Of a stretch of 64,000 nucleotides of DNA, positions 1 through 64,000 are shown piece after piece. The stretch is from positions 130,052,648 through 130,116,647 of the forward strand of contig CM061136.1 of NCBI GenBank assembly GCA_030789695.1, in the 5' to 3' direction. Numbering within the stretch: position 1 is the stretch's first letter; the number at the start of each line of letters is the position of its first letter. A program made the translations under genes and the position numbers. The DNA is from Scilla litardierei (Eukaryota > Streptophyta > Magnoliopsida > Asparagales > Asparagaceae). Under the pieces are notes generated by a model. It saw nothing but the letters and a program-made list of their open reading frames with translations, made no database searches and was not told the origin of the DNA.

Positions 1-1626
1 TGATCGCATAGAAACAAACGGTGTTCCAATCCGACTTCGTTTGACCTTTCAAACGTTGGATAAAAGTATCCCAAAAAATCAAAAACGCTGAAAAACGTAG
101 CTGTCATGAAGGGTTTCAGAAAACCCTAGCAGTGGGCCCCACAAGTGGGGCCCACTGGTCTGCAGCACACGCCTAAAGGGCGCTCCTAGCCAGTTGGGTG
201 CACCCGCCTGTGAAGGTGGGTCTGACCCGCTCAAGACAGAGCCAGCCAGGCGGGCGAGCTCTAACTCGAGCCTGCCCTGGCAGACTCGACCCGCCCGCAA
301 GAGCGGGCGGGCTTAGCTCACTTAGCGGGCTTGACTCAGAGACCGCACGGGTGGGCTTGACCCACCCAGCTGTGCGGGCTAGCCCAGCCTGCATCTGGGT
401 CGGGCTGGGCCAGAACTGGGCAAAAGCACAGTTCTGGCCTTTTGAGCTATATCTTGAGCTATTTAGCTCCGATTGAGCCCATTTCAGATCCGTTTCAAAA
501 GCAGGTTTTGAATGAGACTATCCCAAGAACCCATGTAATATTTTCTATGCGTTTATTATGCAAAATATTTTTGTAAGCATTTTACAATATATTTTCAATC
601 CTTTTGCATCATATGCAATAATCCCTCAGAGCATTATTCTTATGCTCATATAGCAAACCTTTTGTGACACTTTAAATCCCATTTAATATAGAATTATTGT
701 CACAAACTCTTTGTGACTTAATTATTCTCGTGCACCCGAGTGCACTTCTCTTGGATCCTTCCTATTACTAGACACAAATCCTACTCGGTGTGAGACCCTA
801 TAGCCTGACCCTACTACATGTTGGGGCTCGAAACCCCTGGACGAAGTGACCATGAACAGCAGGTGTGGCTCCTGTTTTGGCATCATAATTCTGTGATTGA
901 CCTATTAACAAAAGCGTCGTCGAGATCACTCTAACTATATCCGTGATGAATACTGCAGTTTTAGTCCCTTCGTCAAAACTATGTCACTGCATAGCCTAGC
1001 GTATGGTAAACCGTCAACCCTGCTAGGTAGCACTGGTCATCATACTTCGGTCTTCGGTCTTTGATCACTACTTACCTCGTACGCTTCATGTGTCACCCAA
1101 CCTAAGACCTTTCAATGAGTGAAGATTCGAGGCTAGATCATATATCTAAGCGACACCGTTCACACAGGTTCATACACTGACCTCAAGTCTTAAGGACCAA
1201 CTTGCCTATCATCACTAGAGAGTTATCAATGACAGTTTAGTTAAGGTTAACAATTTTATAACTCTTTATTGGGTCATTTAGTGGACTCATTCTTCAATGA
1301 GCACATGTGCCTTGTCTCTGACTTCGCCAGGTCGAATGATTATGAGATCATCATTACCCAGATAAAGACACATTGGTCTATTCGATGTGTCAATATCCTT
1401 TTCTCGACACATCTATGACCATGAAAGTTTTAAGACTTAAGTTCCTATCGGTCATTCACCTCCTATAATCGAGATCTCCATCTAGATACATGTATGACCT
1501 TACTTTGAGTCTAAGGAAATTATGCAAGTATTAAAATTTTTTATCCATACTAGGATAATTAATACTATTTATTTGAACCAGATGTTTTCTAGGATAAATT
1601 GCCTTAAGGGCATATATCTTCCTACA
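1..1626 (-). repeat. 3' LTR of R (window-truncated)
   Basis: It ends (plus orientation) in CTACA at 1626, directly followed by a reversed polypurine tract, exactly as in D (47542). Segments around 40, 770-860 and 1000-1500 resemble D's LTR at 52300, 52980-53060 and 53160-53850. The LTR start lies outside the window. No coding capacity. Confidence 0.75.
186..430. repeat. GC-rich imperfect dyad cluster in the LTR of R
   Basis: A GC-rich patch in otherwise AT-rich DNA holds several imperfect inverted repeats, for example CCCGCCCGCAAGAGCGGGCGGG near 291-312 and GGGTGGGCTTGACCCACCC near 349-367. D carries a different GC-rich dyad cluster at the same relative LTR position. The short ORFs across this patch are by-products of its composition. 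Confidence 0.6.
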
Positions 1627-1645
1627 TCTCTCACTTGCACTCATG
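1627..1645 (-). promoter_or_regulatory. Polypurine tract of R
   Basis: On the minus strand this reads as a purine-rich run ending in AAGTGAGAGA next to the 3' LTR, the position where plus-strand DNA synthesis is primed. D has the matching AAGTGGGAGA at 47543-47552. Confidence 0.65.
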
Positions 1646-2757
1646 CTATTTATCTCTGTATCTCATACCGCTATAACATATCAGTCTCTACGGACGTTTA
1701 TATGTCAGAGCCTAAAAAATGGATCTGCTAAAACGTATTTATTATGCAGTATTACGGAGTTTTATTACTTATACACCATTGATCACACATGGGTGATTCC
1801 ACGAAACTGTCTTTAGATCTCATCTAACGATTTATTTTCTCTTATGTATATCTATCGATTAGCATATACTACTTTATATAAGATTTATCATTTCATACTA
1901 GTCAGTCATCTTATAGCATATTCCAATATTCATGTGTCATTTATGTCCAACACATTAATGACACCAAATGTTCTATATCTCTGACATAAATAAAAACTTT
2001 TTGATTGTATGTCACATATAGATGTTTTTATAACTTGAAACTTTACTTAGCCCAAAACGGAACCAAGTAACTTCCTAGCTCCCACTGACTTTGAGAACTT
2101 TCTGGTCATAATACTTTAACTTGACTTTCTAAATCTCATTTAAAATGCTGATTATTAAGTATAACCAGTCCATTTGCGTTGAATGAGTTAAAATGAAATG
2201 TGCTTGTTCAGGTTATTTGACAAATAATTTATATCAAAATCCATCTATTGGAGTCTTGATGATAACATACTCAATCATAACGACCCACACCATCTTTTAT
2301 TTATCTGTATTAATCTTCTAACTTGAAGTATTACATGCAGCCAAACGAGAACTTTTCTTATTGTGCGCATTATGAAGATCACATTTAATGTATATGCGCC
2401 TGAAATATACTCGTTACTATAGAATTGTTAAAATACTGACTGCTCCAGTCAATCGCATCAACTCAGAAAGCCACCAGAGTATACCCATTAAGGTATTAAA
2501 ACAATGACTTTATTTAAAGAAAATTGTTCAAAACATTTTCATCCAAAATGACTTTCATTTCGATCATTGTTCAAGCTCACAATGCTTCATTTATTCAAAA
2601 TAAAAAGTAGATGATATCATTGACATCTCTGAAGTCCTTGATGGCCCCAGCAACAACGATTACTCTCTTTACCGACCGCACCAGGAACTTCATCCATCTA
2701 AGATTCATGCACTTGTAAATAATGTTTAGTAATCATACTGGTACCTCATACCACGTA
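1646..2757. other. Non-coding interior of R where pol would be expected
   Basis: An AT-rich stretch between the gag end and the 3' LTR. I see no protease, integrase, reverse transcriptase or RNase H motif in any frame. Confidence 0.6.
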
Positions 2758-3615
2758 TTAAGCTTTATGGAAATTAATATACTCTTTAACAAGATGTATA
2801 CATGAGGTTGAGGCATCACCATGCCCCTTTTTCTCTACAAGGTAAGCCTTGCAGTTCCTCTTCCAGTGTCTAGGCTTATGGCTATGTAAATGCTCATACT
2901 TAGATGATGTCCCATTTTTCTTTTTCTTCTCCTGCTTGGCCTTGGAAGGTTGAGGGATCTGCCTCTTCTTACCCTTGCCCTTGGGATGGTGAGAAGAAGT
3001 AGAGCCGACAACCAACACTGGTGGGTCCTTCTTGATTCTCTCCTCAAACTGTCAGGGCATATTCAGGAGGCCTGAAAGTTCCACCTCAGTGTTATTCATT
3101 ATAAAGCTTGTAATGAACGGGTTAAAAGCAGGAGTCAAAGACTTTAGGACTATGTCAGTGCTTATCTCATGATCAATGAAAAATCCTAGCTGGACTGCGT
3201 CCTCAATATACCTGATCATCTTGATCACATGATCTTGAACGGGGCCAGTCGTCATCTTCGTTTCCCAAAAGTTGTAGGTGGCCTCGAATCGGGCAGCCTT
3301 AGAACTCTTACCATAAAATTCTTTCGCATTTAAAAGCATACTCTGAACATTCATATGTTCATGCTTTCTTTGTAGATCATTGTTCATCGAGGCCAGAGTA
3401 AGGCACTTGACCTTCTCTGCATCCCTTTGCCAGAGCTTGTAGGACTCTTTTTGTTCGTTGGTGGCTTCGTCGTTGGGGGTTTTAGGAGCAGTTTCCGTTA
3501 GTACGTAACCGATTCCAGCTAACGAGAGAACTAGCTTGATGTTTCTCAACCAGCACTTATAATTTGTTTCGTTCAACACATTCTTCTCGATGATAAACTT
3601 AAGTCCTGACTCCAT
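2758..3615 (-). pseudogene. Copia-type gag remnant of R
   Basis: A minus-strand frame opens with MESGLKF at 3615 and has the gag layout of plant copia elements: an N-terminal block with NYKCWLRNIK (about residues 18-27) and a UBN2-like middle (WQRDAEKVKCLTLASM, about 62-77). The frame continues past an in-frame TGA at 3052-3054 to 2758. The zinc knuckle has decayed: HKPRHWKRNC (2852-2881) still looks like its second half, but both leading cysteines are gone. No pol follows. It starts shortly after a long leader now split by S and A. Likely a dead nucleocapsid gene; the copia assignment is good, the sublineage unknown. Confidence 0.7.
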
Positions 3616-3802
3616 ACTGCATTTGAATAGAAGTTTGAATTAGCATATGTTCTTTTATAGTTTAAAAGGTTTTTATTAAACTATATTCTCCCACTATTTT
3701 AATGAACAGTTTAAGCCATAATATTGAACAATTTATTATAATTAAAAATTGTAGGAGAGGGATCTAACCACCCCGAGTCTCCCAACCTTGAGTGTGTTTG
3801 AC
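3616..3802. other. Leader fragment of R, left of S
   Basis: Non-coding leader next to gag, resembling D near 49760-49940. It ends in the S target site TTGAC (3798-3802). Confidence 0.55.
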
Positions 3803-4385
3803 TGTCACGCCCCGCTTCCCAAAAATGTGGAGGCGATACGTGAGAAGGTCCGCTCAGACTTGAAGCTGTGAAACTCCAAGTCTGATAAGTGTATAAATTA
3901 TCATATGGCAGGTCCTTGCAACGCAAACGAAACAACAATAATAATAAAGGAAAGATACAAAAGAGAAATCTCTGAATATCCATTGAATGAATTACAATAT
4001 TACAGAAAAGCCACCAGGCTCAAAAGGGAAAAGCTAAGGCCCAACATGGCCAACAAAATACAACATACAAAACAAAGGTGCCATGCATCGACAACTAACA
4101 GGAATCCTAAAACATAAAGGAAACTCAACAAAGTCACCGGTGTCCACAAGACTCCTCCACAGCAACACAACGTCCTCTGCAGCAAGCTCTGGCTCTGGGT
4201 CTAACATGTGACACCCAAAAGAGAGAGGGGCACATGTCAGCAAGTCTGGAAAGACTTGTGCAAGGAACTGAAAGTAACTAACAACCTAGCACTTATAATA
4301 TTAAGCAATGACATGGCAGTTAAGTATGATGCAACAGTTTAAAGGAAGAGACAAGCACGCACGATGTAGCAAAAGCTACCAAATC

Positions 4386-4450
4386 ACTAAATCACGAATC
4401 ACTTATCACGATTATCACTTATCACGATTATCACTTATCACTATTAATCA
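4386..4450. repeat. Short tandem repeat in S
   Basis: Three to four copies of a roughly 17-bp unit built on CTTATCACGATTATCA. Confidence 0.8.
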
Positions 4451-4547
4451 CTTGTGCACTAGAGATTTCGCCTGCTGGCCGGAGTGGCGGATCAGGCCAA
4501 CTCGAGGCTCAGGTGGCCGCATATCTCTTACCCCACCCATATGTGTC

Positions 4548-4687
4548 GAGCGTTGGGGTTTCCAACTAACTGAGCTCGCTTCTGGATCACGAGCCAGGAA
4601 GTGTATTTGGCATAGGGGTGCACCTAGCCGGTATCCGAGCGTTGGGGTTTCCAACTACAGGGCTCGCTTCTGGAACACGAGCCAGGA
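4548..4687. repeat. 89-bp spaced duplication in S
   Basis: A block of about 52 bp beginning GAGCGTTGGGGTTTCCAACT at 4548 recurs at 4637 with few changes (for example GGATCACGAG versus GGAACACGAG). Confidence 0.8.
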
Positions 4688-5493
4688 ATATAATATTGTA
4701 GCGTGTGCTACGCAATCACGATGAATAATCAATATGTAATGCCATGAACAGATATTTGCGTACAGTTAATAGGAATTTAAACATGACAGGCAAAGATGCA
4801 GGGATGATATGAACAGATAATTGCGTACCGTTAATTGAATTTAAACGTGTCATACAAGCATGATGAGGGTGACGGACCAAGCTTCGTTGTCAAGCTAGGT
4901 CAAAGGCGTCTAGACAGCTATCCTTTCACTGTCTAGTCTCTTTTACGCTAAAACAAGGTAATGGCCTAAGACATGGCCCAAAACAAAAGATGCAAGTTTC
5001 ACTTGCCTGGCACCGAGGAGAACGATCAACGAAGGCACATCACACAAATTTGTTATATACTGGAATGGATCACTGTCATGGAAAAACAACATTAGAATGG
5101 TAACTAATCCGTATTCACAAACGAACCCTACGATTTCTAATGATCCATTTTATTAGGGTTTCACAAATATCAAGTGTGGGTTATGAGATTATTAAAGGAA
5201 GAATACTACCCGTGAAGAAGCGGAGGAACGACGCCGAGAACTACGGCGACGGAAGGACGATCCGGCTCAGATCTGGAAATGGGGAAAATATGGAGAAAAT
5301 GGGTTTGGATGAGGCCTTTTGGGGATTTGATGAGGGTTTGAGGTTGAGGAGAGGTAGGATATGTGAAATGAGGGTTTGGATGATGGTGGATGAGCTTGGG
5401 ATGAAGGATCAATGGTTTGGGAAAGAAGGGGGCTCAATGGGGGAGAAATTAGGGTTTGGGGTGATGAGGAAGAAGAAGAAAACGTTTGGGGCG

Positions 5494-5501
5494 TATTTAT
5501 A
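5494..5501 (-). promoter_or_regulatory. TATA box of S
   Basis: TATAAATA on the minus strand, about 50 bp downstream of the dyad array in the transcription sense of S. Confidence 0.6.
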
Positions 5502-5548
5502 GAAAATTGTGGCGGCTAGGGCAAAACTAGGGTTTCCTGGGCTGATTA

Positions 5549-5845
5549 GTCGGTCAAAGAAGGATTGGTGACCGCCTAGCTTGGGAACTAGTCGGTCGGT
5601 CGAATAACTGTGACCGACTAAGAGAAAACAGTAACTCGGCTGGGAAGATGATCAATGAACTAGTCGGTTGAAGAACAATGGCTGACCGACTAGATTACAA
5701 TCTAGTCGGTCGAAAGATGTTCTCAGACCGACTAAAGATAAACAGTAACTTCTGAATTATAATCAAAGCCCACTAGTCGGTCCATTAAGGATTGTCGACC
5801 GACTAGATTGAGATCTAGTCGGTTGGTTCTCCTTCTTGAACCAAC
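5549..5845. repeat. 21-bp phased dyad array of S (three blocks of four half-sites)
   Basis: Half-sites GTCGGTC and GACCGAC (with few variants) have centres at 5552, 5573, 5594, 5615; then 5666, 5687, 5708, 5729; then 5779, 5800, 5821, 5842. Spacing is exactly 21 bp within every block, blocks start 113-114 bp apart, and orientation alternates throughout. Spacers are not repeats of one another. The last site has become AACCAAC. The array lies in U3 upstream of the TATA box at 5494-5501. Confidence 0.85.
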
Positions 5846-6149
5846 TAACGTGCACGAAAAGTGTCGATTCGAAGCGCGAATCTTCGGGATGAATTCTAAG
5901 GTTTCTAGGATCAACCTATCGCTAAGATATGATCGATATGAAGCTCGTCACGAGTGACTTACCCCGAGTTCAATGATTCTAAGGAAGAAGCTAGAAGATC
6001 ACATCAAAAGGAATGAAAACGAAAGCTAGGAAATCTCAACGAGATGAATGAAAGAGAGAACTATGGAAATGGAAACCACACAAGGAGAGAACCCACCATC
6101 ACAAGCAAAACACACTGATAATCCAATCATACAAAAACCAGTCGTTACA

Positions 6150-7271
6150 TCGACTCTGCATTCGGTAGATGAATCTTCATCAATCATCTCATATATAACT
6201 CCATATAAATTTTTACCCCTAGCCACTTATGATCATAAGTGTGCTCATCCAAATCGTAATGACTAGTCTAGTCAGACCCTTGTTTTCGTGTCTAGCTTAA
6301 CTTACGTCGGCACTCGGTGTATACACGACACGACGGGTTGGGTTAAGTTTAGACTACATCATATGTAATTAGAAGTTGGTTTCCATAAGGTTGTCATGCC
6401 ATAGCTTTAGTGTGCTCAACAACTATAACATGGAACCTATAGTTGCCAAAACTACAAAATAAGGATGGCTACGATTAATCTTGAAGAAGATTTTTAACGT
6501 ATTAAACTAGATATAATCGATTGTTTCACATAATAACAATTCGCATCCTTGGTCACAACCAGGGATTTGCTAGGCCAGTGTCACTATCCCCAGTAGAGGT
6601 AGGGTGACCCACAACACTAGTCAAAAAACACTAGACCGGATCATGGTCCTTTAAGGATTTGAATTATTTATATGTGTCAACATCGATTAAAATGGCTTCA
6701 TTAAAACTAGTTAATCCTATCAACTAGTTGAATCCTAGAATTCGAAATTATTAGGATTGGTTAATAACTTTTATTAGAATCCTTATCAACTATAAGGATT
6801 TATAGGTTTCAACGTGCTATCCTAATCATGTATTAGGAATTTAATAAATTCAAATTACAACATTTTAAATCATTGCCTTTTTTCAAAATTATTATTAGAA
6901 CAATTAAAATAATAATTGTTGAATGAGGCTACCCTAATCAGGTATTATTAATTTAATTGTTGTAACAATTTTATAGATCATAGCATGTCAATCTAAAAAT
7001 TATCTCATAAGTTTTAGAAAATTTTTAGTGGCTATCGTAAGAGATTTTCTTGTATTATCACATAATATGCAAAAAATAAAATAACCATTAAAAACATCAA
7101 CTAAATTTTATCTCATGAAAATTAGCATGAGAACTTGCAACTTAAAATATGTTTTCAAATTAAGTTACATCCCTTTTTAATAGTTATCTCATAATTATTA
7201 ATATGAACAACAAACTAAAATTTATCTCATAAAGTATTGCATGCAACTTAAAAGATCTATCACATAAATAT
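6150..7271. other. Leader of R between S and A
   Basis: AT-rich non-coding DNA similar to D at 49945-51000 (for example the shared GTGCTCATCCAAA and GACTAGTCTAGTC-like patches near 6240-6270). I see no gene in it. Confidence 0.6.
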
Positions 7272-7276
7272 TAAGC

Positions 7277-7450
7277 TGTTGTGAGTGAGGGAGGCCTTTG
7301 GCCTCCCCACCACTTTATCCCTCCATTACTCCCCACTAATTGGAGTAATGGGGACCTTTGGATTCTATGCCTCTCATATTCCCTATGAAATTATAAATAT
7401 AGAACCATGGCTCTTTGCCATGGTTACTCTTTGCTCTACAAATTCCAACG
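7277..7450 (+). repeat. 5' LTR of A
   Basis: Starts TGTTGTGAG and ends CCAACG, where the 3' LTR ends CCAACA. TATAAATA lies at 7392-7399. Two dyads frame the promoter: GGAGGCC-TTT-GGCCTCC at 7290-7306 and AACCATGGC..GCCATGGTT at about 7402-7424. Confidence 0.85.
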
Positions 7451-7451
7451 C

Positions 7452-7463
7452 GTTATCAGCACG
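7452..7463 (+). promoter_or_regulatory. Probable primer-binding site of A
   Basis: GTTATCAGCACG follows the 5' LTR directly. By position it is the PBS, but it is not the usual TGGTATCAGAGC, and I cannot assign the tRNA with certainty. Confidence 0.55.
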
Positions 7464-7789
7464 TCAGCTCTCAATTCTTTGAGCTTTTTCTCTCGTATCC
7501 CCTCAAACTTAACCTCCTACGCGCGAAGGAATCTATTGTTGCGGCGATACGGCTTGCAGAGAACCGCTGCGGCGATTTTTAGGCGTATCAGGAGCGAGAT
7601 TTCGATCTACGGATTTTTCTTATTACGATCGTCCCTAGATCTTGATCTAGAGGTAACTTTTTCAATCCCGTAGATAATTACAAAATAGAGTTTGCAATGA
7701 TTTTACAATGCTGTTCTATAAGCTTGTAGATATCTGATAAATTCTGATTAATATCAAATTAAAAAAATAAACACCCAAGAACAACCCTT
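7464..7789 (+). other. First part of the leader of A
   Basis: Non-coding, ordinary base composition. No feature recognised. Confidence 0.5.
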
Positions 7790-8280
7790 CAGCTCCCCCC
7801 AAAGGGGGGCTCTCTGTGTGCCGCCCGCTCCCCCCCCGTCTGGGGGATTCTCTGTCAATCGCCCCCCCGCTGGGGGGCTCTGCGCGACTCCCAACGGGGG
7901 CTCTAACTGTCGCCCCCACCACCGGTGGGGTGGGATTCGCTGCGACGCCCCCCGATGGGGGGGCTCTGTCAATCCCCCCCGCCGGGGAGCTCTGCACGAT
8001 GCCCCCTGACGGGGGGGGGGGGGGGGGGGGGGGGCTCTGTCTGTCGTCCCCCACTGCCAGTGGGGGGATCTGAGCGATGCCCCCCGATGGGGGGCCTCTG
8101 TCCGATACCCCCCCTCGCTGGGGGGGTTCCCTGTGCGCCCCCCTGGAGGGGTTATCTGTGCTGCCGGGGCATTTTTCGGCTGCAGCCCCTCCCAGACGGG
8201 GGCTCGCTGTTTAACATCGACAGGGGAGGGAAAGGGACACTATCTGTAAAATGAAGGGTGGGGGGGGGGGGGGGGGGGTT
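7790..8280. repeat. C-run/G-run hairpin array in the leader of A
   Basis: About ten units, roughly 25-40 bp apart, have a C-run, a short loop and a matching G-run, each followed by CTCTGT-like sequence (for example near 7965, 7990, 8034 and 8096). Long homopolymers interrupt it: about 25 G near 8010-8034 and about 19 G near 8260-8278. Open frames on both strands are composition artefacts. Length may be unreliable in any assembly. Confidence 0.8.
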
Positions 8281-9206
8281 TTTCACATTCTTTACTAAAA
8301 TTTGTTATTTAGGGCTTCTGTTAAATTAAATTTTGAATATTGCAGCTCGTATCTTAATAGTAAATTAGTTTGGCTGTTTATTGGGCCTGAAGCCCAGTTC
8401 ATAACAAAAACAATTAAAATGAGTTTTATTTTGCTTATGGGCCTACAGCCCCAATCAGAATAATAATTTATTTTGCCTTCTTATTTGGGCCAGAAGCCTA
8501 GTTAATCAAATTGCAAATTAATATGATTATTATTTTTGCTATCGGGCCTGCTGCCCGCCTCTAGCCCACAGGACTTGCGGATTATTATATTTTTTTCTGC
8601 TACTTTTCAATTATTAAATCTCTTTATCATTGGATAAAAAATTTATTTACGTTAAATTGGTAAATCGGATCCTGAGACCGCTCTGTCATTAGTAACTAAC
8701 ATAAAGATGAATGACGTTTCCCCATGGTCCAATTAATCCCTTTTTAACTTAAATAAAATTGTTTTATCCAATATTTGGGCTTGATGATTTTTGTAATGTC
8801 TGTGATAATGCGCTATTATTTTTAGCATGTTGCATATATAACTGCGTGGATGTTTAAATACGTCAAAATGCGTTTTTAGGGATCAGCCAATTTTTAGATA
8901 CCCTTTTTATTATATTCCTTCTCTTTGTAATTTCTTTTTCTTTTCTGAGAGAAATTTGTGTGAGGAATTTATGTATAATGCCAAAGTCCGGTGTTACTAC
9001 CTATGAAGATGGAGGAGATTGCATATATCTGGGACCCAAATTGGGGTTCCAACGTGTATTTTTCTTTTTTCTCTTTATGAACTGTAATATGGACTTTGGA
9101 CATTTTATGTTTTGGGTATCTGGCCGATCCCCGCATTTTTTCTTATTTATTTCTTTTAATCATGATGTTTAATTAATACATGCTCATTTAAATTGCATAG
9201 ATTTTA
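8281..9206 (+). other. Second part of the leader of A
   Basis: AT-rich non-coding DNA up to the gag start. It holds several GGGCCTGAAGCCC-like inverted repeats near 8380, 8440, 8490 and 8550. Confidence 0.5.
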
Positions 9207-10231
9207 ATGACAAAATTGGCAAGCGTGGATTTCGAAGTTCTTGATGCAGCGGGAAAGAACTATCTTAGATGGCGAGTGGACCTGAAGTTCCACTTACGTT
9301 CGATGGAACTTCTCCACTCGATTCTGGCCCCCGCAGTGGCCGAGACACCTGCTAGCAGTGCCCCTGAAGTGGCACAAGCATCTAGCAGTTCTCCAACCAT
9401 TGTCTCCGACATAGATAAGGCGAAAGCCATTATTAATATAAGAAGACATATAGATCGGACCTTAAAGGCCAAATACCTAACTGTGGAAGACCCATTGGAG
9501 TTGTGGCAAGCGCTGGAGGCATGTATAAACATCAAATCGATGTAATATTGCCACGTGCCAGTTATAAGTGGGAAAACCTCAGACTTCAGGACTATAAGTC
9601 CGTTGCTGAGTATAACTCTGCACTTCATAATATCACCTCATGCCTGAAGTTGTGCGGTGAAGAAGTGACTGAGCATCACATGTTGAAAAAGACATTTACC
9701 TCGTTTCATTAGAAAGATGCAATCCTTATGCAACAGTATTATGAACGCAACTTCACGAAATTCTCTGATTTGATCTCTTGCCTTCTTAGGGCATAGAAGA
9801 ATAGAGATTTACTGCTCGCCACTCATAATTTGCACCCTGCTGGTACTGCCCCTATCCATGAAGCCCACCATGTTTCTCCCCAGAAGTGGAAAAACAAGAA
9901 AAAAACTAGAAAGAACAAAGGGAAAGCTGTAATGAAGCGAGCATGAGGAGTAGCACCCCAGACCAACAACAACAACAACAAAGGCAAGAGAAACTTCACA
10001 TGGAAGCGTAAGAACACTGATCCAGTGTCAATTCATAAGAAGAACTGTGAGGATAAATGCCATAGATGTGGCATGACTGGACATTGGTCCAGAAACAGTC
10101 GCACTCCACGCCACCTCCAGGAACTGAATCAGGCGACCCAGAAGCCTCTGCCTGAAACAAACTTGGCGGCTATTCATCCGCCAACCAAGTTCACTGCAAA
10201 AGATTTCGAGAATGACGATCTGCTCGATTAA
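9207..10231 (+). pseudogene. gag of A, broken
   Basis: It opens MTKLASVDFEVLDAAGKNYL, the N-terminal pattern of plant copia gag (LD.AGKNY.RW). After about 110 residues the frame shifts near 9510-9545 and continues in another frame with in-frame stops at 9710, 9794 and 9944. The zinc knuckle is at about 10058-10099: CHRCGMTGHWSRNS, that is CX2CX4HX4 with the last cysteine replaced by serine. A basic, asparagine-rich stretch precedes it. The product would have packaged the RNA. Between 10231 and 10356 the frame changes again to reach the protease. Confidence 0.8.
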
Positions 10232-10355
10232 GCCCTACATTCTATCTATGCATTTTAAATTCATGTATCTTCATCTGTAGTTTGAATTGAAAGCACTTTT
10301 ATTTAAATGTCAGTTTTCATTTACTTAAATAAACTTTCATTTTGATTATATATAG

Positions 10356-10911
10356 ATGAAGTATGAGTGCCTAGTGGACAGTGCCTCAATGCACACTATC
10401 CTTTGCGATCCATGCTATTTTAATAGCTTAAACAAATATGACGGTCCTGTTATTACGATTTCAGGACTGTCCAACATAATCGAAAGATCTGGAGAAGCAA
10501 TTAAATTGCTCCCAAATAACACAAGACTTAAATTACAAAATGCATTATTCTCTCCAAAATCTAATAGAAATCTCTTAAGTTTCAAAAATATTCGTTTTAA
10601 CGGATATCACTTAGAAACTAGAGATGAAGAAAACATTGAATATATGTATGTGACTCGTCAAGAAGATGGCCAGAAGTCCATCTACGAACGATTTAAGGGA
10701 CTCCCGACTGGTCTCTACCACACATATATTCAACCAATAGAAGCCAATATGACTGAGCACCAGAAGTGCCTTTCATTGCCAGAGTTTCAACTCTGGCACA
10801 ATAGACTTGGTCACCCTGGATCAACTATGATGCGTCGCATTATTTCTGAATCCAGTGGACATAATTTGAAGAACCTGAGGATTCTTCAAAAGGGTGAATT
10901 TCCTTGTCCCC
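10356..10911 (+). pseudogene. A pol, part 1: protease and N-terminal integrase
   Basis: The protease active site appears as CLVDSASMHTIL at the start (D-S-A in place of the usual D-S/T-G). A GAG-pre-integrase segment follows with LWHNRLGHPGSTMMRR, supplying the two histidines of the integrase HHCC zinc site. The frame ends at codon TGT-CCC, where B is inserted. The first cysteine of the HHCC site lies left of B and the second right of it. The frame itself is open in this part. Confidence 0.85.
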
Positions 10912-12634
10912 TGACCGACGCACCGTTTACGGTTTGGGTGCGGTGTCGTCTTACCGCAAGTGCATGGTTAGTGTAGGGTGTGGGTTTATCAAACTCAGGG
11001 AGGTGGATGGCTTGAATGACTACTAGCCTCGCCTAGGTTGTGTGCTAGCTACGCGGATAATGTGGGTGGAAGTGTAGAAATAAAAGAAAGAAATAAAAAG
11101 ACACGAAATGAATCCCCGCTAACACGGGCTAGAGCATTCATGGCACTTGGCATTTGACTTGATCCAGGGTGAGACATTAACCCAAAAGGTGGTACCTAGC
11201 ATCCATGGCCCGATATTCCGGTCGGTGCCAAGTACGCTAGGCCTACCCGGTTCCGGACGGTGGGCATTCTCATGTCCATTAACACCTTCCGCAACCGGGA
11301 GCATTAAGGCCACAATGATAACTCCCAACACTTCGTCCAATCCGTTCCCATGCGCGAGGACTCAATGACTACACTAGGGGTGTGAGCTGTGGCTAGGGAG
11401 TCAACCGCCAAGTTTATTCCCCCTTGGCCCGACGGTCAGAGGCGGTCTTTTTCCCGTCAATGACAATGAAACACCCCAGCGTAACCCTAATGGCCAAATA
11501 GGTCGAATGTGATTTCTAGCAATACATCGAAGCGGATCTTGACTGGACAAGACACCAGACCCCAATCCCCAACACAACTAGTGTATTGCCAAACGAATTG
11601 GACCCAGATTGCTAGAAATCCCCATTGACACATTTCATCGAACACATGCCATGCAACCAAGTCAAACCTAGTTTTCCAAGCATCAATCCTACCCCAACCC
11701 ATATTAGGGTTCATCAAGAGCTACTCAATGGTGGAGAACATAAAAGAAAGCAATAAAATGACAAACACACATTCACCATTGAGCAAAATGAAAACAATAC
11801 AAAACAAAGGAAAATAAGAGAAAGAAATACTTATCTTGAGTTTGAATCTTCAATCCATTACAAGACTTATTGAACAAAAGACCTAATCTAAACTAATCTA
11901 AGTCTCACAAGAGAAAGGGGCAAAAAAGCCCTAAAAACTGAGGAAGATCCCCTTTCAGTCGGCCAACCTCGTGTATTTATAGCCCCACTTCGAAACCCTA
12001 ATGGTTCGGGTCCAAACCCGTAGAAAAATCGCCACCCGATCGGTTGATGAGTCAACCGATCGGGTGAGAGCTTTGAAGATCTTCAACCATCAACCGATCG
12101 GGTGAGAGCTTTGAAGATCTTCAACCGGGCGCACTGCCCGAGCGGTTGGAGAGAGCGGGTCGTCGGTTGAGCTCTCCAGGTCATTTTTTTGGGAGAATCG
12201 GCTACAGATGAACCGATCGGGTGAGATGTCACCCGATCGGTTGGAATTTAGCACATTCAGACAGAGAGTTTCGTCGGTTCACCCGATCGCGGAACCGGTC
12301 GGGTGAGTTGCTACTCTTCTTTAGTTGTCGTCCGGGTAGGATACGCGTGCATCAACCGATCGGGTGGATGTGTCCACCCGATCGGTTGAGGGCTGAAATA
12401 TAGATTTATTTGTCGTTTGGCCCTCTGGATTGCACGTGACTCCTCCCGTTGCTCTAGGGACTCATTATATCTTCTTTTTACGTCCCTAACGCTGGAAATC
12501 TCCTGCATTCGCACAAAGACATGAAGAAAGTGAAAAGATACAAAAAACACAAAAGAACGGGTATGAAACGATGGAAATCAACGGAAAATCACAAAGAAGA
12601 CGTGCGTGAATATATAGAATATAAACGCTCGTCA
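10912..12634 (-). repeat. 3' LTR of B
   Basis: TGACCG..GCTCGTCA in plus orientation. It differs from the other LTR mainly by a duplication of about 39 bp near 12055-12130 (GAGAGCTTTGAAGATCTTCA occurs twice), giving seven CCGATCGG cores instead of six. TATA box (minus) at 11974-11981. Confidence 0.9.
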
Positions 12635-12665
12635 AAATCCCCCAAGTTGAACCCTTCCTCGTCCT
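12635..12665 (-). promoter_or_regulatory. PPT and conserved pre-LTR segment of B
   Basis: On the minus strand TTCCTCGAGGACGAG is followed 12 bases later by TTGGGGGATTT and then the LTR start TGACGAG. The same arrangement precedes the 3' LTRs of H and E. Confidence 0.8.
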
Positions 12666-13538
12666 CGAGGAAGAAGAGTGAGAGTAGGAGCTCGGAGGGC
12701 AAAATAGAGAGACAGAGACGGAAAGAGAAAACAAAATCCTAGATCGCCTATCAGAGCCAACAAAATCAAACACGCCACACTAAGCAAGCATACGACAAAA
12801 CACAACACCAAACCAAGGAATGTGAGTCCAAACAAGTGTCGTGGGCCCACGCAGTGAAGCGCGAGTGAGTGTGGTCGTGCGCTAGCAGACGGTGTCGCTA
12901 TCTACATTGTGCAATAAGGCTCCATATACACATACCCAAAGAAAGACCCAAGTATCGATTCAATTTGAAATCGCGGTGAATAGTAGCTCAAGCATGCATG
13001 AGAAGAGTATAAGAATAGAAGCGTATCATGCATCGAGGGCTCCACAGCTAGGGACAAGGAAATCACCACACTATAGCCTAGATAATCGCTAGAAGGTCCC
13101 TATGCCAAGTGTTTTTGAAAACGATGGAGGTTGAGAAGATGTGGAGTAGAACACTCGGTGCAATTCTCGCCTTCCCTTTATTCTCGGCAGGTATGAAAAT
13201 ATTCATACTGGAATTTTTTTGGGCTTTGCTTATTTGTATTTTTTTTTGGATTTTTGGCCATACGTATCTTCTTTTTTCTTTTTCTCTTTTCTTTTCTTTT
13301 TGGGTTTTTCTTTTATCTCTCTTTTTTTGGATTTTTGGGCTTTTGGGATAAATACATGTGTGTACTCTCCCAAGTGAGAGAACGGTACACGACGAGGGGA
13401 TTTGCACCAAGTAAAATAAAAAAGAAATCAGATTCTAAACACTTGGGCAAAGGAGATTTTTTCGCTAATCAGAGCATAGGCTAAATGGGTTATCCTAGTC
13501 CTAATTGTGGAATCCCGACACATGCGAATTGAAGTATA

Positions 13539-13540
<2 letters not shown>

Positions 13541-13612
<72 letters not shown>
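13541..13612. repeat. (AT)36 microsatellite
   Basis: 72 bp of uninterrupted AT dinucleotides in the 3' non-coding part of B. Open frames here (YIYIYI) are artefacts. Confidence 0.95.
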
Positions 13613-13615
<3 letters not shown>

Positions 13616-13969
13616 TATAGAAGCAGATAGGAGAAGCAAATACCGCATATTCAAATCGAAGCATGATAATCTAGGGGTCATTCCTAGGACATGTATATAA
13701 ATCAAAATCACAAAGTAGAAGCACACTATAAGCCAGTCACGACACACGACTCACAAAAAAGCTAAGTGGACCCACGATGCATGAAATACAAGAGGACTCA
13801 GCTTCCTAGGGTTAGTGAATGTGATTATCAAAGCCACGCTAGGTGTGTGTGTGATTTAGTGGCAATTCATCATATGGGATCATCTTTAGGAGAAAGAGAT
13901 AAAAAGAGAAGAAGAAAAAAGAAAAACACGATGAAAACGACTCAAAAACGAAGAAAAAGACTCAAAAGA

Positions 13970-14016
13970 CGCACGAAGTGCGACTCCCCCAAGCTGAAAC
14001 TTGCATTGCCCTCAAT
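13970..14016 (-). promoter_or_regulatory. Conserved ATTGAGG / CTTGGGGGAG / hairpin motif, B copy
   Basis: Minus strand: ATTGAGGGCAAT (14016-14005), AGCTTGGGGGAG (13995-13984), then CGCAC-TTC-GTGCG (13982-13970), a perfect 5-bp stem. It corresponds in order and spacing to 55400-55445 (E) and 35654-35697 (H). Confidence 0.75.
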
Positions 14017-14500
14017 GCAATAAAAGTAAATACGGGAGGGCAAAGAAAATGGGGGGGGGGGGATACGCACCGACACAAAATAATGAAAAACATGAAAAAA
14101 CACACAAACAAAACTGAAAAATAAAGAAAAAGAAACACTCAAATAAAAGATATAAAACACGATAAAAGAACACAAAGACACAGATACAAAACAACGACAC
14201 GCTAAAACATGCACACAAATCAATTTCCCCCAAGCAGAACATGACAATGCTAGCGAAATGATATGATCAATGTGATGCAGAAATATGCTAGGGGAAAATC
14301 GGAAAAGAAAAGAAAGAAATCAAAATGCAGGAGAGACGGTGTGCTCATTCTCCTCAGAAGAGAATGTGGGGGTGAAATGATAGAAGGGCACGACATGAAG
14401 GGTTATTATGATGCAAAAGCAAATTTTAGATATGCTCCCCTCGCCAATGAGAGGAGACGAGATTATTCAAATCTAAACTAGAAAGCGGTAAATTTTTACA

Positions 14501-15862
14501 CTACTGGATTAGGATACACCTGAGCATAGGTGGATCCAAGATCTGGAGTGGGGCAGGTAGCTGCTCTAAATGCTCCTTCTGTGGCTCCGCCAGAAGCACT
14601 GTGCCACGTGTGCCAATGGACCCAAGCAATGCACCTCCAAGCATCCCTCGTAGGTGTCCACCTGTGACCTGCAAAGGACGAGGTGCATTAGTCCATGGCA
14701 AGAAATTATTTCCCAAAATAAATGTATCCCAGAGATAATCGTCAACATGAGATGGAAAAATAATAAAAGGGTGACGAATACTCGCTGAGAATGGGTCGCT
14801 ATCCTCTGTACTAGCGACCACCAAATCCTCGCTCTCCATGAGAAGTGGCACTCCAGGTGGTGACGCATTATAGCATACCTCAAAGGAAGTAGGTCTTGTG
14901 TCCTGCGAGAGATATGGTGTGTCAAAAATATATAAGTCTAAAGGAATAGGATGTGAAAAGCGAGACTTAAATGTGGAGTGAGAGTGAGTATGAAAATCTC
15001 CCTGAATAGGGGCAATATGCTCAAGTAGATGCTCAGCCGCAGAAGTAATGGGGAGCGACGGTAGAGGTAGATGTGACTCGGGCTCCATGAAGTGGACGAT
15101 CGTATCCAAGCCCTCATGCACATCCTCCTCGACGGTATGCTCATACTCCACCATCTGACCGATGTCCTGAATGACATCCTCATGGTTGACCACGGACCAA
15201 GGAAGAAGCTGCGACAGAGATGGCTGTGGAGGTGGATGTAGAGCGGACCCCTCGTATGTGGTCATGGTGTCCTCGTCCTCACACACATCCTCCTCACCGG
15301 TATGCATAATCTCTGTGTTCTCCTCGGTGCCCTCGTAGGACTCATGTGTGGTATCCAAATCAAGATGAGAAGTCTCTCCCCCAAATCCTAGAGACATCTC
15401 CCCATCCTCACTATCACCATCAAAAAATGCTTCGTCATCCAAGTGGTAGTGTTGGAAAAATGGGGTATCGGCATAAGATTTGTCTATGGGGGCCGATGAG
15501 ATGGTGGTCTCAACCATGAAAGTGGGTATATCCTCTCCTTCATCCCCTCTCCTCGGTGTAGGCTCGGTGATTGGTACCATGAAGTCTTGTAATAATTGGC
15601 CTTGGTTAAACATGGCACTTTCAAGGAGAGACACGAGGCTTGATTCTTCTTGTGTTGATGGATGGATATAAGGTTGAGGAAATGGATAGGAGGTGTTTGG
15701 GCAATGGTTGTGGGAAAATGTTTGGCCTTGGTGTTGGGGGAGGCTCTCAAGCGTAAATGGGCAATCATAATACATGTGTCCCGCCATCCCACAAGTCTCA
15801 CAAACCACAACTGAATAAGGATCGTATCCTCCCATCTGAGCATCGAAATTTGATCTCCACAT
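14501..15862 (-). CDS. ORF of B: gag-like protein of unknown function
   Basis: 453 residues, uninterrupted. It starts 176 bp after the PBS, which supports the first ATG. Near the N terminus is a zinc knuckle, C21-X2-C24-X4-H29-X4-C34 (CETCGMAGHMYYDC). The middle (about 60-350) is acidic and low in complexity, with no domain I recognise. The C-terminal 80 residues include WDTFILGNNFLPW, GMLGGALLG, LLAEP and QILDPP. These match the end of E's ORF (WKTFILGKN, MLGAALL, HLAEP, KILDP), so this is a conserved family and not chance coding. The knuckle suggests RNA binding; a role in packaging by proteins of an autonomous partner is inference. Confidence 0.8.
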   Translation of the reverse strand: MWRSNFDAQMGGYDPYSVVVCETCGMAGHMYYDCPFTLESLPQHQGQTFSHNHCPNTSYPFPQPYIHPSTQEESSLVSLLESAMFNQGQLLQDFMVPITEPTPRRGDEGEDIPTFMVETTISSAPIDKSYADTPFFQHYHLDDEAFFDGDSEDGEMSLGFGGETSHLDLDTTHESYEGTEENTEIMHTGEEDVCEDEDTMTTYEGSALHPPPQPSLSQLLPWSVVNHEDVIQDIGQMVEYEHTVEEDVHEGLDTIVHFMEPESHLPLPSLPITSAAEHLLEHIAPIQGDFHTHSHSTFKSRFSHPIPLDLYIFDTPYLSQDTRPTSFEVCYNASPPGVPLLMESEDLVVASTEDSDPFSASIRHPFIIFPSHVDDYLWDTFILGNNFLPWTNAPRPLQVTGGHLRGMLGGALLGSIGTRGTVLLAEPQKEHLEQLPAPLQILDPPMLRCILIQ

Positions 15863-16038
15863 GGTTACACCAAAGATACCTGGACAACAAAAATAAGAGA
15901 ACTAGAGAGGAGCGTCAATAGTACAAGAGAATAACAAAAAGATAATATAATGGTGGGGGAAAAATTTCTCGGTTATTGTATTTGTTTTTTATGCGTAGTC
16001 TAACGAACCCAAGCTGAGCTAATATCAAACCGAATGCC

Positions 16039-16056
16039 TCCCCGGCAACGGCCCCA
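16039..16056 (-). promoter_or_regulatory. PBS of B
   Basis: The reverse complement is TGGGGCCGTTGCCGGGGA, one base from the Athila/Tat-type TGGCGCCGTTGCCGGGGA (generally assigned to tRNA-Asp). It lies 6 bp inside the 5' LTR. Confidence 0.85.
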
Positions 16057-17122
16057 AAAACTTGACCTGCACCCCGTTTACGGTTTGGGCACGGTGTCGT
16101 CTTACCGCAAGTGAACGGTAGTGTAGGGTGCAGGTTTATCGAACTCAGGGAGGTGGATGGCTTGAATGGCTACTAGCCTCGTCTAGGTTGTGTGCTAGCT
16201 ACGCGGATAATGTGGGTGGAAGTGTAGAAATAAAAGAAAGAAATAAAAAGACACGAAATGAATCCCCGCTAACACGGGCTAGAGCATTCATGACACTTGG
16301 CATTTGACTTGATCCAGGGTGAGACATTGCCCCAAAAGGTGGTACCTAGCGTCCATGGCCCGATATTCTGGTCGGTACCAAGTACGCTAGGCCTACCGGT
16401 TCCGGACGGTGGGCATTCCCATGTCCATTAACACCTTCTGCAACTGGGAGCATTAAGGCCACAATGATAACTCCCAACACTTCGTCCAATCCGTTCCCAC
16501 GCGCGAGGACTCAATGTCTACACTAGGGGTGTGAGCTGTGGCTAGGGAGTCAACCGCCAAGTTTATTCCCCATTGGCCCGACGGTCAGAGGCGGTCTTTT
16601 TCCCGTCAATGACAATGAAACACCCCCACGTAACCCTAATGGCCAAATAGGTCGAATGTGATTTCTAGCAATACATCGAAGCGGATCTTGACTGGACAAG
16701 ACACCGGACCCCAATCCCCAACACAACTAGTGTATTGCCAAACGAATTGGACCCAGATTGCTAGAAATTCCCATTGACACATTTCATCGAACACATGCCA
16801 TGCAACCAAGTCAAACCTAGTTTTCCAAGCATCAATCCTACCCTAACCCATATTAGGGTTCATCAAGAGCTACTCAATGGTGGAGAACATAAAAGAAAGC
16901 AATAAAAATGACAAACACACATTCACCATTGAGCAAAATGAAAACAATACAAAACAAAGGAAAATAAGAGAAAGAAATACTTATCTTGAGTTTGAATCTT
17001 CAATCCATTACAAGACTTATTGAACAAAAGACCTAATCTAAACTAATCTAAGTCTCACAAGAGAAAGGGGCAAAAAGCCCTAAAAACTGAGGAAGATCCC
17101 CTTTCAGTCGGCCAACCTTGTG

Positions 17123-17130
17123 TATTTATA
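17123..17130 (-). promoter_or_regulatory. TATA box of the B 5' LTR
   Basis: TATAAATA on the minus strand, about 55 bp downstream of the last dyad. The 3' LTR has the same box at 11974-11981. Confidence 0.7.
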
Positions 17131-17184
17131 GCCCCACTTCGAAACCCTAATGGTTCGGGTCCAAACCCGCAGAAAAATCGCCAC

Positions 17185-17495
17185 CCGATCGGTTGTTGAG
17201 TCAACCGATCGGGTGAGAGCTTTGAAGATCTTCAACCGGGCACACTGCCCGAGCGGTTGGAGAGAGCGGGTCGTCGGTTGAGCTCTCCGGGTCATTTTTT
17301 GGGAGAATCGGCTACAGATGAACCGATCGGGTGAGATGTCACCCGATCGGTTGGAATTCAATACATTCAGACAGAGAGTTTCGTCGGTTCACCCGATCGC
17401 GGAACCGGTCGGGTGAGCTGCTACTCTTCTTTAGTTGCCGTCCGGGTAGGATACGCGTGCATCAACCGATCGGGTGGCTGTGTCCACCCGATCGG
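17185..17495. repeat. Paired CCGATCGG dyads in the B LTR
   Basis: Cores have centres at 17188.5 and 17208.5 (20 bp), 17326.5 and 17346.5 (20 bp), and 17469.5 and 17491.5 (22 bp). Within each pair one site is CACCCGATCGGTTG and the other its inverse CAACCGATCGGGTG. A further imperfect pair near 17396 and 17408 is 12 bp apart. The counterpart in the 3' LTR is at about 12035-12390. Confidence 0.85.
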
Positions 17496-17749
17496 TTGAG
17501 GGCTGAAATATGGATTTATTCGTCGTTTGGCCCTCTGGATCGCGCGTGACTCCTCCCGTTGCTCTGAGGACTCATTATATCTTCTTGTTATGTCCCCAAC
17601 GCTGGAAATCTCCTGCATTCGCACAAAGACATGAAGAAAGTGAAAAGATACAAAAAACACGAAAGAACGGGTATGAAACGATGGAAATCAACGGAAAATC
17701 ACAAAGAAGACGTGCGTGAATATATAGAATATAAACACTCGTCATCCCC

Positions 17750-19030
17750 CTTGTTTTCAGGAAAAACTAATAACGAGACCCTCCCTCCTGAAAGTGGGAT
17801 TAGAGTCTCCTGGTTTCTTAGAGAGAATTCATAGCGACATTTGCGGGCCTATTCACCCCGCAAGTGGCCCATTTCAGTACTTCATGGTACTGATTGATGC
17901 ATCTACAAAATGGTCTTATGTGTGCCTTATGTCCACTCGCAACCTAGCTTTCCCAAAGCTATTGGCACAAATAATTAGGTTGCATGCTTATTTTCCCGAT
18001 AATCATATCAAGAAATTACGTCTTGATAATGCGGGTGAATTCACTTCGCAAGTCTTCGAAGACTATTGCCGGGCAACGGGTATTGAAGTTGAACATCCTG
18101 TAGCTCATGTTCACACCCAGAATGGATTAGCAGAGTCTCTTATAAAGAGACTACAATGGATCACATGTTTATTGCTCATGCAATCCCAGTTGCATGTAGA
18201 TGCTTGGGGGCATGCTATATTGCATGCCGCATCGCTGATTAGGATAAGGCCCTCAGGTGGCCATATATTATCCCCAATGCAGCTAGCATAAGGTGCACCC
18301 CCAGATATCCCTCATTTGAGAGTGATTGGTTGTGCGGTATATGTCCCAATAGCACCACCTCAGAGGACCAAAATGGGTCCTCAGTGTCGTCTTGGTATCT
18401 ATATTGGGTTTGTTTCGCCCTCTATTATTAGATACTTGGACCTCTTATGGGGGACGCATTTAAGGCACGTCTTGATGACTGTGAATTCGATGAGAAAAGT
18501 TTTTCAAAACTGGACACATAGTCTAAGAAGCCTAACGCTTTAGAGACCATTTCTTGGGACAATAAGTCTTTGTCTCTTTATGATCCGCGTACTAATCTGT
18601 GTGAAGATGAGATCCTGAAGATACTTCACATTCAGAACACAGTACACCTTCTACCGGATAAATTTACGGACAACCAGAAGATTGTTCGTTCACACGTCCC
18701 TCTGCCAACACGCCAGCTAGGCTTGACATCCTCAAAGATGGATGGCATCCGCCGGCAGCAGAATTGGTTGTACCTCAATTGAAAAGAGGACGCCCGCCAG
18801 GTTCAAAAGATAAAGTTTCTCGAAAGAGGAAGATTCCTGGTAATAATAAGATGATCCCTCCACAGTATGTTGAGCTCAGACCAGCAACCTCTCCTCTCCT
18901 TATTTCCCCTGCAGAGGAAACGATAGGAGAAACATCATTAAATTACGTACGTACTGGAGAGATACTGGAAAAAAATAGCAATGTCGTCGACGACGATTTT
19001 GCGTTTGCTATTGCCGTTCACGTCGCTTAA
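17750..19030 (+). pseudogene. A pol, part 2: integrase core
   Basis: After B and the TSD the frame resumes in phase with the codon broken at 10911, giving the second zinc-site cysteine (CFQEK). The integrase core has the D of HSDICGP, the D of LRLDNAGEF and the E of NGLAESLIKR, so the DDE triad is complete. An in-frame TAA is at 18289-18291. The conserved segment VYVPIAPPQRTKMGPQ follows, then a frameshift near 18440 into SLSLYDPRTN, another near 18730, and a stop at 19028-19030. The C-terminal linker is therefore in several frames. Confidence 0.8.
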
Positions 19031-20662
19031 TACGACGATGACGTCGAACTACGATCTCTAGCAGAATGTAAACGCAGAGATGATTGGCCAAAGTGGGACG
19101 AGGCAATAAGAGTAGACCTGGACTCACTCTTGAAACGCAAAGTCTTTGGACCAGTAGTTCAAACACATGTATGTGTTAAACCTGTGGGATATAAGTGGGT
19201 CTTCATCAGAAAAAGAAATGAAGAAAATGTGATCGTACGCTACACGGCTCGTCTTGTAGTACAGGGTTTTTCCCAAAGATCGGGGATTGATTATGAAGAT
19301 ACATATTCCCCAGTCATGGATGCGATCACTTTTCGGTTCTTGCTTAGCCTATCATCTCCGGAAAGCCTAGAAATGCAGCTCATGGACATTGTGACTGCAT
19401 ATCTATATGGCGATATAGATAAAGAAATCTATATGAGACTTTCAGATGGGTTTAATTTACCCCCAGAGATGAAAGAGAGACATCGGGACGTCTTCTCGGT
19501 AAGGCTTCAAAGACCATTATATGGTCTAAAGCAATCATGAAAGATGTGGTATAACAGATTAAGTGTTTTCCTTGTACATCAAGGATTCAAAAACAATGAA
19601 GTCTGCATGTGTATCTGTATCAAAAGAACGGGAACATGATTTGTCATCGTTGCAGTTTATGTTGATGACTTAAATCTCATAGGATCTCCTGCAGAGATCA
19701 ATGAGATATCTGAAAGCCTAAAGCATACCTTCGAAATGAAAGACCTAAGCAAAACAAGGTATTGTCTTGGCTTATAGATTGAACACGTATGAGGTGGAAT
19801 CCTATTACACCAATCAAATTATACAAGAAATTTTTTAAACAAGTTTAGAATGGAACATTGTCATCCTTTAAGTACTCATATGGTTGTAAGATCACTGGAT
19901 ATTCATAAGGACCCCTTCCGGCCGCTAGAAGAGGGGGAGGAGTTATTGGGTCCTGAAGTACCCTACCTTAGTGCCATTGGAGCACTTCTATATCTGGCAA
20001 ACTGCACGCGTCCCGATATAGCGTTCGCAGTTAATCTACTTACCAGACATAGTGCTGCGCCTACAAAGCACCACTGGAATGGAGTAAAGCATCTTCTACG
20101 CTACCTCCAGGGTTATATAGATCTGGGACTATACTACCAGAGAGGTTTCTCCTCCCAGTTGCTTGGTTATGCTAATGCAAGTTACCAATCGGATCCTCAC
20201 ACAGCAAAATCACAAACTGGTTTTGTGTTTACCTATGGAGGAACGGCAATCTCATCGAGATCGGTAAAGCAAACCACCACAGCAACATCATCCAACCACG
20301 CTGAACTCATTGCGATCCATGAAGCAAGCAAAGAGTGTTTTTGGCTTCGCTTCGTCGTCCAACATATCTTAGATGCCACTGGCCTGAAGACTGGAGATCT
20401 TGAGCACACTGTCTTGTATGAAGACAACTCTGCATGCATTGCACAACTCAAAAAGGGCTACATCAAGGGCGACAGAACGAAACACATTTCTCCCAAATTC
20501 TTCTGGACGCACGATCTACAGAAGAACGAGGAGGTTGAGATTCAACAGATCCAGTCCTGCAACAACTTAGCTGATCTTTTTACTAAATCTTTACCGAGAT
20601 GTATTTTTGTAAAACTTGTAAAAGGAATAGGAATGAGACAGTTGAAAGACCTACTAGCCTGA
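19031..20662 (+). pseudogene. A pol, part 3: reverse transcriptase and RNase H
   Basis: Reverse transcriptase motifs are in order: YKWVFIRKRN, ARLVVQGFSQ, YSPVM, MDIVTAYLYG, PLYGLKQS and the catalytic box YVDDLNLIG. In-frame stops fall at 19538, 19637, 19775 and 19790. RNase H follows with GYANASYQSD, SSNHAELIA and YEDNSACI. The first catalytic aspartate (usually GYADA) is asparagine here, so the enzyme would be inactive even without the stops. The frame ends 185 bp before the 3' LTR. Confidence 0.85.
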
Positions 20663-20840
20663 AGCTTGTACGGATAAGGGAGCGTAACTTGTGTATTGCA
20701 CCCTTTTCCCTTAAGCTGTTGGTTTTTCCCACTGGGTTTTCCACAGCTAAGGTTTTAACGAGGCAAACACGATTACTCAGGATCCAGACGTATCCACTCC
20801 CTTAGCTTTATAGGCTAAGACCAAAGTAATGGATGGATAA

Positions 20841-20847
20841 AAGGGAG
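20841..20847 (+). promoter_or_regulatory. PPT of A
   Basis: AAGGGAG directly before the 3' LTR start TGTTATG at 20848. Confidence 0.75.
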
Positions 20848-21022
20848 TGTTATGAGTGAGGGGGGCCTTTGGCCTCCCCACCACTTTATCTCTCCATTAC
20901 ACCTCACTTATTGGAGTAATGGGGACATTTGGGTTCTATGCCTCTTCATATTCCCTATGATATTATAAATATAGAACCATGGCTCTTTGCCATGGTTACT
21001 CTTTGTTCTACAAATTCCAACA
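20848..21022 (+). repeat. 3' LTR of A
   Basis: 175 bp, TGTTATGAG..TTCCAACA, followed by TSD TAAGC (21023-21027). TATAAATA at 20964-20971. It differs from the 5' LTR at roughly ten positions by eye. Confidence 0.9.
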
Positions 21023-21027
21023 TAAGC

Positions 21028-21189
21028 ATAATTTTTAAGCATCTAAAATTTTATATTATAAAATTAAGTTGTTGCATGTTCAACAATTATCTCATAATTT
21101 TAAAACTAGATAATCACATTATCAGCATGTTCTCTGCAAACATATATGCATTCACATCCTTTGCAGATATTAGATCAAAATAGGCATAG
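21028..21189. other. Leader of R, right of A
   Basis: Short AT-rich piece between the A target site and R's PBS; it resembles D just left of 51444. Confidence 0.55.
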
Positions 21190-21201
21190 GCTCTGATACC
21201 A
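21190..21201 (-). promoter_or_regulatory. PBS of R
   Basis: GCTCTGATACCA, the reverse complement of TGGTATCAGAGC (3' end of initiator tRNA-Met), one base from the LTR start at 21203. Confidence 0.9.
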
Positions 21202-21202
21202 A

Positions 21203-21600
21203 TGTTAGGTCTTGAGGGACCCTTAGGGCATAAATCTATGCCCGTCCTACGTCGAATGGACGATATAAACAAAATATAGCAGCGGAAATCAGATTTATTA
21301 AACACTTTAATAAAAGGCCATAAGGATATCATTGAACTTAGCCCGGATCTCTACTATCTTGGGGTGGGTCTGACCAGCACCAAAATAAATCTAAACTACT
21401 GTAATAATATAAATATGAAAGCGTTAAAAGAACATACCCAGAATTTCTCTTCCGCAGAAAACGAAGCATCATTTTCAGCAACTATCTTTTGCGTCCCAAA
21501 GCAAGCCGCGTCCGCGCCTCTAAGATTGGACCACCCGAAGCGAGCCGACACCAAGCCTCCGAGCCAATCACTCGATGTAACTACTCTCTTTCAGGGCACG
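21203..21600 (-). repeat. 5' LTR of R, partial
   Basis: Starts TGTTAGGTCTTGAGGGACCC. The block GGACCCTTAGGGCA and the following 150 bp resemble D's LTR at 51458-51720. It stops resembling D somewhere between 21450 and 21650 and is shorter than a full LTR; the right edge is my estimate. Confidence 0.6.
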
Positions 21601-22378
21601 TTACTATTTGGAACATGCGCAAGTCCTACTAGGCACCAATGAAGTCAATACAGGCTCTGTTGTAGAAATACGCCAAATACTCATATATGAAAATGGTAAA
21701 CAACCTTATTACAAACCAGCAGCGTATAGGAAAGTACTGACAACTGAGAATAAATAATACACCAAGCCACTCTGAAAACAATAAATTAACTCTCTCACAC
21801 TCACTCTCAATAGCCAGCATCTTGCTGGTCAAACTCAACAGCAAACTCAACGTCTGCAGTTTCTAGTGTAAGCTCTTCAACCTGTGAGAAATCTGGCGGG
21901 TCCACCACAAAGAGAAGGGTCGCCAAGATCAAACGTAACTCAAAGTATCTCTAAGCATGGATATTAATACAGTGTGCAAGCATGGAAATCTAAAGAGAAG
22001 AGAAGTAAAGTGCAAACAATAATGATAAGGAAATAGAGCTGAAACATAACTATGCAGTTTTACAAATATCAGTAATTTCCAGCAATTAAATGTACATTAT
22101 TAAAAGTGACCATGTTACGAGAGTCTAACTTTGTTGAACCTAGATCGTGACTTATAATGCGGGGTATAGTGAGTAATCAAGAGTCCATCTCTCTACCATA
22201 GGTGCTACCCGGGTGAATTGTGCTATGAATACTGTTCAAGAATATGTGATATGTGAATTTGTCACCGGCTACTGTGATGGGTTGCTAGAATCCATACGGT
22301 GACAACAAAGCCTGAACTAGTCGCTCCTGCACTCTCGCTATTATAAGTTTACCCCAAACCCAGTGTCTGAGGTGTTAC
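21601..22378 (-). repeat. Left part of the 3' LTR of G (assigned by context)
   Basis: This DNA lies directly left of E. Since E interrupted one continuous sequence, it belongs with 58442-59903, which ends as the LTR of G. I see no coding region. The left edge, and whether G inserted into R's LTR, cannot be settled by eye. E's TSD GTTAC is at 22374-22378. Confidence 0.5.
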
Positions 22379-23087
22379 TGATGTGTCATTATATTCCACA
22401 TTTTATCTATATGATTACACGTCAAAAATTGCTCAATTACACATTTCATACGCTTTTACGCTCATAATTGGAACTATCATACTTTAAGAGCATTTGGTTG
22501 CATTTCAGGGAATATCGAGCGATTTGGAGTATATTGGAGGAGAGAGCACGTGCGTCGACACCCTAACTCATGAAGCGCCATGTTCGGTGACTCAAAGCTG
22601 CTGGAGAGCAAGAAAGGGACAAGAGAGAAGGGACGAGGAAGAGGAGAAGGAAGAAATCATGGTTCTATGATACCATGACTCATGGATTCCAGGTCGCTCG
22701 ATCGAGCTATGATGCGGCGAAGGAATCGAGCGACCCAAAATGCTAGAAACAGGACATCCGTGCACTGTTTTAAAATATTCAATCACTTGGGATTTTTCAG
22801 TATTTTTATGATATTTTTCCGAGATAGTAGACTTTAAGGCGGTTCCAACGCCACCAAGAACGTGCCAATCGGAGGTCAGATGAGCTCTGGGGAATTTCTG
22901 CAAGCTGATGCTACAGTGCTAAAATCTGTTTTCAGCAATCTACTCGACCGAGCAGGACCCTACTCGAAAGAGTAGAGTGTTGCAGCACTGAAATTCGACT
23001 AAGCAGTAGCCTACTCGACTGAGCAGCTGCCTCTCAGTCGAGCAGCTGCATACTTGACCGAGCAGGGTGCCTACTCGACCGAGCAGA
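22379..23087 (+). repeat. 5' LTR of E, left part
   Basis: It matches 56664-57376 of the 3' LTR, then stops at C's target site GCAGA (23083-23087). Inside is an 11-bp inverted repeat, GGTCGCTCGAT..ATCGAGCGACC at about 22690-22737. Confidence 0.85.
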
Positions 23088-23406
23088 TGCTAATAAGCTT
23101 ATATTTAGTTATTTCCTACAATAACTACCCCTAAAGCCTATAAATAGGACCCAAGGGTAAGGCATTCATACTACACTTTCCATGCCATTAGTTTGCATAA
23201 GGCAACTTATGTTCTTCTTCTTCCTTCCATTAAAATCCTCTTCTAAATAGAGATTTAGGCGGTGAAACGCTGCTTCGATCCTCCGTGACGAAGTACCGAC
23301 CGTTGTGGCGAATCCGAGGGTGAAGTTCAGAGACTACGGTGCCGCATACGCAAGCGTAAGTCTATGTTATTCGATCCTAACGTCATTGTTTTGACAGGAT
23401 CCTACA
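23088..23406 (+). repeat. 5' LTR of C, U3-deleted
   Basis: 319 bp against 546 bp in the 3' LTR. The last 317 bp align; the missing 227 bp correspond to about 41658-41885. The TG start and the TSD are intact. TATAAATA remains at 23139-23146. Confidence 0.85.
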
Positions 23407-23407
23407 A

Positions 23408-23419
23408 TGGTATCAGAGC
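23408..23419 (+). promoter_or_regulatory. PBS of C
   Basis: TGGTATCAGAGC, complementary to initiator tRNA-Met, one base after the LTR. Confidence 0.95.
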
Positions 23420-23930
23420 CATACGGGTTCGCCCCGGTCAAACCGTCGCCCCGTCGAACCGATGAACGAGGCGTTGTCTTTTTCACGAATGGGTATCCTA
23501 CCATTATGGATATGGTAGGAACGCTTCGTGACGGAGAGAACGCAGCGGTTGTTCTTTTCACGTTAGGGTCTTCTGTCATTACGGATATGGATGCTGAGTC
23601 TCCATTCATATCGCCAAGCTCGCACTCTTCATGGATGCTGAGTCTCCATTCAATTGAGAATGGGTGCTCTCTTCATGTGGAGCGTGTAGTTTGCGAACTT
23701 TAAAGTATGTTATTTTTTTCATTTTGGCACACGGCCATTAAAGAATAACTACTTTCTCGACGAACGGGTGTCTCATCGGAGAAGAAGATGGTGGTTATTC
23801 CCATCGGAGAAGATGACCTTTGGTGCATGATCACCATGGCCATATGGGCCATGGAGGCTATGCATCCCCCTTCCCCATGCGGAGGGGGTTGGCTACAGCC
23901 AAATGACAACGAAAACCACCCCGTCGGGGG
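23420..23930 (+). other. First part of the leader of C
   Basis: Non-coding; contains imperfectly repeated ACGGATATGGATG / ATGGATATGGTAG-like and GAGTCTCCATTCA patches (23510-23655). No gene recognised. Confidence 0.5.
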
Positions 23931-23939
23931 GGGGGGGGA

Positions 23940-24595
23940 GTGTGTGCGGCCAACCCCATGAAAAGGGGAGGCCGGCCATGGCCAAGGGGCCAGGGCCGGC
24001 CTCGGCCAGGGCCTGGCCAGCCTCTGCCAGGGCCTGGCCGGCCTCTGGCCGAGGCCAGGCCAGGGCCATGGGGCCCTAGCCGGCCTCTGGCTGAGGCCAG
24101 GCCAGGGCCATGGGGCCCTGGCCGGCCTCGGCCAGGCCAAAGCCGGCCTCTAGCCGAGGCCAGGCCAGGGCCAGGGGGCCCTGGCCAGCCTCGGCCAGGC
24201 CAGAGCCGGCCTCTGACCGAGGCCAGGCCAGGGCCAGGGGGCCCTGGCCGGCCTCTGGCCGAGGCCAGAGCCCTGGCCGGCCTCTGGCCGAGGCCAGGCC
24301 AGGGCCAGGGGGCCCTGGCTGGCCTCGGCCAGGCCAGAGCAGGCCTCTGGCCGAGGCCAGGCCAGGGCCAGGGGGCCCTGGCTGGCCTCGGCCAGGCCAG
24401 AGCAGGCCTCTGGCCGAGGCCAGGCCAGGGCCAGGGGGCCCTGGCCGGCCTCGGCCAGGCCAGAGCCGACCCTGGCAGTGGCCAGAGCCAGGCCGAGGCC
24501 TGCCCTAGCCACTGCCAGGGCCACTACCGGCCCTGGCCGAGGCCAGTGCACGGCCAGTGCCGGTCCTGGCCTCGGCCAGTGCCGAGCCCCGGTTG
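23940..24595. repeat. 63-bp GGCC-rich minisatellite in the leader of C
   Basis: About seven variable copies of a roughly 63-bp unit made of GGCCAGGCCAGGGCC and GGCCTCTGGCCGAGGCC pieces. The unit is itself rich in inverted repeats. Its length is a multiple of three and it lacks stops, so frames of 130-218 residues are open on both strands with a 21-residue period. I do not regard them as genes. Confidence 0.85.
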
Positions 24596-25211
24596 ACCCA
24601 ATTTTTTTTGATGGGGTGGCTTACGTGACTGAAAGGGGGTAACTTGCATGGCGGTGGCTTGCATGAACAACCCCTACGGGTCCGACGGCAGTACTCTGCG
24701 GCAAATTCCCCTGCAGAAGGGGAGCGCTTGGATCCATACAGGAGCCGGCGACGGTGGCTTACAGAAAAATTCCCTCAGGGGGATCCGGCCTTGGCACGGC
24801 AACGGCTCATCCCCGGCAATGGCCAGGGATTGCCGAATATTTCGCTAGTATCATAAGGGTACTAGATTAAAATACACGTTTTGAAAAATACGTTTTCAAA
24901 AACACTTTTCCGCTGCAAAGTACTATAAGAGTACTATTATTTGATAAAGTGATGGGGAAATATTGAAAGTTACTCTAGATGGTGATTGGAAACATAGTGA
25001 CCTTTCCGATTCTAGAGTAACATCTTCAATATTTTTCGAAAGTAACTTATCAAATTATAAATATCATTCCAAGTGGGAGTTGAAATTAGAACTATCCAAA
25101 TGGGATATTATATTATCATTTCAAGTGGGAATTATATTTTAAGAATTTTTAATGCAATGTTTTTTGATCAAACCTTCGGTTTTGTGTCTTTTGCAGCATT
25201 TTAAAAGTAAA
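24596..25211 (+). other. Last part of the leader of C
   Basis: Non-coding. Interspersed copies of a CCAAGTGGGA / CAAGTGGGAATTATA-like motif occur near 25068, 25097 and 25120. Confidence 0.5.
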
Positions 25212-27763
25212 ATGTCTTCCGCTTCAAAGAATATCGTCGCTGAGTTAAACAGAGGTGAAAAACTCAACGGTGATAATTACAAACTATGGTCCATTAAAAT
25301 ACAGTACGTTCTGGAGGAGCAAGAAGTGCTCGAAACTCTAAAGAACGTAATGATTGAACCTGAGTTGGGCACTACGGCCCAACACAGACGAGACAAGGAA
25401 GCTTTTGATGCTTGGTCTCGGAAGAACAAGATAGCCTGCATTACGTTATTGTCCAGTATGGCAGATGACATAATGCACATCTTCCGAGAGCATGACCTAG
25501 CCATGGACATATGGTCCAAGCTAGAGGAGAAGTTTGGTGGCACATCGGTGTCCAAACTTCGCGCCTTAACTATAAGATTCGATTCATACAAGAAACGTCC
25601 AGATCATTCCATGGGGAAACATCTGCGACATATGGCGAATCTAATCTCAGAGTTAAAGGATACAGGTCATGTGCTCACAGATGAGCAACAAATCCAAGCA
25701 GTCATACGTTCCCTACCAAATGGGTGGGACCAAATGAAGATGCATCTCACTCATAATGAGAGCATCAAGACCTTCAGTGATGTTTCCAAGCACCTCAAGT
25801 TAGAGGAAGAGCAGCCTGCGGCTGCCAAGCCAAGTGCAGAAGTGCACATGGTTGCTAGTTCCTCACACGGGGGAAAGAAACATAAAGATCATTCAAAGTC
25901 TACTAATGAACGTAATAAGCAACCTGAGTCTACCAAGAAACTCAAACATAAGGGTGGGCACAAGAAATGGCACAAGAAGAAAGACTTGAAGAAGATCAAG
26001 TGCTTCAAGTGCAACAAGTTCGGTCACTATGCTCGTTCGTGTACGAGTGGAAGCGACGAGGTAACTTGTAATTATGCTAGTTACATATGTGTTTCTAGTT
26101 CAATATTTCTTGTGGAATCTAATCCATTTTGGATAATTGATTCAGGTGCCACCGACCACATAGCAAGGGACAGACGGTCCTTCGTGGAGTATCATCGGAT
26201 ACCCCAAGGAACAAAGTGGATCTATGTAGGAAACAACACACGTGTTGAAGTGAAAGGCGTTGGGACTTGCAAGCTAGTCTTGGACAACGGCCGCACTATC
26301 TTACTACATGATGTCCTCTTCGCTCCAGATATTTGAAGGAATATTATATCTGTGGTCGTGTTAATGGGTCTTGGTTATAGCTGGTTTTTTCATGATTGTA
26401 AAGTGGACTTGTTTTGTAATAATTCCTTAATTGGTACTGGGTATGTATTCAAAGGATTTATTGTATTAAATACAATGTATGACTCTTCATTTTGTAATGA
26501 AAAGTTCCTTGTTACAAATTCTTCGACTTATGAGTCTGATATTATTTGTTGGCATGCAAGGCTTGGTCACATTAGACCAACACGAATGGATAGACTTGCC
26601 AAACGTGGCCTTCTATCCAATGTTTCAAAGGTTGAAATGTCGACCTGCGAACATTGCTTTGTAGGGAAATCTTGTCGCAAGCCGTTTGAAACCGGCACAA
26701 GGGCCGATGTTCCATTACAGCTCATCTATTCGGACATATGTGGTCCGATGAATGTCAAGACAAGACGCGGGAAGTCCTATTTCATCACTTTTATTGATGA
26801 TTTCACCCGATTCGGACATATCTATTTGATATCCCACAAAAGTGAAGCATTAACCTGCTTTAAAAACTATATGAGTTTAGTGGAAAATTAATTAGATCGC
26901 AAGATTAAGGTCTTGCGAACCGATAGGGGTGGTGAATATCAATCAGCAAGTTTTAAGGAACTTTGTGATGAAAAGGGCATAGTTCATCAGGTAACTATGG
27001 CTTATACTCCTCAACAAAATGGTGTTGCAGAAAGGAGAAATAGGACTTTAATGGAAATGGTCCGTTCAATGATGGCACACGCAAACTTGCCAATCACCTT
27101 TTGGGGTGATGCATTATTGACGGCCACTTTCATTTTAAACCGCGTATCCTCGAAATCAGTTAGCTCCACTCCTTATGAGTTGTGGAACCAAAGGTCTCCT
27201 GACTTAAACATTTTAAAACCTTGGGGATGTGCATCCTACACACATATTTCCTCCCATAAGTATGGCAAACTTGGGCCACGGGGAAGGAAAAGTATCTTTA
27301 TACGATACGCAGAAAACTCCAAAGGTTATGTTTTCATTAGTCAGGAAGACAATGGAGGTCTAATTGAATTTGAGTCGAGGGATGTCACTTTCTTGGAAAA
27401 TGAGTTTCCAAGACAGGGCAAGATAAGTCAGGACTTATCTCTATTTGAGATTAATGATCAAGAAGGATTACCTCATTCGAGCGGGAGAATTCTTAGTGAA
27501 GACGAAAATACGTTTCAACCTTCACCAATGGATGATACGAATGACGCGAATCCTATTCCATACGGGAACAATGATCCAAGTGGGAGCATTTCTAACAACA
27601 TTCCAAGTGGGAGTGATATTAGAATTGATCTAAATTCGAGTCAACAAGGACTTGAATAATCTCAAATACGACGTAGTAGTCGTACAAGGTTGACTCCTCT
27701 AAGATTTGAGGATGAATTTCCGCAAACCTTTATGTCTTTACTACAAGATGATGACGAGCCTGC
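25212..27763 (+). pseudogene. C gag-pol, part 1: gag, protease, integrase
   Basis: Starts MSSASKNIVAELNRGEKLNG; an in-frame ATG at 25152 is possible but lies outside the usual gag start. Gag is a UBN2 type with a lysine-rich tail and zinc knuckle CFKCNKFGHYARSC at about 26002-26043. The protease site is WIIDSGATDH. Three in-frame stops follow: TGA near 26334, TAA near 26889 and TAA near 27657. Integrase has WHARLGH and CEHCFVGK for the zinc site, and SDICGP, RTDRGGEY and NGVAERRN for the DDE triad. The frame runs to 27763, where H interrupts an alanine codon. All pieces are in one phase, so decay is by point changes only. Confidence 0.9.
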
Positions 27764-29108
27764 TGATCGCTCCGTATTTTACACTTTTTTCCCGCATGTT
27801 TGCATGCCATTTAGATCGCTCAAATCATGTTTTTCACGATATATCGACGATATTGCGATACTTTTCACGATTTGTTGTTTTTGTCGTATTTCAAGAGATT
27901 TGGAGCGATTTGGAGTGATTCCGAGATACACCCTCTCCGGAGTGTCACCGACGACTTCCCCGGGGGGTATTTTGTTATTGGAGAGGAGCGGAAGAAGAAA
28001 GAACGTCGTAGGAGCGACGAGGAGGCAAAAACAAGCTGTTTGGGCATTTTCAGTGTCCCACTCGGCCGAGTGAAGGAGTCACTTGGCCGACCGACGAGAC
28101 CCCGCTCGGCCGACCAGATCGGACACGCTTCATGTGTGCACTCGGTCGAGCATCGGAAGCCACATCGGCCGAGTGACGAAACTCCGTCCGCCCGAGTGGC
28201 ACTCAGACGACGCCCATCAAAAAGAGCCAACTTACTGTTTTTCGTCTGCCTGAGCATCAGAAGACCCACTCGGCCGAGTGGAAATTGCCGACCGCCCGAG
28301 TGAATAGAAGCCATCGGCCGAGTGACGACAACTCACTCGGCCGAGCGACGCCCGAAGTGAAGATTTGGTAGAACTATTGCTAGAATTGCTATTAGGGTTA
28401 GTTTGGGATCGATATACTACGGATAGCTAGGTGTTCATATCGATTGGGATTTGCAAGAGATTGGATCCCAATTCGATAGGAAACCCTAGAAATCCGAATT
28501 GGGTTGAAATTGAGTTTCCGTAGTATCGGTTTGCAAGAGATTGGACCGATACTAGGGTTCTCGGTTGCAATTCCATACCGATACTCGTTTGCAAGAGATT
28601 GGACGGGTAGGAACTATCCCAACCTAGGTCGTGGCCCGAGTTTGCACGAGAGTGGGCTCGGGACGCGATTGAACGATGATGTTGATACTAATGCTAGCTT
28701 GCCTAGGCTAGGGTTTGTAAGAGATTGGACCCAATCCTAGGATAGCTATAGACCGGCAACAGTGCGAGAGCGTGAGCTAGGTTTTACATTCAGTTGCAAC
28801 TAGTTCATCCGAAATTCTACCCTAGCAATTGTGATACCAATGAATCACATTGACGAGATACGGTGAGTAGCGGAGATTCCCTATTCCCTAGGCGTCTTTA
28901 TTTGATTTTATATCTCCATACTTTGTCTGACGATTGTGACAGGATCGCCAAAAGGCAAATTCCCTCTTTTCTGTTCCTATAGCCAGGTTGTTCGGAGCAG
29001 GCACTGTCATACGTCCTCCCTGTGTTTGATAACTCGCTCGCCGCTACACCGTGCGCTTGCGGTAAAACTACACGGTCGCTCTTTTTGGGTTACATTCTGA
29101 AGCGATCA
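27764..29108 (+). repeat. 5' LTR of H, promoter-deleted
   Basis: 1345 bp. Relative to the 3' LTR it lacks 481 bp between two GTGAAGA heptamers (37852-37858 and 38333-38339); one heptamer remains at 28357-28363. The lost part includes the TATA-like box. It has a short extra segment of about 10 bp near 27905. The CGGCCGA array at 28060-28345 remains. Confidence 0.9.
28057..28345. repeat. CACTCGGCCGAGTG dyad array, H 5' LTR
   Basis: Six CGGCCGA cores plus degenerate copies such as CACTCGGTCGAGC. Equivalent to 37554-37935, with several cores mutated, mostly at CpG. Confidence 0.85.
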
Positions 29109-29114
29109 AGTTTT

Positions 29115-29127
29115 TGGCGCCGTTGCC
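29115..29127 (+). promoter_or_regulatory. PBS of H
   Basis: TGGCGCCGTTGCC, 6 bp after the LTR; Athila/Tat-type PBS, usually assigned to tRNA-Asp. Confidence 0.9.
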
Positions 29128-29249
29128 AGGGAGGCGATAGTGTTTGATCTTATCACCCTAGCTATTTCTTCTTTCTGTTTTATTTCTTTATTTTTATCTA
29201 ACCCTTCCACTGTGCTAATCATTTCTTTGAAACTCTATTTTCCCATTGC

Positions 29250-30881
29250 ATGTACACGAGATCAACGGCGGACCATGAAGCTATATTATTTGATCCCGAG
29301 ATCGAACGTACTGTGCGGAGAATTAGAGCGGAGAGGAGACAAGATCCGGAAGGGAGGTTTATGACCAACCCGGAAACTGCGGAACAATTGGCGGCAAGAA
29401 TGGCGAAAATCATTTCCATTCGCGATAGGCTTCGGCCTAAGACCTCTTCTACGACCTCGTCCATTGCCATGCCGGAGTTGGCGGCCGACAAGAATTTTGA
29501 GCTGAAGACCGGACTAGTGGTTCTGATGCAGCAGGATCCATTTCATGGGAACGCCCATGAAAATCCTCACTACCACATCCAGCTATTTTTGTCGAAGTGC
29601 GCCACATTTCAGATGACGGGGGTCTCCATCGATGCCATCAGACTGCGCCTCTTCACCTTCACTTTAAAGGATAAAGCTCTTTATTGGTTGAGGACGCAAG
29701 CTGACGGAGTCTTTATCACGTGGGACGAGTTGGTGAGCGCGTTCATTGACAAGTTTTATCCGCCCTCCAAGACGGTAAAGATTAGGAGTGCTCTTATGTC
29801 CTTCAAGCAAGGACCTCAAGAGACACTCTACGAGGCTTGGGAGCGCTTCAAAGATCTGCAGCATCAGTGCCCCCACCATAGCATTGAGGATTGGGAGCTC
29901 GTCCATAGCTTCTACAATGGTCTCCAACCGGGGACCAAGCAGATTATTGATGCCGCGGTAAATGGGGCCATCTTATCGAAGACTCCCGACGAAGCTACGG
30001 CCTTAATTGAGGAGATGGCCTCGAACAATCAACAATGGGGCGACGAGCGAGGACACTCTTCGTCCTCTTTGAAGCCATCTAGCATCTATGAGGCCAAGGC
30101 CGTAGCGGAGCTGACCAACAAGTTCGATTCTCTCCACAAGGTAGTGGAGAGACTGGAGAAATATATCACGGAGCCCCAAGGAGCCGCTTCCACATCCACA
30201 CCAACAAATCAAATGTGTGATTGGCAAGACCAATCCCAAGCTATGTATTCGGGAGGAGAACAAGGAGAGGGATCCTTGGAGCAAGTTCAATACGTCGCGG
30301 GGAACCAAGGATATTGGGCCAATCCGGCCACTAGAAACCATCCCGGTTTCTCCTATGCCAACAATGATGGAGCATTGAACCCCCCGCAACAACCACCTTA
30401 CCAAGCTCGACAACAACAACAACAACAACAACATTATCCACCGAGGGGGCCTCCGCAACAAAATTTCCCCCCAAAGCAACAAGTTGGGCCCTATAGGCCG
30501 CCCGGATACAATCAAGGGTGGAGAAATCCAAACCCTCCACAAGCTCAATAACGTTCCGACTTTGAAGCTAGAGTGGAGGAGTTTATGGCCGAGCAGAAGA
30601 AGACCAACGCTACCTTGAAGGCGGGCCAAGATTCCCTTGCAACTGTTGTAGCCCAAATCTCGGAGCAATTGGCGTTGCTCAATCGAAATACTCAACAATC
30701 GCCGGCTCAACCCGAGCAAAACCCACGGGGCGCCACCGGCCACATCAATGCCGTGGTTGCAGTTACAACTAGAGGCGGGAAGGATACCACTCCCGTCATG
30801 ATTCCAACCGAGGAACCCGTGGAGGAGAATGTAGAGCCAATTGAGCCGGTCGTTAAAGTTGAGAAGGAGAAAGAGCCGTAA
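29250..30881 (+). pseudogene. gag of H (Athila type)
   Basis: A frame of 433 residues begins MYTRSTADHEAILFDPEIER. A Retrotrans_gag-like domain covers about 90-190 (HYHIQLFLSKCATFQMTG, LKDKALYWLRTQ, FIDKFYPPSKT, ETLYEAWERFKDL). The place of the zinc knuckle has MCDWQDQSQAMY: only one cysteine is left. A glutamine- and proline-rich tail follows. An in-frame TAA at 30549-30551 and a second stop at 30879-30881 interrupt the same frame, which continues as EEFMAEQKKTNATLK and VTTRGGK, typical of the segment between Athila gag and protease. The reading then shifts near 31010 into the protease frame. Confidence 0.85.
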
Positions 30882-31013
30882 GAAAAAGAGAAGTCCAGAG
30901 CGGAGCAGCTGCTTGAAGAGAGGCGTTTTATGCCGTCGGTCCCATTCCCTCAGAGGCTTGCTAGAGCAAAGATGGAGAAGCGACTAGCGAAGTTTCTCGA
31001 ATATTTGAGAGGG

Positions 31014-32016
31014 GGTAAGCCTCAATATTCCCTTTCTCGATGCTATCGTTGAGATCCCGACATACGCTAAATTTTTAAAGGATTTGATTTCGGGAAGAAA
31101 GAGGAAGGAGAAAATAATGCTAGCTGAGGAGGGGACTTGGTTCACCAAGAGAGAGAAGGAGCCCGCTAAGTTCAAAGACCCAGGGAGTTTCCGAATTCCT
31201 TGTACCTTAGGCGGCGTCCCTCTACAAAAGGCATTAGTGGACTTAGGGGCTAGTGTTAGCCTCATGCCTCTCTCTATGTTCCAAAGACTAAACACCGGCA
31301 CGGAATTGAAGCCTACCGACATGCGGATACAACTAGCCGATGGTCGGATCACAAGGCCGGTAGGGATAACAGAGGACATCCCGTTACAAGTCCCGGGGGG
31401 CATATGTTTGCCATGTGACTTCGTGATCATGGATGTCAAGGAGGAGGGAGATACGTCGCTAATACTTGGACGCCCGTTCCTCGCCACCGCCGGTGTCATT
31501 GTCGACGTACGAGAAGGAACTCTAATATTGAACGTCGGCAACATCGAGGTGGAGCTTCATATACCCAAGGCAATGAAACACATGCCTTACCATGAGGAGC
31601 TGGACTATATGGACCTCCTTGACGAGGTTATTGAGGAGGCGACCCCCCATTCCATTGGCGCTCTATTCAAGGAAGATTTTGAGGAAGGGCCGGATTTGGG
31701 CCAAGAAGAGAAGATGAATGAATCCCCCGACCCCTCCACCGAATTTGATGAAGGCGACGCTGATGTCGCAAGGATTCGAGAGCTTTGCAAGCTCTCAAAA
31801 TTGAAGTCTCCGAAGAAAGCTCCGCCGATACGGAAATCGGTGTCACCGGTGAAGCTGAGGACCGGAGCAAGCACTAGCTTGGGGGAGCCACCCCCCAACA
31901 CTACCCGAGGCAAAGGAGCACCGAGGGAGAACACGCCGCCGCAACACCCGAATCCAAGTGTTCTTCCCGAAAAATTTGACGGGTGCATACCATATGCACC
32001 CAACATCCCGCAATGA
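31014..32016 (+). pseudogene. Protease of H
   Basis: After the frameshift near 31010 the frame runs through NIPFLDAIVEIPTYAKFLKD to the aspartic protease core LVDLGASVSLMPLSM (D-L-G-A, as usual for Athila), then LILGRPFLATAGVIVDV. The last 130 residues are low-complexity, acidic then proline-rich, and do not resemble reverse transcriptase. RT, RNase H and integrase, about 3 kb in complete Athila elements, are absent; the frame ends 45 bp before the post-pol hairpin. Confidence 0.8.
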
Positions 32017-32061
32017 TTGAAAATCAAAGGGGGTCGAGCTCACGACCTTAAACGAGCGCTT

Positions 32062-32079
32062 GTCGGGAGGCAACCCGAC
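32062..32079 (+). promoter_or_regulatory. Post-pol hairpin GTCGGG-AGGCAA-CCCGAC
   Basis: A perfect 6-bp stem with loop AGGCAA. A segment of this kind (GGGAGGCAACCC after GCGCTTGT) is, from memory, typical of the region between pol and the env-like gene of Athila-type elements. Here it directly follows the protease frame. Confidence 0.65.
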
Positions 32080-32346
32080 GGTTATCGCTTTATTTTTACT
32101 TTTCCTTTATTTTTGTTTTAGAAATTATTAGTGTTTTGAGTCGTTTGCCCAAAAATTTCGTGATAACGGGTCCTATTTTTCTTTGACAGGAGAGGAGAAC
32201 GAGGTACCTATCATTAGGAGGATGAACAAGGCGACGAGGAGCGCTCCAGGAAGGCGCTCGATGCTTAGGAGGAAGATGAAATCGACTGGAGGAAGAAAAA
32301 CAGAGTTTGGAGCCCAAACGAAGCCAAACAGTAGAAAACAGGGTTC

Positions 32347-32682
32347 ACTCGGCCGAGTATACTAGTCACTCAGCCGAGCACATAAGTTCGTCCGCCCGAG
32401 CGGCTCACGAACGAGGGAAGTCTGCTGTACCCAACTCTCTGTTTTTTTTCTTGATTTCAGTATAATTGCCACTCGGCCGAGTATATAACTTCACTCGGCC
32501 GAGTAAAACTGATACGCTCCTAGGGCGAGTCTTGCCGAGTAGCTTGAGCCACTCGGCCGAATGGACTTATTCCACTCGGCCGATGGTGGTAAGGACACTC
32601 GGCCGAGTCATAAGCGGGGAGGAATTTTCCAAAATATTTCCGTTGCGTTCACTCGGCCGAGCGACTTAGTCACTCGGCCGAG
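32347..32682. repeat. Internal CACTCGGCCGAGTG dyad array of H
   Basis: Eight CGGCCGA cores plus degenerate copies. Core centres: 32352.5, 32373.5, 32395.5 (21, 22 bp); 32476.5, 32498.5 (22); 32534.5, 32556.5, 32579.5, 32602.5 (22, 23, 23); 32656.5, 32677.5 (21). Same motif as in the LTRs of H, but the spacers differ. Confidence 0.9.
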
Positions 32683-32695
32683 TCGTAACTTTTTC

Positions 32696-32702
32696 TATAA
32701 AA
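32696..32702 (+). promoter_or_regulatory. TATA box of a putative internal promoter of H
   Basis: TATAAAA 19 bp after the last dyad centre and about 540 bp before the ORF-1-like start. A GC-rich putative leader follows. Confidence 0.6.
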
Positions 32703-32898
32703 GGGGGAGCGGGACAGCACGAATTTCGAAACGACTAAAACGCGAAACCGCCCGACTGTTCGACTCCCCAACACCCCGATCCTCTCCCACTCGCCTGATC
32801 ACTCGCCCGCCGCTGGCGCTCGGCCGACCACCTCCGGCCGACGCCTCCTCCGCCTCGCCCGAGTCGCCGTCAGCGACCACCTCGCCGACCGAGCTCCG

Positions 32899-33059
32899 GT
32901 AGCTTTATTTCGCCTTTTTCCTCCTCTTTTGCGTATTTTTCGATGATCCATGTATTTAACGAGCCCCAAAACCAAATCAACTTCATTTTCTATCTATTAT
33001 ACCCCTAACCCCCCATACATTTTGAATATTACTCGCTGATATCTTCGTTTGATGTGCAG
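32899..33059 (+). other. Candidate intron in the ORF-1 leader of H
   Basis: CCG/GTAGCT at 32899 and TTTGATGTGCAG/G ending 33059, 161 bp, more AT-rich than both flanks, with CTGAT about 22 bases before the acceptor as a possible branch site. No transcript data; splice use is inference. Confidence 0.4.
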
Positions 33060-33238
33060 GGTATATTGGGGAGCTTAAGGGAGCCCAGGGGAGCTTCCGG
33101 GGATCGTTTTGGGCTACGTGGAGGCGTCTTCTTCGCACGCTTCCATTACTTTGCTCTCGCGGTGTGTCGCGGTATACTCCTTCCTTTATTTTATGCACGT
33201 CGCATTTTTATTACTTTTGGTGAGCTCCCGGGGGCCAT

Positions 33239-35347
33239 ATGCCGCCCCGGACACGGCCACGGTCGAGGAGAGCTTCCGCCAAGCGGAAGCGGTCGGATGA
33301 GGCTGGCCCCTCCCACGAGGTGGAAGACTCTCCTCCGCCTACACCACCACACCCCGTTCACCCCGCACAGCCTGCAGACCCCGCACACCCCGCACAGCCT
33401 GCAGAGCCCATTCACCCCGCACAGCCACTCCCTGCCGCACCACCACCGCCACCGGCTCCACTTGTCGGGCCACTGGGGATTACGTTCCGAGACGACGCAC
33501 ACCGCGTCGTCTTCGAGCGCATTTCCCAGCGCTCGATTGTACCCTCCAGGTTCGCACACCTTGCTGACCTAGGACGCCTGGGGGTACTTGAGGGGATGCT
33601 CACGTTGTATGACAACGTGGGTTGGCGAGATTTCTTCCAAGTGTCAGCGGACACCTTCGTCCGTCCGACACTTGAGGTGCTTAGTTCTATCGCCCGGACC
33701 GACGAGGGATGCTCGTTTAGGTTCATGGACCGAGAGTGCCAGGTCACTCTCGGTATGATGAGAGCTTTCTTTTCGTGGCCCGATGTCCCCGGGGCCGACC
33801 GTGGTTACGCCCCCACTCACATCCCCCCACCTTCCTTCGATTTCGGCGCTTTTTGGGCCCGGATCACGGGTCTACCTGCTGCCTTTGACCCTAGTAGGGC
33901 CAAGGCCTCGGCCATCGTCCACCCTTGCCTCCGCATAGCTCAGCGCCTTATGGCGACTACTTTTTTGGCGAGATATGAGCCTGGGACGATGTCCACGCCG
34001 GAGCTTTATATGCTCTACGCGATGACGCGCCCCAGAGCTCTATCTAGGGAGGGCGACGAGTTGGTCCACGCCGTCGTGATTGATTTCGCGAGCTGGTTTT
34101 TGGATCGCATCATCGTATCGGTGGGCGCTCGCTCACCGATATGTTGCGGCGGTCTGATCACCCTGCTCGCCGTGATGACCGGCGAGGACTTTTCGGATGA
34201 CCTGTGACGAGCCCCGGGCCCCACTTCACTGTCCATAGACGTCATGGCTCGGATGAAGATGTTACGTCCGCACGGTCAGCGGCATTGGGTTTGGTTGCAC
34301 GGCCCCTACGGTGCGGATTACATGATCCTTCCGAGCCCAGCTCGGACACAGATAGCACCAGCACAGGTGGACTGGCTTCCGGCGATGGATCTCCTGATCC
34401 CCGCCGCCTACGTGCTTGAGGCCGAGGAGGCCAAGCAGACTGAGCAGGCCCATGCTGCACACGCTGCACCCGCTGACCCCGCTGCTCCTGCCGACCCCGT
34501 GGCCCCTCAGCAGCCCGATATTTCTGCTGCTCCCGACACCTCTGTCCACACTTCTGCCGGTGTCGGGAGTACACTCGCTGAGCCCACCTCCACTACCTCC
34601 ACGCCCACCTCCACTACCACCACAGCTGGCCCTCTGTCCGTTGAGCCCGTTTCCTCCACCCTACCCGAGCGCCCACCGACTATAGTTGAGAGCGGAGAGC
34701 CCTCTTTTGCTGCCGTCGTGGAGACCGTGGTTTCCACCTCTGTCTCCACCGCAGCCGTTTTTTCTGAGAGTGTCATGGCGTCTGTCCACACGTCTGTGTC
34801 ACCGACCTCTCTGGCCGCCTCGTCGCCACTTTTATACTCCACTTCCGTTGCTGCTGCCTCCACCTCATACCAGCCTGTGCCCCGGCCTCGCACTGAGGCT
34901 AGGCCCACTCTCGTGAGCACAACACCTTTCCTCCACATGCCTGCTGAGCCTATCACCTACGCCACCCGAGTCCGCCAGCCCCGTCCTGCACATCACAGAC
35001 CGGTGCGTCCCTCTGCACCACCTCCCCCTGACACTGTACTTCAGAGCATTCGTGCTCTCGAGGGGGCGGTGAGTGGCCTCAGAGGTGACCTTAGGACCAT
35101 GTCTGCCACCGTCACCGCTATGGCCAGCCGCTTCGACCTACTACCGGGCATTCACTATTGCCTCACTCAGATTCTCGACCGGCTTCCTCGCGTACCCACA
35201 CCCACCCAGCAGGTACCCACCCCCACTCCTACACACACCCAGCCTGCTTCCACACCCACACCCACACCCACTCAGCAGACTGTTCCCCCGCTGCCACCAC
35301 CACCACCACCGCCTCAGGACGGAGACGGTGCAGCCCCACCCTCTTAG
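33239..35347 (+). pseudogene. ATHILA ORF-1-like (env-position) protein of H, one in-frame stop
   Basis: One frame of about 700 codons, interrupted only by TGA at 34205-34207. The N terminus is basic (MPPRTRPRSRRASAKRKRSD, a likely nuclear signal), then a PAQPADPAHP repeat region. A globular part at about 85-322 has RSIVPSRFAHLADLG, GWRDFFQVSADTFVRPTLEVL and CQVTLGMMRAFFSW, the pattern of the Pfam ATHILA ORF-1 family. After the stop come HGQRHWVWLHGPYGADY and a Ser/Thr/Pro-rich tail (T-T-S-T-P, later T-P-T-P-T-Q). I see no clear signal peptide or transmembrane segment, so an envelope function is not supported. It sits where env-like genes lie in Athila, behind its own array and TATA box. Confidence 0.8.
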
Positions 35348-37247
35348 GCACCCTTGATGCCATTGATCCTTTTTGCCGTCGTGCTGCCCGTCTCTGCTGG
35401 GTCCTGATGATTTTTGCCCACCCCCTCCCCTCACTGTTTACGGGACCACATTTTGTTCATATATTTCTATATCATTTTTGGGAGAGAGGGAGATTTTTTG
35501 GTGTCACACTTTTATATCTGATTCACTCCTATATTTGCATGCATCATGTCCGCATCATATTTTTCGTTTCATTATTTTATTTTCTTTTTCCTCATGCATG
35601 CATCCTCACCTACCCCTCACTTTACACGTCTCTCGGTGTGCCACACTTCGCACATTGAGGACACTGTGCACTTTAGCTTGGGGGAGTGAGTTCTCACGTC
35701 CTTTTCGATTTTCCACCTTTATTTTTAGTTTTTTCACGCCATTTTCAGCATTTGCACTCACTTTTTCTTTTCTTTTACCATGCATCACGTTTTTTCTTAT
35801 TTTCTTTGTGTGCTGCATTGTAAATAGCTTTATTTTCTCTCTTTATCTTTATTTCTTTTTCATCTCATGCTAGAGATGACTTTTCTGTGATGATGACGAC
35901 GTGGAGTTAGCTTTCTCTATATGCATGCTATACTTGTCATGTCTTAGATTTTATTTCTGATATCAAATGATGTGATTTGCCTTGCATTTAGAGATAGTAA
36001 CCCACACTTTTTCCGCATGAAAATGGATGAAATTTTATTATTAGCTGAGTCTGAATATTCATATGTATGCTATCGCAGAAAACACACCAAGATTCACGCA
36101 TTGGATGCTTATATCTGGAGTACCGTTTTCTTTTCCTATATCACTTCTATTTGCATGATTTGTACATTTCACTTCAGGATGATTGAATGATGTTAGCTAT
36201 GATAAATCTGGATTAGTTTAGCTTTTTTGTGATCAAAACTGAGTAGATTAGATTACCCTGCTGAAGTTGTCGTGCACGTCTTATAGAGTGAACTGAGAGA
36301 CATATTTATTTCTTTCTCCACATATCTTGAACATCAATTCTCTATTTTAAAATCATTGGTGAATCTCCCCTTAGCGATTCTAATATATGGCATTTCCACC
36401 GTTATTAAAATCCTAGCTCCAAACTTCCCAAAACCAAAAAGAAAAAGAAAAATTCTTGTATATCCTTATTTCTCTTTGATTTGGGATCATTGTGTATAAA
36501 TGCTATTTGAAAAAAAAAGAGAAAAAAGAGAAAAAGAAAAGAAAAGAGAAAAGAATCTCAATAAACGATCCCATCTCATGTTCTCTCTCTTTCTTCCCTC
36601 TTTTTGTTTTTATTTTCATTACTTTTGGAGCTTCATAAAAATGGGGATGTAAATATTGTTTTTTTTATGCCACCACGCTTATAGATAAGCTTGGGGGAGG
36701 GAATCCAATGATGTGTGAGAGAGTGACTACTTGACGGTGCATGACAACCTAGGCTAAGTAATACTCTATACTCGGTGAGATTGTTTTAGCTTTACAAAAT
36801 CCAGAAATCTACGTCTAGCACTCATTTCATGAAATCCACTCTTTTCTATTCTATTCTATTCTATTGCGTGATATTCTTATACTCCTCATAGAAAGCATCC
36901 AATTGAAAAGTGTGTTGTCTACGGTATTGTATACCGCTTTAGATGATTCAGACAAGGTTAATTTTAGAATTATTCCGTCTTTCATGCTATATCATTACTG
37001 TTGGGTTTTCTATTTCTATTTGCACCATTATACTATGATATCGAAATAAAAGTCTTTGACATGTGTTTTACGTTCGGTGCATGCTATATGAGTAAGCAAA
37101 ACCCACGTCCTGAGAAAAATGATCTAGCAGCTTCCCTCTTCGCTTTCTTCTTTCTTCTTCGTTTTTCGTTTTTTTTTCGTTTTTCGTCGTTTTCATTTTC
37201 TGAATCCACCGGGTTCGCCTTTTACTTATCTTCCTCGAGGACGAGTA
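35348..37247 (+). other. 3' non-coding region of H
   Basis: 1.9 kb with pyrimidine-rich tracts, a purine-rich tract (about 36508-36555), a TTCTA/ATTCT repeat (36843-36866) and a second AGCTTGGGGGAGGG copy at about 36688-36701. No coding features. Confidence 0.6.
35654..35697 (+). promoter_or_regulatory. Conserved ATTGAGG / CTTGGGGGAG / hairpin motif, H copy
   Basis: ATTGAGGACACT (35654-35665), AGCTTGGGGGA (35675-35685), then GTGAG-TT-CTCAC (35686-35697), a perfect 5-bp stem. Confidence 0.75.
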
Positions 37248-37268
37248 AGAGGTAAGCTTGTGGGATTT
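37229..37268 (+). promoter_or_regulatory. PPT and conserved pre-LTR segment of H
   Basis: TTCCTCGAGGACGAG, then TAAGAGGTAAGCTTGTGGGA and TTT before the LTR. Nearly identical to 56622-56663 in E although the adjoining LTRs differ. Confidence 0.85.
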
Positions 37269-39083
37269 TGATCGCTCCGTATTTTACACTTTTTTCCCGC
37301 ATGTTTGCATGCCATTTAGATCGCTCAAATCATGTTTTTCACGATATATCGACGATATTGCGATACTTTTCACGATTTGTTGTTTTTGTCGTATTTCAGG
37401 AGATTTGGAGCGATTTCGAGATACACCCTCTCCGGAGTGTCACCGACGACTTCCCCGGGGGGTATTTTGTTATTGGAGAGGAGCGGAAGAAGAAAGAACG
37501 TCGTAGGAGCGACGAGGAGGCAAAAACAAGCTGTTTGGGCATTTTCAGTGTCCCACTCGGCCGAGTGAAGGAGTCACTCGGCCGACCGACGAGACCCCGC
37601 TCGGCCGACCAGATCGGACACGCTTCATGTGTGCACTCGGCCGAGCATCGGAAGCCACATCGGCCGAGTGACGAAACTCCGTCCGCCCGAGTGGCACTCA
37701 GACGACGCCCATCAAAAAGAGCCAACTTACTGTTTTTCGTCTGCCTGAGCATCAGAAGAGCCACTCGGCCGAGTGGAAATTACCGACCGCCCGAGTGAAT
37801 AGAAGCCATCGACCGAGTGACGACAACTCACTCGGCCGAGCGACGCCCGAAGTGAAGACCCCCAAGACCCCAGACTTACTGGAAATTCTCAGGGTTTCTC
37901 ACTCGGCCGAGCGACTTTTGTCACTCAGCTGAGTGAGCCGCGCTGCCTGTAGCGTAAATTGCGATTTTCAGGCTGCGCAGGGGCATTTTGGTCACAGTTT
38001 TTTGGGCAGTTTTGGGGGGTATTTAACCCCTGATTCTAACCTAGGTTAGAGAGCTTTTTCCCTTGCTTTTTGCAGCTTTTTAGATTAAACTTTTTAGCTT
38101 TTGATTCTTGTGATTGGAGAGGAGAGAAAAGATTATTTTTGTTGGATTCTTGGAGAACTCTATTGGTTTGTCTCCCTCTTCATTAAAAATCTCATTTTTA
38201 TTACTTATTTGAATATTGTGATGAATTCTATTGCTATTTCAATTGATTATTTTTGCAATTGTGATATGAATTGTGAGTAGTCCTAACGTCTTGGGGCGTG
38301 GGGATGAACCCTACGAGCCCAATTTCCGATTTGTGAAGATTTGGTAGAACTATTGCTAGAATTGCTATTAGGGTTAGTTTGGGATCGATATACTACGGAT
38401 AGCTAGGTGTTCATATCGATTGGGATTTGCAAGAGATTGGATCCCAATTCGATAGGAAACCCTAGAAATCCGAATTGGGTTGAAATTGAGTTTCCGTAGT
38501 ATCGGTTTGCAAGAGATTGGACCGATACTAGGGTTCTCGGTTGCAATTCCATACCGATACTCGTTTGCAAGAGATTGGACGGGTAGGAACTATCCCAACC
38601 TAGGTCGTGGCCTGAGTTTGCACGAGAGTGGGCTCGGGACGCGATTGAACGATGATGTTGATCCTAATGCTAGCTTGCCTAGGCTAGGGTTTGTAAGAGA
38701 TTGGACCCAATCCTAGGATAGCTATAGACCGGCAACAGCGCGAGAGCGTGAGCTAGGTTTTACATTCAGTTGCAACTAGTTCATCCGAAATTCTACCCTA
38801 GCAATTGTGATACCAATGAATCACATTGACGAGATACGGTGAGTAGCGGGGATTCCCTATTCCCTAGGCGTCTTTATTTGATTTTATATCTTCATACTTT
38901 GTCTGACGATTGTGACAGGATCGCCAAAAGGCAAATTCCCTCTTTTCTGTTCCTATAGCCAGGTTGTTCGGAGCAGGCACTGTCATATGTCCTCCCTGTG
39001 TTCGATAACCCGCTCGCCGCTACACCGTGCGCTTGCGGAAAAACTACACGGTCGCTCTTTTGGGTTACATTCTGAAGCGATCA
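37269..39083 (+). repeat. 3' LTR of H
   Basis: 1815 bp. TATTTAA at 38020-38026 is the likely core promoter, in the segment missing from the 5' LTR. GTTTGCAAGAGATTGGA-like phrases recur about five times between 38424 and 38705. Confidence 0.9.
37554..37935. repeat. CACTCGGCCGAGTG dyad array, H 3' LTR
   Basis: Core centres: 37560.5, 37581.5, 37604.5 (21, 23 bp); 37640.5, 37663.5, 37686.5 (23, 23); 37768.5, 37790.5, 37812.5, 37835.5 (22, 22, 23); 37906.5, 37928.5 (22). The last site is CACTCAGCTGAGTG, a changed but still palindromic core. The array ends about 90 bp before TATTTAA. Confidence 0.9.
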
Positions 39084-39088
39084 CCTGC

Positions 39089-40643
39089 TACTTTCAAACA
39101 GGCCGTATTATGCCCTGCGAAAGACAAATGGATGGAAGCGATGAAGGAGGAGTTGGAATCCATGAAAGTTAACCAAGTCTGGGACTTAGTTGACTTACCC
39201 AGAGGACGTAGAGCTATTGGGAACAAATGGGTTCTCAAGATCAAGCATAAGGCTGATGGCTCTATTGACAGATATAAAGCTCGCCTTGTCGCTAAAGGTT
39301 TTACGCAACAGGAAGGGATAGACTACGAAGAGACCTTCTCACCTGTTGTGCGTTTTACCTCGATTCGCCTGATTCTGGCTATGGTAGCTTGCTTAGACCT
39401 CGAATTACATCAGATGGATGTAAAGACTGTCTTTCTCAATGGAGAATTGGACGAGGAGATCTATATGGAACAACCAACAGGGTTTGTAAAAGAAGGAAAC
39501 AAACATAAGGTTTGTAAACTTCGTAAATCCATATATGGTCTTAAACAATCCTCGAGGCAATGGTATATACGATTTCAGGAAGTTGTCTTATCAAATGGTT
39601 TTTCCATGCTTGATGAAGATAACTGTGTATATATCAAGAGGATTAAGAGCAAGTACGTTATTATGTCTCTATATGTAGATGACATTTTAATAGCCGAAAA
39701 TGACAAGGGCTTTGTGATGGATATCAAGGCTTGGCTTTCATCAGTTTTTGAGATGAAAGACATGGGAGAAGCCGTATATAACCTTGGAGTTAATATTTCA
39801 AGGAATCGCTCGAAGAAACTTCTTTCTCTTTCACAAGAGACTTATATAAAGAAGGTTCTAGAACGATTTAATATGCAGGACTGCAAGTCCATTGATACTC
39901 ATATAAGCAAATGCGATAATTTATGTCTGAAATCGTGTCCAAAGAACCAAAAGGAAAAGGTAATTATGGAAAAAGTTCCATATTCCAGTGCAGTTGGTAG
40001 TCTTATGTACGCCATGATGTGTACAAGACCGGACATCTGTTTTGCCGTTGGAATGGTAAGTCGTTACCAATCCAACCCAGGACAAGTACACTGGAAAGCG
40101 GTTAAGAGGATAATGCGGTATCTTAAAGGAACTGCGGACTATGCTTTATGCTATCAAGGAGATGCCTTGAGGCTCGAAGGCTACACTGATGCTGATTGGG
40201 CGGGTGATCTCGATGAGCGACGATCGACCTCAGGATATGTTTTTCTACTCGGATCTGGTGCAATATCCTGGAGTAGCAAGAAACAATCCTGCATCGCACT
40301 TTCAACTATGGAAGCCGAGTTTGTAGCATTTAGCATGGCAGTCCAAGAGGCTGTTTGGCTTAGGAAATTCTTAGACAGGCTAATTGATGCAAGTGACTCA
40401 GGTACTGTACCAATACACAGCGACAGTCAAGCATCTATAGCCTATGTCAAAGATCCAAAATTCCATTGTAAGACCAAACACATAGATATCCGCTACAAAT
40501 TTGCAAAAGACTATGACACGACCAAGAAGGTAGACATAAGGTACATATCTACGCATGAGATGATAGCAGATCCGCTTACGAAGGCGATCCCCAGAGATGT
40601 GTTTTACAAACACTTATCATCTCAAGGATTGCGTAAGAGCTGA
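39089..40643 (+). CDS. C gag-pol, part 2: reverse transcriptase and RNase H
   Basis: The frame resumes in phase after H's TSD and is open to TGA at 40641-40643. Reverse transcriptase motifs: NKWVLKIKHKADGSIDRYKA, ARLVAKGFTQQ, FSPVVR, HQMDVKTVFLNGELDEEIYM, SIYGLKQS and the catalytic LYVDDILIA. RNase H: GYTDADWAGD with the first aspartate present, STMEAEF, HSDSQASI and TKHIDIRYKF. Catalytic residues look intact, unlike A. The part upstream is cut off by H and three stops, so no full polyprotein is possible from this copy. Confidence 0.9.
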
Positions 40644-40646
40644 GTT

Positions 40647-41639
40647 GTACCAATGTAAATTCACATGTCTGTAAAAGATCAAATTTAATAAAAGAATAAG
40701 TTCTTTTCAACATTGCATATGACTTTCTTGAAAATGTTGTGTACATTTTTTAAATCTCAGCTGGTTTTCTAGTATGTCGGACAGATTGAGGTTGGCTCTC
40801 TCATATGAGCAACCGCCTTTATTATATCAAACGGATAAAATAAAGATGAGACCTGTTTAAAGTCAAAATCGTCAGACGGACGATTTAGAGTCATGACTTA
40901 AACAAAATGGTCGTATGAAAGATCTGCATCATATGGATGCTTACAAAAGATCTAATAGGATTCTTAAATCCTATCTGTCTTATGCGGGATGTGGGTCCAG
41001 AAGATTATTTGAGTAGTAAAAGGGACTCAAAATCAGACATTGTGGTGTCTGATCATCATCCTTACAACATCATTAAGACATACGCTCCCTGGGAAAGGAG
41101 TGATGTTGTAATATGTATTCATACTACGTATGCATTTTGACGATTGGGTTAGAATAGTAATTGTGTTTACTATTATATGAGATCCAAAGACCACATGGGT
41201 CTTAACTCATTACCCTTATGGACTCTAATTGGTTCCTTTAGATTTGACTGGGTGATTGCTATCTTAGCATGTTGCTTATGGACTATGGTCAATTCGGTCC
41301 GGCGGGGCATGTTAGAAAAGCAAGTCAAGTCAAGATCAAAAGGATCGCAAAAAGAGGAAGATTAATTTCATATTCACATTTGGACTTTAGAGATTCAAAG
41401 CTAGCCAGCCAATTGTAATCCAGATGGGATTCAATTGTTGAATATAAAGTATAAGAAATGTGAAGAAATAATTTAGGGTAAAGCATGCGTTGATCTACTC
41501 AACTTTGCACCTCGAGGAGTGTTGTGTATCTCTAACAAGTGCACAACAGCGGACTCTATGCGCATGACGGTCACACGGTCTATTTCTCGGTATGATAAAC
41601 AGAAGAGTTAAAGGAAAAGATGTTTCCTTACAATCCCCT
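40647..41639 (+). other. 3' non-coding region of C
   Basis: About 1 kb between pol and the PPT, AT-rich, no coding features recognised. Confidence 0.6.
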
Positions 41640-41645
41640 CAAGTG

Positions 41646-41656
41646 TGAGTGGGAGA
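41646..41656 (+). promoter_or_regulatory. PPT of C
   Basis: GTGAGTGGGAGA-type purine run directly before the LTR start TGTTGG. Confidence 0.75.
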
Positions 41657-42202
41657 TGTTGGATATGGACGACATGAATACACCCATGAGGGGATGTATG
41701 AGGGTATACGGACCTCAGATGTCGCGTGCACGAAAGCGTGCACGGAGGGAACCTTTTCTCGTGTGAAAAGGACCACTCGATAAGTGAAAAAAGCCACTCG
41801 ATAAGTGGAAAAAGTCACTTTATAAGTGCATAAAGGCACTTGATAAGTGAATGAAGAAGAGGATAAATGAATGTGCTAATATAGGCTAATAAGCTTATAT
41901 TTAGTTATTTCCTACAATAACTACCCCTAAAGCCTATAAATAGGACCCAAGGGTAAGGCATTCATACTACACTTTCCATGCCATAAGTTTGCATAAGGAA
42001 ACTTATGTTCTTCTTCTCCCTTCCATTAAAATCCTCTTCTAAATAGAGATTTAGGCGGTGAAACGCTGCTTCGATCCTCCGTGACGAAGTACCGATCGTT
42101 GTGGCGAATCCGAGGGTGAAGTTTAGAGACTACGATATCGCATACACAAGCGTAAGTCTATGTTATTTGATCCTAAAATCGTTGTTTTGACAGGATCCTA
42201 CA
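41657..42202 (+). repeat. 3' LTR of C
   Basis: 546 bp, TGTTGGATATGG..GGATCCTACA. TATAAATA at 41935-41942. It carries the U3 dyad array missing from the 5' LTR; over the shared 317 bp the LTRs differ at roughly ten positions. Confidence 0.9.
41774..41849. repeat. 21-bp phased dyad array of C
   Basis: Four copies of CACTYKATAAGTG (inverted repeat CACT..AGTG) start at 41774, 41795, 41816 and 41837, exactly 21 bp apart. The array ends 85 bp before the TATA box. Confidence 0.9.
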
Positions 42203-42207
42203 GCAGA

Positions 42208-44318
42208 CCCTACTCCGTCCGAGCAGGCAGTGCGATGTTTGGGCAATGATTCCATATTTTCTGACGGCTCGACTGAGCAGCCACTTACTTGACCGAGTAG
42301 CTACCTACTCGGTCAGAGTAGACCCTACTCGGACCGAGAAGACAGACCGATGTTTTGGGTGATGGATCCAGACTTCTGACGACTCAACCGATCAGCCAAC
42401 TACTCGACCGAGTCGCCGTGGGCCCAGATTTTAAGTTGCGTCTGGATTTTGGGGATGATTTTGAGAGGGCTTCTGGGGGTTGTTTTGCGAGGGTTTTTGA
42501 GAGAGAGGAAGGGGCAGCTGTCAGTAGGGGCACTTTTGGAGAGTTTTTTAGGTAGTTCTAAGGAGTTTGGGGAGACGATCTTTTTGGGGAGTTAGGCTAC
42601 TCCTTTGTATCAAGATAAGTATTTTTGTCTCTTTAATTCCATTGTTATTTCTTTGTGATTTCTTATTGAATATCTCATTGATGCATGCGTAGTTTTGAGG
42701 AGTATATTGGAGGAGAGAGCGCGTGCTTCGACACCCAAACTCATGAAGTGCCGTGTTCGGTGACTCAAAGCTGCTGGTGAGCAAGTAAGGGGAAAGAAAG
42801 AAGGGACGAGAAAGTGGAGAAAGAAAAGAGCATGGTTCTATGATACCATGACTCATGGATTCCAGGTCGCTCGATCGAGCTATGATGCGGCAAAGGAATC
42901 GAGCGACCCAAAGTGCTGGAAACAGGACAGCCGTATAGTATTTTCAAATCTGCTATCACCTGGGATTTTTCATTATTTCTCTGATATTGTTTCCAGATAG
43001 TAGACTGCAAGATGGTTCCAACGCCACCAAGAACGTGCCAATCGGAGGTCGAATGAGCTCTGGGAAATTTCTGCAAGCTGATGCTGCAGTGCTGAAATCT
43101 GTTTTCAGCAATCTACTCGACCGAGCAGGACCCTACTCGACCGAGCAGAATGCTGCAGCACTGAAATTCAACTTAACAGCAGCCTAGTCGACCGATCAGC
43201 TGCCTCCTCGGCCGAGCAGCTGCATACTCGACCGAGCAGGGTGCCTACTTGACCGAGCAGACCCTACTCGGTCCGAGCAGGCAGTGTGACGTTTGGGCAA
43301 TGATTCCAGATTTTCTAACGGCTCGACCTAGCAGCCACTTACTCGACTGAGCAGCTACCTACTCGGTCCGAGCAGATCCTACTCGGACGGAGCAGACAGA
43401 CCGACGTTTTGGGCGATGGATCCAGACTTCTAACGACTCGACCGAGCAGCCACCTACTCGACCGAGTCGCCGTGGGCCCAGATTTCAAGTTGCGTTCGGA
43501 TTTTGGGGACAATTTTGAGAGGGCTTTTGGGGGTTGTTTTGCGAGGGTTTTTGAGGGAGGAAGGGGCAGTCGTCATTAGGGGCACTTTTAGAGAGTTTTT
43601 AGAAAGTTCTAAGGAGTTTAGGGAGATGACCTTTTTGGGGAGTTAGGCTACGCCATAGGCCCCTCCTTTGCATCAAGATAAGTATTTTTGTCTCTTTAAT
43701 TCCATTTTTTATTTCTTTGTGATTTCTTATTGAATATCTCCTTGATGCATGCGTAGTTCTATCTAGGGCTAATGGATTAGCCCTAGGATTTTAGGATTTA
43801 GATGCAAAGTTGGGATTTTTATGATGCGTTGGGAATAAAAGGGGATGCATTCGAACCACGAGAGTGGTGAGATTATTGTAGATCCCTAATGCATGTACCG
43901 TATGCATCTATCGCGCGAGCAGGGTGAATATGGTATGTTAGATTCATGATGCATAGACACATGAATTCACTTCCTAGATGCTACAACTCCCAATTAAACC
44001 AATGCAACGTAGAAGTCTCAACCAAGCATCGACGTCCGACGGTCCTGCGGCGAGTTCTAAAGCCTTAGCCTTTTAAATTTTATTTCTTTCTTTCTTTGTG
44101 TGGAACCCCTTGTTTGCGATGTTGAGTGACACAACCTTCGCATCCATCACCATTACGACCCTCCATACTCCACATCCACCAATAAACCTTCAAGTCTAAC
44201 TCAACCTAGGAGTAGATAGGTAGTATAGCACCGCTTTCCCATGTTCGATACCCGCTTGCCCCTATACCGTGCACTTGTAGTAAACGACATCATTTTGGAG
44301 TTGATTCCGGGCCGATCA
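42208..44318 (+). repeat. 5' LTR of E, right part, with tandem duplication
   Basis: It resumes at C's TSD. The sequence reaches GATGCATGCGTAGTT at about 42694 and then jumps back to the GAGTATATTGGAGGAGAG block of 22528. The next 1.06 kb (about 42695-43757) repeats 22523-23087 plus 42208-42694. The full 5' LTR is thus about 2.82 kb against 1.77 kb in the 3' LTR. Confidence 0.85.
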
Positions 44319-44324
44319 AGTTTA

Positions 44325-44342
44325 TGGCGACGTTGCCGGGGA
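44325..44342 (+). promoter_or_regulatory. PBS of E
   Basis: TGGCGACGTTGCCGGGGA, one mismatch to the Athila/Tat-type PBS. D lies 8 bp downstream. Confidence 0.85.
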
Positions 44343-44350
44343 GGCGTTCC

Positions 44351-47300
44351 TGAAGGGTTTTCTAGGACCCTTAGGGCACAAAAACTCTATGATCGTCCTA
44401 AGTCGGACGGAACATAGACAAAAAAATTTGCAACGGAAAATAAAACTATGTTAATCTAAATTAACATGCAGTTAAACAATTTAACTTACCCCTAAGGTAC
44501 AAGACCTTTAGCCAAGATCTATGCCAACTTGGGATGGATCTGACCATCTCAAGAAGGATCTAACCTACTACGATTAAATTAAACTAATGCTTATAAAATA
44601 CATACCCAGAATCTCAACCCTGGGGCAGGTGAGATGTTCTGCACCGTCTTCCGAGCCGCTCCCTGTCTCCCGCCAAGCTGCTCCTTGAACTGCTCTCCGA
44701 ATCGCTCCTCGAACCCCTCCGCCTCCCGAGGCGATCAATCCCCGTGTCGCCGAGCCAACCACGCGCCGAAGAAATTTTCACACGAGTGAAACCTTCGCCT
44801 AGATTTCGGATCCGAATCCAAACTCCTTTGCGGCTTTGCTAGAGCCCTCAAGAGTAATGCAGAAATATAGGGAGATAGAGAAATATTAATTTAAGCCTAG
44901 ATCCAAGCGTGCTCCAACATTTACGAGAGCCGCTCAGATCTAGAGCTTGGGACGAGTTTGGAGGAAGGGGGGAGGCCCTATTTATAGAGGCGGCGGACTC
45001 TCCCCTTTTCCGCACAACCGATGTAGGACTATTAATTTTAGAGTTAATTAAATCAAGTTAGTTTGCCCTTCACAAAGTGCAAACTTCTGTGAATTTTAAC
45101 TCACTCATCGTTGAGCTTCATGATTGATACAACCTATCAATTTGAATGGTGTTCAACGGTGAATGCATAGGAAAAAACCGTTCATCAATCGGAGTTCGTT
45201 TGACCCTCCAATTGATCACTCAAAGTTCAGCCCAAGGCTAGATTTCGACTAAACTCGGCCGTCAAAACTGCCCATTAAACCTAGGGTTCTGCACCCAATG
45301 GTGGGGCCCAGCAAGTGGGTCCCATAGCTCAAAATGCTGCCTGGGCACCTAGCCCAGACCTGGGCACGGGTGCCCAGGCGCCTGGCGCGGGCGCCCGGCT
45401 TCCGCAGTTATAGTCTCTTCGTCTTAACTATGTCGTGTAGATCAAGTCTAGGGTACGGTCAAACTGTCAATCCCAATAACTTGACTCCGGTTAGTTTCTA
45501 TCACGGACACAGTTAGGGTGGTCCCGATAATACTCATGTCGATGATTCAACCACATAATGATGATTCCTGAAGCAGGGACGGCAACCACTGCTCGTGGTC
45601 ACTGCCATATAGGGGTTCGAGCCCAACCTGTTGTGAGGGTCAAGCTGTAGGGTCTCACACAGAGTGTGACCTTTGTCTAGTAATAAGTAGAAATTAGTTA
45701 GGGAGAATAATTTGCATTTGATGCAAAGGAAAGAAAAAATTGCATTTCGATGCAAAAGACAATTTAAGCTTAGATAGGGACAAATTTGCAAATGATGCAA
45801 AAGAGATTAAATGTGTTTTAAATAGTTTAAGACAATATTTAATGATATAAACACAAGGAAAAGCTCACGGGTAAGACGGGAATGTCCCGGTCTACGCCCA
45901 GGTTCGAACGACGTCCAAATCAGACGCCAGATGCTCAAGATACACCCATAACAGCCAATGGATCAGACTGGATCAGACCAGGTTGCAGGCCAGACTAGGG
46001 TCTGGCCTGGCACCTGACCTGCCATGTCCAAAAGGGCGGGGCACCAGGCACACTGGGCCTGGGCCCAGGCGCCCAGGGCGCCCGGCCCAGGGCACCTGGG
46101 CATGGGCAGGTGCCCTGGGCCGGGCGCCCTGGGCGCCTGGGCCCAGGCCCAGTGTGCCTGGTGCCACGCCCTTTTGGACATGGCAGGCCAGGTGCCAGGC
46201 CAGACCCTAGTCTGGCCTGGGTCAACCTGGTCTGATCCAGTCTGATCCATTGGCTGTTATGGGCGTATCTTGAGCATCTGGCTTCCGATTTGGACGTCGT
46301 TCGAACCTGGGCGTAGACCGGGACATTCCTGTCTTACCTGTGAGCTTTGCCTTGCGTTTATATCATTAAATATTGTCTTAAACTATTTAAAACACATTTA
46401 ATCTCTTTTGCATCATTTGCAAATTTGTCCCTATCTAAGCTTAAATTGTCTTTTGCATCGAAATGCAATTTTCTCTTTCCTTTGCATCAAATGCAAATTA
46501 TTCTCCCTAACTAATTTCTACCTATTACTAGACGAAGGTCGCACTCTGTGTGAGACCCTACAGCCTGACCCTCACAACAGGTTGGGCTCAAACCCCTATA
46601 CGGCAGTGACCACGAGCAGTGGTTGCCGTCCCTGCTTCAGGAATCATCATTATGTGGTTAAATCATCGACATGAGTATTGTCTGGACCACCCTGACTGTG
46701 TCCGTGATGAATTCCACAGTTATAGTCTCTTCGTCTTAACTATGTCGTGTAGATCAAGTCTAGGGTACGATCAAACTGTCAATCCCAATAACTTGACTCC
46801 GGTTAGTTTCTATCGAACTTTAGTCAATTAATGTTGGACTTCTTCCAACATACTCTGCGCAGAGATTTTACTAAAGACCGAACTAACTCTACGACACTAA
46901 CTCCCATTGACCGGTAGAGACGAATCCTCTCTTGGCCACTACTCTCCTCGTACGCTTCAAGTGACACCCAATTAAAGACCTTTCAACAGGCCTAGCCTCG
47001 AAATTAGGTCAGTGATCTAAGTGGCACCGTTCACGCACAGGTTCGTAAAATGACCTCAAGTCAAAAGACCAACTAGCCTATCATCACTAAGAGTTATCAT
47101 TGACCGATTGGTCACTGTAACCATATGATAACTCTTGTGGATCGTTCAGTGAACTCATTCTCTAATGAGCACCTGTGTCTCGTCTCCAACTTCGCTAAGT
47201 CAAAACGATCATGAGATCATCGCCACCGCTAAACGGTGAAGACTAAGACACAATGGTCTATCTGATGTTTCGATATCCTTGTCTCGAAGCATCTACGACC

Positions 47301-47542
47301 ACGAACCCTTTTAGACTTATGCTACAGACGGTCAAACATTTCTCCATGATCGAGATACTCATCTCGATACCTATTTGACCTTGCATAAAGTCTCAGGACT
47401 TTACCTAAGTTGATATCTAATGTTAACTACATTATAATATAACTTAGATAAATTATTACCAAACATCTTACTGTTATTTCGAACAAGACGTTTGTGCTTA
47501 TCACACAGAGATAAGTAGCCTTGAGGGCATCATATCTCTACA
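44351..47542 (-). repeat. 3' LTR of D, with inverted duplication
   Basis: 3192 bp, 651 bp longer than the other LTR because of the rearrangement at 45413-46705. TATA box (minus) at 44979-44986. Confidence 0.9.
45500..46705. repeat. 1.2-kb palindrome inside the D 3' LTR
   Basis: Arms 45500-46098 and 46107-46705 with an 8-bp centre (46099-46106). Identity of the arms is roughly 95 percent by eye. The right arm is the normal LTR sequence (compare 52610-53180); the left arm is its inverted copy. Just left, 45413-45499 is a direct copy of about 46714-46812. ORFs here (mirrored on both strands) are not genes. Confidence 0.9.
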
Positions 47543-47560
47543 TCTCCCACTTGCACTCAG
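47543..47560 (-). promoter_or_regulatory. PPT of D
   Basis: Reverse complement reads GAGTGCAAGTGGGAGA next to the 3' LTR. Confidence 0.75.
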
Positions 47561-50500
47561 GCCCATTTATCCCGGTATCTTATATCGTTTTTACACATAA
47601 GTTTTCCCGACTTCATGTGGTAGAGTCTTTGTGAGTGGATTTGCTAAAACCGTCTACAGTATAGACTTAAGGGGTTTCTATGTTCATGTTAGACCAACCA
47701 TTTGAATCTCATTCAAATAATTCACTTGGTCTTTCGGAATCCATAATATTTTATTTCCTAGGATCTTAACCAGTTCATCGTACCCTAAGATAATAATTTT
47801 AAATTAGTTACTGGTCATTTCAAATGGCTCATATTTATTTCTGATAAAGTATCAAACTCTTTGATCACTTCGTCAAAATATATGTTCCATCTCTTTGATG
47901 CCTCGTATGTAATATACACGCTCCCACTGACCTTGAAAACTTTCTGGCTAATTCATATAAGTTGGTTCGCCTAAATCATATTTAGAAAAACGAACTTATA
48001 AGTGAATGCTCCAATTTTTCATGTTTAACATGAGCGTTTACATCGAGTTTGGTCCGAGTAGATCTGTACACATATGCTGGCGAAAAACAGTTTCATTCTG
48101 ATCTGTTTATAGGAATTAGGACGAAAACCGTTTTCGACCAACATGATTGCACTTCACTATTTTCCTTTCTGCACCAACCTTTCAACTTAAAGATTTACTT
48201 GCAGAAAGTGAGGAAACATTTTCCTTAGGCACGTAAGCTAAATTCCAAAATTTATTTACGTACACGGACCTATTCTAATTGCATCAAGTTATAAATTGGA
48301 GTTACTGCTCCGAAGTTTCATCCCGGAAGTTGACTAAGTCATCATCAGTTATAATGTCTAACTCGACAATTCGTCCCACGAAATTCGAGTAATTATACAA
48401 CTTCTTAATGATTGATTTTATGAATATCTTATTGATAATGTCCTCATAGAACATTATCAAAACCTAGGCATTACTATCTGGGACTTAACCCAGAGGGAGG
48501 ACTTAACTCAGTGTCACTTGCTATGGACCGCACCAAGTCTAACTTAGTGTGATTCATACCTTTAACACAAGGATGTGTTAACAGACTTGACCTGAAGGAA
48601 AATCACATTTTCTTTTGATTATGCAAGATTTTATGTAGCTAATTATTTGACCATTCGATGTAATCGAATCAGTTTAAATACTTTTGTCATTTCATTCTTT
48701 ATTTTATCAGACTTGTGTTTCATCAAGAACACGTGTCTTACTAAAATATACGAATAACTTATTTTGGTTAATCTAGACTCGGGTACATCAGTATGTACGA
48801 GACTGAGTTCGACAACTCATTCTCCCACTGTCTTACAGATGGGTTTCGGCTATTATATCAAGAGGGTAAGACTCACAAGTGTCTGTAAACTTCATAATAC
48901 GAGAGGTCAGACCCCTCTTTATGTGACTTGTGAAGCTTAGTCTCTCGATACGACCTATTCTTATTTTGCTATACAAGTTTGCTACTATCTTCTTTATTTA
49001 TGTATTAACATTTAATATATTATAGTTATCTCAAATTACTAACACAAAACATTGCTTCAGAAGCAAGGTGACAACATTCGTCAAAATGTGTTAGACATCT
49101 TTTGTATAACAATTATTCTGAAATCGTGACATCAAAATATGTCACATTTTCATTTCCTCCTCCTTATGCCTTTACTAATGATAAATTAAACTTATTTAAC
49201 TCGATTGACTTTCCGGAGTACCTTCTTCCTTTTCTAAATCACATTTAGATAACCCAACATAAATAAATAGCTATGCAAGCATCTCATGTATCCAAACGCC
49301 TGAAAGTTGCAATCTTGAGTGTAGCTCAAGAAGTTGCTTGACTCAAGATCCGGTTGTGATACATAGTCTTGCACCACTCATACACTCGTATTCAACTCAA
49401 ACGGTTTGATCGAATTCTCGAACTTTGCGGAACAAAAATTGTTTGTCCATACAACCTTGAGTGAAGCTCGACAAGTTGTAGGGAGAAACATACTTCGAAT
49501 ATCCTATATGTTCAAGTTGCCTCATATAGAGACGAGTGACATGTAGCGTGAATTTATTTGTTGGACCTAGAACTTAATGAAATCATATTTCTTAAGTCTG
49601 TTCTTTAGAAGGTCATTTTAATGCCATCGAGAATATAGTTTTAATTCTATCAATTAGAATTTAACTTGATATTCAATTAATCAACCTTTTGACCAGTTAA
49701 CCTATTTCATTAAAATATTATATTTTGATTCCTTCGGTAAACATAGTCTTGCCCTAGTTTAGCATATGTTCAATATTAAATATAGGTAGAATGGCTTTTA
49801 TCTATCTATATCCTCCCACTATTTTTATGATCGTTTCAAAGCTTAATATTGAACGATTTAATCGAATTAAAATTAATGGGTAAGAAGTCCAATCACCTTG
49901 AGCCTAACAACATTGAGTGTAGCTCAACAAGTTGTAGGACTCTGTAATCGGAAGATGACTCTTCATCGATCATATCAGATATGACCCTCTTAATCGGTTT
50001 TTACCCCTAGCCATTTGTGATCTTGAGTGTGCTCATCCAAACCACAATGTCTAGTCTAGTCGGGCCCTTGTTTTCGTGTCTAGCCTTGACTTGCCCCGGT
50101 GCTCGGTGTATTCACGACACGTCGGTTTGGGTCAGGACTTAGACTACATCTAGTTAGACTACATCATTGATTTAACTTACGCTGGCGCTAGGTAATACGA
50201 CAGTTTGGGTCTAGTCAAGATTTCATCTTATGTATTTAAGGAGTTGGTTTCTACAAGGTTGCCATGTTACAGCTTGAGTGTAGCTCAACAACTATAACAC
50301 GGGTACTATAGTTGCCAACCCCTAAAACAAGGAGGGCTACAGCTAATCTTGAAAAAAATCATTAACGTATTTGACTTAGATATAGTCCAGGGTGTTATAC
50401 AATTATGATTCACGACATTGCGGTCCAGCGGAACACAGCCAGGGAATTGACTAAGCCAGGATCACTACCCCTTTAACGGGTGATCCGGTAAACTTAGCCA

Positions 50501-51444
50501 AGCACATTGACTGGATATGGTCCAATGAATGAAGCTTGTCATTTTTATATGCGTGCCATAAACTAAAAGGCTTTTATTAACAACTAATTAATCCTATCAA
50601 CTAGTTGCATCCTTAAATTCAAAATTTTAGGATTTGTTTAATAACTTTTATTAAATCCTTATCAACTATAAGGTTCACGTGCTATCCTAATCGTTATTAG
50701 AATTTTAATAAATTTATTAACAACGCTAAAAAGCGAAGTCCTTTAATGAGAATTAATTATAACAATTAGAATTAAAAATTCATTAAAGGGACTACCCTAA
50801 TCAGAAATCAGGTCTTAAAGGGTTGTTAAAAGTTTTATTAAAATATAGCATGTCATTAAAATACAATTAATAAATTTAAATCATTTCTTAATGGCTAACC
50901 TAAAGGGTTGTCTTGTGTTATCAAATAAGGGACAAGATGATAAAGCCAATAACATAAAGTTACATTAATTTATCGCATAAAATAAAAGTGTACAACTATT
51001 TAACAATTAAATAGACTAAAGTTTATCGCATAAACAATTTTAAACTTTTAAAACAGTTTTAAAACCATCTCAAAAATTTAAAACATCATTTTTAAAAAAT
51101 TTCATGCTTACAATTTTATCACATAAAATATTTAAACATCTTAAATAATTTTTAAACTTATCGTATAAATTTTTAAAGCCTTAAAATCAATTTTAAAATT
51201 ATCACATAAATTTAAAACACCATTTTAAAATTTTCATGTTTAAAATTTTATCATATAAAATATTTAAACATCTAAAATCCTTTTAAAATCATCTTTAAAA
51301 AATATCGCATAAATTTTAAAACATTTTAAAAGGGCATCTAGAAACATTTTAAATTATCTCATAACTTTAAAACATTTTATAAAGTATTTAAAAAGCATTT
51401 CAATTTTAATAAAATCACAGTGCTAGATCATTATGCATACCTAG
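47561..51444. other. Non-coding interior of D
   Basis: 3.9 kb, AT-rich, no frame with retroelement similarity. 49300-50300 holds interspersed TTGAG-TGTAG-CTCAA hairpins. 50950-51420 consists of degenerate TTTTAAAA / CATTTTAAA repeats with ATCGCATAAA and ATCACATAAA phrases. The segment 50020-50350 resembles R's leader at 6230-6480. Confidence 0.7.
49314..50288. repeat. Interspersed TTGAG-TGTAG-CTCAA hairpins in D
   Basis: Copies at 49314-49330 (6-bp stem CTTGAG/CTCAAG), 49913-49927 and 50274-50288 (5-bp stems); degenerate copies at about 49457-49471 and 50023-50036. Two copies continue into CAAGTTGTAGG. They are separated by unrelated sequence. Confidence 0.7.
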
Positions 51445-51456
51445 GCTCTGATACCA
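51445..51456 (-). promoter_or_regulatory. PBS of D
   Basis: GCTCTGATACCA, reverse complement of TGGTATCAGAGC, one base from the LTR. Confidence 0.9.
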
Positions 51457-51457
51457 C

Positions 51458-53998
51458 TGAAGTGTTTTCTAGGACCCTTAGGGCACAAAAACTCTATGAT
51501 CGTCCGAAGTCGGATGGAACATAGACAAAAAAATTTGCAGCGGAAAATAAAACTATGTTAATCTAAATTAACATGCAGTTAAACAATTTAACTTAGCCCT
51601 AAAGTACAAGACCCTTAGCCAAGATCTATGCCAACTTGGGATGGATCTGACCATCCCAAGAAGGATCTAACCTACTACGATTAAATTAAACTAATGATTA
51701 TAAAATACATACCTGGAATCTCAACCCTGGGGCAGGCAAGATGTTCCGCACCATCTTCCGAGCTGCTCCCCGTCTCCCGCGGAGCCGCTCCTTGAACCGC
51801 TCTCCGAACCGCTCCTCGAACCGCTCCACCTTCCGAGGCGATCAATCCTCGTGTTGCTGAGCCAACCACGCGTCGAAGAAAGTTTCACGCTAGTGAAACC
51901 TTCGCCTAGATTTCGGATCCGAATCCGAACTCCTTTGCGGCTTTGCGAGAGCCCTCAAGAGTAAGGCAGAAATATAAGGAGATAGAGAAATATTAATTTA
52001 AGCCTAGATCCGAGCGTGCTCCAACATTTACGACAGCCGCTCAGATCTAGAGCTTGGGACGAGTTTGGAGGAAGGGGGAGGCCCCTATTTATAGAGGCGG
52101 CGGACTCTCCCCTTTTCCGCACAACTGATATGGGACTATTAATTTTAGAGTTAATTAAATCAAGTTAGTTTGTCCTTCACAAAGTGCAAACTTTTGTGAA
52201 TTTTAACTCACTCACCGTTGAGCTTCATGATTGATACAACCTATCAATTCGAAAGGTGTTCAACGGTGAACGCATAGGAAAAAACCGTTCGTCAATCGGA
52301 GTTCGTTTGACCCTCCAATTGATCGCTCAAAGTTCAGCCCAAGGCTACATTTTCAACTAAACTCAGCTGTCAAAACTGCCCATTAAACCTAGGGTTCTGT
52401 ACCCAATGGTGGGGCCCAACAAGTGGGCCCCACAGCTCAAAATGCTGACTGGGCGCCTGGCCCAGACCTGGGCACGGCCGCCCAAGCCTGGGCGCGGGCG
52501 CCCAGGCGTCAGCCTGGCGCCTGGGCCCTAGCGGGCCCAGGGCGCCCGCCCTGGGTGCCTAGGCAGGCACCCATGCGCCTGGGCCTGGGCGCCTGGGCCC
52601 AGGCCCAGTGTGCCTGGCGCCCCGCCCTTTTGGACCTGGCAGGCCAGGTGCCAGGCCAGACCCTAGTCTGGCCTGGGTCAACCTGGTCTGATCCAACCTG
52701 ATCCATTGGCTGGTATGGCCGTATCTTGAGCATCTGGCGTCCGATTTGGACGCTGTTCGAATCTGGGCATTGACCGAAACATTCACGTCTTACCCGTGAG
52801 CTTTTCCTTGCGTTTATATCATTAAATATTGTCTTAAAATATTTAAAACACATTTAATCTCTTTTACATCATATGCAAATTAGTCCCTATCTAAGCTTAA
52901 ATTGTCTTTTGCATCGAAATGTAATTTTCTCTTTCCTTTGCATCAAATGCAAATTATTCTCCCTAACTAATTTCTACCTATTACTAGACAAAGGTCACAC
53001 TCTGTGTGAGACCCTACAGCCTGACCTTTACAACAGGTTGTGCTCGAACCCCTATACGGCAGTGACCACGAGCAGTGGTTGCCGTCCCTGCTTCAGGAAT
53101 CATCATTATGTGGCTGACTCATCGACATGAGTATTGTTGGGACCACCCTGACTGTGTCCGTGATGAATTCCGCAGTTATAGTCTCTTCGTCTTAACTATG
53201 TCGTGTAGATCAAGTCTAGGATACGGTCAAACTGTCAACCCCAATAACTTGACTCCGGTTAGTTTCTATCGATCTTTAGTCAATTAATGTTGGACTTCTT
53301 CTAACATACTCTGCGCAGAGATTTTACTAAAGACCGAACTAACTCTACGACACTAACTCACATTGACTTGGAGAGACGAATCCTCTCTTGGCCACTACTC
53401 TCCTCGTACGCTTCAAGTGACACCCAATCAAAGACCTTTCGACAGGCCTAGCCTCGAAGTTAGGTCAGTGATCTAAGTGGCACCATTCACACACAGGTTC
53501 GTAAAATGACATCAAGTCAAAAGACTAACTAGCCTATCATCACTAAGAGTTATCATTGATAGATTGGTCAATGTAACCATATGATAACTCTTGTGGATCG
53601 TTCAGTGAAATCATTCTCTAATAAGCACATGTGTCTCGTCTCCGACTTTGCCAAGTCAAAACGATCATGAGATCATCGCCACCGCTAAACGGTGAAGACT
53701 AAGACACAATGGTCTATCCGATGTTTCGATATCCTTGTCTCGAAGCATCTACGACCACGAACCCTTTTAGACTTATGCTACAGACGGTCAAACATTTCTC
53801 TATGATCGAGATACTCATCTTGATACCTGTTTGACCTTGCATAAAGTCTCAGGACTTTACCTAAGTTGATATCTAATGTTAACTACATTATAATATAACT
53901 TAGATAAATTATTACCAAACAGCTTACTGTTATTTCGAACAAGACGTTTGTGCTAATCACACAGAGATAAATAGCTTTGAGGGCATCATATCTCTACA
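51458..53998 (-). repeat. 5' LTR of D
   Basis: 2541 bp, starts TGAAGTGTTTTCTAGG (plus). TATA box (minus) at 52086-52093. A GC-rich dyad cluster at 52440-52670 (CTGGGCGCCTGGGCCCAGGC-like) lies upstream of it in the transcription sense. Confidence 0.9.
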
Positions 53999-54003
53999 GT
54001 TCC

Positions 54004-54180
54004 CCATATTATCTATTTACCACAATTAGATTGATCAGATTGTGTAAAAAAAACAAAAAAAAAACACAAAACAAAAAACGGAGAGAAATTTTTCCCACCA
54101 CCTGCGTTATCATTATCTCTATATTCTTGCACCATTGATATCTTTTCTAGGTTGTTTGTTTTTTATTTTATTCAGGTACA
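54004..54180 (+). other. Leader of E after D
   Basis: Short AT-rich non-coding stretch from the D TSD to the first ATG of the E ORF. Confidence 0.6.
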
Positions 54181-55124
54181 ATGGATCAATCTTGGCATTA
54201 TTCAGGCAATGATTATTCGGCACAGTATGAGGCTCCAATGGAAGAATGCGAATATTATTCACAGGACCCATACTATCAGAAAGAAGGATATGATCAATAT
54301 TCCGAGTGCTATGCCTACTGCGAGTCTTATGACAAGGAGGACACATGCCATACGAAAGCCGCGTTTGTCTCTTGAGTCCTGACCATCCTCTCAATTTGAC
54401 ACTCAATGCGTTTATGGCACAGGTAGAGGAGAGCACAGCTGTCAGCACTAAGCTGAATGAGTCACATGATCGATGGCAGAAAGATATGGTCAAAATCAAC
54501 AAATGCCTTTCATATTATGAGCACGATGGAGAGACTGAGGACATTGATACTTCCACACCTGAGGAGACATCGGCTGACATACACGATGCATCCAAGGGAG
54601 ACACATTCACTTCCATACCCACAGAGCCAGAGCTTGTCACCGAGGATATTCATAAGGATCTCGAGTGCTACCCACCTTCCGTTGAGCTTCCACAGCCACC
54701 TCATCCTTCCATTGACAATGATAAGGATTCGCCTGATGTGACCCATACTCATATGCCAGAGCTGCCTGAAAAGCCTGAGATGAACGATAAGGAACTATCT
54801 GTCGTGGTACATGAGAGCAGAGATGTATTTTCAGGGAATTATCGTCTACCTATTTTTACTTTACAAATTTCTTTTGACGATCTTCATTGGAAAACTTTTA
54901 TTTTAGGGAAAAATTTGCCACATCAGATTGATGCGGCTTATCTCTTCTAGGGTATAGGTGGAGTCCTTGAAGAGATGCTGGGAGCCGCATTGCTAGAATC
55001 TGATGAAGCCCGTGGAGATACGCACCTGGCGGAGCCACTGAAAGTGCAGATAGAGTAGCTGCGTGCACCGGCAAAGATATTGGACCCGCTTTTTGCTATA
55101 GGTGGTACAAATCTAATAGTGTAG
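54181..55124 (+). pseudogene. ORF of E, homologous to the ORF of B, broken
   Basis: It begins MDQSWHYSGNDYSAQYEAPM (54181), a Tyr/Glu/Cys-rich segment without a clear zinc knuckle. Near 54345-54375 the frame shifts, and the second frame runs through LNAFMAQVEESTAVSTKLNE and a long acidic, proline-rich middle. After an in-frame TAG at 54948-54950 and another TAG near 55056 the same frame continues to 55124. The C-terminal block WKTFILGKN, MLGAALL, HLAEP and KILDP matches the end of the B ORF. Size and place behind the PBS agree with B. Function unknown; gag-like by position. Confidence 0.75.
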
Positions 55125-56621
55125 TATTTTATGCTTTCAATAAACACGAATCCTCTCGACAGTGAGAGGACCGTATAGGATTTTATATGCTTTCTTAGTT
55201 TAATAAATTCACCACATATGATGGCTCAATTATCTTCTGCACCCAACCCACTATGTATCATCCATGCCCACCCTTATATTTGGTGCTTATTTCGCCTCTC
55301 TCCCTAATTTTTATGTGATGTTTAAGCTTGGGGGAGAGAAACTATTTTGTTGAGTGGCCCCCCTATCTTGTCGTTGTCCTCTATTTATATCATACACACA
55401 TTGAGGACAATGTGATGTTTAAGCTTGTGGGAGTGCATAGTGCACACACTTTGCTTCATCATGAAACACACTTCGAAATTTCCATATGAACCATGTTCAC
55501 TTCTATATTTATGTCTCGTATGCTTCATTTTCTATGAAATATCGTGGATTTTTTTATGAACTTTGATATATGTTAGATTAGAGTTTGATTCATTGATTAG
55601 TGTATCTTTCTTAATATGCTTTTTCATAGTAGAATCAATAGTTTCACAACCATATTCTCGAAACAGTTAAGCTAAAAATGAATGAATCAAATCTGAAAAT
55701 CATTTGACTCCTGCGTGATTTGATTGATAATTCTATTGCTTCATGGATGTTTAGTGATTCAAAAGATATAGGAAAACCACACGACAACCAAAGTAGTGAT
55801 GATTAGGATTCCTAAAACCGAGCCATGTCTAGATTCTATACTTTTTCTTTTTCTTTTGTGAATAGCCAATAAATGATCTTTGATCATGTTTTGCATTCCA
55901 TCGCGTTTACGTGAGTTTGCAAAAATCCCAAAAAATGCAAAAATCAAACAAATATCCTGGATAAAAGGCCATAGGGGTTCTTCGTAACTCGATGCCCTAA
56001 GGCCGTCTGGTCTGGGATGCATAGGCCGCTTTTTGTATATATTAAGTTATCTCGTGTATATAAAGAAAGAAAAATGTATATGAAATATTCTCATAGCCAA
56101 AAACAATATAAAAGTACAAAAATCACATATCCTTATCTCCATTTCTATATAGAACAACGACATGTCAAAGTTGATGGTTTCTGGAGTCTTGAAATGGTCG
56201 TAGTGTGGTGAGGCCTTACCTTGATTGAATTTCTAACTTCATTCCATGAAGTATAACAAAATACCATCCATGCTTGAAGACGTTTGATCATGGCATATTA
56301 TTTAGAGAATGAGTTGTGGACATTGGTTTCATTTCTGTGAACTTAGTATATTGCACGATAAACTATGATATGATATAACTCTACTCTCATTTTATGACTT
56401 ATCGAGTACATCACATTTATTGAAATCCACGTTATTTTAATTTGAACGAGATTTAATTATTTGTTGTGTATATGTGTTCTAATTTCAAATTGAAGTGTTC
56501 ACGAGATCTTGCATACCTTAGGTTCTTATATTTTCTGAATTTAAGATTGACCCCCTTGTCTCCATTACACACCACCGCCTCACATCTCCATTGTATCCCT
56601 CTCCCGTGTTAGCTTCTTACT
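55125..56621 (+). other. 3' non-coding region of E
   Basis: 1.5 kb without coding features. A first TTTAAGCTTGGGGGAGAG copy lies at about 55321-55338, the hairpin motif about 80 bp later. Confidence 0.6.
55400..55445 (+). promoter_or_regulatory. Conserved ATTGAGG / CTTGGGGGAG / hairpin motif, E copy
   Basis: ATTGAGGACAAT (55400-55411), AGCTTGTGGGA (55422-55432), then GTGCA-TAG-TGCAC (55433-55445), a perfect 5-bp stem. Confidence 0.75.
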
Positions 56622-56663
56622 AGTCTTCCTCGAGGATGAGTAAGAGGTAAGCTTGGAGGATTT
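56622..56663 (+). promoter_or_regulatory. PPT and conserved pre-LTR segment of E
   Basis: TTCCTCGAGGATGAG, then TAAGAGGTAAGCTTGGAGGA and TTT before the LTR; compare H at 37229-37268 and B at 12635-12665 (minus). Confidence 0.85.
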
Positions 56664-58436
56664 TGATGTGTCATTATATTTCACATTTTATCTATATGAT
56701 TACACGTCAAAATGATTGCTCAATTACACATTTCATACGCTTTTACGCTCATAATTGTAACTATCGAACTTTAAGAGCATGTGGCTGTATTTCAGGTAAT
56801 ATCGAGCGATTTGGAGAATATTGAAGGAGAAAGCGCATGCTTCGACACCCGAACTCATGAAGCGCCATGTTCGGTGACTCAAAGCTACTGGGGAGAAAGG
56901 AAGGGGCAAGAGAGAATGGACGAGGAAGAGGAGAACGAAGAAAGAATGGTTCTATGATACCATGACTCATGGATTCCAGGTCGCTCAATCGAGCTATGAT
57001 GCGGCGAAGGAATCGAGCAACCCAAAGTGCTGGAAACCGGACAGCCGTGCACTATTTTCAAATATGCTATCACATGAGATTTTTTAATATTTTTCTGCTA
57101 TTTTTTCCAGATAGTAGACTTCAAGACAGTGCCAACGCCACGAAGAACACACCAATCGAAGGTGGAATGAGCTCTGGCGAATTTCTGTAAGTTGATGCTG
57201 CAGTACTGAAATCTATTTTCAGCAATCTACTCGACTGAGCAGGACCCTACTCGAACGAGCAGAGTGTTGCAGCGCTGAAATTCGACTAAACAAAAGCCTA
57301 CTCGACCGAGCAGCTGTCTACTAGGTCGAGCAGCTGCATACTCGACCGAGCAGGGTGCCTACTCGACCGAGCAGACCCTACTCAGTCCGAGCAGGCAGTG
57401 CGACGTTTAGGCAATGATTCCATATTTTCTGATGGCTCGACTGAGCAACCATTTACTCGACTGAGAAGCTACCTACTCGGTCCGAGCAGACCTTACTTGG
57501 ACCGAGCAGACAAACCGACGTTTTGGATGATGGATCCAGACTTCTGACGACTTGACCGAGTAGCCATCTACTCGACCGAGTCGCCGTAGGCCCAGATTTT
57601 AAGTTCCGTCTGGATTTTGGCGACGATTTTGAGAGGGCTTCTGGGGGTTGTTTTTGCGACGGTTTTTGAGGGAGGAAGGGGCAGCCGTTATTAGGGGGCA
57701 CTTTTGGAGAGTTTTTTAGGGAGTTCTAAGGAGTTTGGGGAGACGATCTTTTTGGGAAGTTAGGCTACGCCATAGGCCCCTCTTTTGTATCAAGATAAGT
57801 ATTGTTGTCTCTTTAATTCCATTTTTTATTTCTTTGTGATTTCTTATTAAATATCTCCTTGATGCATTCGTAGTTCTATCTAGGGATAATGGATTAGCCC
57901 TAGGATTTTAGGATTTAGATGCAAAGTTGGGATTTTTATGATGTGTTAGGAATAAAAGGGGATGCATTCAAACCACGTGAGTGGTGAGATTATTGTAGAT
58001 CCCTAATGCATGTACCATATGCATCTATCGCACGAGCGGGGTGAATATGGTATATTAGATTCATGATGCCTAGACACATGAATTCACTTCCTAGATGCTA
58101 CAACCCCCAATTAAACCAATGCAACGTAGAAGTCTCAACCAAGCATCGACGTCCGACGGTCCTAGCGGCGAGACCTAAAGCCCTAGCCTTTTATATTTTA
58201 TTTCTTTTTTTCTTTGTGTGGAACCCCTTGTTTGCGATGTTGAGTGACACAACCTTCGCATCCATCACCATTACGACCCTCCATACTCCACATTCACCAA
58301 TAAACCTGCAAATCTAACTCAACCTAGGAGTAGATAGGTAGTATAGCACCGCTTCCCCGTGTTTGATACCCGCTTGCCACTATATCTTGCACTTGCGGTA
58401 AACGATATCGTTTTGGAGTTGATTCCGGGCCGATCA
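56664..58436 (+). repeat. 3' LTR of E
   Basis: 1773 bp, TGATGTGTC..GGGCCGATCA, followed by GTTAT (58437-58441). No clear TATA box seen. Confidence 0.9.
57230..57590. repeat. CTCGACCGAG dyad array in the E 3' LTR
   Basis: Ten-base sites start at 57230 and 57250, then 57301, 57321, 57341, 57362 and 57381 (steps 20, 20, 21, 19 bp). More degenerate sites follow to 57590. Counterparts lie in the 5' LTR at 22950-23087, 42208-42415 and 43110-43470. Confidence 0.85.
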
Positions 58437-58441
58437 GTTAT

Positions 58442-59903
58442 CGCATTTGCAATTTAGGAATCATTTATCTAGAGTTACTCGTTTTTTCGATACTATTCAC
58501 ACGATCAAGCTTCCACGATACTATGCAGTGTTTTAATCTAGATTTACACATTATCTAGATTTACACAATTTACAGTACTAGTATGTAGTCTTTAGTGATA
58601 CTGTGCATATTGTCAAGATTAGTTAACTGTTCAAACGAGCAATTGCTAACGAAAAGTTACCGATTCACCTTGTAATGAAATGCGCGTTTTGATTAGAGGT
58701 AGGGATACCTGATTTCACAGGTGTTCAAAATGAGTTAGCTACACAACTAATAATAATAATAATAACATCTAACTTACTATTTTATAACTAATATAGGTTT
58801 ATAAAATATTAACATATAAGATAACTTATAAAATAACTTTATATTATAACTTATATTAAAAACTTATATAATAACTTGTATTAATAACTTAAACTTAACT
58901 TAACTTAAACTTAACTTTATAAAAAACATTATAACCTAACTCTTACCTTTACCTCTCTCTCTGTCTCTTTCTTTCGACCTGTCTTTTTTTCCCCATTTTT
59001 TGCTGCAGAGAGCGCACGGCAGCTAGGGTAGCCAGGGGCAGCAGCCAAAAGGCTGGGTGCACAGCAGCTAGGGCGACCAGGGGTGGCTGCCAGGAGGCTG
59101 GGCACACGGTGACCGGCTAGGGCGACGGCCAGGAGGTTGGGCTCATGGCAGCTAGGGCGACTAGGGGCGGCGGCCAGGAGGCTGGGCTCACGGAGGCCCG
59201 GAGATGGGCGGTGGCCTGTGCAGCGATGGTAGCACACGCATGTGCTGGGTATGGTGGCTAGGGCACACGGCAAGAGGGCGGGCGGTGACCTGGGATGCGG
59301 GGCACAGGCGGTGCACGCGACAGAGGCTATGGGGAGGGAGAAGGTGGAAGGAAAGGAGGGGATTTTGATGATGTTGATGTGGTAGAGTTGATTTCCAATT
59401 CCAATTTCAGTTCTTCACCCTCAATTTCGGATTTGGTTGTCTGATTTGGGATGAAAAAAATTTGGTTTAGATTGATTTTTGGGTTGATTTGTTTGCTGTT
59501 TGGTTGAAAGAGGGGGATGATCTCAGATTGATTGAGAGAAGAACATGATGGGGATTTGTACTGCCTCCTTCCAACAAAGAGGAGGGTGGCTATAACACAA
59601 GGGAACATACGGTTGAGGGTGCTGTGAGAGAGAGGGTGTGTGCTGAAATTGAAGAGGGGGAGAGGGTGGTTGTCGACAGATGGAAAGGAGAGCTGCCGAA
59701 ACTATTGGTTAGGGGATTAATTAGGTTAGGTTAATTATCTTAAGGGTGATAGTAATTTAGGCTATGGCAAAAATAGAAATAAGAGCGCGCTCGTGTCGAC
59801 TCGTAGAGATAGAACTCACGGACGAAATAAAAATACTTGGATTACCGAAAATAAAATACAGTCACACCACAATCAAACAGGCCTAAAAATACCAGTCGTT
59901 ACA
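58442..59903 (-). repeat. Right part of the 3' LTR of G
   Basis: It ends (plus) CCAGTCGTTACA at 59903, next to G's reversed PPT. Frames on both strands across 58929-59608 show no domain. Confidence 0.75.
59021..59215. repeat. 45-bp tandem repeat in the G LTR
   Basis: About four copies of a unit built on GCAGCTAGGGCGACCAGGGG plus GGCCAGGAGGCTGGGC; the third is shortened. Confidence 0.85.
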
Positions 59904-59917
59904 TCCTTCCTTCCTTA
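59904..59917 (-). promoter_or_regulatory. PPT of G
   Basis: Reverse complement TAAGGAAGGAAGGA directly before the LTR start TGTAACGACTGG. Confidence 0.85.
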
Positions 59918-59941
59918 GAACAATTCCGTCCTAGGAATTCT

Positions 59942-60148
59942 CTACAGGGCATAGAAAAGGTAGGGGTAACATCCATGCATCTCATCCTCTCGCTCCCAGG
60001 TAGACTCTTCTGGCGAGTCACGACACCACATTACCCTGACTAGATCAACAATCTTGTTCCTGAAGATTTTCTGGTGTTGATCAAGGATCTCCACTGGTTT
60101 CTGCTCGTATGTCAAGTCCGGATGAACTACGATCTCTGAGTAGTCCAC
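59942..60148 (-). pseudogene. G pol C terminus: chromodomain-like segment
   Basis: VVHPDLTYEQKPVEILDQ, KIFRNKIVDLVRVMWCRD and SPEESTWEREDEMHGCYPYL have the chromodomain pattern of gypsy chromoviruses (aromatic residues in WCRDSPEESTWE). Such domains direct integration to modified histones. It is separated from the rest of pol by frame changes. Confidence 0.75.
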
Positions 60149-60149
60149 G

Positions 60150-61480
60150 ACATGCTATGGTCACTTACATAGCGACGCAGCTGCGAGATGTGGAATACAT
60201 TGTGCACTCCCTCCAAGGCAGGGGTAGTGCAAGCTTGTAGGCCACCTCTCCTACTCGCTCTAGAATATCGAAAGGCCCAATGAATCGAGGACTAAGCTTT
60301 CCTCTCCGTCCAAAACGAATCAATCCTCGGTTGGGCGAGATCTTTAGAAAAGTATGATCACCGGGCTGAAACTCCAGATGTCGTCGCCTCGCATCTGCCT
60401 AATGCTTGTACCTGTCCTGAGCCAACTGTAGCTTCACTCTAATGGTCCAAACCACATCCACGGCTTCTGTGATTAGCTCAGGACCAACCAACTCTCGATC
60501 TCCTACATCATTCAACTCAAGGGGGATCGACACTTCCTCCCATACAGTGCCGCAAAAGGAGTCATGCCAATGCTAGACTGGTAGCTATTATTGTATGCAA
60601 ACTCCACCAAATGGAGATGGTCTTTCTATGATCCTTTGAAGTCCAGCATACATCCCCGTAGCATGTCTTCAAGTATCTGAATAGTACGCTCTGACTGACC
60701 ATCTGTCTATGGATGGTAAGCCATACTAAAGTTCAAGTGGGTTCCCAAGCTTTTCTGGAGGCTCCTCCAGAAATGAGATGTGAACCTGGTGTTTCTGTCC
60801 GAGACAATGCTAATAGGAATACCATGTAACTTCATAACCTCATCCATGTACTTCTTGGCCAACACTTCTGTAGACTGGCCCCTCTGAAAGGAATGACGTG
60901 CGCCGTCTTGGTCAATCGATCTACGATCACCCAGACAGCGGAATTCTGCTTTGTACTCTTGGGTAGTCCAGTCACGAAGTCCATTGTAATGTGCTTCCAC
61001 TTCCACTCCGGAATGGGTAAGTGCTGTAACAAGACAGTAGTCCTCTGATGTTCAGCCTTCACCTGCTGACACACAATACACTTTGCCACGCTCCGTGCGA
61101 CGCTTCTCTTCATGATGCCACCAGTAATGCTGTCGCAGATCCTGATACATCTTGGTACCTCCAGGATGTATAGAGTAAGGAGAGCTGTGAGCTTCCTCCA
61201 ACAGCTCCTCTCTAATGGTACCAGACGATACACAGATCCTATCCTCAAACCTGAAGGATCCATCTGCATGAATCTTAAACTTTGGCCTCTGGCTTGCTAT
61301 AACCAGATCTTTGATCTTTTGCAGCTTCTCATCGTCCATCTGAGTAGTCTTGATCCTCTCCACTAATATCGACTGGATGTGCATGCCCATCAAAGATGCA
61401 GTCATCCCTGGTAGGATCACTTCTATACACATGTCCCGGATCTCTTGTTGCAATCTCCACTGAGTCGTAAGCGTCATCAC
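60150..61480 (-). pseudogene. G integrase, in several frames
   Basis: N-terminal zinc site: SSPYSIHPGGTKMYQDLRQH in one frame, then CIVCQQVKAEHQR in the next. Catalytic core: MDFVTGLPKS with the first D, VSDRNTRFTSHF with the second D (usually SDRDPRF), third residue in a decayed part. The C-terminal part 60150-60440 can be read in pieces (FGRRGKLSPRFIGPF, VFHISQLRRYVSDHS). At least three frame changes. Confidence 0.8.
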
Positions 61481-61494
61481 TGCTGGTAGACGAC

Positions 61495-62043
61495 TTAATG
61501 CATCAGGTACGACATTGACCTTCCCAGGATGGTCTGAATGTCAATATCATAATCTGCCATGAGCTCGACCAATCGTCTCTGACGCATGTTGACCTCCTTC
61601 TGAGTGAAGAGATAATTCAGACTTTTATGATCTGAGAACACCTTTACGTACTCCCCCAATAGGAAGTACTTCCAAATATTCAATGCAAAAACCATTGCTG
61701 CCAACTCAAGATCATGAGTCTGGTAGTTATTCTCATGGATCTTCAACTGCCTGGATGAATATGCTATTACTCGACCATGCTGATGTAGCATGCATCCAAG
61801 TCCCTTGTCAGATGAATCACAGAAGACTTCGAATCCTCCCGATCGGTCTGGAATGATCAAGATGGGTGCAGTCGTCAACCTCTTCTTCAGTTCCTGGAAA
61901 GCATCCTCACATGCTTTCGACCAAACAAACACCACATCCTTTCTTGTCAATCGTGTCATGGCTCCTGCGATCTTCGAGAAGTCTTTGATAAACTTTCGGT
62001 AGTAGCCAGCAAGTCCCAAGAAACTCCGAATTTCGATCACCAT
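61495..62043 (-). pseudogene. G RNase H and RT connection
   Basis: [20 protein letters not shown] joins RT and RNase H. RNase H residues are present: [13 protein letters not shown] (D), [13 protein letters not shown] (E), [10 protein letters not shown] (D). An opening frame of 182 residues; a frameshift separates it from RT and a stop from integrase. Confidence 0.85.
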
Positions 62044-62153
62044 TCGGGGGACTGGCCAGTTTTGAACAAAGGCTACTTTTCAGGATCGACAGCGATCCCT
62101 TCTCCGAACACCATGTGGCCTAGAAACGCCACCTCGTTCAGCCAGAACTCGCA

Positions 62154-63116
62154 CTAGCTAAGTTTGGCATAAAGCTGGTGTCTTCTCATGGTCTCGAGAA
62201 CCTTCCTGATATGTTCTGCATGCTCTACTGCATCCTTCGAGCAGATGAGAATGTCGTCGATGTACACTACTACGAACTTGTCTAAGTATTCATACAATAC
62301 TTGGTCCATGAGACTCATAAATACCGCGGGTGCATTGGTCACACCAAACGACATTACTAAGAACTCATAATGTCCGTATCTGGTCCTGAATGCAGTCTTG
62401 GAAACATCTTCATCTTTCACCGTCACTTGATGGTACCCTGTCCTCAGATCCATCTTCGAGTAGACGCTTGACCCACCGAGCTGGTCGAAAAGATCGTCGA
62501 TGCGCGGTAGAGGGTACTTGTTCTTCACGGTGACTTTGTTCAGCTCGCGGTAGTCAACACACATACGTAGGGATCCGTCTTTCTTCTTCACTAGCAATAT
62601 AGGAGATCCCCAGGGAGATACACTGGGTCGTATCCATTCCTTCTTCAGTAGCTCATCAAGTGGGGCCCGTAATTCTTCTAGCTCAGATGGTGCTAAACGA
62701 TATGGTCCTTTGGACATCGGCTGGGCTCCTGGCATTAGTTCGATGGCAAATTTGAGGGTGCGATTCGGAGGCAAACCGGTAAGGTCGTCTGGAAACACAT
62801 CGATGAAATCTCGAACCACCTCTGGTATTTCAGGCTCAACTTCCAGTGCGGCTGCTACTGCTTCAGTCAACCTGGCTTTGTATTTCACTGGACCTACAGA
62901 TTTGCTTCCACTAATGAACTCGAACTTTGGATGATCAGGAATATCGAAGGCTACCCTCCTTTGACAATAGTCAATAGTGGCATGGAAAGTTCCCAACCAA
63001 TCCATCCCGAATACAACATCAAAGTTCGGGATATCTAACATCATGAAGTCCGTGAATAACGCTTGTCCACAAATCACCACGGGACATTGAGAATACCCAT
63101 TGGTCGCCTTTATCAC
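62154..63116 (-). pseudogene. G reverse transcriptase with end of protease
   Basis: 320 open codons. N-terminal part: [20 protein letters not shown], the C-terminal protease region. RT motifs: [61 protein letters not shown] and the catalytic [10 protein letters not shown] stop at 62154 and a frameshift follow. Confidence 0.9.
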
Positions 63117-63290
63117 TCCGCCACCCGTGTTGATGTTCTAACAGGTGTTAAAGTTTTGACAGGAACGGTGTGGGTGCGAATGAATCGACTCGACAGGAAG
63201 CAGTGTGATGCTCCCGAGTCGAACAAGGAGAGGGCGGGTTTCCTAGCTACTAGCACGACACCTAGGTTATAAACACTAATCTAAGCAACC
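63117..63290 (-). pseudogene. G protease active-site part
   Basis: ALSLFDSGASHCFLSSRFI contains the D-S-G-A-S active site. A one-base loss near 63117 puts it out of frame with RT. Confidence 0.75.
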
Positions 63291-63318
63291 AATGCTAATG
63301 AAAGAAATGATACACTAA

Positions 63319-64000
63319 CTATGCTAGAAATATACATGTGATCATTTGACCGGTAGCCTCAGCCTCTTCGACGGTCATGGTGTAAGCCTCGCATTTCAGT
63401 GGTGGCTGCTGCCTTGCTTGCTGAAACATCCTCTGCTGTGGATGTAGAGGTGGACGCTGTGGAGCGTTTCCAGTCGGGGTAGCACTGGGAGCTGGGGCTG
63501 GAGCACATGGCTTATGATATAGGCAATTCCTAGCCATGAGTCCTGACTCTCCACAAACCAGACAAAGTCCTAAAAATCCTCAACACTCAGATTTGATGAG
63601 TCAAGGCTTCCCACAAAAGTGGCAGACCGGGAGGGCCTGCTGTTGTTGTCCTGGCCACTTAAACTGAGTCTGTTGAATAGGGCGGTGCATCTGTGGCCGT
63701 TTGCTTAGCCCAGCATGGGTCGGTGGGGGCCTCGCAGATGCTGCCAGCCTAAGCTCTTCATTCCCTTCCTCTTCGACCATCTCATGGTTACGAGCAATGG
63801 TCAAAACTGCAGTATGTGTGGTCAGACTAGCAGTGACCATCTTCCTCTGAATCTCAATGTTGAGCCCTTGCTGGAACTGCTGGGCTCAAGTCAATGCATT
63901 TGTAACCATCTCTGGGGTAAACCTGCTGAGCCTGGAGAACTCAGCGTCATACTGATCAACAGTCATCGAACCCTGCTTCAGGTTGATGAACTTCTTCATC
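63319..64000 (-). pseudogene. G gag, C-terminal part (runs off the window)
   Basis: The visible part begins with KKFINLKQGSMTVDQYDAEF (end of the gypsy gag domain), has an in-frame TGA near 63889 and stops near 63600. Two knuckle-like pieces remain: VCHFCGKP, cut by a stop, and CLVCGESGLMARNC, a CX2CX4HX4C knuckle with the histidine changed to leucine. A proline/glutamine-rich tail leads to the protease. Confidence 0.75.

Follow-up and report, generated by a model that had tools for sequence, protein, structure and literature searches.

Phased dyad arrays in the long terminal repeats of Scilla litardierei retrotransposons as candidate promoter modules common to copia and gypsy elements

Plant retrotransposons occupy a large share of genomes, and their promoter switches and the roles of their extra open reading frames (ORFs) are mostly unknown. 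In animal retroviruses, HTLV-1 carries 21-bp repeats upstream of TATA and has the transactivator Tax, and the internal promoter and long terminal repeat (LTR) sites of foamy viruses serve the accessory transactivator Tas. The closest described plant system is that of the Sireviruses, a copia group in which palindromic repeated motifs (RMs), defined by a criterion of at least eight copies per element, lie upstream of TATA and of the envelope-like gene and contain a CGG-CCG core in 12 of 13 cases (Bousios et al., 2010, PMC2829016). In the VANDAL/VANC system, motifs lie in non-coding tandem arrays and coevolve with a binding protein encoded by the element (PMC5735166, PMC10398659). The additional-ORF protein of sunflower Athila elements has a predicted nuclear signal, and the functions are called unknown (PMC11728184).

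In the 64,000-nucleotide stretch of Scilla litardierei DNA analyzed here (the window), a sequence scan found all five words named in a preliminary description, S (TAGTCGGTC/GACCGACTA), B (ACCCGATCGGTT/AACCGATCGGGT), H (CACTCGGCCGAGTG), E, and C, each in its place, and a sixth word, K (ACAGTCGACTGT), came from own-genome stretches. The S array (5547..5847, minus strand) consists of three quartets of alternating orientation at intervals of 23/19 and lies in a chromovirus-like, probably solo LTR (3803..6149, minus), delimited by its TGTAACGAC...GGGGCGTGACA ends and by alignment to the LTRs of L013 and L001; its flanks, GTCGA and GTCAA, are alike at 4/5 positions, and its TATA box, like the others assigned by sequence, is at 5494..5502 (minus). 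One B element has LTR copies at 10923..12634 and 16074..17744 with arrays at 12034..12387 (inverted pairs at 20–22 bp) and 17183..17497, and a TATA box at 11974..11982 in the first copy (all minus). The remaining features are on the plus strand. An E LTR is interrupted by the C copia insertion, leaving a left part at 22379..23087 (array 22941..23086) and a right part with local 115-bp duplications at 42203..44318 (arrays 42268..43466), and a second E copy lies at 56664..58436 (array 57228..57580). The C copia 3′ LTR (41657..42202) has an array of 4 × 21 bp (41774..41849) and a TATA box (41935..41942). The H element, enclosed by the target-site duplication CCTGC (27759–27763 and 39084–39088), has arrays at 28059..28347 in its 5′ LTR (27764..29108) and at 37554..37935 in its 3′ LTR (37269..39083); the TATA-like box TATTTAA of the latter (38020..38026) belongs to a segment that the former copy has lost in a deletion of ∼474 bp.

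Phasing was assessed by 9-mer matches, direct and inverted, with at most one mismatch at lags of 19–23, against 200 dinucleotide shuffles per array. The observed value was higher for every array, with shuffle maxima of 4–9 across arrays and matches numbering 16 for S, 29 in each B array, 27 for C, 22, 52, 9, and 47 for E1, E2, E2a, and E3, and 29, 38, and 42 for H1, H2, and H3, where H3 is a third H array beyond the two in the LTRs (32346..32684). The family-specific arrays with a period of ∼21 bp that had been proposed are therefore real. Centre spacings up to 40 bp, taken in the window and at own-genome loci with one mismatch allowed for S and C and three for K, H, B, and E, were 23 or 19 bp in 115 of 116 cases for S (mean of the two, 21), 18–22 bp for K (78/83), 21–23 bp for H (38/38), 19–22 bp for B (23/26), 20–21 bp for E (15/16), and 21 bp for C (4/4). 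Neighboring S sites alternated in orientation in all 105 pairs, and runs of four followed 23-19-23 in 32/32 cases for S and 22-(18 to 20)-22 in 11/15 for K, regular quartets that are missing from the H and B arrays; gaps between pairs (44–125 bp) showed no clear multiples of the helical turn. Because S intervals alternate between 23 and 19 with the word as defined (K intervals alternate between 22 and 18–20), a period of exactly 21 hangs on the choice of site centre. LTR arrays contain ∼7–21 sites for S, K, H, B, and E and only 4 for C. The words are family-specific, CG-containing dyads, as had been stated; read from the words, the CGG-CCG core is present in H (CGGCCG), in B in CCG-CGG order (CCGATCGG), and in S across its inverted pair, and is missing from K, E, and C, and TTACTGTT is common to some S, K, H, and B arrays.

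The proposed position upstream of TATA holds for 12 of the 16 LTR arrays examined, which have a TATA-like box within ∼120 bp after the last word (S, B, C, and H2 in the window; S, H, K of L003, and B elsewhere), and fails for E2, E3, and the K arrays of L018 and L002, where no such box was found within that distance. For E, the absence of TATA reported earlier was confirmed over 434 bp after E2 and 420 bp after E3. Phased arrays of the five words or ACAGTCGACTGT were also present in 12 of 20 genome stretches picked blind to the motif, against 0/20 for reversed words; this count leaves out L007 and L009, with two phased K sites each, and a looser count of loci beyond shuffles (18/20) takes in other tandem repeats (L005, L012). 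In genome-wide counts, which are not independent because copies of one family share kinship, the S pair occurs at 481,387 places with a 14-bp gap and at 970 with gaps of 9–13 bp together (reversed control 0 for each), strict phase thus being shown for S against these shorter gaps only. The H word has 130,572 exact places (reversed control 1), relative to which exact H pairs at 21–23 bp, the sole H spacing counted, are few (7,553; control 0), and the K word has 71,665 (reversed control 144). The genome-wide excess of phasing that the preliminary description had called for is thus found, and chance as the origin of the arrays is ruled out by the shuffles, the reversed controls, and the gap counts. 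In viral contigs searched for plant relatives, the H word occurred in 67 stretches with one palindromic site each, the S pair in one stretch, and the K pair in none; a literature search on the literal words returned, by title, nothing on retrotransposons.

The third H array has the word of the H LTRs and is followed by a TATA box (TATAAAAG, 32696..32703) of a presumed internal promoter. It stands downstream of gag (29202..30548; PF03732, 8.8e-21) and protease (31009..32013; PF13650, 5.1e-7) and upstream of an extra ORF, whose first part (33239..34204; ATHILA ORF-1 family, PF03078, 1.6e-9) is followed by an in-frame stop and a continuation (34208..35344) that was aligned to J015 and alone has no Pfam family. 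In all six elements with an extra 3′ ORF whose structure was traced (window H, J015 H, L010 S, L003 K, J018 K, and J019 B), that ORF follows an array of the word found in the LTR, and it is ATHILA ORF-1 or Transposase_32 in five of them; array-bearing stretches not among the six are L001, L004, L006, L009, the S array of J019 (1082–1477), and the H-word and B-word arrays of J008. Internal arrays are absent from all five elements without a recognized extra ORF (L013, L017, L002, the J008 K element, and window C) and from the B element of the window, which has a single long, unclassified ORF. TATA boxes accompany three of the six internal arrays, with no TATA-like box near the S internal array of L010 or the K internal arrays of L003 and L018. 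For one pair of elements, dN/dS is 0.10 and 0.16 in the H extra ORF and 0.07 in gag, and in J015 the extra ORF accompanies gag and protease domains, with no RT or integrase domain found. By hmmscan at E up to 10, the first part of the H ORF matched PF03078 only and the L010 ORF matched PF20167 and DUF6455; at E up to 0.1, L018 matched PF20167, J015 PF03078, and L003 none, and DUF1985 was not found in any of these ORFs at the same limits. The extra ORFs of L010 (S) and L018 (K), both copia elements with PF20167, have 44% amino acid identity, and the word differs between related elements, both here and between H and B among elements with ATHILA ORFs. None of 8000 candidate homologues scored for the H extra ORF reached E 0.001 or better, and a single-sequence AlphaFold model of its first part had a mean pLDDT of 40.

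The arrays are probably promoter-proximal cis-regulatory modules, that is, rows of sites for a phased, sequence-specific DNA-binding factor. With sites about two helical turns apart, the bound proteins would lie on the same face of the DNA, and the factor would probably be dimeric. The module lies in U3, mostly just upstream of TATA; where an extra 3′ ORF is present, a second array of the same word precedes it at what is probably an internal promoter, and the word turns over between families with the geometry roughly kept. Because there are about half a million exact phased S pairs, the factor behind S would have very many sites, and the layout in several kinds of elements makes it possible to test for a DNA-binding protein devoted to these arrays.

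As a sub-case of this explanation, to which somewhat less than an even chance is given, a family of host transcription factors could bind the words, with different paralogues for different words. Such a factor would suit the S word of chromovirus-type L013, which has a full gene set (gag, protease, RT, RNase H, and integrase) without an extra ORF, and the K word of L002, a small gypsy-type element, and of J008, a gag-only copia element. The S word also contains ACCGAC, the DRE/CRT core. In addition, stress-factor sites in PLACE match Sirevirus motifs (PMC2829016). A host factor would account less readily for the agreement, in 6/6 elements, between the LTR word and that of the array ahead of the extra ORF, for selection on that ORF in an element without pol, or for the difference in word among related elements. 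An arms race between element and host over a silencing or activating protein, as suggested earlier, is possible, and the present results give that idea a more precise form.

By analogy, and rather doubtfully, the extra 3′ ORF (ATHILA ORF-1 or Transposase_32) might itself encode a sequence-specific protein, either a transactivator or an anti-silencing factor, with the phased dyads of its own family as its target. Such a protein would bind both U3 and the array upstream of its own ORF in a self-reinforcing circuit like that of VANC or foamy-virus Tas, divergence of the words would let each family address itself alone, and elements without the ORF (the S chromovirus-type and the small K elements) would parasitize the circuit through the same word. 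If true, this would account for an open, selected ORF in an element without RT and integrase; the coupling of U3 and internal words across copia and gypsy offers a candidate protein-site pair, from which a definite prediction follows for every family.

The design is common to copia and gypsy, as claimed, by the domain content of its carriers. Copia genes are present in L017, L010, L003, J018, and J008 (L010 is not Athila-like, since its LTRs enclose ORFs for copia integrase and RNase H), H has a gypsy gag, ATHILA ORF-1 occurs in H and B elements, and L013 has gypsy gag, RVT_1, and SH3_Tf2-1 with a chromodomain match under its cut-off. Contrary to the earlier supposition, the five families are not all unrelated, because the LTRs of B, E, and H agree in their starts and ends and in a similar polypurine-tract block and thus form one Athila-like gypsy lineage. 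The preliminary interpretation, that unrelated families converged independently on a common promoter geometry, is unlikely; against it stand this single lineage, the sharing of TTACTGTT, and the likeness of copia and chromovirus-like S arrays. Spacers of the latter match at 0.66–0.74 by best match (shuffled loops 0.43–0.45, maximum 0.51–0.54), and ∼130 bp of upstream flank is also common to most such pairs, with similarity above all shuffles in 5/6 (z 11.8–17.0 against S of the window and L001; L017 vs. L013, 38 against a shuffle maximum of 33). More in keeping with convergence, the flank of L010 vs. L013 scored 29, inside its shuffles (maximum 35), the H and B flanks, used as controls, showed no similarity to S flanks (z −0.5 to 1.2), and the spacing patterns of H, B, and E are unlike those of S and K. 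Since spacers and mostly the flank are alike, the S arrays in copia LTRs and those in chromovirus-type LTRs would have been inherited or exchanged; the sequence comparison points to a U3 module of common descent or one passed between superfamilies, presumably by recombination, and the sharing hints that promoter modules are able to cross from one element class to another.

A length of 21–22 nt is one of the sizes of small RNAs, and the palindromes might act as RNA, with hairpins in U3 transcripts feeding or evading small-RNA silencing, which is improbable here. By eye, S quartets could fold into long hairpins, and in maize, small RNAs gather at the palindromic clusters of Sirevirus LTRs (Bousios 2016, cited in PMC10760457). 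Among distinct S pairs (54 hairpins, 26 links), however, 21 one-sided changes break pairing and 14 are kept as G-U, against only 3 double changes that keep pairing, so that RNA pairing as the conserved property is rejected; the strict phase also persists between hairpins, not just inside them, and the K and H words are self-palindromic and therefore need no pairing partners. Neutral tandem duplication of a short unit, despite the 115-bp tandem units in E, is very improbable and is rejected for S, K, H, E, and B, whose word cores hold 1.50–1.92 bits against 0.12–0.54 in flanks, with an identity of 0.95 for S arms and 0.43 for the 14-bp spacers and the S gap nevertheless fixed genome-wide. C is the exception: its spacers are fairly conserved (1.29 vs. 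1.86 bits, from 4 sites with a small-sample bias of ∼0.5), and its array can be a simple tandem duplication.

The likeness of the arrays to those animal retroviruses, HTLV-1 and foamy viruses, is one of layout. As in VANDAL/VANC, short motifs have accumulated in arrays and differ between related elements, but VANDALs are DNA transposons, VANC has DUF1985, which was not found in the extra ORFs searched here, and the accounts of its motifs do not mention phased dyads (PMC5735166, PMC10398659). The families of the 3′ extra ORFs, Transposase_32 (PF20167) and ATHILA ORF-1 (PF03078), are those of sunflower Athila, where the treatment of additional ORFs draws no link to promoter arrays (PMC11728184). 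The palindromes in the LTR cis-region of maize Sireviruses are alike and are explained there by hairpins and small RNAs (PMC10760457). The shared design, thought earlier to be undescribed, is known for Sireviruses: the module is their "repeated motif" promoter, here common to Sirevirus-like copia, Athila-like gypsy, and chromovirus-type elements. In both, high-copy family-specific palindromes precede TATA in U3 and also an extra gene, with internal copies only where that (ENV-like) gene is present (PMC2829016); here, the copy number of at least eight per element is found for S, K, H, B, and E and not for C, the cluster lies shortly upstream of TATA in 12/16 LTR arrays, and internal copies occur in 6/6 elements with the extra gene and 0/5 without. 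Unlike most Sirevirus motifs, the K, C, and E words lack the CGG-CCG core, and the H, B, and L013 S elements, by their domains, are not Sireviruses, whereas the earlier description confines the motif to Sireviruses, with none in the other copia elements of its survey, and its section on the motif states no spacing (PMC2829016). Relative to that description, the gypsy carriers and the strict phase seem new.

The five word families of the preliminary description (S, B, E, H, and C), each with a short dyad-symmetric word arrayed in U3, were all recovered at their places in the 64-kb window (G000:C7:130052648-130116647), where the phasing of each array at lags of 19–23 exceeded the maximum of 200 dinucleotide shuffles, and a third H array (32346-32684) was found in addition to those already described. 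In a sample of 20 stretches of 10 kb, picked by round coordinates on eight contigs, direct 10-mer matches at lags 20–24 numbered 526 versus 158–296 in most other five-lag bins, with high counts also at lags 40–44 (606) and 55–59 (430); inverted 10-mer matches at lags 20–24 numbered 474 versus 115–280 in the other bins, and shuffles gave 33–38 matches. Lags 19–24 lay above all 40 shuffles in 18 of the 20 stretches, some of these owing to other tandem repeats. An additional word, K (ACAGTCGACTGT), emerged from a de novo search, and at least four phased sites of one of the six words were present in 12 of 20 stretches, compared with 0 of 20 for reversed controls, a count that is a description and not a blind test, as the words were partly defined on the same data. 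Inverted units of CGCACGACGGGGG...CCCGTCGTGCGC, outside the six words, lie in tandem about 22 bp apart in another locus of this genome (L005, 3000-3600).

Across the assembly (3.68 Gb, 7266 contigs), the S pair TAGTCGGTC-N14-GACCGACTA occurs at 481,387 places (reversed control 0) and pairs with gaps of 9–13 at 970 places in sum (control 0), a comparison that covers these shorter gaps. The H word occurs 130,572 times versus once for its reversed control, with 7,553 exact pairs 21–23 bp apart, the only spacing counted for H (control 0), and the K word 71,665 times versus 144 for its control. In the window and own-genome loci, S intervals alternate between 23 and 19 bp in 115 of 116 cases, S quartets read 23-19-23 in 32 of 32, and their repeat distance is 109–116 bp in 24 of 26. 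In the loci examined, K intervals are 22 and 18–20 bp, with quartets repeating at 124–126 bp in 7 of 11, and the intervals of H are 21–23 bp, of B mostly 20 or 22 bp, of E 20–21 bp, and of C 21 bp.

Conserved RNA pairing as the selected property of the S pairs is not supported; among distinct pairs, one-sided changes broke pairing in 21 cases and retained it as G-U in 14, and double changes retained it in 3. Decay of CG by methylation may be an extra source of the one-sided changes. Simple tandem duplication, which the preliminary description had named as a possible source of the phasing, is rejected for five of the words (S, K, H, E, and B), as their conservation is far above that of the spacers. 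In the S loci, identity is 95–96% for words, 43% for the 14-bp spacers, and 68% for the 10-bp links (both LTRs of each element counted), and information content in the five families is 1.5–1.9 bits within words and 0.12–0.54 outside. The exception is C, with 1.29 bits outside the words (4 sites).

The element picture of the window was drawn from self-comparison, LTR comparison, tblastn, and Pfam. B, E, and H had been regarded as unrelated families; judged by the LTR starts and ends and the polypurine-tract block that they have in common, they are a single Athila-like gypsy lineage. The first 150 bp of the E and H LTRs are 60–62% alike, LTR ends are 73–76% (B versus H) and 70–82% (E versus H) alike, and the common block starts with CTTCCTCGAGGA(C/T)GAG and ends with GGATTTTGA. 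In a nest of insertions at 22379-58436, an E LTR contains the C copia element (23088-42202, TSD GCAGA), which in turn contains the H element (27764-39083, TSD CCTGC). The C insertion point falls within the E array, and palindromes are, in one report, said to be frequent targets of plant LTR elements (PMC6911290). Most of the U3 of the C 5′ LTR, including the array, is missing, and the leader of this element carries a GGCC-rich 63-bp tandem repeat (23968-24557), which a repeat in an unselected stretch resembles (L012, 7501-8701). By Pfam, the genes of the H element are gag, protease, and ATHILA ORF-1; a deletion of about 474 bp has removed the TATA region from its 5′ LTR (28357-28363 versus 37859-38332), and a short matching sequence lies at the joint. 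B sits in a further copia element, and the S of the window is probably a solo LTR. The B element has a 466-aa ORF (14504-15901, minus strand) with zinc-knuckle matches below threshold only and a copy at 80.7% in another B locus (J019), which suggests a gag-like protein retained in a short non-autonomous element. Inside the LTRs of another element, 45400-46152 and 52514-53167 show 91% inverted similarity, with long palindromic GGGCGCCC-type sequence.

The words are not confined to U3, and an array of the LTR word also precedes a 3′ extra ORF, which in five of six elements is of ATHILA ORF-1 (PF03078) or Transposase_32 (PF20167) type. In the window H element, the third array ends 11 bp upstream of a TATA box, TATAAAAG (32696-32703), about 540 bp upstream of the ATHILA ORF. 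A second H element with the same layout (J015, joined from L015 and L090; LTRs 99.85% alike over 1314 bp) has the order LTR (H array and TATA-like box), gag-protease ORF, internal H array, extra ORF, and LTR (H array); its 939-codon gag-protease ORF contains gag and protease domains with no RT or integrase domain in the domain search, and its extra ORF is open for 777 codons (733 from the first Met; PF03078, 1.6e-10). The copia element L010 (LTRs 99.4% alike over 1092 bp) carries S arrays in both LTRs and a further one that follows the RNase H end of pol and precedes an extra ORF in two frames (PF20167, 9e-13). Similarly, in L003 and J018 (L018 and L089), copia RT is followed by an internal K array, an extra ORF, and a second K array regarded as the 3′ LTR (the two 69% alike); the J018 ORF matches PF20167 at 3.3e-11, slightly below the curated cut-off, and that of L003 matched no Pfam family. 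J019 (L092, L093, and L019) has an internal B array, TATATAAA, an ATHILA ORF that a nested B element interrupts, and a 3′ LTR in which a B array and TATA are present. The internal word is therefore the LTR word in all six elements, covering four words, with LTR pairs seen in window H, J015, and L010 and the other three judged from the 3′ LTR alone. A TATA closely follows the internal array in both H elements and in B, with none close by after the S and two K internal arrays, where an internal promoter is inferred. Internal arrays are missing from all five elements in which no extra ORF was recognised, namely L002, window C, L013 (with gag, pol, and integrase only), and two with copia gag only, L017 and the K element of J008; none is present in the window B element either, whose sole long ORF is the unclassified 466-aa one. 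In a further stretch (C1:252204-263691), outside the six counted, each end has S pairs and a single pair lies between them, its spacer identical to that of an L010 internal pair; this is probably a copia S element that likewise has an internal array.

The S module is found in different lineages, probably through inheritance or exchange. L013 has domains of gypsy gag, protease, RT, RNase H, and integrase together with SH3_Tf2-1 (5.8e-28) and a chromodomain match that falls short of its cut-off (1.7e-4), and is on this account called chromovirus-type; L017 is copia (gag, 1.9e-25). Their S-array spacers are 0.74 alike (shuffled 0.43, maximum 0.53). Over the 150 bp preceding the array, copia L010 and L017 match the window and L001 LTRs, labelled chromovirus-like on the resemblance of their LTRs to those of L013 and L004 and not on their own genes, at z 11.8–17.0. 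L013 matches the window and L001 at z 31.8 and 33.5, and its likeness to the two copia elements is weak, with z 6.0 for L017 (38, shuffle maximum 33) and z 2.7 for L010 (29, within shuffles); controls gave −0.5 to 1.2 (H and B) and 0.1 to 6.0 (K of copia L003). K also occurs in the gypsy-type L002 (gag match 26%, 1e-9; LTR pair). A motif picked post hoc, TTACTGTT, occurs 18 times in array regions versus 0.5 expected (12 in S, 2 in K, 3 in H, and 1 in B; LTR pairs counted twice); of 11 near-matches in four S loci, 8 precede the next S site by 14 bp, and distances in the H and K loci examined are 38, 90, and 27. In J008 (L008 and L091), an H-word stretch with TATA is inserted in a K-word LTR (9824-11972) and a B-word array with TATA lies a few kb further, giving three words in 10 kb.

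Reverse transcription homogenises U3 copies and not the internal copy, so joint change of the LTR and internal words needs selection or recombination. By best match, the spacers of the L010 internal and LTR arrays reach a similarity of 0.60 (shuffled 0.43, maximum 0.51), below the 0.75 between two copia LTRs. Between window H and J015, a single pair of copies, dN/dS is 0.10 (322 codons) and 0.16 (376 codons) for the extra ORF and 0.07 (448 codons) for gag; the window copy has an in-frame stop (34205-34207), and intact copies exist. Extra ORFs of H, S, K, and B types contain basic stretches (KRKR, KPKRRAK, KRRRRQ, and SRKRRK), as would be expected of nuclear proteins. A dimeric factor may bind each dyad, and neighbouring dyads, two turns apart, would present one DNA face and could allow cooperative binding; occupancy would keep the promoter open and allow the U3 and internal promoters to fire. 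The strict gap with a free spacer, the conservation of words over spacers, and the usual TATA position support such a phased factor, and the coupling of LTR and internal words favours a family-specific one. The extra-ORF product is a natural candidate, and a host factor is also possible; since the S element L013 lacks the extra ORF, the factor, if it is the ORF product, would act in trans.

The design had been thought undescribed, which does not hold for Sireviruses: in 13 of them, the LTR is described as bearing a cluster of palindromic motifs ahead of TATA, and the nine that have ENV also bear such motifs upstream of ENV (Bousios, 2010; PMC2829016). For gypsy elements, no report of the design was found by title or abstract start in the open-licence PMC literature. 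In other accounts, hairpin regions of maize are concentrated in Copia LTRs, with Ty3 elements generally without an obvious peak (PMC10760457); the Athila extra ORF has Transposase_32 and a predicted nuclear signal, its function being called unknown (PMC11728184); and in Retand elements, tandem repeats specific to each family lie between pol and the 3′ LTR, and antisense ORFs have a possible DNA-binding role (PMC11963269). The arrays are real and genome-wide, and they extend the repeated-motif promoters of Sireviruses to gypsy lineages, showing strict phase, modules shared across lineages, and coupling of the word to the extra ORF.
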